A stretch of DNA of 64,000 nucleotides, taken from positions 16,618,501 through 16,682,500 of the forward strand of contig NC_081822.1 of the NCBI RefSeq assembly GCF_030704535.1, in the 5' to 3' direction. The notes under the pieces are model-generated. The model saw only the letters and a list, made by a program, of their open reading frames with translations, searched no databases and was not told the origin of the DNA. The stretch's first letter is position 1. Each line of letters opens with the position of its first letter. Both the position numbers and the translations under genes were made by a program. Below, piece by piece: positions 1 to 64,000 of this stretch. Origin of the DNA: Vitis vinifera (Eukaryota; Streptophyta; Magnoliopsida; Vitales; Vitaceae).

Positions 1-1230
1 CCCCCACCAATCTACACATCAGATATCAATGCTCCACAAGATACTCGGTCAATATAATAATAACTATTCTAGGACATCACCCAAGGGTAAGTCATACCCT
101 GTGTCTTTTGGGACTCGTACCCAAGGGTAGGACCAACCCCATACACCCATATCAGAGTGTCTTTCTCAGGGGCTTTAGGGATTTTCACCTTTCACCCAAG
201 GACCCACAGTCCCACATAAACAATATATCAAAGGATAATGACTATAGCGTCACATAAACACTTCCTACCAATCAATTCTCTGAATATCATATGTGATAAT
301 TCCATATCCTTCGTGGAATGCAACCACACCATGAACAATTTCCACAACCCAGAACCATGAATCTTCATACCAATATACGTTCCAATATCATTGTAACATT
401 TTAATACAATAAACCGAGATGCAATGACACATTAAAACATTTTATGAAATCATAGAAATAAAATGAAATTCCAATAAATGTTTCAAGGGAAGAAATCAGA
501 TACACTGTAGAACAACATAAAATTCCCTACCTTACACTTACTTTCCCTTTGTGATTCTTCTATGTAGGTGATCTTTACCTATTACAATGAACTGAAATAA
601 AACAACATAATTTAGGTTTCGCAACCTTTAAAATTTATAAAAATTTCCTTTCTTACTAATTTTTAACAACTTACTGTTATTAATTCTTAATTCTCATATT
701 CTCTAATTAATTACCAAGCACTAATTTTTTTGATTTTTTCCTTTAAAGCCTAACCCATTATCAGGTCCCAAATGTCTAAATTTTAATCGCATGTTTACTA
801 ATCTATAATACTTAACTAAAACATGTTTATAGCTAATTACACTCAACTTTTACACAAATTTTACCGTAAATTTGTTTCAACATACCATTAGGAACCAAAA
901 TAAACAAAAATCACTTTCTCTCTCTAGATCCTCTCTCTAACCCAAGCATCTACAAGTGAAATACTGCAAAACGAGCTACAGGCCCCTATAAAGGGTCTCC
1001 ATGCAGCCAACCCCAACTTTCCATAATTGCACTTTAGTCCTCCAAATTAACTAATATTAAACTTACATGCTTAAGTCATTAACTAATCATATATAACCTT
1101 CATCAAATTTTAATTAATAATTAAACAAAATTAGCACTAAACTAGCTTTAACATCTAATTAAGCACGTTTAAAAGTAAGTACTAAGATAATCATTATTGC
1201 CTATTTAATTCATTAGTACTAGGTATTACA
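1..1230 (-). mobile_element. Ty3/gypsy LTR, partial, minus strand
   Basis: This stretch is the reverse complement of the first part of the LTRs at 6291 and 18040. Shared text includes the AATTAAATAGG stretch just inside the terminus and the GTCATACCC/CCCAAGGG region near position 100. The LTR terminus lies exactly at 1230: the reverse complement starts TGTAATACCTAG, the same terminus as the other family members. The copy runs off the left edge of the window, so its other end and any internal region are not visible. It abuts the ~59-bp minisatellite directly, which suggests insertion into or beside that array. It is a fossil and no coding part is present here. Confidence 0.88.
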
Positions 1231-4200
1231 GAATCCATCCAAAGTTCGATCTATTCTTATTCATTTCTTCCTTTTGTTTCTCATCTTTAGGACACCACCT
1301 TATGTTCTATCTTTGTTCATTCTTAGTTCCATTGGTTTCCCACCGTTAGGATGCCATCTTAGGTTATATCTAAGCTTATTCAATTGCTCATCATTGGAAC
1401 CCCATTCTTATTTCCTTTCGTTTCTCATCATCATTGGGACACCATTCATGGATCCATCTATCTTCGTCCTTCGCTTCTTCAATTTTCCATCATTGTGATG
1501 TAATTATTTTTTCCTTTGGTTTTGCCATAAACGGGACGACTTTCTATCTTCTATCTATGTTCAAGGTTAGTTCCTTTAGTTTCTGATTGTGGAGATACAA
1601 TCTTAGGTTTCTACCTCAGCTTAGCTGGTTGTTTCTTTGGGTTCTCATTGTTGAAACGCCAACCTAATTTCTATCTATGTTTGTTCTTAGTTCCTTTGGT
1701 TTCCCAATATTTGGATTCCGTCCTAGGTTCTGGCTATGTTTATTGTTAGTTCCTTTAGTTTCGAATCATTGGGAAGCCATCCAAGGATCTATCTAAGGTT
1801 ATTTGTTTAGTTTCGAATCATTGTGACAACATTCGAGTTTCTATGTATGTTTGTGCTTAATTCCTTTGGGTTCCAAACATTTGGATGCCATCCTAGGTTT
1901 TGTCTATGTTCATTGATAGTCCTTTGATTTCCAATTATTGCGAAGTCATCATAGGTTCTATCTAAGGTAAATTATTTGTTCCCTAGTTTCATTTTGTTGC
2001 ATTGCCATTCTAGGTTCTATGTTTGTTCATTCTTACTTCCTAAGGTTCCCATTCATTAGGATGTGATTCGAGTTTTTATGTCTTCTTATTTCTTCATTCC
2101 TTTGGTTGTTGATCAATGTGACGCCATCCTACAATCTATATATATATTCATTCGTAGTTACTTTGGTTTCACATCACTGGGATGCCATCCTAGGTTCTAT
2201 CTAATCTTATGCGTATGTTCCTTTGCTTTCTCCTCGTTTCGATGCCATCCTAGTTCCTATCTATGTTCGTTCTTAGTTCCTTTGGTTTCTAATTATTAAG
2301 GCAACATCCAAGTTTCTATCTATGTTCATTGTTACTTCCTTTGGTTTCCCACCATTGGGATGTCATCATTGGAATGTCAATCTTAGTTTTATCTATTTTC
2401 ATTCTCAGTTCCTTTAGTGTCCTATCATTAGGATGTGATCCTATGTTCTATTTAAGCTTATTCATTTGTTCCTTTTGTTCTATGTATGTTCAATTTTAGT
2501 TACTTTGGTTTCCAATAGTTGGGATGCCATCCTAGGTTATACCTAAGATTAGTCGGTTGTTTCTTTTGCTTCTCATCGTTGTGGCACCATCAATGGGATG
2601 CCATCCTAGTTTCTATCCAAGGTTTTTTTCTATGTTCAATGTTATTTCGTTTTGTTTTGATCTAAAGCTTATTTCTTTGTTCCTGTTTTTTTTTCATCAC
2701 CGGAATGCCATCCTAGGTTCTAACTATGTTGAATTTTTGTTCATTTGGTTTCCAATCATTAGAATGTGATCCTATGTTTTACCAAGGATTAGTCGATTGT
2801 TTCTTTCGTTTCTCATCATTGTGACGCCATCGTAGTTTCTATTTATGTTCATTCTTAGTTCCTTTATTTTCCAAACATTTGGATGCCATCCTACGTTCTA
2901 TATAGGTTCATTGTTGGTTCCTCTAATTTTCAATCATTGGGAAGTCATCTTAAGCTCTATCTATGGTTGTTCATTTGTTCTCTTGATTTCTCATCATTGG
3001 GATCCCGTCCTCGGCTGTATCTATGCTCATTGTAAGTTCCTTCGGTTTCCAATCATTGAGAAGCTATCGTAGGTTCCATCCATGCTTTATCTATGTTCCT
3101 TTAGTTTCTCATCATTAGCACGCCATCCTAGGCTTTATCTATGTTCATTCTTGCCTCCTAAGGTTTCCCATCATTAGGATGCCATCCTAATTTCCATCTA
3201 AAGCTTATTTCTCTGCTCCTTTCAGCTCTCATCATTGAGACTCATCCTATGTTCATTCTAAGTTCATCCTAGGTTTTATCTAAAGCTTATTCGTTTATTC
3301 CTTTGCTTTCTCATCACAAGGACGTCATCCTAGGTTCTATGTATGTTCAATTTTAGTTCCTTTGGTTTTCGATAGTTGGGATGGCATCCTAGGTTCTATC
3401 TAAGATGAGTCGGTTGTTTCTTTGGTTTCTCATCGTTGTGACATCATCCTAGTTTCTACCTATGTTCGTTCCTAGTTCCTTTGATTTCCAAACATTTGGA
3501 TACTATCCATGGCTTTTGTCTATGTTCAATGTTATTTGCTATGATTTCCATTCATTGGGAAGTCATTGTGGGTTCTATCTTCGTTTATTCTTTTGGTTTC
3601 TCAACATTGGAACGTAATCATAGGCTTAATCTATGTACATTATAAGTTCCTTTTGTTCATCTAAGCCATCCAAGGTTCAATCTAAGCTTATTCGTTTCTC
3701 ATCTTTAGGACACCACCTCATGTTCTATCTATGTTCATCTTAGTTCCATTGGTTTCCCATCCTAGGTTCTAGTTTCTATCTAAAGCTTATTTTTTGTTCC
3801 TTTTGTTTTTCATCACTGGGACGCCATCCTAGGTTCTATCTATGTTGAATTTTCATTCATTTGGTTTCCAATCATTGGAATGTCATTCTATGTTCTACCT
3901 AGGATTGGTCGATTGTTTCTTTCATTTCTCATCATTGTGACGCCATCGTAGTTTGTATCTATGTTCCTTTGGTTTCCAAACATTGGGATGCCATCATACG
4001 TTCTGTATAGGTTCATTGTTAGTTCCTTTGATTTCCAATCATTGGGAAGTCATCCTAAGCTCTATCTATGGTTGTTGATTTGTTCCTTTGATTTCTCATC
4101 ATTGAGACCCCATCCTATCTCTATCTATGCTCTTTGTAACTTCCTTCGGTTTCCAATCATTAAGAAGCTATCCTAGGTTCTATCCTTGCTTATTTGTTTA

Positions 4201-5851
4201 TTCCTTTCGTTTATCATAATTAGCAAGCCATCCTAGGCTTTATCTATGTTCATTCTTGCCTCCTAAGGTTTCCCATCATTAGGATGCCATCCTAGTTTCC
4301 ATCTTAAAGCTTGTTTCTTTGCTCCTTTTGGTTCTCATCACTGAGACTCCATCCTATGTTCTATCTACGTTTATCTAAAGCATATTCATTTGTTCCTTTG
4401 ATTGCTCATCATTGGAATGCCATTTTGTTTTCTATCTATTTTCATTCTATCCAAGCTTAGTTGTTTGTTCCCTTCCTTTCTCATCACTAGGACGTCATCC
4501 AAGGTTCTATGTATGTTCAATTTTAGTTCCTTTGGTCTCCAATAGTTGGGATGCCATCCTAGGTTTCTTTGGTTTGTTTGTTGTTTCTTTAGTTTCTCAT
4601 TGTTGTGACTCCATCCTAGTTTCTATCTATGTTCGTTCTTCGTTCCTCTGGTTTCCAAACATATTTATGCTATCCGAGGATTTTGTCTATGTTCAATGTT
4701 ATTTCCTTTGGTTTTCATTCATTGGGAAGTCATCCTAGATTCTATCTAAGCTTATTCATTTCTCATCTTTAGGACACCGCCTTATGTTTTATCTATGTTA
4801 ATTCTTAGTTCCATTGGTTTCCCATCATTGGGATGCCGTCGTAGGTTCTATCTAAGCTTATTCGATTGCTCATCATTGGAACCCTATTCTTGGTTCTATG
4901 TATTTTCATTCTTAGTTCCCTTCGTTTCCCATCATTGGGACGACATCTTAGGTTTTATCTAAGCTTATTCATTTGTTCTTTTGACTCATCATCATTGGGA
5001 CACCATTCTTGGATCTATATATCGTCGTCCTTAGGTTCTTTAGTTTTCCATGATTGTGATGTTAGCCTAGTTTCTATCTAAAGCTTATTTATTTTTTTTC
5101 CTTTTGTTTTTCATCACTGGGACACCATCCTAGGTTCTATCTATGTTTGTTCTTTTGGTTTCCAATCATTGGAATGTCATCCAATGTTATACCTAGGATT
5201 AGTCGATTGTTTCTTTTGTTTCTCATCGTTGTGACACCATCGTAGTTTCTATCTACGTTCCTTCTTAGTTCCTTTTGTATCCAAACATTGGGATTCCATC
5301 CTACGTTCTTTTATAGGTTCTTTGTTAGTTCCTTCAATTTCCAATCTTTGGGAAGTCATCCTAAGCTCTATATATGGTTGTTCATTTGTTCCATTGGTTT
5401 CTCATCATTGGGACCCCATCCTAGGTTCTATCTATTGCTCATTGTAAGTTCCTTCGGTTTCCAATCAATGGGAAGCAATCCTAGGTTTTATCCACACTTA
5501 TTCGTTTATTCCTTTGGTTTCTAATCATTTCAAGCCATCCTAGGCTTTATCTATGTTCATTCTTGCCTCCTAAGGTTTCCCATCATTACAATGCCATCCT
5601 ACATTCCATCTAAAGCTTATTTCTTTGATCCTTTTTTTTTTTCCCGCATCATTGAGAATCCATCCTATGTTCTATCTATGTTCATTTAAAGCATATTAGT
5701 TTGTTCATTTGATTGCTCATCATTAGAGTGCCATTCTTGGTTCCATCTATTTTCTTTCTTAGTTCATTTAGTTTCCCATGTTGGAGAGGTCATCCTAGTT
5801 TTTATCAAAACTTATTCGTTTGTTCCTTTCCTTTCCCTTCACTTGGACGTC
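1231..5851. repeat. Minisatellite of ~59 bp, about 77 diverged copies
   Basis: The sequence is a tandem array with a unit of about 59-60 bp. The unit reads roughly as GGTTCTATCTATGTTCATTC, then TTAGTTCCTTTGGTTTCC, then a CATCATTGGGATGCCATCCTA part. GCCATCCTAGGTTCTAT recurs at this spacing, for example near 2187, 2245 and 2305. Units are diverged and come in recognisable subtypes such as AAACATTTGGATGCC, CAATCATTGGGAAGTCA and TCATCATTGGGACGCCA. Subtype order repeats over 1.1-1.3 kb: the stretches starting near 2845, 3961 and 5265 match each other, a higher-order structure. Short open frames occur in it but look like by-products of the repeat. No gene is seen. Confidence 0.9.
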
Positions 5852-6290
5852 ATCGTCACTGTTGCCATCACCGTCACAGTCGCCGTTACCAACATCGTTA
5901 CCGTCACCATTATCACCACTATTACTGTCACCGTCACCGTCACTATTACTCTTATCGTTACCTTTACCGTTGCCGTTATCGTAACCATTACTGTCATCAC
6001 TACCGTCAATGTTATCATCATCGTTATCGCAACAGTTACTGTCACCATTACCGTCATCGTCGTTATGGTTATCCTTATCGTTATAGTGATTGTTACTGTT
6101 ACCGTCATAATAATCGTTCTTGTCATCGTCACCGTTACTGTTACCATCACCATCACCGTCACCGTTACCGTTACCATTACCATCATCGTGACCATTATTG
6201 TCACCGTCACCATTACCTTTACTGTCCCTATTACCGTTATCGTAATCGTTACCGTCACTGTCACCGTTACCATCACCATCACCTTTATTG
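5852..6290. repeat. Hexamer satellite block 1 (ACCGTT/ACCGTC type)
   Basis: About 73 tandem hexamers of the form A-Y-N-R-T-Y, for example ACCGTC, ACCATT, ACTGTT and ATCGTT. The block starts inside a minisatellite unit: its GGACGTCATC runs straight into GTCACTGTTGCC. It ends against the gypsy LTR at 6291. It is the shortest block and the only one touching the minisatellite. Confidence 0.93.
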
Positions 6291-8412
6291 ACCTAGTACT
6301 AATGAATTAAATAGGCAATAATGATTATTTTAGTACTTAACTTTAAGCTTGCTTAATTAGATATTAAAACTAGTTTAGTGCTAATCATGTTTAATTATGA
6401 ATTAAACTTTGATTAAGGTTAAGTGGGATTAGTTAATGACTTAAACATGCTTATTAGGTTCTTAGGGACTGATTAGGGTTATGAAAACCTAAAGGACTAA
6501 TGGGCAATTATGGGTTTTATTTTTGATAACTTGAAGGACTAAAGTGCAAAATTGGGAAATTGAAGTTAGTGGAATGCCACCTCCTACTTGGGTGGATTGG
6601 TAGTAGCCATGTGGCTTGCCACCTCGTGCTTGGCTTCATGGAGACCCCTTTATAAGGGGGCTGTAACTCGTTTTCCACCATTTCACTTGCAGCAACTTGG
6701 GTTAGAGAGAGAATCTAGAGAGAGAAAGTGTAGATTTGAGGTAAGCAAGTTGTTTAATTTTGTAATTTTCGTTTATTTTGGTTCCTAATGGTATGTTGAA
6801 AAGAATTAACAGTAAAATTTGTGTAAAAGTTGAGTGTAATTAGTTATAAACCTGGTTTAGTTAAAAATCACAATTAATTTAAGATTAAAGTATTTTATTA
6901 ATGGTAAGATCAGCACGAATCTTTGTTTAATTTGGTTTGATTGAAAAAAATAGATTAGTAAACATGTGATTAATTAGGTTATTTGGACACTTAGGATTTG
7001 TTAATAGGTTAGGCTTTAAGAAAATCAAAAGAATTAGTGTTTGGTAATTAATTGGGGAATATGAGAATTGAAAAAAATTAACAATAGAAAGTTGTTAAAA
7101 ATTAGTAAGAAAGGAAAATTTCAAAAGTTTTAATTGAATAACTAATAATGGTTAGGAAACCTAAATAATGTTGTTTCATTTCAGTTCCTCGTAATAGGCA
7201 AAGATCGCCTACATAGAAGAAACACAAAAAGGAAACTGGTGTAAGGTAGGGAATTTTATGCTATTCTATGGTGTATCTGATTTCTTCCCTTGAATCATTT
7301 GTTGGAATTTCACGTTATTTCTATGATTTCATAAAATGTTTTAATGTGTCATTGCATCTCTGTTTATTGCATTGAAATGTTACCATGATATTGGAACGTA
7401 TATTGGTATGAAGATTCATGGTTGTGTTGTCGAAATGGTTCATGGTGTGGTTGCATTGCAAGAAGGATATGGAATTTATCACAGATGATATTCAGAGAAT
7501 TGATTGGTGGGAAGTGTTTATGTGATGCTACAGACATTATCATTTGATATATTGTTTATGTGGGACCGTGGGTCCTTTGGTGAAAGTCCCTAAATCCCTC
7601 GAGGAAGACACTCCAATGTGGGTGTATGGGGTTGGTCCTGCCCTTGGGTATGAGTTCCAAAAGACACGGGGTATGACTTGCCCTTAGGTGATGTCCCAGA
7701 ATAGTCATTATTATATTGATCGTGTATCTTGTGAAGCATTAATATCTAATGTGTAGATTGTTGGGGGTCAGCAGTTTATCAGTTGTGAAAGGATGGATGG
7801 GGAAAAGTAAGGATGAAACTAACAAACACATGCATACATGTTTGACATGATTACACATTTGTTAATGGTTTAAATGTTTATCATCCATGCTTTTAAACGT
7901 TTAATTCAAGGTTTTTAAGGTTATGCTTTGGATTGTTATAAACTTTCCTACTGAGTTGTGAACTCACCCTATCCCTTCCACCTTTAGATGTAGGTTAGAA
8001 GACCTATGCAGGAAATAATGCTTGAGCAATGCTTTACTGTGATTGGATGCTGTTTGCTCAATTGAAAGTCTTTTGAGGCTTTGCCTTTGTATTAAAGACT
8101 GAATCTTTTTGTAGGAATAATGTAATACATATAATTGTCAGGTACACTTGTAGTAAGGGCTACCCGTAGTGAACAATGGGGTTTGGTATATGTAAATTAA
8201 CGTAGTATAAGTTTCTTTTAAGAAACGAACCATATTTGTTAACTACAAGTTAGAAAGTTTAATACAGGATGTACTCCTTATAATATGTTTTGCATATCCT
8301 CTTTTTGCACAAAATCAAGTAGGAACTCAACATTTAAATTTTTTAGAGCACTTATACTATATTTGAGTATCAATTCTTTAGTTTGAAGAATAACAAAAAC
8401 CGGGGTGTGACA
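6291..8412 (+). repeat. 5' LTR of the gypsy element
   Basis: The LTR aligns along its length with the solo LTR at 18040-20238. It ends GGGGTGTGACA three bases before the primer-binding site, which fixes the right boundary. On the left, family members start TGTAACACCTAG or TGTAATACCTAG; here recognisable LTR sequence starts at ACCTAG, directly after the hexamers. It contains a TATA box and a purine-rich AGAGAGAGAATCTAGAG leader shared with the other LTR copies. Confidence 0.88.
6649..6656 (+). promoter_or_regulatory. Probable TATA box of the LTR promoter
   Basis: TTTATAAG lies in the first third of the LTR, about 55 bases before the conserved AGAGAGAGAATCTAGAG leader. The same box in the same context is present at 18404 and 20404 in the other LTR copies. 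This is the expected layout of an LTR U3/R boundary, but the start site is inferred. Confidence 0.55.
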
Positions 8413-8415
8413 ACT

Positions 8416-8427
8416 TGGTATCAGAGC
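8416..8427 (+). promoter_or_regulatory. Primer-binding site for initiator Met tRNA
   Basis: TGGTATCAGAGC starts three bases after the LTR end. This 12-mer complements the 3' end of plant initiator methionine tRNA and is the standard primer-binding site of many plant LTR retrotransposons. It fixes both the LTR end and the element's orientation. Confidence 0.92.
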
Positions 8428-8828
8428 ATAAGGGATTAGATCCCTATTGTGGACAATAGGTGGGGAGCCCAATAGGTGCACTGGAGTCATTATTATTGTG
8501 ACATTGTTTTATTGTGTATGATATATTGATATGAAGTGAAAGGTTAAAGGATGAATGTTAGGTTTGTGTTTTTGTTGTGTTGATGATATTCCTTGTTTTA
8601 TTGGTTTGAATATGCCTAGCTATGATAATTGTGAGCATGTTGCCTGTTTGAGTTCCTGATCATTGAGAATCCATTACTATGATATTGTTGTTATCAGGTT
8701 TGTTTTGAAAATGTTTGTATGTGACATAAGTGGTTTGATTGTATTGTTTAAGGATGCTTGATTTCATGAATAACCCTTATAAAGTGATGTATTGATAATC
8801 TAATCCTTGTATACCTTTCTAAGACAAA

Positions 8829-11800
8829 ATGCCTAGAGCAAGGAACAAATTAACCACAAGGCCTAGACAAACAACTAGATCATCTCTAATATCTCATGGT
8901 AATGTAACTGAGGGAAGAGTTGCAATATATCCAACTGCTGGTTTAGAATTCCAAAATGTGAGCTTAATTCGGGAATTTAAAGCACTAACTCCTCCAATCT
9001 TTCGTGGTGGGCCTAATTTTCTTGAAGTTGAGAATTGGATGAAAGAAATAAAGAAAATATTGGATGTAATGGTAGTGCCTGAGGAAAGGAGAGTTTCTTT
9101 AGCTTCCTTCATGTTGAGGGATGAAGCAGACAACTGGTGGGATATGATCAAGACTACTCAGGATGTAACTAAGATGGTTTGGATGCAATTTGAGGAGCTG
9201 CTTTTATCTAATTACTTTCCAGAGGCCGTTAGAAGACAAAAAAGAGCTGAATTTATACACTTGGTTCAAAGGAACATGACAGTGACTGAATATGCAACAA
9301 AGTTTACACAACTATCTAGATATGCTCCGAATGTGGTTGCAGATGAACAAATGTGAGCTGAACAATTCCAAGAGGGGTTGAGATTGAACATTGGAACATA
9401 GGTCGCTCCCTTCATGCTTCGTACTTATAGTGAGGTTGTGGCAAGGGCTCTTGTTATAGAAAGGGAAATGGAGGAAGCTCAAAGGTTGAGAAGCAGAAAT
9501 TCTAGGTTTGGTGGTTTAGAAAAACGAGAACGAGACTTCAGACGCCAGAAAGTGATTCATCCCCAACAACAACCCAGAAAATAAGAGCAGTATAGTGGGA
9601 CTACAGATTTGGCCAAGGGACCAAGGAGATGTTATGAATGTGGTGAGGTGGGACATCTTAGGAAGGAGTGCCCAAAATTTCAACGACTTGCATACTAGCC
9701 ATCTCAATGGCAGTTTCAGCAGATGAACCCACGAATCCAAGGAAGGCAACCTCAAGGGGAAGGAAACTTTAGACAAGAGAAGCCTGAAGGGAAGCCAGAG
9801 CAAGAACAACAAGGGAGATTTTATACAATAGGGTCACAAAATGAAGAGTCAAATGCCTTGGTGGAAGGTATAATCTTATGTTTTAGCACTTGGGCACATG
9901 TTTTATTTGATCCAAGAGCTACCCACTCTTTTATTTCTGCATCATTTGCCTCCATGCTAGACATATAATTTGTTCCCCTTCTTTGTTCATTATGTGTTGA
10001 GACTCCTATGGGTGGTAAGGTGGAAACCAAGTGGGTGTGTCATGCTTGTGTACTTTATATTGGGAGACTTAAAGTTACAATGGATTTGGTTCTTCTTGAT
10101 ATTTCATCCTTTGATGTAATTGTGGGGATGGATTGGCTTGCCCAACATCATGCTGTGTTAGATTGTTATTTGAAGAAAGTAACATTCCAAACCTTATCTG
10201 GTTCATATTTGAGTTTCTATGGTGATAGAAGGCTTACATTTATTCCACTAATTCGAAACCTAGATGACAAGTGGTCAAGAAAGGATGATAGACACTATTT
10301 TCTTTTTAATATGAAGGGAGAAGGCAAAAAGATGACAACTATAGATTGTCTTCCAATGGTTTGTGAATTTGCTGATGTTTTTCCTAAAGAATTGCCATGT
10401 TTACCTCCTCACAGAGAGATGGATTTTTCTATTGAATTGTATCTAGGTACAGATCCAATATCAATAGCTCCATATAGGATGGCTCCAGTTGAACGTAAGG
10501 AATTGAACATTCAGTTGCAAGAGTTGCAAACTAAAAGGTTTATTCGGCCTAGTACCTCACCTTGGGGTGCTCCAATATTGTTTGTAAAGAAGAAGGATGG
10601 ATCCTTGTGATTATGTGTGGATTACAGAAAATTGAACAGAGTAACAGTGAAAAACAAATATTCGCTACCTCAGATTGATGACTTATTTGACCAATTATGT
10701 GGGGCTTGCTATTTTTCAAAGATTGATTTAAGATCTGGTTATCATCAGTTGAGGATACAAGAATAAGATATTCCAAAGACTGCATTTCATAAAAGGTATG
10801 GGCCTTATGAATTTGTGGTCATGCCGTTTGGGTTAACCAATGCTCCAGCTGCATTCATGGACATGATGAATCGTATTTATCGGCCTTATTTGGATCATTT
10901 TGTGGTGGTATTTGTGGATGATATTTTTATATATTCTAAGAGTAGAGAAGAGCACGGTCATCATTTGCATATGGCACTTCAAACACCAGTTATATGCCAG
11001 TTATATGCCAAATTGGAAAATGTGACTTTTGGTTGTAGGAAATTCAATTTTTGGGGCACATGGTTTCTCAAGAGGGTATCTCAGTGGATCCAACAAAAGT
11101 GGAAGCTGTGACAAAGTGGGAAAGACCCAAGAATGTTTTTGAAGTACGTAGTTTTCTTGGACTAGCTAGGTACTACAGAAGGTTTGTTGAAAACTTTTCT
11201 TGAATTGCTTACCCAATGACTAGACTGACACGCAAGGGAGTGAACTTTGATTGGAATGATAGGTGTGAAGAATCCTTTCAATAGCTAAAAAGGAGACTAA
11301 CAATAGCGCCAGTGCTAATTACTCCTATTAGTTGCGAAAGATATATAGTTAATTGTGATGCTTCAAGAAATGGCTTGGGATGTGTTTTGATGCAAAGAGG
11401 AAGAGTGGTTGCTTATGCTTCTAGGCAATTGAAGAACCATGAGCAAAACTATCTTACACATGATCTCGAACTCGCAGCCATAGTCTTTGCTTTAAAGTTA
11501 TGGAGACATTACTTATATGGTGAAAATTTTGAAGTGTTTTCAGATCACAAAAGTTTGAAGTACATTTTCTCTCAAAAAGATCTGAATGCAAGGCAAAGGA
11601 GATGGATGGAAACCCTTGAAGATTTTAACTTTACTTTGCAGTATCATCCAGGAAAAGCTAATGTGGTCGTTGATGCCCTAAGTAGAAAGGCTCAATGTGT
11701 GTTATCTGGGTTGGTGGTTTATGAGTGGAAAATGTATGATTACATTAGTGAGTTCAATCCTTGCTTTGATGCACATGATTCTGGTGCATGTTTTTGTACT

Positions 11801-12124
11801 TTGGTAGCTCAACCATCAATATTGCAAAAGGTTATTAAAGCTCAAAGGAAAGATACAAAGTTAGAGGGCATGCACTCTCGAATCATGGCAGGTAATGCAG
11901 TAGAAGGTTGGAGCATACATTCTAATGGTGGGATTCATTTCTTGAATAAACTTTGTGTTCTTAATGATGCTTAGGTGAAGGATGAGGTAATGAAGGAAGC
12001 TTATCATTCTCAATTCACAGTACACCCTGGAGAAACTAAAATGTACCATGATTTGAGGCGTAAATATTGGTGGCAAGGTATGAAGCGGGATATAGCTCAA
12101 TTCGTTTCCAAGTGTTTAACATGT
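8829..12124 (+). pseudogene. gag-pol remains of the gypsy element
   Basis: Gag starts at the first ATG after a leader of about 400 bases (protein begins MPRARNKL). Its capsid part covers roughly 8.95-9.4 kb. A CCHC zinc knuckle, CYECGEVGHLRKEC, lies near 9.65 kb. The protease region, with FDPRATHSFIS in place of the usual D-S/T-G context, is near 9.9 kb. Reverse transcriptase spans roughly 10.45-11.15 kb, with the VDD-type catalytic motif in FVDDIFIYS and the SPWGAPILFVKKKDGS segment. RNase H follows to about 11.7 kb ([25 protein letters not shown]). The integrase H-H-C-C finger begins near 11.99 kb and is where the element stops. No chromodomain is present in the surviving part. The coding part is broken in several places and is not expected to make a working polyprotein. 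Confidence 0.9.
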
Positions 12125-14684
12125 CACCGTTACGGTTATAGTAACCGTTACTGTCATCGTCATCGTTACCGTCACCGTCATAGTTACCGTCACTATCACC
12201 ATCATCGTTATTGTCACCATCACCATCATTGTTACCCTTATCGTTATCGTAACTGTTATCGTCATCGTTATCGTTATCATTACCATTACTCTTTCTATTA
12301 TTGTTATCGTCACCGTTACCGTCATCTTGACTGTGACGGTTACTGCCACCATCACCGTCATCGTCACCGTCATTAATACTATTACCATAACTGTCATCGT
12401 CATTTTTACTGTTACCGTTATTGTCATCGTCACTGTTACCGTTATCGTCATTGTAATCATTACCATAACCTTCATTGTTACCGTCATCATCACCATTACT
12501 GTGACCTTGATCGTGGCCATTACCATTACTGCAACCATAACTCTTACTGTTATTGTTACTGTCATCGTCACCATTACTGTAACCGTCGCTATTACTATAA
12601 CCATTACTATGACCGTCACCGTTACCGTTACCATTACCGTTACTATAACCATTATCGTAACAATTATCGTCACTGTTACCGCCACCGTCACCATTACCGT
12701 CGCCGTTTAAGTTATCGTTATCAGTACCATTACCATCATCGTTACCGTTAAAGTTACCATCACTGTTACCATGACCGTTATTGTTACCGTTACTGTTACA
12801 GTTACCGACACCGTTATCGTTACTGATACACTCATCGTTACTATTACTATCCGCGTTACTTTTAACGTCACTATCACCGTCATTGCTCCCCGTTTCCATT
12901 ATCGTTACTCTCATCGTCACCATTACCATTACCGTTACCATTATCATCACCATTACTGTTACCATGACCGTTAACGTGACAAGTACAATTATTATCACCA
13001 TTACCATCACCGTGACCATCATCGTTATAGTCACTGTGATCATGTCGATCATTGTTATCGTAACCGTCCCCGTCATTGTCACGGTCACCATTACTATAAC
13101 CGTCACGGTCACAGTCATCATCATTGTCACCGAAATTGTCACAGTGACCATTAATATTACAGTCACCGCTACTGTCACCGCTACTATTACCGTTACCATT
13201 ACCGTTATCGTTGCCATAACCGTTACCCTTATCGTCACCTTTACTATCCCCGTTACTCTCATCGCTACCGTTATCGTTACTATCACCTTTACTATCACCG
13301 TTACCGATACCGTTATTGTCACCTTCACCGTTACTGTTACTGTTACCTTTACCATTATCGTAACCATTATTGTCATCGTTACTGTCACCATCACCGTTAC
13401 CATTACTATCACCGTTACCATTACCAATATCAGAAACGTTACTATTATTATAACCATTACTGTCATCTTTATAGTCACCGTCACAGTTACCGTTACTATT
13501 ACAGTTACTGTTACCGTCACCTTTACCGTCACTATTATAGATATTGTTACAGTCATCGTCACCGTTATCATTACCGTTACCATTACCGTTACCATTACTG
13601 TTATCGTAATCGTTATTGTCATTTTTACCGTCATCATTATTGTATCCACTAGCATCATCGTTATCGTCACAATTATCGTCACTGTTACCATCATCGTTAC
13701 TGTATGCATTACAATCACCGTCACCGTTACCGTTATAGTTACCATCACCTACACCATTACCGTCATCATTATTGTTACCGTTACCGTTGCTGTTACTGCT
13801 AGAGTTACATTTACGGTTACCGTCACCATTACCGTCGCCGTTATCGTTATCGTTACTTTTACCCTTATTGTCATCGTTACCATTACCGTCACTGTCATCG
13901 TTACCGAGATTGTCAACGTTACCATCACTATTACAATTAACATCACCGTTATCGTTACCGTTACCGTTATCGTTACCATCACCATTATTGTTACTGTTAC
14001 GGTTACCGTCATAGTTACTCCTACCGTTAGTGTTACCGTCATCGTTTTCATCACCGTCACCTTTACTGTTACTCTTACTGTTATTGTCATCGTCACTGTT
14101 ACCATCACCATTACCGTCACTATTATCGTAACCGTTACCGTTATCATAACCGCTACTGTCACTGTTACCATCCTCGTTACTGTCACCGTTACCGTTATTG
14201 TTACCGTTACCGTTACCGTCACCATTACTGTCACAGTTACTGTCATCGTTACCGATATTGTTACTATCACATTCACCGTTACTATTACAGTTACCATTAT
14301 CGTAACCGTTACTATCACTGTTACCATCACCATTACCATCACCATTACCATCACTGTTAGCGTCATTGTTACCGATACTATTACTATCATCGTCACCATT
14401 ATCGTTTCTAATATTGTTACCTTTATCGTAATCGTTACTATCATTGTTACAGTCACAGTTGCTGTCACCGTTACAGTGACCATCATCGTAATCATCACTG
14501 TCACTGTCACCGCCACCGTTATCGTCACCGTTACCATCATCATTTCCGTCATAGTCACTGTTACAGTCACCTTTACCGTCATTGTCATTGTCACCGTTAC
14601 TGTTACCGTCACCATTACTGTCACAGTTATTGTCATCGTTACCGATACTATTACTTTCACCTTCACCATTATTGTTACAGTTAC
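12125..14684. repeat. Hexamer satellite block 2, left part
   Basis: Continuous A-Y-N-R-T-Y hexamers in the plus orientation. The block starts in the gypsy integrase region, where ACATGTCA is compatible with both the element and the array. It ends at GTTAC, the left target duplication of the Copia solo LTR. All six frames show the usual low-complexity peptides, and no gene is seen. Confidence 0.93.
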
Positions 14685-15908
14685 TGATAAAACAAAGGCT
14701 ATGAATAATTAAGGAAAATACCCAAAAGGGGGGGTGAATTGGGTTTTTTAAAATCTTTTTCCACACAACAATATATGCACAAAATAAATAAAGGAAAGAG
14801 ATAAAGGTAAAGGATTCAAACTCAGATTTATAGTGGTTCGGCACTCCCTTGCCTACGTCCACTCTCCTCAATCTCCTAACCGAGTGAGGGTTCCACTAGC
14901 TTGAAGCTACAATCAAGCTTTCAATCGTCTTACACTTGGATTCCGGCTCCAATGGGCTCTTACACAATCTCTTCAAGATTTGAACCACTTGAAGGCTTTC
15001 ACACTCAGTTTACACAAGGATGAAACTCTCAACCTAGCTTAAGGAAGGCTCAAGTACAAGAGAAAGCTAGGATGAATTGCAAGAGTGCACTAAGAATATG
15101 CAATTGATGGTTTAATGCACTAAGAAAGAGGATGAGAGCTTTTTTGATCAAGAACAGGTAGGTAGGCTTTGAATGCAATTGTTCTCTTCTTCATAAATGA
15201 AGAGGAGCTCTCAATATATAGGTTTCTAAGCTCGGGAGACAAAAACAGCAGAAAGTAGCCTCGACCGGACGAGCAAAGGGTCGATCAGATCACTAGCCGT
15301 TGGAGCATTTAATGCATAGCAGGTTACCGTTGCCTCGACCGGACTTCGACCGGACATCGACCGGACCTCGACCGGACAAAGGGTGAGGCTCGACCGGGAA
15401 GAGGAAGCTACTGGGAGAGAGAGAAAGTTTTTGTGTTTCCCTCGACCGGACCTCGACCGGACAAGGGAAACCGGTCGACCGGTTCCCCAACCGGTTGAGC
15501 CGGTTCGCCATAGCCTCGACCGGATGAGCCTTTTGGCCCTGAAAACCTATCCTTTTTGATTTCTTTCTTTTCCAATACTTAGGCAAGGTCTTTAGGAGAG
15601 TTAATATGTCAATTTTGAGTCAATTTGCCTAAGGTATATTTGATAAAACTCGGGTTTTAAAGAAAATCAAGTTTTAAAGAATAAACCGAGTTTTCTAAGA
15701 TGCATGAAAATGTATGAACATCCTAAGTGCACTCATGCTATCATCTTACATTCATTTCCTATGATCACAAGTCCTCCAAATGGTCTTTACCACGTATTCG
15801 TTTGGTCCTTGAGATTATACCTGAGATTCTTAACAATTTAAAGCAATTAGTCACTTAACCACGGTTTGTTATCATCAAAACCTGATTAGGAGAACCCTTG
15901 GGCTAACA
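14685..15908 (-). mobile_element. Copia (SIRE-type) solo LTR, minus strand
   Basis: The 1224-bp segment reads on the minus strand from TGTTAGCCCAAGGG to TTTTATCA, a TG...CA pair. It is flanked by GTTAC on both sides (14680-14684 and 15909-15913), a 5-bp target duplication. Removing the LTR and one GTTAC restores the hexamer register. The GTTTTGATGATAACAAAC text near the LTR start, and the run of Gs followed by TGAATTGGG near its end, are features I associate with SIRE/Maximus Copia LTRs. No internal region is present, so it is a solo LTR left by LTR-LTR recombination. GTTAC is also a common word of the array, so the duplication alone is moderate evidence. Confidence 0.85.
15258..15525. repeat. 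Cluster of TCGACCGG motifs inside the Copia LTR
   Basis: About ten copies of TCGACCGG(A/C) occur within 270 bp, four of them at 10-11 base spacing from about 15333. AACCGGTCGACCGGTT near 15469 is a self-complementary version. The cluster is rich in CpG, in contrast to the A+T-rich rest of the LTR. Its role is unknown; it could be an LTR enhancer or a simple local amplification. Confidence 0.75.
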
Positions 15909-17825
15909 GTTACCATTATCGTAACCATTACTATCAATGTTACCATCACCATCACCGTCACCGTTACCAATATTATTACTATCACCATCACCGTTATCGT
16001 TATCGTAACCGTTACTATCACTGTTACCGTCACAGTTGCCGTCATTGTTACTGTGATCGTCACTATAATCGACACCATCATCGTCACCCCACCGTTATCG
16101 TCACCGTTACCATCACTATTTTCGTCATCGTCATCGTTACTGTCATCGTCATTATTATCGTCACCGTTACCATTACTGTTACTGTTCGCGATAGTGTTAC
16201 TATCACCATTACCATTACCGTGACCGTCATCGTAACTGTTACTGTCACTATGACTGTTATTGTTACTGTTACAGCTACTGTCATCACCACTACCATCACT
16301 GTTACCGTTATAGTAACCATTACCGTCAGCGTCACCGTCACCATCACCGTTATCGTCACCATTACCATCATTGTTACTGTTACCGTTATCGTTATTGTCA
16401 CCGTTACCATCATTGTTACTATTATCGTTATTGTTATCTTCACCGTTACCATTACCGTTACTGTTATCATTGCCATTACTGTTACCGTTATCGTTACCAT
16501 TACCGTTACCCTTTCTGTTATTGTTATAGTTACAATCTCCGTTACCATCATCGTTACCGCCACCATCACCGTCATTGTTACTGTTACCGCCACCATCACC
16601 GTCATTGTTACTGTTACCGCCATCATCACCGTCATTGTTACCGTTATCATTACTACCATCGTCATCTTTACTATAACCTTTACCGTAACCATCATCGTTA
16701 TTGTCACCGTCACCGTTACTGTTGCCGTTTCCGTCACTGTTACTGTCACCATTATCTTTAACATTACCGTTACTATTATTGTCCCCATTACTGTTACTGT
16801 TACCAATACCATTACTGGTACAGCGTCATCGTCACTGTCACCATTACCGTCGCCGTTTCTGCCACTATTACCATCACCATTATCTTTAACATTACCATTA
16901 TTGTTACCATGACCGTTACTGCTACCGTCACCATTACCTTAACTCTTACTGTTACTGTTACCTTCACTGTCACCATCACCGTCACCATTACTGTAACCGT
17001 TAATGTGACTGTCACCATTACTGTTACCGTCACTGTCATCATCATCGTTACCTTAACCGTTACCGTAATTGTTACTGTCACTGTTACCGCCTACGTCACC
17101 ATTACCGTCGCTGTTTAATTCACCATTATCAGCACCGTTTCTGTCACTATTATTGTCATCGTTATAGTTACCGTCACTGTTATTGTGACCATTACTTTTA
17201 CCGTTATCATCACCGTTACCGTTACTTTTACCATCATCATCACCATTACCGTTAACGTTATCGTTATTGATACACTCACCGTTACCATTACTGTCACTGT
17301 CACCGTCCTCATCCTCGTTACCATTACCATTACTGTCACCGTCATCGTTACCATTTCCGTTACCGTTATCGTCACCATTACCGTCACTATGGTCATCATC
17401 GTTACTGTCACTGTGACCATATTCGTCATCATTACCGTTACCGTAACCGTCATGGTCACGATCACCGTTAGTGTAACCGTCACAGTCACGATCACCATCA
17501 TTGTCACCGTGACCATCAATTTTATAGTCACTGCTACCATCATTGTTACTGTTACCATTACCGTTACCGTTACCATTGTTGTAATCGTTGCCGTTATTAT
17601 CACCGATACTATCACCGTTACCGTCCCCGTTACTCTCACTGTTATCATCATCGTTACTATCACCATTACCGATGCTGTTACTGTCACCTTCATTGTTACC
17701 GTTACCGTTATCGTTACCTTTACCATTATCGTAACCGTTACTGTCATCGTTACCGTTACTATCATCGTTATCGTTACCGTCACCATTACCGTCACCGTTA
17801 CCATCACCGTTACCGTTACTGTCAT
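15909..17825. repeat. Hexamer satellite block 2, right part
   Basis: This is the continuation of block 2 in the same register after the Copia solo LTR. It contains a local 30-bp repeat (five hexamers, three copies) at 16561-16650. It ends with GTCAT directly before the TG terminus of the next gypsy LTR. Confidence 0.93.
16561..16650. repeat. 30-bp tandem triplication inside the hexamer array
   Basis: Three consecutive copies of five hexamers (CACCATCACCGTCATTGTTA plus CTGTTACCGC). The first two are identical and the third is slightly changed. It is an example of short higher-order units made by recent unequal exchange or slippage within the older degenerate array. Confidence 0.85.
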
Positions 17826-18039
17826 TGTAATATCTAGCACCAACGAATTAAATAGGCAATAATGATTATCTTAGTACTTAACTTTAAACGTGCTTAATTA
17901 GATGTTAAAACTAGTTTAGTGTTAATCCTTTTTAATTATGAATTAAACTTTGATTAAGGTAATGTGGGATTAGTTAATGACTTAAGCATGTTTATTAAGT
18001 TCTTAGGGGTTGATTATAGTTATGAAAACCTAAAAGACT

Positions 18040-20238
18040 TGTAACACCTAGTACTAATGAATTAAATAGGCAATAATGATTATCTTAGTACTTAACTTTA
18101 AGCATGCTTAATTAGATGTTTAAACTAGTTTAGTGCTAATCTTGTTTAATTATGAATTAAACTTTGATTAAGGTTAAGTGGGATTAGTTAATGACTTAAG
18201 CATGCTTATTAGGTTCTTAGGGGATGATTAGGGTTATGAAAACCTAAAGGACTAATGAGCAATTATGGGTTTTATTTTTGATAACTTGAAGAACTAAAGT
18301 GTAAAATATGGAAATTAGAGTTAGTGGAATGCCACCTCCTACTTGGGTGGATTGGTGGCAGCCATGTGGGCTGCCACCTCATGCTTGGCTGCATGGAGAC
18401 TCCTTTATAAGGGGGCTGCAACTCGTTTTCCACCATTTCACCTACAACAACTTGGGTTAAAGAGAGAATCTAGAGAGAGAAAGTGTAGATTTGAGGTAAG
18501 CAAGTTGTTTAATTTTGTAATTTTCGTTTATTTTGGTTCCTAATGGTATGCTAAAAAGAATTAACGGTAAAATTTGTGTAAAAGTTTAGTTTAATTAGCT
18601 ATAAACATGTTTTAGTTAAAAATCACAATTAATTAAGGATTAAAGTATTTTATTAATGGTAAGATAAGCATAAATCTTTGTTTAATTTGGTTTGATTGAA
18701 AAATAGATTAGTAAACATGTGATTAATTAGGTTATTTGGACACTTGGGATTTGTTAATGGGTTAGGCTTTAAGAAAATCAAAACAGTTAGTGTTTGGTAA
18801 TTAATTAGGGAAATTAATATGCATTGTAAATATTGTTTAATTCAATTCAAATTTGATTTGAAAACCTAAAGGTATATAGATTAGAGAATATGAGAATTAA
18901 AAATTAGCAACAGTAAATTATATAAATTTTCATGGTTAGAAACCTAAATTATGTTGTTTCATTTCAGTTTCTTGTAATAGGCAAAGATTGCCTACGTAGA
19001 AAAAACACAAAAAGGAAACTGGTGTAAGGTAGGGAATTTTATGCTATTCTATGGTGTATCTGATTTCTTTCCTTGAATCATTTGTTGGAATTTCATGTTA
19101 TTTCTATGATTTCATAAAATGTTTTCATGTGTCATTGCATCTCGGTTTATTGCATTGAAATGTTACCATGATATTGGAATGTATATTGGTATGAAGATTC
19201 ATGGTTCTGTGTTGTTGAAATGGTTCACAGTGTGGTTGCATTGTAAGAAGGATATGGAATTATCACAGATGATATTAAGAGAATTGATTGGTGGGAAGTT
19301 TTTATGTGATGCTACAGGCATTATCCTTTGATATATTGTTTATGTGGGACTGTGGGTCCTTGGGTGAAAGTCCCTAAAGCCCTTGAGGAAGACACTCCGA
19401 TGTGGGTGTATGGGGTTGGTCCTGCCCCTAGGTTTTAGTCCCTAAAGACACGGGGTTGGTCCTGCCCTTGGGTATGAGTCCCAAAAGACACGGGGTATGA
19501 CTTGCCCTTGGGTGATGTCCCAGAATAGTCATTCTTATATTGATCGTGTATCTTGTGGAGCATTGATATCTGATGTCTAGATTGTTGGGGGTCAGCAGTT
19601 TATCAATTGTGAAAGGATGGATGGGGAAAAGCAAGGATGAAACCAACAAACACATGCATACATGTTTGACATGATTACACATTTGTCAACGTTTATAAAA
19701 TATTTATCATGCATGATATTAAACGTTTAATTCAAGGTTTTTAAGGGTATGCTTAGGATGGTTATAAACTTTCCTACTGAGTTGTGAACTCACCCTATTC
19801 CTTCCACCTTTAGATGCAAGTCAGAAGACCTATGCACGAAATAATGCTTGAGTATGCTTTACTGTGATTGGATGTTGTTTGCTCGCATTGAAAGTCTTTT
19901 GAGGCCTTGCCTTTTGTATCAAAGACTGAATCTTTTTGTAGGAATGATGTAATATATATATTTGCCAGGTACACTTGTAGTATGGGCTACCCAGTGAACA
20001 ATGGGGTTTTGGTATATGTAAATTAATGTAGTACAAGTTTCTTTTAAGAAACAAACCATATATTGTTAACTACAAGTTACAAAGTTTAATATAGGATGTA
20101 CTCCTTATAACAGGTTTTGCATATCCTCTTTTGCACAAAATCAAGCAGGAACTCAACATTTAAATTTTTGAGAGCACTTATACTGTATTTGAGTATCAAT
20201 TGTTTAGTCTGAAGAATAACAAAAACTGGGGTATGACA
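18040..20238 (+). mobile_element. Complete gypsy solo LTR nested in an older LTR
   Basis: The LTR is 2199 bp, from TGTAACACCTAG to GGGGTATGACA, with TG...CA ends. It is flanked by AGACT on both sides (18035-18039 and 20239-20243). The outer LTR reads on across the site (CCTAAA-AGACT, then AGACT-AATGGGC). It belongs to the same family as the LTRs at 1, 6291 and 17826. It carries a TATA box near 18404 and ends like the 5' LTR at 8412, but no PBS or gag follows. It is therefore a solo LTR formed by recombination after a full element inserted. Confidence 0.93.
18404..18410 (+). promoter_or_regulatory. Probable TATA box of the solo LTR
   Basis: TTTATAA in the same context as the box at 6649, upstream of the AGAGAGAGAATCTAGAG leader. 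Activity is unknown. Confidence 0.5.
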
Positions 20239-20403
20239 AGACTAATGGGCAATTATGGGTTTAATTTTTGATATCTTGAAGGACTATAATGTAAAATTGG
20301 GAAGTTGGAGTTAGTGACAGCCAAGTGGCCTGCCACCTCCTACTTGGGTGGGTTGGTGGTAGCCATGTGGCCTGCCATCTCCTACTTGGTTGCATGGAGA
20401 GCC

Positions 20404-20411
20404 CTATATAA
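20404..20411 (+). promoter_or_regulatory. Probable TATA box of the outer partial LTR
   Basis: CTATATAA stands at the position of the TATA boxes in the sister LTRs and precedes the AGAGAGAGGATCTAGAG leader. Activity is unknown. Confidence 0.5.
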
Positions 20412-21893
20412 GGGCTTGCATCTGTTTTTGCACCATTTTACCTGCAGTAGCTTGGGTTAGAGAGAGGATCTAGAGAGAGAAAGTGTAGATTTGAGGTAAG
20501 CAAGTTGTTTAATTTAGTAATTTCAGTTTATTTTGGTTCCTAATGGTATACTGAAACAAATTAAAGGTAAAATTTGTGTAAAAGTTGAGTGTAATTAGTT
20601 ATAAACATGTTTTAGTTAAAAATCACAATTAATTAAGGATTAAAGTATTTTAGCTTAAATATTTTATTAATGGTAAGATCAACATAAATCTTTGTTTAAT
20701 TTGGTTTAATTAAAAAATAGATTAGTAAACATGTGATTAATTAAGTTATTTGGACACTTGGGATTTGTTAATAGGTTAGGCTTTAAGAAAATCAAAGTTG
20801 GTAGTTAATTAGGGAATATTAATATGCATTGTAAATATTGTTTAATTCAATTCAAATTTGATTTGAAAACCTGTAGGCATGTAGATTAGAGAATATTAGA
20901 ATTAAAAATTAGCAACAGTAAATTGTATAAATTTTCATTGTTAGGAAGTCTAAATTATGTGTTTCATTTCAGTTCCTTGTAATAGGTAAAGATCGCCTAC
21001 ATAGAAGAATCACAGAGGGAAAGTCCGTGTAAGGTAGGGAATTTTATGCTATCCCATAGTGTATCTGATTTCTTTCCTTGAAACATTTATTGGAAATTTC
21101 ATGTCATTTCTATGATTTCATTAAACATTTTAATGTGTCATTGCATCTCGGTTTATTGTGTTGAAATGTTACATTGAGATTGGAACGCATATTGGTATGA
21201 AGATTCATGGTTTTGTGTTGTGGAAATGGTTAATGGTGTGGTTGCATGGCAAGAAGGATATGGAATAATCACAGATGATATTTAGAGAATTGATTGGTGG
21301 GAAGTGTTTATGTGATGCTACATGCATTATCTTTTGATATATTGTTTATGTAGGACCGTGGGTCCTTGGGCGAAAGTTCCTAAAGCCCTTGAGGAAGACA
21401 CTCCGATGTGGGTGTATGGGATTGGTCCTGCCCCTGGTTTTTAGTCCCTAAAGACATAGGGTTGGTCCTGCCCTCAGGTATGAGTCCCAAAAGACACAGG
21501 GTATGGCTTGCCCTTGGGTGATGTCCTAGAATAGTCATTATTTATATTGACCGTGTATCTTGTGGAGCATTAATATCTGATATATAGATTGGTGGGGGTG
21601 AACAGTTTATCAGTTGTGAAAGGATGGATGAGGAAAAGCAAAGATGAAACCAGCAAACACATGCATACATGTTTGACATGATTGCATATTTGTTAATGGC
21701 TATAAAATGTTTATCATGCATGCTATTACATGTTTAATTCAAAGTTTTTAAGGGTTTGCTTAGGATGGTTATAAACTTTCCTATTGAGTTGTGAACTCAC
21801 CCTATTCCTTCCACCTTTAGATACAAGTCAGAAAACCTATGCAAGAAATAATGCTTGAGCATTTCTTTATTGTGATTGGGTGTTGTTTCCTCG

Positions 21894-24800
21894 TTACCAT
21901 CACCGTTACCGTTACCGTCATCGTTAGTGTAACCGTTACCGTGACGCTTAGCGTTACTGTTACCGTCACCATTTATTGTTAAAATTTCTATTACCGTTAC
22001 CCTCACTGCTACCGTCACCATTTTCGTCACTATTACAATCAGCATTACTGTTAATTTCACCGTCATTGTCATCGTTACCATTACCGTTACTGTCACTGTC
22101 ATCGTTACCATCACCATAATCGTTACTGTGACAATTACCGTTACCGTCACTATAACTGTTATACTTACCATCACCGTTACCATTATCGTCACCATTACAG
22201 TCACCATGACTGTCACCGTTAAAGTCACCATAACCGTTACCGTAACTGTAACCGTTTCTATCACCGTTATCGTGACTATTACCATTACTGTTACCATCAC
22301 CATTACTGTCACTGTTACCGTTATGGTTACCGTCACCGTTACCGTTACCTTTACCATTACCGTTACCGTTGCCGTCACCATTATCGTTACCTTTACCATT
22401 ATTGTTACCATTACCATTACCGTTACCGTTTCCGTTATCATTACCGTTACCATTACTGTTGCAATTACCGTTACCATTACCTTTACTGTTACTATGACTG
22501 TTACCGTTACTTTTTTCGTTATTATTCTCGTTACCATTATCGTTATCGTCACTGTTACCATTACCGTTACTGTTACTGTGACCGTTACTGTTATGGTTAT
22601 CGTTACCGTTACTGTTATGGTTATCGTTACCGTTACCTTACTATTAGCGTCACTGTTACCATTACCTTTACCATTACCATTACTGTTACGATTACCGTCA
22701 CCATTACAATTACTTTTACCATTACCGCTACTGTTTTCGTTATCGTTACTGTTAACATTATTGTTACAGTTACTATTACCGTTACCATTATTGTTTCTAT
22801 TATCGTTATCGTTACTATTACCGTTATCATCACCATAACCATTACCGTTAACGTGACCGTGACCGTGACCATTACCGTCACCATAACCGTAACCGTCACT
22901 GTTACCATTACCGTTATAGTCACCGTCACCGTTACCGTTACCGTTATAGTCACCGTTACCATTACTGTTACCGTTATAGTCACCGTTACCATTACTGTTA
23001 TTGTTATCGTTACCATCACCGTTACCACCACCGTCACCATTACCGTCACCGTTTCAGTTACCTTTATCGTTACTGTTACAGTTACCATCACTGTTACCAT
23101 GACCGTTACTATTACCGTTACCGTTACTATTACCGTCACCGTTACCGTTATCGTTACTGATACACTTACCGTTACCATTACCATCACTATTACCATTAAC
23201 GTCATTGTCCCCATTGGCATTACTATTACTGTCACCGTCACCATTACCATTATCGTCACCATAACTGTTACCGTGACCATTACCATGACAAGTATAGTTA
23301 TCGTCACCATTACTGTCACCGTGACCATCACTGTTACCATCACTATGACCATCTCCGTCATCGTTAGCATAATCGTCACGGTCACGGTCACCTTTACTGT
23401 AACCATCATGGTCATAGTCACAGTCATTGTCACGGTGATAATCAATGTTACAATCACCGCTAGTGTCACCGTTACTGTTACCATTACCATTACCGTTTCC
23501 ATAACCGTTATCATTATCGTCACAGTTATTGTCCCTGTTACTCTCACCGCTATCGTTATTGTTACCATCACCGTTACCGATATTGTTACTATCACCTTCA
23601 CCTTCACCGTTATCGTTACCGTTACTGTTACCCTTACCATTATCGTAACCGTTACTATCATCGTTATTGTCACCATCATCATTACCGTCACCGTTACCAT
23701 TACTGTTACTGTTACCGTAACCGTTACCGTTATTGTAACCATTACTGTCATCGTTACTGTCACCGTCACTGTTATCGTCACCGTTAGAGTTACCATTACC
23801 GTTACAGTTACCGTTACCGTCACTATAACCGTTACAGTTATCATCACCGTTACTATTATCGTCACCGTTATAGTCACCATGATTGTCATCATTATAGTCA
23901 CCATGACTGTCACCGTTAAAGTCACCATAACCGTTACTATAACCGTTTCTGTCACCGTTATCGTGACTAATACCGTTACTGTTATTGTCATCATTACTGT
24001 GACTATTACCATTACCGTTATGGTTATCATCATCGTTACCATTACAGTTACTGTTACCGTCACCATTATTGTTACCTTTACCATTACCATTGCCGTTACC
24101 GTTACCGTTTCCGTTATCGTTACGGTTACCATTACCATTACTGTTACTATTATCGTTACCGTTACTTTTTCCGTTATCGTTATCGTTACCGTTACTGTGA
24201 CTGTGACCGTTACCGTTATGGTTACCGTTACTATTACCTTTACCATTACCGTTAGTGTTACCGTCACCGTTACTGTTACCTTTACCATTATCGTTACAAT
24301 TACCATTACCTTTACAGTTACTATCACCATTACCGTTACCTTTACCATTACCATTACCCTTACCATTATCGCTACCATTTTAGTTATCATTACCGTTACC
24401 ATTACCGTTACTATTACTATTACCGTTACCGTTATTGTTCCATTATCGTTACTGTTACTATTACCATTATCGTCACCGTAACCATTATCGTTATCGTGAC
24501 CGTGACCATTACCGTCACCATAACCGTAATCGTCACTGTTACCATTACAATTATAGTCACCATCACTGTTACCGTTATAGTCACCATTACTGTTACCATT
24601 ATTTTTATCATTACCATCACGTTACCATTTGTGTGATCGTTACCATTACCGTCACCATTACCATTACTATTACCATCACCGTTAGCGTCACCGTTATCGT
24701 CATTACCATTACCGTCACCGTTTTCGTCGACCTTACCTTTACCGTCAACGTCATCGTCATCCTTACCGTTATTGTTACAATCATCATCACCTTTATTGTT

Positions 24801-27800
24801 ACCGTTACTATCTCCGTAACCATCACTGTCACTGTCATCGTTATCGTCACCATCATCATCACCGTCACCATTACCGTCACTGTTACCATCACCATTACCA
24901 TCACCTTTACTATGACCATGATCGTTACCGTCACCATTATCATAACCGTCATCGTTGCCATCACCGTGATAGTCACCGTTATCGCCGTTGTCACCTTCAT
25001 AATCACCGTTACCGCTATCATCACTGTCACCATCACTGTTACCATCACCGTTAACTTGACCATTACCGTTACTATCACTGTTATCGTCACTGTTACCGTA
25101 ACCTTTGCCGTGACCGTTATCGTCACCATTACTATAACCGTCATCATTACCGTTACCACTACCGTTATAGTTAGAGTGACCGTGACCGTGACCATTACCG
25201 TTATCGTGACCGTTATTGTCATGATTACCATCACTGTTATCGTCATCGTTATCGTCACCATTACCGTTACCATTACCAATACTATTACATTCGACCGTTA
25301 CCATCACAGTTGCCGTTACTATCACTGTAACTCTTACCATTACAGTTACCATTACCGTCAGCATTTCCATTACCGTCATTGTTGTTGTCCATGATACCGT
25401 TACCATTACCATTACGGTCACTATCACAGTTACTGTTATTGTTACCGTTACTATCACTATAACTGTTATCGTAACGGTTACTGTCACTGTTACTGTAAAC
25501 GTCATCGTTACCGTTACTATTTTCATCGTTATTTTTATCGTCATCGTTACAATTACCGTTATCGTAACCGTTACCATTACAATTACCGTCACTGTTACTG
25601 TGACCATTATTGTGATCGTGACCGTTACCATCACCATTACCGTAACCATCACTATTACCATTATCGTCATCGTTACCGTGACCGTTTCCGTCACTGTTAT
25701 TGTTAGCGTTACCGTTACCATTATCGTAATCGTTACCGTTACTGTTACTGTTACCGTTACCGTGATCGTTACCGTTACCATCTCCATTATCATCAGCATT
25801 ACCGTCACCGTTATCGATACTGTTACCATCACTGTCACCGTAATAGTTAGCATTACCATCACAGTCACCGTTACCGTTACCGTGACTGTGACTGTTACCG
25901 TTACCGTCATCATGACAATTATCGTCACCCTTACTGTTATCGTCAACATCACTGTTACCGTCACCGTCACTGTTATTGTTACCATTATCATTACAGTTAC
26001 CGTAATCGTGACCATTATTGTCACCATTACTGTTACCGTTACCGTTACCGTTATTGTTTTCGTCACCATTATAGTCACCAATACTATTACCGTCACCGTT
26101 ACCATTACTATCACCGTTACCGTCACTATTACAGTCAGCGTCACTGTTATCGTTACCGTTACCCTTATCGTCACCGTTACCATTATTGTTATCGTTACCG
26201 TCACCATTATCAATACCATCACCGTTATCGTTATCATTATCGTTACCGTTCGCGATACCGTTATGTGACCATTACTGTTACCATTATCGTCACTATTACT
26301 GTTACTCTAATTGTTACCGTTACCGTTATCGTGATCGTTACCGTAATCGTTACCATCACCGTTACCGTCGTCATGACCCTGACCGTTACCATCACTGTTA
26401 CTGTCATCGTATTGTCACCGTCACCGTGACCATCATAGTTATCGCCACCCTCACCATCACCGTGACCGTCATCGTTACCGTGACTATTACCGTAACCATT
26501 ACTGTTACTATTATAGTCACCATTACCGTCATCGTTACTATTACCATCATCGTTACCGTTATTCTCACCGTAACCAATACCGTCACCATCAATGTGACTG
26601 TTATTGTGACCGTGACCATTACCATCACATTACCGTGACCGTGACTGTTACCATTACCATTACTCTCATCATTACTATGACTGTTATTGATATAGTGACT
26701 GTTACCATTACCGTTACTCTCATCATTACTATGATTGTTACCGATACAGTGATCGTTACCATCACTGTTACCATTACCATTACAATTATCGTCACCGTCA
26801 TCGTCACAGTCACCGTTATTGTTACCGTTACCGTGACCATCACAGTAATCGCCATTACTATCACAGTCACTGTCGCTGTTACCGTCACCGTCATCATTAC
26901 CATTATTGTTACCGTCTTCGATACTAATATCGTCACCGTTACCATGACCGTTACCGTCATCGTCACCGTTACTCTCATCATTACTATGACTGTTACCAAT
27001 AGAGTGACCGTTACTGACACCATTATTGTGACAGTCACTGTTACAGTTATTGTTACAGTCATCGTCACCGTCAGCATTAGTGTTATCGTTACCATTATCA
27101 TGAACATCACCCTAATCGCCATTACTGTCACTGTCACCGTTACCATCACCGTCACCGTCACCGTTATCGTCAACGTGATCGTCACCTGTACCGTTACCAA
27201 TAGCATCACCATTACCATTGTAGTAACCGCCATTGTTATCGTTACCGTTATCATCATCGTTACCATTACCATTACCGTCACCGTTACGATTACCATCACC
27301 ATTACTATAATCAATCATTATCATCACCATTACTATTACAGTTATCGTGACCGTCCCCGTTGCTGTTACCATCACCGTTACCGTTATTGTCACCGTTACA
27401 ATCATCAATATAGTTACCGTCATCGTTACCATCACCGTTACCGTCACTATGACCATCACCGTTACCGTCACTATGACCATCACCGTTACCGTTACCATCA
27501 CCGTGACCATCACCGTTACCGTTACCATCACCATCAACGTCACCGTTACCATCACCATTATCATTACCCACACCGTTATCATTATAGTTACCATTACCAT
27601 TACTGTTACCGTCTTTGATACTATTATCGTCATCGTTACCGTGACCGTTATCGTCACCATCACCGTAATTGTTACCATAACCATTACTGTCTCTGTCACC
27701 GTTACCATTACCATCACTGTTATCATCACCGTTACCATTACTCTCATCATTACTATGACTGTTACCGATACAGTGACCATTACCGTGACTGTCACAATCA

Positions 27801-30800
27801 TCGTTACCGTTATAGTCATTGTCACCATCACCGTTATTGTTATCGTTACCGTTACCTAGACCATCACTGTAATTGCCATTACTATCACGTTCACCGTTAT
27901 CGTCACCGTCGCAGTTACCGTCACCGTGACCGTTATCATCACCGTGACCGTTACCATTACCGTCACCATTACCATTGCAGTAACGTTCATTATTACCATT
28001 ACTGTCATCGTTATAGTTATTGTAATCGTGAACGTTATCGTCACCATTACCATTACCATTACCGTGACTGTCCCTGTTACCGTTACTATCACCGTTACCA
28101 TAACCGTTACCGTTACCGTCACCGTTGCCGTTACTGTCATTGTGATCGTCACCGTTACCATCACCGTCACCATTACCATCATCGTAACAGTCACCATCAT
28201 AGTCCCCATTACCGTTACTGTTAGTGTTACCGTTATTATCATGTTACCATCACTATTACTGTCAATGTCACCGTTACCATTACCGTCACCCTTATTGTTA
28301 TATTTACCGTTACCATTACTGTACTGTCTTTGATACTATTATCGTCACCGTTACCATGACAGTTACCATTATCGTTACCATTTCCATTACCATTAAAGTT
28401 ACAGTCACTGTTATTGTTACCGTTATCGTTACCATTACCGTCACCGTTACCGTTACTGTCACTGTCACCGTTACCGTTATCGTCACTATTACCGTCAACG
28501 TCACCGTTATCATTACTGTCACCATTACCCTTACCATCATCGTTACCATTACCGTTAGTGTCAACGTTATCAATACCGTCACCGTTATTGTGATCGTTAT
28601 CGTTACCATTCGCGATACCATTATCTTCACCGTTATCTTGATCGTTAATGTCACCATCACCGTAATTGTTACTATAACAGTTACCGTCACCTCACTGTTA
28701 CCATTACCGTCACCTTTATAGTCACCGTTACCGTCTATGTTACCATCACCGTTTCCATTACTTTAACCATTACCGTTACCATTATCGTGACCGTTACCTT
28801 AATCGTTACCATCACCGTTACCATTACCGTCACTATTACCATCATCGTTACGTTGGTCGTGACTATTATCGTAACCATCATCTTTACCGTCACTATCACC
28901 GTGACTGTCACAGTTATTGCCACCCTCACCATCACCGTCATCGTTTCAATCACTGTGATTGTGATCGTTATCGTAACTATTACCTTTACCATTACTGTTA
29001 CTTTTATGGTCATAGTTATTGTAATCATTACTTTTACCATCATTGTTACTATTACTGTCGCCGTAACCAATATCGTCACCATTAATCTGATCGTTTCTAT
29101 GACCGTGACCATTATTGTTACCTCCACCGTTACCGTCACTGATACCGTTTCCATTACTCTCATCATTCTATGACTATTATGGATACAGTGATCTTTACCG
29201 TCACCGTTATTGTTACCGTTATCGTTATCGTGACCATCACCGTAATCGTCATTACTCTCACTGTCACCATTACCGTCATTATTACCGTTACCATCACTAT
29301 CGTCGTTATCGTTACCATTACCTTCATTGTTACCATCGAAGTAGCCGTTACTTTTACCGTTATCTTAATCATTACCATTATCGTTACAATTACCATTTCC
29401 GTTACCATTATCGTTACCATCCCCGTTACCATCCCCATTACCATCACCGTTACCGTTATCGTTACCATCACCATTACCATTACAGTCACTGTGACTATCA
29501 TCGTTACCGTTACCATTACCATCACCATCACCGTCACCATTGCCGTTACCATTACTATCACCATTATCATCACTATTACCGTTACTATCACCATTACCAT
29601 CACTATTACTGTCAACGTCACTGTTACCATTACCGTCACAGTTATCATTACTGTTACCATCTTTGATACTGTTATTGTCACCGTTATAGTGACAGTTACC
29701 GTCACCATCACCGTAATTGTTACGATAACCATTACTGTCACTGTCACCATTACCGTTACTATCACAGTTACCGTTATTGTCACTGTTATTGTCACCGTTA
29801 GCATTATCGTTACCCTTATCGTTTTCGATATTTGTTACCGTCATCGTTACTGTAACCGTTATCGTTATTGTGACCATCACCATTACCGTCACCAGAACTG
29901 TTACCATGGCCATTACCGTCACCGTCACCGTTACCATCACCATTTCCGTCACTGTGACCATCATCGTTTTCGTGGTTGTTATTATTAACATTATTGTTAC
30001 AGTTACCGTCATAAAACCGTAATCGTTACTGTTATCATCATTGTTATCGTTACCGTTACCGTCACTGTAACCAATACCGTCACCGTTATTGTCACCATCA
30101 CTGTGACCGTTATTATGACGGTGACCGTTATCGTCACATTACCATCATTGGCACCATTACCGTCACTGTTACCATTATCGTTACCATCACCGTAATAGTC
30201 ACAGTCACTATCACCATTACCGTTACCTTTATTGTCACCGGCACCATTACTGGCAGTGCTACCCTTACTGTTATAGTCATAGTCACCGTCACCGTCATCG
30301 TTACTGTTACCTGTATTGTCACCATAACTGTTACCGTCACCATTACCGTCACCCTTATTGTCACTGTCATCATTTTCATCACCGTTATCATCACCGTTTC
30401 CATCATCGTTACCATCACCATTAATGTCACCGTTACTGTTACTGTCACCATTACCGTTACCGTTATCATAACCGTTAACGTCACTATGACCATCACAAGT
30501 ATCGTTACAGACACACCATCACCGTTATCGTCACCGTCACCATAACAGTTACCAAGACCGTTATCAACATAGTTACCGTTACCCTCACTATAACCATTAT
30601 CGTTACTGTTACCGTCATAGTGACCGTCACTCTGATTGTCACCATCACTGTTACCATCACCGTGATCGTGACCGTTACCATCACTGTTATCGACATTGTT
30701 ACCGTCATCGTTAACGTAACCGTTACTGTCATCGTCACTATTACCGTCACCGTGACTATGATTGTTACCACCACCGTCATCATCACCGTTACCGTTATTT

Positions 30801-33800
30801 TTAGTGTCATCATCACTGTAACCATTACTGTCACCATAACTTTGACTGTGACCGTTACCGTCACCGTCACCGTCACCATTACTATCACTGTGACTGTGAC
30901 CGTTACCGCCACTGTCATCGTTACCGTCATTGTTACCATGACTGTTATCGCCATAGTGATTGTGACCATTACCACCATTGTCACCATCACCATTAACGTT
31001 ATCTTTAGTGTCATCGTCACCGTAACCTTTACCATCATCATAACCGTGACCGTGACCGTGACCGTTACCGTCACCATCACCGTCACCGTTACCGTCACTA
31101 TCACTATTACCGTCTCTGTTTTCGTCACTGTTACCGTCATCGTCACCGTCACCGTCACCGTTATCATCATCGTTGTTATTACCACTATCGTTACAATTGT
31201 CGTTACTGTTATTGTCATAGTTAGCGTGACCGTGACTGTTATCGTTACTATCATTGTCATTGTTACCATTACCGTCACCGCAACTATTACCATAACCGTT
31301 ACCATAAATGTTACTATAACGGTTATCATCACCGTTACCGTTACCGTCACTGTTACCTTCACTGTCACTCTAACCATGATCGTGACAGTTACCGTTACCG
31401 TGATCGTGACCGTTATTGTAACCATCATTGGGACCATTACCGCAACTTTCACCATCACCATCACCATTATCATTACTGTCACCGTCACCATTACTATCAC
31501 CGTTACCATCACCGTTACTATTACCATCTCTATAACCATCACCGTTACTGTTACTGTTATCATTTCTGTTATTGTTACCATCACCGTTACCGTTACTCTA
31601 ACTGTTACCGTTACCATTATTGTTACCGTCATTGTGACCTTGACCTTGATAGTTACCGTGACTGTCATCATTACCGTCACCGTCACAGTGACCATCATAG
31701 TTATCGCCATCCTCACCGTCACCGTCACTGTCACCATCACCGTTTCAATCATCGTGATCGTGACTGTTACCGTGACTATTACCGTTACCGTTACTATTAC
31801 TATTACCATCACCGTTACCGTAATCGTTAGTGTTACCATCATCGTTACCGTTATTCACCGTAACTAATACCGTCATCGTTATCATCACCGTCAATGTGAT
31901 AGTGACCATTATCGTCACATTACCATGACCGTGACCATTACCGTTACTCTCATCATTGCTATGACTGTTACCGATACAATGATAGTTACCGTTACCGTTA
32001 CTCTCATCATTACAATGACTATTACCAATACAATAATCGTTACCGTCACCTTTACCGTTACTATTACTGTCACCGTCACCATTACAGTCATCGTCACCGT
32101 CACCGTTATTGTTACCGTTGTTGTTACCGTTGTTGTTACCGTGACCATCACTGTAATCGCCATTACTATCACTGTCACCAAAACTGTCGTTGTTACTGTC
32201 ACCGTCACCGTCACCGTTATCGTTATCATTACTGTTATCGTTACTGTTACTGTTATCGTCTTCGATATTGTTATCATCACCGTCATTATAATTGTTACCA
32301 TAATCGTTACTGTCACCGTCACTATTACTGTCATAGTTACCGTTACTCTCATAATTACTATGACTGTTACCGATACAATGACTGTTACTGTTACTGTTAC
32401 TCTCATCATTACAATGACTATTACCAATATAATGACCGTTACCGTCACCTTTACCGTTACTATCACTGTTACCGTCACCATTATAGTCATCGTCACCGTC
32501 ACCGTTATTGTTACCGTTGTCATTATCGTGACCATCACCATAATCGTCATTACTATCACTGTCACCACAACTGTCATCGTTACTGTCACCGTCACCTTCA
32601 CCGTTATCGTTATCGTCACTATTACCATTACTGTTACCGTCTTCGATATTGTTATCATCACCGTTACCATGACCATTATCATCACCGTCACTATAATTTT
32701 TACCATAACCATTACTGTCACCGTCATCGTCACTATTACCATCATCGTTTGTTACTCTCATCATTACTATGACTGTTACCGATACTGTGACCGTTACCAT
32801 CACCATTAACGTGATCGTCACTATTACCATTACTGTTACAGTCATCATCACCGTTATTGTTATCATTACCGTTACCGTGAACATCACCGGAATCATCGTT
32901 ACTGTCACTGTCACCGTCACCGTTGCCGTTACTGTCACCGTCACCGTCGCCGTTACTGTCACCATCACCGTCATCGTTATCATCACCATCACTGTTACCA
33001 ATACCGTCACTGTTACCGTTACCGTTATCAACACTGTTATCATCACCGTTACCGTTACCGTCACCATTACGGTTACCGTCACCGTTACCATCACCGACAT
33101 CGTTACCGTTATCGTAATCACACGTTATCATCATCACCATTACCGTTATCATGACCGTCCCTATTACAGTTACCGTCACTATGATTGTCACTGTTACCAT
33201 TACCGTTACTATCACCATCAACGTCACCATTATCGTTAGCGTTATCGTCACCGTTACAGTCACCATTATCATTACCCACACCGTTATTGTTATTGTTACC
33301 ATTACCATTACTGTTACCATCTTTGATACTGTTATCATCACCATCACCGTAATTGTTACCATAACCGTTACTATCCCTGTCATTGTTATAATTACCGTCA
33401 CCGTTACCGTCATCGTTACTGTCACCATTACCGTGATCGTGACCATTACTGTCACAATCATCATTACCGTTACAGTCACTGTCACCATTATTGTTACCGT
33501 TACCGTGACCATCACCGTAATTGCCATTATTGTCATGTTCACCGTTGTTGTTACAGTTACTGTCACCGTCACCGTCATCGTCACCGTTATCATCACCGTG
33601 ACCGTTGCCATTACCATCACCGTTACCGTTACCGTTATTGTAATCGTGAACGTTATCATCACCATTACCATTACCATGACTGCCCCCATTATCGTTACCA
33701 TCACCATATCCGTCATCGTCACTGTTACCATTACAGTCATCGTCATCATCACCATCATCGGTATTATTACCATTACCGTTGCTGTTACTATAACTATCAC

Positions 33801-34885
33801 TGTCGCCGTCACCATTATCATCATAGTCACCATTACCGTTACTATCACCGTTACCATCACTATTACTATCAACGTCCCCGTTATTGTTACCATTACCGTC
33901 ACCGTTACCGTTACCGTCATCGATAATAGTTATCGTTACTGATATCGTTACTGTCACTGTTATCATTACCAACACCGTTATCATTACCGTTACCATTACT
34001 GTTACCGTCTTCAATATTGTTATTGTCATTGTTATTGTCACTATTACCATGACAGTTATCATCCCCGTCCTTGTAGCTGTTACCACAACTGTTACTATCA
34101 TCATTACCGTAACCATAACCGTTAAAGTGACTGTTACCCCGACAGTTACCATTATCGTCACCGTTACCGTTACCATCACCATAACCGCTACCGTCACAGT
34201 CACCTACCATTACCGTTACTGTCACACTCACCATTACTGTTACCGTCAATGTAACCGTTACAGTAGCCGTAACCGTAACCGTAACTGTTATCATCACTAT
34301 TACCATTACCTTTACCATCACTATTACTATCACCGTTATCGTTTCCATTATCGTTACATTTACTGTCATCATTACCGTCACCGTTACCGTTACCGTTATT
34401 GTTACCATCACTATTACCATTCTTTTTACCGTCACCGTTACAGTTACTATTATCGTAACCATTACCATCACCGTTACTGTGATCATTATCATGACCGTGA
34501 CTGTTATCATCACCATTACCTTAACCATCACTATTACCATTACCATTACCATTACTGTTACCGTCTCCGTTACCGTTACTGTCTTCGTTATCGTCACCAT
34601 TACAGTCATCGTTATCTTCACCATTATCGATACTATTACCATCATCGTCACAGTTACCGTCACCGTCATTGTAATCGTTACCATTACCATCACGGTCACC
34701 ATTATTATCATTGTTATCGTTACCATTATTGTCACCATTACAATCACCGTTACTATTACCATCTTTGTTACACTCACCGTTACCGTTACCATTATTGTTT
34801 CTCTTATTGTTATCGTCACTGTTACCATTATTTTAACTGTTACCGTTATCGTGATCATTACCATAATCGTTACCATCATCGTTAC
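21894..34885. repeat. Hexamer satellite block 3, 13 kb uninterrupted
   Basis: About 2,165 tandem hexamers, all in plus orientation, with no transposon inside. A and T at unit positions 1 and 5 are nearly fixed; positions 2, 4 and 6 vary mainly by transitions, and position 3 is freest. Longer signature words recur: CTCTCATCATTACTATGAC (near 26665, 26725, 26970, 27748, 31947, 32346, 32755) and GTCTTCGATACTATTATCG or GTCTTTGAT variants (near 26910, 27612, 28326, 32268, 32639). These mark higher-order repeats of about 400-700 bp. Open frames here are repeat artefacts. The block ends at GTTAC, the left target duplication of the next element. Confidence 0.95.
31947..32754. repeat. ~400-bp higher-order repeat in the hexamer array, two copies
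   Basis: Two adjacent copies start at the CTCTCAT signature (31947 and 32346), and a third start lies at 32755. Within each copy the same order of rare words recurs: CTCTCAT twice about 54 bp apart, ATTACCAATA, ACCGTTATTGTTACCGTTG, then GTCTTCGATATTGTTATC. The copies differ by scattered substitutions and one difference in length. Confidence 0.85.
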
Positions 34886-36192
34886 TGATTCATGCCCAAT
34901 TGGTGTCTCAGCTAATTCATGTCCAGCTGGTGCTCCTTGATTGAGGGAGTAATCAACAAAATTTATAACCTATTACACCATATACTAGGGTAGCAAAGAC
35001 AAATCTACTATAGCATAGTGGCTCTAGGATCGTTCACTGGGATGGGTTTTCACTTTGCAAATGATATTAATTCAAAGCTGAATTGGTGCCTTTTCATTTC
35101 AAGGTTAGCTTTAAAAGAAAACATAAAGATGTTTGAATGAAAAAAGATTTGGTTTTAAACTAACCAAAAATAGTAACTGATTTTACTTACAAAGAAAAGT
35201 GTTTCTTGGAGTTCAGATCACTAGGCTCAGGTTCCTCATACAAAAAGGGAGTTCCGGTCACTTGTTTATTTTCCTCGCATTAGAGAATTAACATATAGTT
35301 CCTTCTCCAACCGGTGTTGTACAGATGCTTCCCATTAATGGGTTCAAACACTAAATCCCTCTCACTAATGCACCTTGCAATGGCTCATGCCTCTCACCTA
35401 GCACTTGCCATTCAAGGTGATCTTTAACCTTGGATTACTCGTCAAAAGCTCGCAAGAGATAACTAATGGATGTCTCCTTGGAGTCCAAAAGCTTACCAAG
35501 TGTTGGCTATTCTAGAAAATCCTACCTTCAAGTCACCTCCCAAAAGCTCGCAAGAGATAAACTAGTGCATCTCCATGGACAGAGATCACTTGCCTTACCA
35601 AGTGTTGGCCTAGGTGATTTAAAGGCGTTTTAAGTTAACTAAAAAGATAAAAACCATTAATGGGTAAGGCTGATTTCGCAGCTGTGCAAAAATCTTCCTT
35701 CAGCTTGGAGTGATCTGCTTGCAATGGCTGTAACTCTTTCGTTTCAACTCTGAATTGTGCACTGTTTGAAGCATTGGATTGTTGACTTCCTGAGCTTCGA
35801 AACGACATATAGCATGCATAAATTGGACTTCAGGAAGTACTCCAAAAGTGGCTGACATGACTGTCATCAAGAATATGCTTCATGGTAGATTTCTCTTTGC
35901 TTCCTCTCCTTGCATTCCGGATTTGCTTATGGAAAAGGACTTCAAAGCTTCGATTCTTCATGTTTCTGAGCTTCCAATTGCTTTGCCCAAGATTCCTCAT
36001 AACTCTCCTCAATCTCGGATTGCTTTGGTGATAAAAAAGCTATCAAAACACCAAAACTTAACACAATTTGATTAGAAGTGCTTGCAAAGGTCCTTAATAT
36101 GTTAGTTGGGTTAAAAGGCAATAACTACTATTCAAAAGTGTTTAAAAGAGTTAATTACAAGCTATGAAATAGCACATTTTGAGTAGTAATCA
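34886..36192 (-). repeat. Left (3') LTR of the rearranged element
   Basis: The boundaries are TG at 34886 (reverse complement of the CA end) and CA at 36192, followed directly by the C-run that is the polypurine tract on the minus strand. It matches the solo LTR at 60955-62686 in the opposite orientation, including the AACACTTGGTAAGG and CACCTTGAATGGC-type text. It is shorter (1307 against 1732 bp). Confidence 0.87.
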
Positions 36193-36203
36193 CTCCCCCC
36201 AAC
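36193..36203 (-). promoter_or_regulatory. Polypurine tract next to the 3' LTR
   Basis: On the minus strand GTTGGGGGGAG directly precedes the LTR start. This is the normal place of the plus-strand primer of LTR elements and confirms minus orientation for this end. The same GGTTGGGGGGG context is found at 38125 and, inverted, at 39099. Confidence 0.75.
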
Positions 36204-36527
36204 CGACATATTGCTAGTCCCTTAGCAATGAAGGAGAGAAAAATAAAAATAAACATTACTATAATTTACAACATCATGCTGATGTATGCTAAGTTATTTT
36301 GGTAATGCAATTATGTTGATAAATTAGTTGTAATCTTTTACAGTCCACTCTAATCTCCATGGATTTTGAGGAAAAAATTTCAAATTAAATCAGGAGAACT
36401 TGAACTGTTGCTTTTCACTTGACTTAGAGTATGGATTATGCTTACTAAAGTGGTTCAATTGTTGAAGCTTCTATTGAAATCAAGTTTAGTTCTTCCACTT
36501 TAAGCTATTCACACACTGTGCACAATT

Positions 36528-36895
36528 AACTGGTGAAGGTTCTGGGGACTGCTTCGTTAAGTCAATGGGCTCTGAGCTTTCAACCCTGGCTCTCTTTTGC
36601 AGGGGTCGACCCCTTGACCTGGTGAGATAACGCCTCGCCGGAGGCTTCTACGGTGCGGGCTTCGCCGGAGGGGAAACAGCTTTTTGCTGCGGAGGTTCAG
36701 AGGTGGGTTCTGGAACAGGCTCCCCTCGCGGGACTCTCTTGCGGCTTGAAGGAGAGGAAGACTTGGCTCCTCTGGTTCGCGCCATTTAGGATTGCCAAAA
36801 TTTGGTCGGAAGTGATGACCGGAGAAGATGATCGGAGGTTCGCACGACATCGGGCTTAGGCAAGGAGATGAACAGTCAGCAACTATGGCGCGTTC
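36528..36895. repeat. 368-bp direct repeat within the element, left copy
   Basis: It matches 40784-41151 in the same orientation and at the same length, with few differences (AACTGGTGAAGGTT to GCGCGTTC). On the minus strand both copies carry the MARTRGAKSSS start of the element's ORF. The two copies have different flanks on the right, so the left copy was joined to plus-strand ORF sequence at 36896. Confidence 0.88.
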
Positions 36896-37773
36896 CGTGG
36901 ACTAGTCCTACTGAGCTGGAGATGGTACATACCTTGTCCAGAGGAGCCTCCACACGTCCACATCTGTTGAGGGGGGAACTTCCTCCAAGCATGTTTCTTA
37001 TTGATGCATTTCTGCGTCATAACATCTACCCACTCCAGCATTGGACTCAGAGGAGAGGAGTACTTTTGGAGGCCCTATTCAAAATTTCTGAGGGATATTT
37101 CTTTCACCCTCACCACCTGATTATGGCTGCCCTTCTCTATTTCAAAGAGAAGGTCTATAAGAAGAAGCTGCAGAGAGCTGATGTCATTCCTCTTCTCTTT
37201 CCAAGGCTGCTGTGCCAGATTTTGGAGCACCTGGGGTATTCAACAGAGCCTTAGTTGGAGCGCAAGCGCATTTGCCGAGAGGTATTTACTCTCGACAAAT
37301 GGAACAACATGACAGCCTATAGAGTTGAGCAGCCAGGGCAGCCACAGCTAGCTGCAATACCAGCTGCCAGGAGAGCATCCCCACGACACATACCTGAGGA
37401 TATACCTATTGCTTCTCCTGCCATTCCCAAAGCTCCACCAGTTACTCCAGCTTCATCTGAGCCATCCACTTCAGCGGAACCAAGGATGGCCATTCCCATT
37501 TCTGAATATAGAGAGTTATGCCGTTCACCGCAGACCCTCATAGCATCTCAGAGCAGTCTTGCTTAGGAAATGGCAGCCATTCGAGCATGCCAAGAGCAGA
37601 TGTTGGCCACCCAGGCTCAGCACACTACCATCTTGAGGCAGCTCCAGCATCATTTCGACCTGCCTTCAGCTGCTAAGCACTCCACTCCCACCACTTCAAT
37701 GCCACACTCTCAGGCCACAGAGGCTCAGGCCCCTCCAGAAGCAGCTACTGAAGAGGCAAACCCATCTGCCTAG
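36896..37773 (+). pseudogene. Later part of the element ORF, plus orientation
   Basis: The recognisable protein stretch includes LRHNIYPLQHWTQRRGVLLE, LFPRLLCQILEHLGYSTEP and MAIPISEYRELCRS, ending in a Pro/Ala/Thr-rich tail. I recognise this as the second part of the MARTRGAKSSS-type retrotransposon ORF seen in many grapevine gene models; related plant proteins are called 'putative plant transposon protein'. A role in the element is not established. The stretch is in the opposite orientation to the flanking LTRs and apart from its own first part at 40.3-41.1 kb. It is broken in a few places. It should not be taken as a host gene. Confidence 0.78.
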
Positions 37774-37940
37774 CTCCAACACCACCCACCCATCTGATTT
37801 TTATATATATCTATTGCATATGTCTTTTATGTATTTCGTTTTTTTTTAGTCTTTCAAGAAATCCCATTATTTTGATATCATATATGGGATTGCTTGTATT
37901 GCCTTCTTTTTCATTGTACTCAAATGGATTCAAAGTAATA
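37774..37940. other. A+T-rich 3' flank of the element ORF
   Basis: Non-coding, A+T-rich sequence between the ORF tail and the inverted-repeat arm. It looks like the untranslated region that leads to the polypurine tract. Nothing else is seen. Confidence 0.5.
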
Positions 37941-38126
37941 CAAGTCTAGCATTTTTGTTAACCTTTAGCATTAATTTATTCTTATTTCCTTTTCTCACAG
38001 CTTTTATTCTTTTTGAAACATGTGGTTTCTCCAATCAGTATTCGAAATTGATATCACTCAGGAGGTACCACTTCCTCCCTTTAATTTCAAACACCTATAT
38101 CACATTGAGGACAATGCTCAGTTCGG

Positions 38127-38201
<75 letters not shown>

Positions 38202-38282
38202 GAAATGAGGAAGGAAGTATGCTAAGTTAAAGGAAGTATGCTAAGTTATTTTGGTAATGCAATTATGTTGATAAATTAGTTG
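37941..38282 (+). repeat. Inverted-repeat arm with expanded G tract
   Basis: This arm is nearly the exact reverse complement of 39018-39301. It includes CAAGTCTAGC at the outer end, GAGGACAATGCTCAGTTCGG, the G tract and GTTGATAAATTAGTTG at the inner end. The arms differ in length by 58 bp, almost all explained by the G tract (72 bp here, 15 C in the other arm). The spacer between the arms is about 735 bp. Confidence 0.9.
38129..38200 (+). repeat. 72-bp poly-G tract, one T interruption
   Basis: The tract is 40 G, one T at 38169, then 31 G. It stands in the place of the element's short polypurine tract. The inverted copy at 39099-39113 has only 15 C. It is either a real slippage expansion able to form G-quadruplexes or a read/assembly artefact. 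Confidence 0.9.
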
Positions 38283-38877
38283 CTCTAGGATCGTTCACTG
38301 GGATGGTTTTTCACTTCACAATTGATATTAATTCAAAGCTGAATTGGTGCCTTTTCATTTCAAGGTTAGCTTTAAAAGAAAACATAAAGATGTTTGAATG
38401 TTTTAAACTAACCAAAAATAGTAACTGATTTTACTTACAAAGAAAAATGTTTCTTGGAGTTTCAGATCACTAAGCTCAGATTCCTCATACAAAAAGGGAG
38501 TTCCGGTCACTTGTTTATTTTCCTCGCATTAGAGAATTAACATATAGTTCCTTCTCCAACCGGTGTTGTACAGATGCTTCCCATTAATGGGTTCAAACAC
38601 TAAATCCCTCTCACTGATGCACCTTGCAATGACTCATGCCTCTCACCTAGCACTTGCCATTCAAGGTGATCTTTAACATTGGATTACCCGTCAAAAGCTC
38701 GCAAGAGATAACTAATGGATGTCTCTTTGGAGTTCAAAAGCTTACCAAGTGTTGGCTATTCTAGAAAATCCTACCTTCAAGTCACCTCCCAAAAGCTCGC
38801 AAGAGATAAACTAGTGCATCTCCATGGACAGAGATCACTTGCCTTACCAAGTGTTGGCCCAGGTGATTTAAAGGCAT
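38283..38877 (-). repeat. LTR fragment inside the element, minus orientation
   Basis: It matches 35022-35625 of the left LTR almost base for base (starting CTCTAGGATCGTTCACTGGG and ending at the CCAAGTGTTGGCC, GGTGATTTAAAGGC text). It fills the spacer between the inverted-repeat arms. Confidence 0.85.
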
Positions 38878-39017
38878 TGCTTCAACAATTGAACCACTTT
38901 AGTAAGCATAATCCATACTCTAAGTCAAGTGAAAAGCAACAGTTCAAGTTCTCCTGATTTAATTTGAAAATTTTTCCTCAAAATCCATGGAGATTAGGGT
39001 GGACTGTAAAAGATTAC
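38878..39017. repeat. Inverted copy of the segment near 36.32-36.47 kb
   Basis: This is the reverse complement of the non-coding stretch at about 36320-36470 (for example CCACTTTAGTAAGCATAATC against its complement). The same stretch occurs again in this inverted orientation at about 39925-39990. Three copies in two orientations show how far the element has been shuffled. Confidence 0.8.
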
Positions 39018-39301
39018 AACTAATTTATCAACATAATTGCATTACCAAAATAACTTAGCATACTTCCTTTAACTTAGCATACTTCCTTCCTCATTTCTCC
39101 CCCCCCCCCCCCCAACCGAATTGAGCATTGTCCTCAATGTGATATAGGTGTTTGAAATTAAAGGAAGGAAGTGGTACCTCCTGAGTGATATCAATTTCGA
39201 ATACTGATTGGAGAAACCACATGTTTCAAAAAGAATAAAAGCTGTGAGAAAAGGAAATAAGAATAAATTAATGCTAAAGGTTAACAAAAATGCTAGACTT
39301 G
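39018..39301 (-). repeat. Inverted-repeat arm with the short C tract
   Basis: Partner of 37941-38282. Apart from the homopolymer length the two arms look nearly identical, which suggests a recent inverted duplication or gene-conversion-like homogenisation. Confidence 0.9.
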
Positions 39302-39743
39302 GTTTTGTTTTTTACTTGTTTTAATTTTGATTTCAATGCTTTAATTCTAATTTGTTTTGATGTAATATAGGTTTTTGGATGATCAAAATCAGGAGGAATT
39401 GCAAAAGAAATGAAGGAAAGTCGTTTGGAGCAAAAACGGAGCAAAAATAGAGCAAAAACAGGGCTCTGCGAGACTTCACAGCCTAAGGAAATCTTCTGCG
39501 AAATAAGCACTTTGCTGCCAAACCATTCCGCAACTAACGAGCATTGAGGTCGGTGACTCCCAACCAATTAAGGCTTAGGGCACCAGGTTTTAAAGATTTT
39601 CACCATATACCCCTCAGACTTTGCTCGGGTTTCAAGGTGAGCAAACATTTTTCTTTCTTTATTTCAAAGGCTCATTGGCCTTTCATAAGGTGTCCCAACA
39701 CTATTAAAAGAGGTCAAAGGTACCAAGTCTAAAATTTTCCTAA
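39302..39743. other. Unassigned element sequence
   Basis: Non-coding sequence of the LTR-element type. It includes a GCAAAAACGGAGCAAAAATAG stretch and words on the CTGCGAGACTTCACAGCC theme, similar to the TTTCGCAGC words of grapevine-type LTRs. No gene or terminal structure is seen. Confidence 0.45.
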
Positions 39744-39901
39744 GTCAAGAGGGAAATAGTTTTTCATCTTATACTCGGAACCTATTGTGCACAGTGTGTG
39801 AATAGCTTAAAGTGGAAGAACAGTCAAGAGGGAAATAGTTTTTCATCTTATACTCGGAACCTATTGTGCACAGTGTGTGAATAGCTTAAAGTGGAAGAAC
39901 T
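39744..39901. repeat. 79-bp direct tandem duplication
   Basis: Two consecutive copies of a 79-bp unit start at GTCAAGAGGGAAATAG (39744 and 39823). The copies look identical, so the duplication is probably young. It lies in element non-coding sequence that matches the inverted segment near 36.47-36.52 kb at its GTGCACAGTGTGTGAATAGC end. Confidence 0.9.
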
Positions 39902-39989
39902 AAACTTGATTTCAATAGAAGCTTCAACAATTGAACCACTTTAGTAAGCATAATCCATACTCTAAGTCAAGTGAAAAGCAACAGTTCAA

Positions 39990-40390
39990 GTTCAGTTGAA
40001 ACGAAAGAGTTACAGCCATTGCAAGCAGATCACTCCAAGCTGAAGGAAGATTTTTGCACGGCTGCGAAATCAGCCTTTTGCTGCGAGAATTTCGCAGCCA
40101 TTTTGCACAGTGCACGGGTGTTCTCCTGAAGCTTCCCGATAGTTGCGACCGACACTTTTGGATATTTTGCTTCAGATTTTTGATGTCTAAATCCCCATTT
40201 TCTCCTTGTAACCCACCAATTATAGGATTCCTTAGTTATTAAGTTTGGAAAAGAGGTGAATAACCTCAGATATTTTGTTTTGTAATTTTCTTTAAATATA
40301 GCTCTCGAGAGCTTGTTCTCAGGGAATCATGTAATCCAACGGGAGATAGATATATAAATATATAGAATATACAGAGCCTTGCTCGCGAGC
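39990..40390 (+). repeat. LTR fragment inside the element, plus orientation
   Basis: Read on the plus strand, it resembles the middle of the solo LTR at 60955-62686: TTTCGCAGCC words, then TTGTAACCCACCAAT, GAATAACCTC and a TCTCGAGAGC stretch followed by ACAGAGC. Its orientation is opposite to the LTRs at the ends of this element. Confidence 0.7.
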
Positions 40391-41119
40391 TCCCAAAATG
40401 TCATGCCTCCCATCAATGGTAAAATGGATTAAAGTAGGATCTCTGACCTGCTTGGTAGTCATGGACTGATAAAAATCCATGGCTACCCTGGGGTAGAAGA
40501 AGTCTCTAGGGGCCAGCAGCTGCTCCATATGATATCTAAGCAATAGGCGGAAAGAATCCGCAGGCTCCGGCCTCAATTGGAAGGTGGCTGTGTCAAAGCA
40601 CAGCTCGGAGTGGAATGGGCGAGCTCTGCAATCCAAGTTCCCTTCAATTGGCGGCTGAGTCAGCATCGGCTGCCTGATTACTGCTTCAGGAGCTATTTCA
40701 GATGGATTTTAGGGTTTGGGAAGTGGCGGTTGAGGCTCTGCTGGCGGCGCCGGAGATGGAATCGGAGATGGCCCTGGAGATGGAACTGGTGAAGGTTATG
40801 GGGACTGCTCCGTTAAGTCAATGAGCTCTGAGCTTTCAACCCTGGCTCTCTTTTGCAGGGGTCGACCCCCTGACCTGGTGAGATAACGCCTCGCCGGAGG
40901 CTTCTGCGGTGCGGGCTTCGTCGGAGGGGAAACAACTTTTTGCTGCAGAGGTTCAGAGGTGGGTTCTGGAACGGGCTCCCCTCGCGGGACTCTCTTGCGG
41001 CTTGAAGGAGAGGAAGACTTGGCTCCTCTGGTTCGCGCCATTTCGGATTGCCAAAATTTGGTCGGAAGTGATGACCGGAGAAGATGATCGGAGGTTCGCA
41101 CGACGTCGGGCTTGGGCAA
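40391..41119 (-). pseudogene. First part of the element ORF (MARTRG type), minus strand
   Basis: On the minus strand it begins at MARTRGAKSSSPSSRKR and runs into a Pro-rich region and the stretch PPARRYLTRSGGRP. Lower down come MLTQPPIEGNLDCRARPFHS, FFYPRVAMDFYQSMT and RDPTLIHFTIDGRHDILG. This is the N-terminal part of the same ORF whose later part lies at 36896-37773. I know the family only as a retrotransposon ORF from plant, especially grapevine, gene models; its function is not known to me. It is broken in a few places. The orientation agrees with the outer LTRs. Confidence 0.78.
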
Positions 41120-41151
41120 GGAGATGAACAGTCAGCAACTATGGCGCGTTC
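40784..41151. repeat. 368-bp direct repeat within the element, right copy
   Basis: Partner of 36528-36895. This copy is in the expected context, beside the element leader at 41152-41243 and the right LTR portion. It is therefore probably the original, and the left copy the transposed or converted one. Confidence 0.85.
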
Positions 41152-41243
41152 TCTTTTTGAAACCCTTTCGCAGCTCAAATGACCGGTATAAATAAAAATA
41201 ACGGAATATTAAGGGTCATTTTGAGTTTCGCAGAAAAAGGCCA

Positions 41244-41545
41244 ATTGGATTGTTGACTTCCTGAGCTTCGAAACGACATATAGCATGCATAAATTGGACT
41301 TCAGGAAGTACTCCAAAAGTGGCTAACATGACTGTCATCAAGAATATGCTTCATGGCAGATTTCTCTTCGGATTGCTTTGGTGATCAAAAAGCTATCAAA
41401 ACACCAAAACTTAACACAATTTGATTAGAAGTGCTTGCAAAGGTCCTTAATATGTTAGTTGGGTTAAAAGGCAATAACTACTATTCAAAAGTGTTTAAAA
41501 GAGTTAATTACAAGCTATGAAATAGCACATTTTGAGTAGTAATCA
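41244..41545 (-). repeat. Right (5') LTR portion of the rearranged element
   Basis: It matches parts of 35770-36192 in the same orientation (ATTGGATTGTTGACTTCC to GAGTAGTAATCA). It ends in CA at 41545, followed by the GTTAC target duplication. It is much shorter than the family LTR. Confidence 0.82.
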
Positions 41546-42676
41546 GTTACCTAGACCGTGTCCGTTACCGTAATTGTCATCGTTACCATCACCATCACCG
41601 TCACCGTGACCATCATAGTTATCACCACCGTCACCGTTACCATGACTATTATCGTTACCATTACTATTACTATTACCACCACTATTACCGTAATCGTTAT
41701 TGTTATCATCATCGTTATCGTTATTGTTACCGTAACCATTATCATCACAGTTATCATCACCGTCAATGTGACCGTTATTGTGACCATGATCGTTACCATC
41801 ACCATTATCATCACTGTCAATGTGACCATTACTGTCACTGTTATCGTCATCGTCAATGTGACCATTACCGTCACCTGTACCATGACCATTATCGTAACCG
41901 TCATCATTACTGTCATCATTACCATGAGCATCACAGTTATCGCCACCATCACCATCATTGTTACCATCACCGTTTCCGTCACCGTTACCATGACGATTAC
42001 ATTTAACATTACTATTACTATTACCGTCACTGTTACCATAATCATTATTGTTACTGTCATCATTATCGTTATTGTAACCGTAACCATTACCGTCACCGTT
42101 AATGTGACCATGACCGTTATCGTCACATTACCGTCACCGTCATCGTCACTGATACCGTTACCGCTACCCTTACTCTCATCATTACTATGACTGTTATCGA
42201 TATAGTGACTATTACAGTCACCATTACCATGACTGTCACCGTTATTATTACCGTTACCATTACTGTGACCATCACTGTTGCCATTATTGTCACTATTACC
42301 GTTACCGTCATCGTCAATGTCATCGTCACCGTTATCGTTATCATCACCGTGACCGTTATCATTACCGTTACCATTACCGTCATAATAACTGTCATTGTTA
42401 CCGTTACTGTTACCATTATATCATCGTTACCATTATTGTTACCGTTACCATTACTTCAAGCGTGAACGTTATTGTCTTCATTATCATTACCTTGACCGTC
42501 CCCATTACCGTTACCGTCACTGTTACCATCATCGTTACTATTACCATCACCATTATCGTTACCATCACTGTGACCGTCACCGTTACCATCATTGTCACCA
42601 TCACAGTCACCATTATTGTTACCGTCACCGTCACAGTTACTATCATTGTTACGTTACTATCACCGTTATCATCACT
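41546..42676. repeat. Hexamer satellite block 4, plus-oriented left part
   Basis: The array resumes in the register left at 34885, after the GTTAC duplication. It runs in plus orientation up to a switch point at ACTAGT (42674-42679). Confidence 0.94.
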
Positions 42677-45600
42677 AGTAACGGTAATAGTAACGGTTAC
42701 GGTAACTATGACGGTAACAGTAACGGTAATGGAAACGATAATGGTGATGGTAAAGATGACGGTGATGGTAACAGTGACGGTAACGGTTATGATGATGGTA
42801 ACAGTAATGGTGACCATGACAGTAATGGTACCCGTAATGGTGACAGTCAGGTGGCAATGAGGATAACGGTAACGGTTACAGTAACAATGATAATAATGGT
42901 AACTGTCACAATAATGGTCACTTTAATGCTTATGAATACAATAATGACAATCGTAATGGTGACAGTGACAATAATGGTAATTGTAATGGTGATGGTGACA
43001 GTAACGGTTATGGTAACGGTTACGGTGACGGTCATAGTGACGGTAATGGTAACGATAACGGTGACGGTAACGGTACGTTAAGGTAACGGTGATGGTAATG
43101 GTAATTGTAACGGTGACGGTAACCATAACGGTAATGATAACGATGATGGTAACAGTAATGGTGAGAATAACAGTAACGGTAATTGCAACAGTGATAATAA
43201 TAGTGACGTTAACAGTGACAGTAATGGTAATAGTGATGTAACGGTAAAGGTGACGGCAACGGAGATAGTTATGGTAATGGTGATGGTAAAGGTCACGATG
43301 ACGGTAATGGTCACAATAACAGTGACGATAATGGTTACGATGACGTTAATGGTAACAGTTGCGGTAACGGTTATGATAATAGTAACGATAATTGTAACGG
43401 TGATGGTAATGATGACAGAAACGGTGACGATAAAGGTGACGGTGACAATACGGGTTACGAGAACTGTAACAGTAACGGTGACGGTAACTGTAATGGTAAT
43501 AGTGACAATAACGGTGAAGGTAACGGTAACGGTAACGATGACGATAATGGTAACGACAACGGTAATGGTAACAACAATAGTGACGATAACGGTGACGGTG
43601 ACGGTAACGATGACAGTAATGGTTACGATAGAGGTAATGGTAAGAGTAACGGTGACGGTGAGGATGATGGTAACAGTGGCGGTGATAGTAACAGTGATGG
43701 TGATAGTAACGGTGACAGTATTGGTAACGGTAACAATATCGGTAAAAGTAACGGTAACGGTAACGATGACAGTAATAGTTATAATAACGGTAATGGTTAC
43801 GGTAACGGTAATGGTTACGATAACAGTAACAGTGTCGGTAACAGTATCGGTAATGGTGATGGTAAGGGTGACGATAACGGTAACAGTAATGGTGACGACA
43901 ATGAGAACAGTGATGTTAACAGTGATGGAAACGGTAAAAGTAACGGTTATGATGACGGTAATGGTTATGTGATAGTAACGGTAACGATGATGGTAATGGT
44001 GACGGTGACGATTACAGTGATTGTCACAGTAACGGTGACGGTAATGGTGACAGTAATGCTTACGATAATGGTAAGGGTAACGGTAACGATAACTGTAACG
44101 GTAACAGTAATGGTGATGATAACGGTAATGGTGATGGAAACGGTGAAAGTAATGGTGACAGTAACATTGATAGTAATGGTGACAGTAACGTTGACGGTAA
44201 CGGTCACGGTAATGGTGACGGTAACGTTGACGGTAATGGTGACAGTAACGGTTATGATAACAGTAATGGTAACAGTAATCGTAATGGTAACAGTAACGAA
44301 AATAGTAATGGTGACGATAACGGTAATGGTAAGAGTGATAGTAATGGTGATGGTAACCGTAACGATGACGGTAACAGTAACGGTAATGGTGATGATAACG
44401 ATAATGGTGAAGGTAACAATGAAAGTAATGGTTACAATAACAGTAACGATTATGATAACGATAACAATAACGATAACGGTAATGGGAATCATAAAAGTGA
44501 TAGTAACAGTAATAGTAACGGTAACCGTAACAGTGATAGTAACAGTAACAATAACAGTAACGATAACCGTGACAATAATAGTAACAGTAGCGGTAATGGT
44601 AACTGTAACGATAACTATTACGATAACGGTGACGGTAGTAGTAATGGTAAAGGTAACAGTTACGGTGATAGTAAAGGTGACGATAACAATGACGGTGATA
44701 GTAACGGTTACGATGACAGTAATGTTAATGGTGATAGTGACAGTGACGGTAACGGTGACAGTAATGGTGACGGTCATGGTAACAGTGATGATAAAGGTGA
44801 CTATAATGGTTACGATGACGGTAACGATAACGGTAATGGTAATGGTAATGGTAACTGTAACGGTGATAGTAATAGTAACGGTAACGGTAGCTATAACAAT
44901 GACAGTAATGGTAACCGTAACAGTGATAGTAATGGTATGGTAATGGTAACCATAACAGTGATAGTAACAGTAACGATTACCATAATGTGACAGTAACAGT
45001 AACAGTAACAGTAACAGTAAAGGTAACGGTAATCATGATAGTAACAATAACAGTAATGGTAACAGTAACGGTAATAGTGACGGTAACAATCATGGTAACA
45101 ATGACGATAATAGTAATGGTAATGGTAATGGTAATGGTCATGGTAATGGTGATGGAAACGGTGATGGTAATGGTGACAGTAACGGTGACGGTAATGGTGA
45201 TGGAAATGGTGACAATAACAGTGACGGTGACAGTAACGGTAACAGTGAAGCTAATAGTGATGGTAACGGTTATGGTGACAGTGACTATAACGGTCATGGT
45301 AACGGTGACAATAACAGTAATAGTAATGGTAACGGTAATAGTGACGGTAACGATGACGGTAATGGTGATGGTAACAGTTACTGTAATGGTAACGGTAATA
45401 GTTACTGTAATGGTAACGGAAACAGTTACTGTAATAGTAACGATAACGGTTACAGTGACGATAATAGTAATGGTGATAGTGATCGTAACGGTAAGGGTTA
45501 GGGTAATTGTGTCAATAATAGTAACGGTAATGGTAACAGTAATGGTGACAGTAATGGTGACAGTAATGGTAACGGAAATAGTTAAGGTAACAGTGACGAA

Positions 45601-48600
45601 AATGGTGATGGAAACGGTGACGGTAACGACGATTGTAACGGTGACAGTGATGGTAACGGTCATGCTCATGCTTAAGGTGACGCTGACAATAACGGTGACA
45701 ATGACGGTAATGGTGACGATGACTATAGGGATAAAGGTAATGGTGATGGTAATGGTTACGGTAATGGTTTTGGTGATGGTAATGGTAATGGTAACGGTTA
45801 TGGTCACGGTGACAGTGCCGGTAACGGTCACGGTCACGGTTATGGTAATGATGACGATAACTATGATGGTAACTATGATGATAACGGTAATGGTGACAGT
45901 AACAGTTACGATAACGATTATGGTAACGGTTATGGTGATGGTAACGGTAATGGTAATGGTAACAGTGACAGTGACAGTAACGCTAACGGTAACAATCACG
46001 GTAAAGGTGACGATAACAGCAAGCAACGGTATATGTAATTGTAATGGAGACCGTAACGATAATGAAAATGGTGATGATAAAGTTGACGCTGATAGTAACG
46101 TTTACGGTGACGGTAATAGTAATAGTGACGGTAAGGGTGATAGTAACGGTTATGATAACGGCAAAGCTAACGGTAACAGTTACGGTAACTATGACAGTAA
46201 CAATGACGATAACGGTCATGGTAATAGTGACAGTAATGGTGATGGTAACGATGACGATAACAGTGATGCTAACGGTGATGGTGATGGTCACCTTGATGTT
46301 AATAGTGACGGTAACGGTAACGATAACGATGACGATAACAGTGATGGTAATGGTGACAGTAACGGTAACGATAACGTTTATAGTGACGGTAAAGGTAACT
46401 GTCTCGGTAATGGTTATGGTGACGGTAAGGGTAGTAATAACAGTGACGGTAACGGTAACGGTAACAATAACAGTGACGGTGATGGTAACGGTGATAATAA
46501 CAGTGACGATGACGGTAATAATAACGATGACGGTTATCGTAATGATAATAGTAACGGTGACTATGATGGTGACAATAACGGTAACCATGACAGTAACAGT
46601 GACGTTAATAGTTATGGTGATGGTAACGGTAATGGTAACAATGACGGTGAGAGTAATGGTAATTGTAACGGTGACGGTGACAGTAACGGTGACAGTGACG
46701 GTGGTTGAAGTAGTAACGGTAGTGGTAATGGTGACGGTCACTATAACGGTAACGATAACGGTAATGGTAACATTGACGGTATTATTAACAGTAACGGTAA
46801 TTCTTACAGTGATAGTAACGAAGACGGTAAAGGTGATGGAAACGGAGATGGTAATGGTAATAGTGATGGTGACGATAATGGTTATAGTAACGATTACAAT
46901 AAAGGTTACAGTCACAATAGTGATAATGGTAAAGGTGATGGTGATAGTTATGGTGATAGTAACAATAATGGTAACAGTAACTGTGACGATAACGGTGACT
47001 GTTACGGTACTGGTGACGATAACAGTTACGGTCATGGTAATGTTCACAGTAACAATGACAGTAACGATGATAATAAAGGTGACAATAATGGTCACGGTGA
47101 TGGTAATGATAATGGTAACGATGACGTTAACAGTAACAATAACAGAGAGGATAACGATAATGGTAACAGTAACGGCATTGGTGACGGTAGCAGTAACTGT
47201 AATGGTAACGGTCATGGTAACGATGACTGTAACAGTAATGGTAATGGTCACGGTAACAGTGATGAAAATAGTGACAATGACGGTAACAGTGATGGTCATG
47301 GTGACGATAACGGTCACAGTGACGATAACGATCACGGTCACGATGACGGTAACAATAACAATTATTGTGACGGTTATTGTAACAATAACGGTGACAGCAA
47401 TGGTAACGGTAATGGTAATGGTGACGATAATAGTAATGGTAATGGTAACCATAATGGTAATGATAATAGTAACGGTGATGGAAACAGTGATGGTAACGGT
47501 GATGTTAATGGTAACAATGACGGTAATGGATACGATAACTGTGATAGTAACAGTAACGGTAATGCTAACAGTAATGGTAATAATAACGATTACGGTAACG
47601 GTTATGGTAACGATTACGGTAATGATTACGGTAATGGTTACGGTAACGGTTACAGTGACGGTAATAGTTACGGTGACAGTAACGGTAACGGTGACGGTAA
47701 CGGTTATGATGACGGTAATAGTAACGGTAACGACAATAGTGACAGTAACGGTCACGGTAATTGTGATGGTAATTGTAACAGTAACAATGACGATAACTGT
47801 GATGGAAATAGTGACGGTAATGGTGACAGTGATGATAACGGTGATGGTGACGGTAACAATTACGGTGACGATAACTGTGACAGTAATAGTAATGATATTG
47901 GTAACGGTAATGGTAACAGTAACAATGACGATAAAGGTGACGAAAATGGTGATGATGATGGTAACGGTGACGATAACGGTAACGATGACGCTAACGGTGA
48001 CGGTGATAGTGATGGTAACGGTAACGGTCACGACAATTGTAACGATGATAGAAACCGTGACGATAATAGTGACAGTAATGGTTATCGTAACGGTCACGGC
48101 CACGGTAACAGTGACGGTAGTGGTGATGGTAACGATTACGATAACTGTTATAGTGACGGTAATGGTAACAGTGACGGTGACAGTAATGGTAACAATGACG
48201 TTGACAATGACAGTGGGGGAAATGTTCCCTATCATGGTTACGGTAACTATCACAGTGACGGTAACAGTAATGGTAACGGTCACGTTTATGGTTACGGTAA
48301 TGATGACGGTAACAGTGATGGTAATGGTAACCGTTACGGTTAAGGTGATGGTAATCGTTATGATAACGGTTACGATAATGATTACGATAAGGATTACAGT
48401 AACGGTTATGGTAACAGTTATGGTAACGGTTACGATGACAGTAAAGATAACGGTAATAATGATAGTGACAATAACGATAACATTAACGATCACGGTAACA
48501 ATAACGGTAATGGTAATAGTAACGATGACAATAACGATGATGGTAACGGTTACGATAACGGTGATGGTGACAGTGACGATAACGATGACAGTAACGGTGA

Positions 48601-51600
48601 TGGTAACGATGACTGTAACAGTTACGATGATGGTAACAGTTACGATGATGGTAACGGTTATGGTGACGGTAACGGTAACGGTTATGGTGACAGTAACGGT
48701 AACGGTTATGGTGACGGTAACGGTAACGGTTACGGTGACAGTAACGGTGACGATGACGGTCATGGTAATTGTGATGGCAATAATAACAATAAGGGTAACG
48801 GTAATGGTAACGATAGTGGTGGCGATAATGGTAACGGTGACTGTAATGGTCACGATAATTGTAACAGTAACAGTAACAGTAACGGTAATGGTAACGGTAA
48901 CGGTGACGATCATGGTAAAACTGACAGTAAAGCTAACGGTGATAGTAACAATAACGGTTACGGCAACGGTAATGGTAATGGTGACGGTGACAGTAATGGT
49001 AACGGTGACGGTGACAGTTGCGGTAATGGTCCCGGTGATGGTTACAGTAATGATCACAATCACAGTCACGGTAACGGTAATTGTAACAGTAACGGTCATG
49101 GTTACGGTAATGGTGAAGGTAATAGTGATTGTAATAGTAACAGTGACGGTAACCATTACGGTAATGGTTACGATAACGATTACGATAACGATGACAGTGA
49201 TGATAACAATGACAGTGACAGTAACGATAGCAGTAACGGTCATGGTAACTATGATGGTAACAGTAACGATGACAATAACGGTGATGGTGATGGAAACGGT
49301 GAGGGTAACAGTGACAATGACGATAACGGTGACGGTGACGGTAATGGTCACGGTAATGGTCACGGTCACGGTTACGGTGATGGTAAAGGTTCGATGACGA
49401 TGACACTAAAGATAAGGTTAATGGTGAAGGTGATGATGATAGTAATGATCACAATCACGGTGACGGTAATGGTCACGGTCACGGTAACAATGAGGGTAAC
49501 GGTGATAGTGGCGGTAACAGTCACAGTCACAGTGATGGTAACGGTGACGGTAATGGTCACGGTCACAGTTACGGTGATGGTAACGGTTACGGTGGTGATG
49601 ACACTAAAGATAACGTTAACGGTGGTGGTAACGGTCACAGTAATGGTAACAATAACGGTGACGGTGACTGTAACGGTAAAGGTAAGGATGATGTTGACGG
49701 TGACTATAACAGTAACAGTAATAGTGACGGTAAAGGTGATGGTTACGATAATGGTGATGGTAACGACCACGATAACGGTGATCGTAACTATGGTTGTGAT
49801 GATAATCGTAATGATAACGACAATGGTAACGGTAACGAAAATGGTAACAATAATAATCACGATAACGTTAAAGGTAACGATAACAGTGATGGTAATGGTG
49901 ATGGTAACAATGACGATAGAGGTGACAGAAATAATTACGATGACGGTAACAGTTACGATGACGATGACGGTAACGGTTAGGGTGACGGTAATGGTTATGC
50001 TGACAGTAACGGTAATGGTAACGATTACGATGAAGGTAACAGTGACACTAATGATTACAGTGACAGTAACAATAACAGTTACGATGATGGTAACAGTAAC
50101 AGTGAGGGTAACAGTTACGGTAAGGGTAACAGTTACGGTAACGGTGATGGTCACGGTAATGGTAACGGTGACGGTGACAATAACAGTTATGATCATGGTA
50201 ATTGTAATGGTAACAGTAACAATAGTGGTAACAGTAATGGTGATGGTCATGGTAACGCTAATGGTGATAGTAACGGTGACGGTAACGGTTACGGCAATGG
50301 TAATGGTAACGACGACGGTGATGCGGTAATGGTCCTGGTGATTATTACGATAACAATCACGGTCACGGTAATTGTAACAGTAACAGTCATGGTCATGGTT
50401 ATGGTAACAGTGATGGTAACGGTAACAGTGACAGTAATGGTAATGGTAACGATAATAGTAACGGTCACGGTAACTATGATGATAACAATAATAGTAATGG
50501 TAACGATAATGGTAACAACAACGATGACGGTAACGGTGACAGTGATGGTGACAATGACGATAACGGTCACGGTCATGGTTACGGTGATGGTAAAGGTTAT
50601 GGTGACGATGACACTAAAGATAACGTTAATGGTGATGGTGATGATGGTGGTAACGGTCATATTCACGATGACGGTAATGGTCACGATCACGAGCACGGTC
50701 ACAATAACAATGACGATTACGATAGTGGTGATAGTAATGACCATGATCACGGTAACGGTGACGGTAACTGTGATTGTGATGATAATGGTAACGATAACGG
50801 CAACAGTAACGATAAAAGTAACGATAATAGTGATTGTAACGATAATGGTTATAGTAATGATGATGATAATGGTGACGATGATAGTAACGGTGATGGTGAC
50901 AATAACGATAACGATTACAATGACGGTAACGGTTATGGTGACAATAACGATTAAAATGACGGTAACGGTGACGATAACGATTACTGTGACGATTATGGTG
51001 ATGGTAACGATAATGATTACAGTGGCGGTAACGGTAATGGTAACGGTTAATATGACAGTTACAGTGACAATAACGGTAACGGTTACGATGACAGTAACGT
51101 TTACGGTGATGGTAACAATAACGGTTACGGTGACGGTAACGTTTACGGTGATGGTGACAGTAACATTGACGGTAACGGTGACTGTGATGGTAACGGTGAC
51201 GATTACAGTGACGGTGATGGTAATAGTATCGATAACGGTGACGGTAATGGTGACGATAATGGACGGTAACGGTGATGGTAACAGTAATCGTTACGGTAAT
51301 GGTAACGATAACGGTGAAGAAAATGATCATGGTAAGGGTGACGGTCACGATAACGGTCACGGTAATGGGGACGGTCATGGTAACAGTGACAATAATGGAA
51401 ATAGTGACTGTTACGATAATGGTGTTGGCAACAGTCATGATCACAATAACGGTGATGGTAATGGTGATAGTAATGGTAACGGTAATGGTAACGATAACGA
51501 TAACTATAACGGTGACGATAAAAATAATGGTAATGGTAAAGGTAATGGTAACAATGACGCTAATAGTAACGGTAACAGTAACGGTGACGATAACGATGAT

Positions 51601-52166
51601 GGTAATAGTAATGGTAACGGTTACGGTGACGATAACGGTAATGGTGACTATGACAATAATGGTAATGGTGACAGTAACGGTTATGGTAACGATTACGGTG
51701 ACGATAACGATAATGGTGACTGTGGCAATAATGGTAACGGTAACGGTGACAGTGAGGTGATCGTGACGATAATGGTTACGGTGATGGTAACGGTAACAAT
51801 TATAGTAATGGTGACGATAATTATAACTTTCACGATAACGGTCACTTTAATGGTTATGGTTATGGTAACGATAATCATAATGGTCATGGTGAATATAATG
51901 GTAATTGTAACGGTGACGGTGATAGTAACGATTATGGTAACAGTTACGGTGATAGTGATAGTAACGGTCACGGTAACGATAAGAATATCCAAGACGGTAC
52001 CAATAATGGTAACAGTGACGATACCTATATCGAAGACGGTAGTAGTAATGGTAACGGTAACGGTGACAGTAATGGTAACGGTAACGGTGATAGTAATAGT
52101 GACGGTAATGGAGATAGTAACGGTAACGGTGATAGTAACGGTAACAGTGATGGTAACAGTGATAGT
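42677..52166. repeat. Hexamer satellite block 4, inverted 9.5-kb part
   Basis: From 42677 the plus strand reads GGTAAC, GGTGAC, AGTAAC and similar, the reverse complement of the rest of the window's array. It returns to ACCGTT-type units at 52167. About 1,580 hexamers lie between the two switches. The signature word TGACACTAAAGATA (49401, 49599, 50609) is the reverse complement of TATCTTTAGTGTCA at 31000, so the inverted part derives from the same array family. No transposon lies at either switch point. Two open frames of more than 1,100 codons run on opposite strands of 46.0-49.4 kb and are repeat artefacts. Confidence 0.94.
48213..48234. other. Short non-hexamer island in the inverted array
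   Basis: GTGGGGGAAATGTTCCCTAT interrupts the hexamers and contains the small inverted repeat GGGAA-ATG-TTCCC. It is one of the few stretches in the 9.5-kb part that cannot be read as variant hexamers. Origin unknown. Confidence 0.7.
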
Positions 52167-55100
52167 AGTCACCGTTACTATCATCGTTACCGTTACCGTT
52201 ACCGTCACAGTCACAGTCAACATCATAGTCACCAATACCATTACCGTCACTGTTACTGTTACTATCACCGTTACCGTCACTATTACCATCAACATCACCA
52301 TTACCGTTATCGTTACCCTTACCATCACCGTTACCGTTACCGTCACCATTATCAATACCATCACCATTATCATTATCGTTATCGTTACCGTTACCATTAC
52401 CATTACCGTCCGTGATACCGTTATCTTCATGGTTTTCGTGATCATTACCATCATCGCCATCGTAACTGTTACCATAACCATTATCGTCATCGTCAGTGTT
52501 ACCATTACCGTCATCGTTATAGTCACCGTTATCGTTACCATCTCTTTTACCATCATCGTTACCGTTACCGTTATTGTTTCTATTATTGTAATTGTCACCG
52601 TTACCGTTACTCTAACTGTTATCATGATCGTTACCATCACCATTACCATCATTGTTACCTTGACCGTGACCGTTACAGTAACCGTCATACTTTACCGTCA
52701 CTGTCAAAGTTACCATCGCCGTTTCAATCACTGGGATCATCACCGTTACCGTGACTATTACCATTACCATTACTGTTACTATTACAGTCACCGCTATCTG
52801 AATCATTACTATTATCGTAATCGTTACCGTTATTGTCACCGTAACCAATACCATCACTGTCAGCATTACTGTTACCGTTACCGTTATTCTCATCATTACT
52901 ATGATTGTTACCGATACAGTGACCGTTATTATCACTGTTATCGTTACAGGCATCGTGACCGTCACTATTATTGATACCGTTATTGTTACTGTGACCATCA
53001 CTGTAATGGCCATTATTGTCACTGTCACCCTTACCGTCACCGTTATCGTCACCGTGACCGTTACTGTTACCATTACTATTACCGTTACCATTATCATCAG
53101 CGTTACCATTACCGTCACCGTTATGATTATTGTCACCGTTACCATTATCGTAATCATATGTTATTATCACCATTACCGTTATTGTGACTATCCTTGTTAC
53201 TGTTACCATCCTTGTTACCGTTACCATCACCGTTACCATGACCGTTATCGTTACCGTTACCGTCACCAGCATAGTCACCATCATAGTCACCATTACCGTT
53301 ACCATCATCGTTACTGTTACTATCATCGTTACCGTCACTATTACTGTTATCGTCACCATTACCGTTATCGTCACCGTTACTGTTACTGTCACTGTTACCG
53401 TTACAGTTACCATCATCGTTACAGTTACCATCATCGTTACCGTTACCGTCACCGTTACTGTTACAGTCACCGTTATCATTAACTACACCGTTATCGTTAT
53501 CCTTACCGTTACCATTACTATTATCGTCTTCGATACTTTTATCATCACCGTTACCGTTGTAATCATCGTCACTGTCACCATCACCGTTACCGTTATTGTT
53601 TCTATTATTGTTATCATCATCGTTACCATTACTCTAACCGTTATCATTATCGTGATCGTTACCGTAATTGTTACCATCACCGTTACCATCACCAGTACCA
53701 TAACAGTCATCGTTACCGTCACCAGTCCCATAACAGTTACCGTTATCACCACTGTTACTATTACCATTATTGTTATCGTCATCGTAACTATCACCATCAC
53801 CGTTTACTATTATCGTCACCGTAACCTTTACTGTAATCATTACCGTAACCGATATTGTAACCATTATCGTCACCATCACTCATATCGTCACTGTTACCAT
53901 TACCATCTCCGTTTTCATCACCTTTACCGTGTACGTTACTGTCATCGTAACAATTATCGTTACCGTTAATATTACCTTCTTCGTTATCGTGACCGTTACC
54001 ATTACAGTGACCGTCACCATTACCACTACCATTGCTGCTTCTACCACCGTCACCATAGCCTTTACCGTCACTGTTACCAACACCGCTATAGTCACTGTCA
54101 CCATTACCGTTACTGTCACCGTCATCGTAACTGTCACCGTTACAATTACCATTACCCTCACCGTCATTGTTACCATTACCGTCACTATTACTGTCACGGT
54201 TACCGTTATTGTCACCGTCATTGTTACTATTATTGTTACGATAACCGTCATCGTTATTGTTACCGTCACCGTCACCATTATTGCTACTGTTACGGTCATT
54301 ATAAATGTTACCATTACCGTTATTGTCACCATTACCGTTATCGTCACCATTACTATTACCGTCACCATGACCATCATCATGGTTGTCATTGTTATCATCA
54401 TCGTTATCGTCACCATTAACATCACTGTGACTGTCACCATCACCGTTAGCATCATCGTTACCGTCATAGTTACCATCACTATTAGTGTCACTGTTACCAT
54501 GACCGTGACCGTGACCATGACCGTTACCGTCGTCGCTACCGTAACCGTTACTATTACTGTTACTTTTACCATTACCTTTATCGTTACTGTTATCATAACC
54601 GTTACAGTCATCCTTACCGTTATCGTCATCATTACTGTTATCGTTACCAACAACGTTACCGTCACCGTTACCGTTATCATTATTGTTATCATAGCCATTA
54701 GTGTCACTATTACTGTCACCGTTACCATTACCGTGACCTTCAATGTAATCGTCACCGTTACCATCATCATGACCATTATCGTCACACTTTTCGTTACAGT
54801 TACCATCATCATTACAGTTACCATTACCATTATTGTTATCGTTACTGTCATCGTTATGGTCACTGTTGCTGTTATCGTCACCGTTACTGTTACCGTCACT
54901 ACTGCCATTACCGTCACCGGTATTGTTATCGTCACCATTATTGTCACTGTTACCATTACCATTACGGTTACTGTCATTGCTACTATTATTGTTACCATTA
55001 CCGTCACCATTATCGTTACCGTCCACGATATCATTACCGTTACCATCACCGTCACCCTTACCGTTGCTGTTATAGTCATCGTCACCGTTACCCTTACTGT

Positions 55101-58100
55101 TACCGTTACCGTTATCGTCACTGTTACCATCACCTTTATCGTTGTAGTCACAATTACCACCACCGTCACCGCCACCGTTATTATTACTGTCATAATCACT
55201 AGTATCGTTACCTTCACTGTAACCGTTACCGTCACCTTTATCGTCACCATTTCTGTCATTGTTACCATCTCCATTGCAGTTGCAATTACTGTTACTGTTC
55301 TCGTCACCTTTATCGTGACCGTTACCGTTAGTGTTACTGTTACCGTAACTTTTACCGTTACCTTTATCGTTATCGATATTGTTATCGTTACCGTTACCAC
55401 TACCGTCATCGTAACCGTTACCATTACTATTATTTTGACTGTTATCGTGATTGTGACCATTACCATCACCATTACCGTAACCATCACCATTATTGTCACT
55501 GTTACCATTACAATAATCGTAGTCGTCACCAATATCGTCACCATTACCGTTACTATTATTGCCACTATTACAATAATAGTAATCATCACCGTTATCATCA
55601 CCATTACCGTTATCGTCACTGTTATTGCTACCGTTACTGTTACCGTCACAGTCACCATAACCCTTACCTTTACTGTTACGGTCACCATCACCGTTATTGT
55701 TACCGTTAATGTTACAGTCACCCTAACCATTACCGTAACTGTTACCATTACCGTCACCGTTATCATCACTTTCAACATTATCGTCACCGTTACCGCTATT
55801 GTTACCATTACTTTTAACATCACCATTATCGTTACCGTTACTATTTCTGTTGCTGTTGTTAATGTTACCATTATCGTTACCGTCACTGTCATTGTCACCA
55901 TCATAGTCACTGATACCATTACCGTCATCGTTAATGTTACCATTATCGTTACCGTCACTGTCATTGTCACCATCATAGTCATTGATACTGTTATCGCCAT
56001 CATTACCGTTACTATCACCGTTATCGTCAGTATTACCGGCAATGTCACCATTACTGTCATCGTTACCGTTACCGTTATCGTCACCGTTATCGTTATCGTT
56101 ACCGTTACCGTCACAGTTATCGTTATCGTTACCGTTACCGTTACCGTCACCATTATCGTTACCGTGACCATTACCGTTACCGTTCGGGATACCATTATCT
56201 TGACCGTTATCGTTACCATTACCATTACCGTTACCATCACCATCGTTGTCACCGTTATCGTCACTTATAACGTTATCGTTACCGTTACTCTCATCATTAC
56301 TATGACTGTTATCGTTATAGTGATACCGTCACCATTATCGTGATCGCCACTATTATTGTTACCATTACCGTTACAGTCATCGTCACCGTTATCGTTACAG
56401 TCATCGTCACCACCATTGTCACCGTCACCGTTACCATCACCGTAATCACCATTACTGTCACTATTATCGTTACCGTCACGGTCACCATCGCCGTTACCGT
56501 CACCGTCGCCGCTACCGTCACCGTCCCCATCGCCGATACCGTCATCGTCACCATCACCATCACCGTCACTGTTATTATCACCGCGATCCTTACCCTTACC
56601 GTTACAATTACCGTCACCATCATCGTTACTGTCGCAATAACTATCAATGTTACCATTATCGTTATCATCATTGTTACCGTTGTCGTCACTGTTACAATTA
56701 CCGTCATCGTTACCATCACCGTTACTGTTACCGGTACTATCACCGTTACCGTTACTGTCACTGTTACCGTTATAATCACCGTTATTGTTACCGTTACCAT
56801 CACTGTGACTGTCACTGTTACCGTTACCATTATCGTCACCCTTACCATTACTGTTAAAGTTACCGTCACCGTTACCATCACCGTTATCGTCACCGTTATC
56901 GTTATCGTTACCGTAACTGTTAATGTTATCTTTACCGTTACCAATACTATTATCGTCACCGTCACTATCACCATCATAGGCACCAATACCATTACTGCCA
57001 CCGTTATCGTTACTATCACCGTTACCGTCACTATTACTGTCAACGTCATTATTACCCTTACCATCACCGTTATCGTTACCATCACCGTTATCGTTACCTT
57101 CACCGTTATCAATACCCTCACTATTATCGTTATCGTTACCGTAACCATTACCGTTGCCATCCGCGATACCGTTATCGTGACCGTTACCGTCACCGTAACC
57201 ATTATCGTCACCGTTATAGTCACCATTACCATTACTGTCTCTGTAACCATCACCTTTACCATTACCGTTATTATTTTTATATTGTTATCGTCACCGTTAC
57301 CGTTACTCTAACTGTTACCGTAATCGTTACTATCACCGTTACCGTTATCGCCACCGTTACCTTGACCATCCCCGTTATCATAACTGTCAACGTTACCGTC
57401 ACCGTCACTGTCAACGTTACCGTCACCGTCACTGTCACCGTCATCGTCACAATTATCACCACCCTCGCCACCACTATCACCGTTACCATCACCGTTTCAG
57501 TCACCGTGACCGTGACTGTTACCGTTATCATCACCATTACCGTTACTGTTACCATTACCATTGTTGTCGCCGTTATAATTACCGTCATCGTTTCCATCAC
57601 CGTTACCGTTATGGTCACTGTTACCATCACCGTCACCGTCACCGTCACCATCACCGTTACCGTTACCGTCACTGTTACCGTCACCATTACCGTTACCATC
57701 ACCATCACCATTCTCGTTATCGTCACCATCACAATCACCGTTACCATTACTATCACCATTACCTTAACTATTACTATCAACGTCACTGTTACTGTTACCG
57801 TCACCGTGATCATTACCAACACCATTATCGTTATCGTTACCAATTTCGATACTGTTATCCTCATCGTTACCGTGACCATTACCGTCACCGTCACCGTAAC
57901 TATTACCATAACTGTTATTATCACAATCACCATTACAATTACCATTATTGTCACCATCATAGTTACCGTATTCATAACAATTAAAGTGACCATTATCGTG
58001 ATAGTTACCATTATCGTCACAGTTACTATAACCGTTACCGTTACCGTCACCGTAACCGTCACCATCACCGTCACTTGACTGTCACCGTTACTGGTACCAT

Positions 58101-60954
58101 TACTGTCAGAGTCACCATTACCGTTACCGTAACCGTTATCGTCTCCGTTACTATTTCCATTACCGTTACTATTATCATCATCGTTATCGTCCCCATTACC
58201 GTTATCGTTAATATTACCGTCACTTTTACCATTACCTTTATCGTTACCATTATTTTTACCGCCATCGTTACAGTTATCATTACTGTAACCATTATTGTTA
58301 CCATTACCATCACCATTACCGTCACCATTACCATCACCGTTACTATGACCGTTATCGTGATCGTGACCATTACCATCACCATTATCGTAACCGTCACTAT
58401 TACCATTACTGTGACCGTGATCGTTACCATGACCTTTTCCGTTACCGTTATCGTTACCGTTACCATTACCGTTAATGTTACCGTCACCGTTACCGTGATC
58501 GTTACCGTTATTGTGACCATCACCGTTACCATCACCATTGTCGTTATTGTTTCTGTTATTGTTACCGTCACTGTCACCATTACCGTTACTCTTACGATTA
58601 CCGTTACCATCACCATTACCATTACCATCATCATTACCGTCATCGTTAGCTTGACCGTGACCGTGATCGTAACCGTCATAGTTACCGTCACCGTCACCGT
58701 TACCATCACTATTTCAGTCACCATCACCATGACCATTACCATTATTGTTACTATTACCATCATCGTTACCATAATTGTTACTATTACCATCATCATTACC
58801 GTTACTATCACCGTGACCATCATTATTTCAATCACCGTGACCTTCATCGTTACCGTGACTATTACCATTACCATTACTGTTACTATTACCGTCACCGTTA
58901 CCGTAATCATTACTATTATCGTCATTGTTACCGTTACTATCATCATAACCAATACCATCACCGTTATCATCACCATCACTATGACCATGATCGTTATTGT
59001 CACATTACCGTCACCGTCACAGTCCCTATTACCTTTATCGTCACCATCACCGTTACCGTCACTGATACCGTTTTCGTTATCGCTACTCTCATCATTACTA
59101 TGACTGTTACCAATACAGTGACCATTACCCTCACCATTACCCTTATCGTCACTGTTACCGTAACAGCCATCATCATCGTCACTATCACCGTCACTGTTAT
59201 TGATACCGTTACCATTATCGTGACCATCACCGTAATCGCCATTACTGTCACCATTACCATTGTCATTACCGTCACCATCCCCGTTATCTTCACCGTCACC
59301 GTTACCGTTACCATTACCTTCACTGTTACCGTTGCAGTAATTGTCACTATTACCATTACCGTTATCATCACCTTACCATTACCGTTAGAGTTACCGTCAC
59401 CGTTACAGTTATCATCACCGTTACTGTCACCGTTACCGTCACCGTCACTGTTACCGTCACCGTCACCGTTACCGTTACCATTACCATTACCGTTACCGTT
59501 ACCTTCACCGTTATCATTACCCACATCGTTATCGTTATCGTTACCATTACCATTACTGTTACCGTCTTCGATACTATTATCATCACCGTTACCGTTACCA
59601 TCACCGTTACTGTTACCGTAATCGTGAATGTTATCGTCACCGTTACGGTTACCGTGATTGTCCTCGTTACCGTTACCATCACCGTTACCGTCATTGTTAC
59701 CATCACCGTTACTGTCACCATCACAACCACCATTATGGTTACTGTCACCGTCACCGTCATCGTTATCGTTACTATCACTGTTACCGTCACTATTACTATC
59801 AACGTCACAGTTACCATTACTGTCACCGTTACCGTTACCATCACCATTACCGTTACCGTCACCATTATCATTACCAACACCATTATCGTTATCGTTACCG
59901 TTACCATTACTGTTATCGTATTCGATATTATTATCATCACCATTACCATGACCGTTACTATCACCGTCATCGTTAAGATTATCGTTACCGTAACCATAAC
60001 CGTTAAAGTGACCGTTACCATGACAGTTACCATTATCTTCACCGTTACCGTTACCGTTACCGTTACCATCACCATAATCATTACCGTCACCATCACCTCA
60101 TTATCACCGTTACCGTTATCGTTACAATCATAGTCACTATTACCATTACCATCTCCATAACCATTACAATAACTGTAACCGTAACTGTACCATCACCGTC
60201 ACCTTTACCATTACCGTTATTATTACCATCACCGTTACTATCACCGTTACCGTCACTATTACTGTCAACTTCACCGTTATCGTTACTATCACCATTACCG
60301 TTACCATTACCGTCACCATTATCATTACAACACCATTAACGTTATAATTACTGTTACCATTACTGTTACTGTATTCGATACTGTTATCATCACCGTTACC
60401 GTCACCATAACTATTACCATAACCATTACTATCACCATCAATTACCATTATTGTCACAATCACCGTTACGATTATCGATACTGTAACCATAACTGTTAAA
60501 GTGACCATTACCGTGACAGTTACCATTATCTTCACCATTACTATAACCGTTACCATTATCGTCATTGTAACCGTTATGGTCACCGTCACCTCATTGTCAT
60601 TGTTATAATCACAGTCACTATTACCGTTACCATCACCGTAACCGTTACCATCACCGTTACCGTCACCGTCACCTTTACCATCACCGTTACTGTCATCGTT
60701 ACCGTTACAGTTATTGTTACAGTTACTATTACAGTTACCTTTACCGTTACCTTTACAGTTACCATAATTTTTACCATCATCGTTACAGTTACAGTTATCG
60801 TAGTCATTACCATTACCGTTACCGTAACTATTACTGTTACCATTACCGTCACAGTTACTATGACCGTTATCGTGACCATGACTGTTACCATCACCATTAC
60901 CGTAACCATCACTATTACCATTACCGTCAGCATTGCCGTAACCATCACTAGTAC
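52167..60954. repeat. Hexamer satellite block 4, plus-oriented right part
   Basis: About 1,465 hexamers in plus orientation with no transposon. Signature words of block 3 recur here (CTCTCATCATTACTATGA near 52890, 56289 and 59090; GTCTTCGATACTATTATC near 53526 and 59566; TTCGCGATACC-like words near 56190 and 57160). Blocks 3 and 4 therefore share higher-order units. It ends at AGTAC, the left flank of the solo LTR. No gene is seen. Confidence 0.95.
55861..55992. repeat. 72-bp duplication (12 hexamers) in the array
   Basis: AATGTTACCATTATCGTTAC starts at 55861 and again at 55933, with nearly the same following sequence up to the TGATAC words. It is a recent whole-unit duplication inside the older degenerate array. 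Confidence 0.88.
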
Positions 60955-62686
60955 TGACTACTACTCAAAAAGTGTTATTTTATAACTTGTAATTAACTCT
61001 TTTAAACACTTTTAAGTAGTAGTTATTACCTTTTAACTCAATTGGCATGTTAAGGACCCTTGCAATCATTTCTAATCAAATTGTGTTAAGTTTTGGTGTT
61101 TTTGATAACTTTTTTATCACCAAAGCAATCCAAGAATGAGGGAGATCTTTGTATAGTTCATGGAAAAGCAAGTTGAAGCTCAAATTCATGAAGAAATTAA
61201 GCTTTGGAGCTTCATAACCCTTTGCCAAAGCCAAACGAGGATGCAAAGAAGAAAACCACAGAAGAAATCAACCATCCAATAATTTTGCAAGTTGTGGAAT
61301 CCAACTTGCGAAATTTTCATAATTTGCGAAATAGGAAGAGGAAAGGAATCACTGCAGAATGGAGAGCTGATTAGTTGCAGGACAATTTCGCAACTTGCGA
61401 AACCACAATTTCAACTTGCGAAATTTTTTCAAGTTGCGTTTGAACTTACAAAATCCACCTATAATCTGAGATATTTGTGCACCAACTCCGTTTAATATTT
61501 ATCTTCACATATTTGTGTGTAAGTCCCTATTTACTTCTTGTAACCCACCAATGACAAGTTTTCTTGGTTGGGAAGTTAGCAGGAGGGGTGAATAGCCTCT
61601 CTATATAATATCTATGTAATTTTCTTTTAAAAAATATCTCTCGGGGGGAGTTTTTCTCAGAGACAAACTTTTGTATAGTTTTTCATAAAGTAATACACAG
61701 AGCTCTGCTCTGCCTTATCTTCTCATTTTGTTTTCTCTTTTATTTTTATTTCTAGTAAATCAAACTCTGAGGATGTTTTCCTAGAGGATGAGTGGCTAGG
61801 ATTTTTGTTTCTCGGAGTGAAGGAAGCTAGGTAAGGTTCCGGATACAAAAGTGGAAGTTTCGTTGTTTCAGTTTTTAATGAAGAAAAAGTGTGACCCGTT
61901 AATGGTTTTTAACTTTTTAGTTAACTTAAAATCCCTTAAAATCACCTGGGCCAACACTTGGTAAGGCAAGTGGACTCTGTCCATTGAGATCCTCTAGTTT
62001 ATCTCTTGCAAGCCTCTGGGAGGTGGTTTAAAGGTAGGATTTTCTAGAGTAGCCAACACTTGGTAAGCTTTTGGACTCCCAAGACACATCTATTAGTTAT
62101 CTCTTACGAGCTTTTGATGGGTAATCCAAGGTTAAGGATCACCTTGAATGGCCAATACCAGGTGAGAGGTATGAACCAGTGGAAGATGATTCAGTGACAA
62201 GGATTTAGTGTTTGAAACCATTAAAGGGAAGCATCTGTACCACACCGATTCGGGAAATAAATATATGTTAAATCCCTAATGCGAGGAAAAGATCCAAGTG
62301 ATCGGAATCTCCCTTTTTGTATAAGGAACCTGAGCCTAGTGATCTAAAACTCCAAGAAACACTTTTCTTTGTAAGTAATTTCAGTTACTTTATTTTTTGT
62401 TTCACTTAAAACCAACCTTTTCACACATACTTATGTTTTCTTTTAAAGCTAACCTTGAAAAGAAAAAACACCAATTCAGTTTTTGAACTACTATCAGTTG
62501 TAATTTGAAAACCCATCCCTATGGACGATCCTAGAGCCACTATGCTATGCTAGCTAATGCTACCCTAGTATATGGTGAAATAGGTTTATAAATTTTGTTG
62601 ATTACTCCCGTCTGAGAACTGAAATCAAAGCACACCTGTTGATTGAACACCAATCAACAGGGCATACACCAACTGGGCACGAATCA
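60955..62686 (+). mobile_element. Solo LTR, MARTRG-element family, plus strand
   Basis: The LTR is 1732 bp, from TGACTACTACTCAAAA to GGGCACGAATCA, with TG...CA ends. It matches the LTR at 34886-36192 in the opposite orientation but is longer. The flanks are AGTAC (60950-60954) and ATTAC (62687-62691), a likely 5-bp target duplication with one difference. The array usually reads ATTAC at this place, so the left copy probably changed. The hexamer register is preserved across the insertion. No internal region is present. An open frame of 67 codons at 61292 is in LTR sequence and is not considered a gene. Confidence 0.87.
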
Positions 62687-64000
62687 ATTACCATTATCGT
62701 CACCATTACCGTTACAGTTACCATCACTGTTACCGTCACCATTACCGTCATAGTAACCGTCACTGTTACTGTTACCATTATCATCACCGTTACCGTTACC
62801 GTTACCATTATCGTGAACGTTATCATCACCATTACAGTTACGGTGATCGTCCCCGTTACCATTATCGTCATCGTTACCATCACCATTACCGTTACCGTCA
62901 CTGTTACCGTCACCATCACAAACACCATTACCGTTACCATCACCGTCACTGTTACTATCATCATTACCATTACTATCACAGTTACCATCACTGTTACTGT
63001 TACTATCACCGTTACCGTTACCATCACTGTTACCGTCATCGTTACTGTGACTATTACCATTACCATTACTGTTACTATTACCGTCACCATTACAGTAATC
63101 ATTATTGTTACCGTCATCGTTATCGTTACTTTCATCATAACCAATATCGTCAACATTACTGTGAGCGTGATCATTACCGTCAAATTACCATCACCGTCAC
63201 TATCACTATTACCGTCACCATCACCATTACCGTTATCATCACTGATACCGTTACCATTACTCTCATTATTCTATGACTGTTACCGATACAGTGACCGTTA
63301 TCGTCACCATTACCGTGACCGTGATCGTTACTATCACTATTATTGTTACAGTTATAGTCATCGTAACTGTCACCGTCATCGTCACCATTATTGATATCGT
63401 TACCGTTATCGTTACCGTCACCATAACCGTTACCGTGACCGTTACAGCTACCATTACCATCACTGTTACTGTAATCATCACCATGACCGTTATTGTTATA
63501 GTTACCATTACCGTCACTGTTATCGTAATCATCACCGTTATCGTTACAGTTATTGTTTCCATTACCATTACTATCACCGTTACCATTACCGTCACCGTTA
63601 CCGTAGTTGTGTACGTTATCGTCACCATTACCGCTACCGTGACCGTCCCCATTACCGTTGCCGTAACAATTATTGTCACAGTTATCGTCACCATTACCGT
63701 TACCGTTACCGTGACCATTATCATCTCCTTTACCATCATTGTTACTATAAAAATTACCATGACCATGACCGTTACCGTCACCAATATCGTAACCATCACC
63801 GTTGCCATTACCGTTACCGTGACCATTATCATCACCTTTACCGTCATTGTTACTATAAAAATTACCATGACCATGACCGTTACCGTCACCAGTACCGTAA
63901 CCATCACCGTTACTGTCACTATTACTGTTACTATTACTGTTACCATCACTGTTAGTGTCACCGTAACAATTACCGTTACCATTAATATTATTGTCACCTT
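62687..64000. repeat. Hexamer satellite block 5, runs off the window
   Basis: Plus-oriented hexamers in the register of block 4. It includes the CTCTCATTATTCTATGAC signature near 63260. The array continues past the right edge, so its full length is unknown. Confidence 0.95.
63711..63905. repeat. 108-bp duplication (18 hexamers) in the array
   Basis: GTGACCATTATCATC starts at 63711 and again at 63819, followed in both copies by the rare word ACTATAAAAATTACCATGAC. The copies differ at a few bases. It is a further higher-order unit with a length that is a multiple of six. Confidence 0.88.

Follow-up and report, generated by a model that had tools for sequence, protein, structure and literature searches.

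A degenerate hexamer satellite array with context-dependent decay at three positions of its unit and mostly older variation at a fourth

Background

Satellite arrays with units of a few bases raise a simple question when their units differ strongly: how can the sequence look so degenerate while its register is kept over tens of kilobases? The window studied here, by which we mean the whole stretch of 64,000 bp that was analysed, poses this question, since the first-pass annotation had described in it about 38.6 kb of a degenerate hexamer array, in eight segments of both orientations, with heavily varied units in a maintained register. The reading that we favour, and regard as likely, is that the array is an old satellite with a 6-bp unit lying in methylated heterochromatin, the host most likely being a plant, and that it grew from a seed ACCGTN and was then shaped by block copying, LTR insertion and context-dependent deamination.

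Extent and unit of the array

A circular six-state HMM covering both orientations, with an additional background state, was run over the whole window and assigned 38,651 of the 64,000 bp to the array, in seven forward segments (29,161 bp) and one reverse segment (9,490 bp). The segments are as follows.

5848 to 6290, forward strand: hexamer segment F1 (HMM)
12123 to 14686, forward strand: hexamer segment F2 (HMM)
15906 to 17828, forward strand: hexamer segment F3 (HMM)
21892 to 34887, forward strand: hexamer segment F4, the longest (12,996 bp), with 34 register shifts (HMM)
41546 to 42677, forward strand: hexamer segment F5 (HMM)
42678 to 52167, reverse strand: hexamer segment R, inverted (HMM)
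52168 to 60956, forward strand: hexamer segment F6 (HMM)
62687 to 64000, forward strand: hexamer segment F7, continuing beyond the window edge (HMM)

Both the extent, with ends that had been placed right to within a few bases, and the eight segments in two orientations were thus recovered. The array extends past the right edge of the window, 38,651 bp being the part that lies inside, and this part holds 6,370 complete units standing head to tail across kilobases, as in a short-unit satellite. The register is indeed kept despite the variation, with 72 shifts across 38.7 kb. In 250-bp windows that lie fully in the array and contain no register shift, the template AYYRTY or its complement is matched at about 0.88-0.97, falling to as little as 0.54 where such a window spans a register shift or a change of orientation, and the forward template reaches 0.40-0.56 in 250-bp windows fully outside the array. 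Self-match at lag 6 is 0.51-0.74 fully inside versus 0.20-0.45 outside; at lags 5 and 7 it is 0.15-0.30 inside.

The HMM profile gives A.95 at position 1, C.72 and T.25 at position 2, C.67, T.26 and A.06 at position 3, G.61 and A.34 at position 4, T.95 at position 5, and T.56, C.31, A.07 and G.06 at position 6, and the profiles are alike in all eight segments. The hexamer is therefore centred on ACCGTT, as had been proposed, but the consensus A-Y-N-R-T-Y has to be amended, position 3 being mostly a pyrimidine and position 6 any base, so that the unit is better given as A-Y-Y-R-T-N. Array units are about 64% alike pairwise and comprise 340 distinct hexamers almost without periodic order. Unit identity at lags 1-30 is 0.626-0.642, with an independent expectation of 0.636, so that dispersed duplications remain concealed in the array; these, and a variation of two kinds with different histories, go beyond what the first-pass annotation had described.

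Context-dependent decay at positions 2 to 4

The changes seen at positions 2-4 are C>T and G>A. The context test used the 5,394 of 6,370 units that carry C or T at positions 2 and 3 and G or A at position 4, the 976 units that depart from this pattern at any of the three being left out. In this set the states of the three positions depend on one another. C2>T is seen in 731/2383 (.307) and 349/1055 (.331) units where position 4 is G, which puts C2 in CHG context, and in 254/1528 (.166) and 42/428 (.098) where it is A (CHH), a drop that one would expect if CHG methylation of C2 ends with the loss of G4.

Letting three rates follow the context gave a lnL of -9687.1, whereas giving each position its own rate, with equally many parameters (three) and the same 5,394 units, gave -9767.9. 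The fitted context rates are.41 for CG,.38 for CHG and.11 for CHH. Since the saturated lnL is -9643.5, leaving 43.6 lnL units that the three-rate model does not explain, a real misfit remains. A fourth rate that splits the CG strands brings the lnL to -9671.9, and G4>A with C2 and C3 intact (.435) is more frequent than C3>T with C2 and G4 intact (.299), though both are CG changes. Outside the relic duplications described below, the context model stands at -4921.3 versus -4972.1 for independent rates (n = 2752, a gain of 50.8 lnL), and inside them the gain is 27.5; separate fits of three segments give 26.4 for F4, 25.4 for R and just 3.8 for F6.

Four LTR copies from the same window served as an internal control for the spectrum. 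Their transitions number 7/58 in CG, 15/139 in CHG, 68/1661 in CHH and 51/3907 at A:T, so that LTR copies and array rank the contexts alike, with small CG and CHG counts in the former. Change in C:G contexts is about 2.5-3.3 times deeper in the array than in the LTR copies, and at A:T about 1.4 times (1.8-1.9% vs 1.3%). Because the A:T ratio lies below that for C:G contexts, conservation at positions 1 and 5 may slightly exceed what scaling from the LTR copies predicts.

In sum, C>T in CG and CHG lies well above change in CHH and at A:T, as in plant-type methylation decay, with a weak signal in F6 and the residual misfit noted above, and the variation at positions 2-4 fits deamination of methylcytosine in CG, CHG and CHH contexts better than independent rates, though not fully. 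For comparison, work on grapevine clones (PMC13352677) gives methylation of transposable elements as about 90% in CG and 70% in CHG, and reports a 6.3-fold enrichment of C>T at highly methylated CG sites among somatic variants, figures that bear on the array only for a grapevine-like host.

Position 6 and relic block duplications

Two simple explanations of the variation at position 6 fail. C6 stands in CHH context, with a fitted rate of.11, which is far from the 56% T observed there, and ordinary T>C decay is at odds with 31% at T6 vs 1.9% at T5. Clear short-range order among units (lags 1-6) is, moreover, confined to position 6.

When rare variants were weighted, 307 ungapped segments of at least 22 bits were obtained, where two controls with permuted units gave 7 and 3, and 180 gapped alignments, covering 3156/6370 units, scored above one permuted control. 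Scoring weighted towards slow sites, with weights derived from the hold-out agreement values given below, yielded 199 block alignments that outscored three permuted controls and together take in 4355/6370 units (68%), the longest being a gapped alignment of 254 units. The array has therefore been amplified by the copying of its own blocks, as short-unit satellites are, except in F1, where coverage is 0/71 units; in R it is 42% and in F4 82%. Certain blocks of R recur, oppositely oriented, in F4 and F6; in the ungapped set there are 19 R-forward pairs vs 48.9 expected under random placement, and 3 R-R pairs vs 8.0. A 21-base marker of one block occurs, with at most 3 mismatches, in 15 places including its source, where 0.01 are expected from whole-window shuffles, a lenient null because shuffling destroys the array. 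F7 carries a 104-bp duplication at 63700-63911 whose copies are 96% alike. An array frozen since a single burst, which the near-chance identity across lags might have suggested, is refuted by these many dispersed duplicates.

Duplicates that were picked without regard to a given position can be asked how often they agree at that position, each such test having one control and the pair sets differing between held-out positions. Agreement was 544/610 cells at position 6 (49 pairs; chance.417), 1432/1975 (.725) at position 2 (136 pairs; chance.576), 1672/2320 (.721) at position 3 (161 pairs; chance.514) and 2003/3222 (.622) at position 4 (223 pairs; chance.488), and with positions 1 and 5 held out (148 pairs) it was.970 and.951, chance being.904 and.910. 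Under joint hold-outs the advantage of position 6 persists but shrinks, with a kappa of.67 at position 6 vs.47 at position 2 (12 pairs),.54 vs.42 at position 3 (21 pairs) and.62 vs.20 at position 4 (24 pairs). Given this high agreement among duplicates, the variants at position 6 mostly predate block copying, and positions 2-4 have acquired much of their variation since.

LTR elements and other insertions

The array is interrupted by five stretches of other sequence.

6289 to 12122, forward strand: truncated Ty3/gypsy element with gag, protease and RT-RNaseH fragments (Pfam, boundaries)
14685 to 15908, unstranded: solo-LTR-like insertion of 1,224 bp with TG...CA ends and a perfect TSD, GTTAC (ends, TSD)
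17829 to 21891, forward strand: two gypsy LTR/5'-region copies and a 214-bp tandem duplication (boundaries)
34886 to 41545, unstranded: LTR-element-like insertion of 6,660 bp, internally rearranged, with TG...CA ends and a perfect TSD, GTTAC (ends, TSD)
60955 to 62686, unstranded: solo-LTR-like insertion of 1,732 bp with TG...CA ends and an imperfect TSD, AGTAC/ATTAC, 4/5 (ends, TSD)

Target duplications are perfect and in phase with the array in two of the three LTR-type insertions and match at 4 of 5 bases in the third. Joined flanks were scored against homologous array. For the 34886-41545 insertion they score 398.5 vs a null maximum of 346 (113 array stretches), and in the alignment with a homologous, uninterrupted stretch near 52623 an ungapped block runs across the junction; because of this junction-spanning match, the array is older than at least this insertion. 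The corresponding scores are 796 vs a null of 697 (95 stretches) for 60955-62686, with a short junction block, 490 vs a null maximum of 356 (120 stretches) for 14685-15908, with no ungapped block across the junction, and 740.5 vs 711 (114 stretches), which is weak, for the gypsy stretch at 17829. The gypsy stretches from 6289 and 17829 begin at the array edge, and their other ends are apparently cut by the array. Parts of 34886-41545 are related, in opposite orientation, to 60955-62686 (84-89% in the main pieces), and five ORFs examined in the former had no Pfam match. An odd-looking poly-G run of 72 bp lies inside the same insertion.

Proposed history

The satellite block that we favour would have started from a seed ACCGTN, already variable at position 6, that expanded to tens of kilobases. 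During its ageing, blocks of about 0.1-1.5 kb would have been copied, scattered and partly inverted, and LTR retrotransposons would have inserted after this copying; the earliest of these steps may have followed one another in the order given here. Throughout, deamination of 5-methylcytosine would have converted C2, C3 and the cytosine opposite position 4 to T, at high rates in CG and CHG and a low rate in CHH, with the A:T positions 1 and 5 nearly unchanged. Decay at positions 2-4, while positions 1 and 5 hardly change, would give the array both its degenerate look and its kept register. The account builds on the array itself, a substitution spectrum that depends on context, slower change at position 6, relic duplications and at least one LTR insertion into the array; present or past methylation, a heterochromatic setting, neutrality and a plant host are what this pattern suggests. 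A grapevine origin of the window is plausible, in line with the first-pass annotation and with similar retroelement proteins. Most likely the array has no sequence-specific function.

Since fast sites (2-4) and a slow site (6) occur within the same unit, growth and methylation-driven decay should be separately datable at a single locus; homogeneous satellites offer no such possibility.

Alternative explanations

One may also consider that the array is, or recently was, a protein-coding dipeptide repeat, reading Thr-Val in one frame and Asn/Asp-Gly on the other strand. Both strands do hold long array ORFs, the longest of 1,140 aa, and short hexamer arrays of prokaryotes and viruses look like coding repeats. 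In a contrast set of at least 159 loci from prokaryotes and viruses, each with 21 bases that match the repeat exactly, the 14 longest arrays translate as Asn-Gly-like or Thr-Val-like repeats, the longest among the matches listed having 91 units. However, the pooled profile of these arrays (1,960 units from 104 arrays of at least 8 units, among the matches listed) keeps positions 2-3 (C.92 and.93) and varies chiefly at positions 1, 4 or 6, whereas C is.72 and.67 in the window array. In a dipeptide repeat one would expect silent positions to be the most variable, but positions 2, 3 and 4 decay at similar rates, and position 2, where changes would alter the amino acid, shows about the same freedom to decay as the silent position 3. 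The two array ORFs examined had no Pfam match, both strands are open simultaneously, 72 register shifts speak against a coding repeat, and long ORFs are expected because most frames need rare changes to acquire a stop. We therefore reject this reading, to which we would give hardly any credence. Some codon-degenerate dipeptide repeats, for example the viral-collection arrays L155 and L128, come close to a unit that is free chiefly at one position. A variant of the favoured history, rather improbable in our estimation, is that the satellite was born as ACCGTN, with five bases fixed and one free, either as the descendant of a coding repeat (Thr-Val or Asn/Asp-Gly) that was amplified and later came to lie in methylated heterochromatin or as the product of an amplification that copied five positions faithfully and left one free; in both cases position 6 would serve as a slowly changing barcode, next to sites of the unit that act as a fast deamination clock.

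Other explanations assign the array a function or deny its reality. The reverse strand reads AACGGT and contains AACGG, which we take to be the core of the plant MSA/MYB motif, and CCGTT/AACGG is still present in 901/6370 units, so that a decoy array for MYB-type factors might be imagined; yet the C and G sites of the motif decay at methylation-like rates with no retention seen, and we find this scarcely believable. Less far-fetched, although still unlikely, is a functional centromeric or pericentromeric satellite under selection for protein binding, in which A1 and T5 would be conserved contacts. The well-kept register and the 95% conservation of positions 1 and 5, with change somewhat below the LTR-scaled expectation, would fit it. 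On the other hand, A:T positions are expected to change least wherever deamination dominates, and the grapevine centromere data reported in parts of PMC10199708 and PMC13352677 tie centromeres to other units (107, 135, 187, 66 and 56 bp among others in the former; 79, 107, 135 and 187 bp in the latter). An expanded or chimeric repeat that arose in sequencing or assembly is very improbable: although there is one assembly, and the poly-G run at 38129-38200 is odd, an artefact would hardly produce 340 distinct hexamers almost without periodic order, context-dependent substitutions, and LTR-type insertions with in-phase target duplications that are perfect in two cases of three and correct at 4 of 5 bases in the third. 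The old, decaying satellite block remains the reading we prefer.

Comparison with known repeats

Among the matches listed from the open-licence full-text literature, for which motif words are weak tests, the unit was not found as a named satellite. The first-pass suggestion that no such satellite has been described holds to that extent, but the hexamer has been reported in short, perfect microsatellites: PMC3091743 gives (AACGGT)5 for two loci in Meloidogyne incognita and names the unit among the frequent hexanucleotides of C. elegans, and PMC7953163 gives (AACGGT)n for some rodents. This is the identical hexamer written from the other strand, although the nematode and rodent repeats are short and perfect and the window array is degenerate and tens of kilobases long. 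The retrieved passages of the satellite DNA review PMC8122249 hold nothing bearing on this hexamer.

A grapevine centromere scan covered units of 30-500 bp and names 107, 135, 187, 66 and 56 bp among others (PMC10199708); the same Tandem Repeats Finder settings are printed in a second grapevine paper (PMC10822838), and satellite units of 79, 107, 135 and 187 bp appear in text from PMC13352677. Under these settings the array falls into 448 rows of at most 869 bp each, which together cover 20,313 of its 38,651 bp (10,380 bp for rows with a period of at least 30). Row periods are a multiple of 6 in 444/448 and lie between 6 and 30 in 379/448. The array is thus, by unit length, not one of the Vitis satellites named in those texts, a comparison that the first-pass annotation had proposed; the 79/107/135/187-bp satellites are tandem arrays too and may share the same host (PMC10199708, PMC13352677), but the window array has a 6-bp unit and no dominant longer period. 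A 66/132-bp repeat of chromosome 18 of PN_T2T, mentioned in the same scan (PMC10199708), has a length of 66 bp that is a multiple of 6; period statistics do not support identity with it, and the idea was rejected on that ground, period 66 being rare in the array (5 rows, 728 bp). Because these settings split the array into short rows and leave about half of it unreported, eroded hexamer blocks may be overlooked.

Interstitial telomeric repeats are likewise short-unit, degenerate and internal, but the plant telomeric unit is TTTAGGG and that of the array ACCGTN, and no tandem TTTAGGG pair occurs on either strand anywhere in the window. A closer parallel in unit size, a few bases, and in array length is provided by the (GAA)n blocks of Triticeae, short-unit simple-sequence satellites with arrays of tens of kilobases. 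Those blocks are fairly homogeneous, whereas the units of the window array are about 64% alike pairwise and their positions have separable histories.

Surroundings of the hexamer array and insertions within it

The degenerate hexamer array directly adjoins a second tandem array, with the border at 5848, and its edges at 6289 and 17829 are the starts of the stretches that hold copies of one gypsy LTR/5' region, the four copies of which are 85.5-92.4% alike. Units of the second array are 65-80% alike (rows listed).

1231-5847, degenerate tandem array, unit ~59-60 bp (CATCCTAGGTTCTATCTATG...)
1-1230 (reverse), 6289-8413, 18038-20239 and 20240-21891, gypsy LTR/5' region copies
14680-14684, 34881-34885 and 60950-60954, target sites of the three LTR-type insertions
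15262-15530, clustered copies of TCGACCGGACA, a motif of 11 bp, within the 1.2-kb insertion
38129-38200, poly-G run, 72 bp, 97% G, within the inserted LTR element at 34886-41545

All three LTR-type insertions lie in the same hexamer phase, at GTTAC or a close variant, with the palindrome GTNAC at the centre of the target site, and a target preference is possible. The poly-G run, which could be an assembly flaw, lies close to an inverted repeat whose arms, 37941-38143 and 39301-39099, are 99% alike.

Similar repeats in prokaryote and viral-collection contigs

Among the matches listed, L155, L128, L145, L149 and other loci in viral-collection or prokaryote contigs carry short ACCGTN-type arrays, which vary chiefly at positions 1, 4 or 6 and translate into Thr-Val or [Asn/Asp/Tyr]-Gly repeats.
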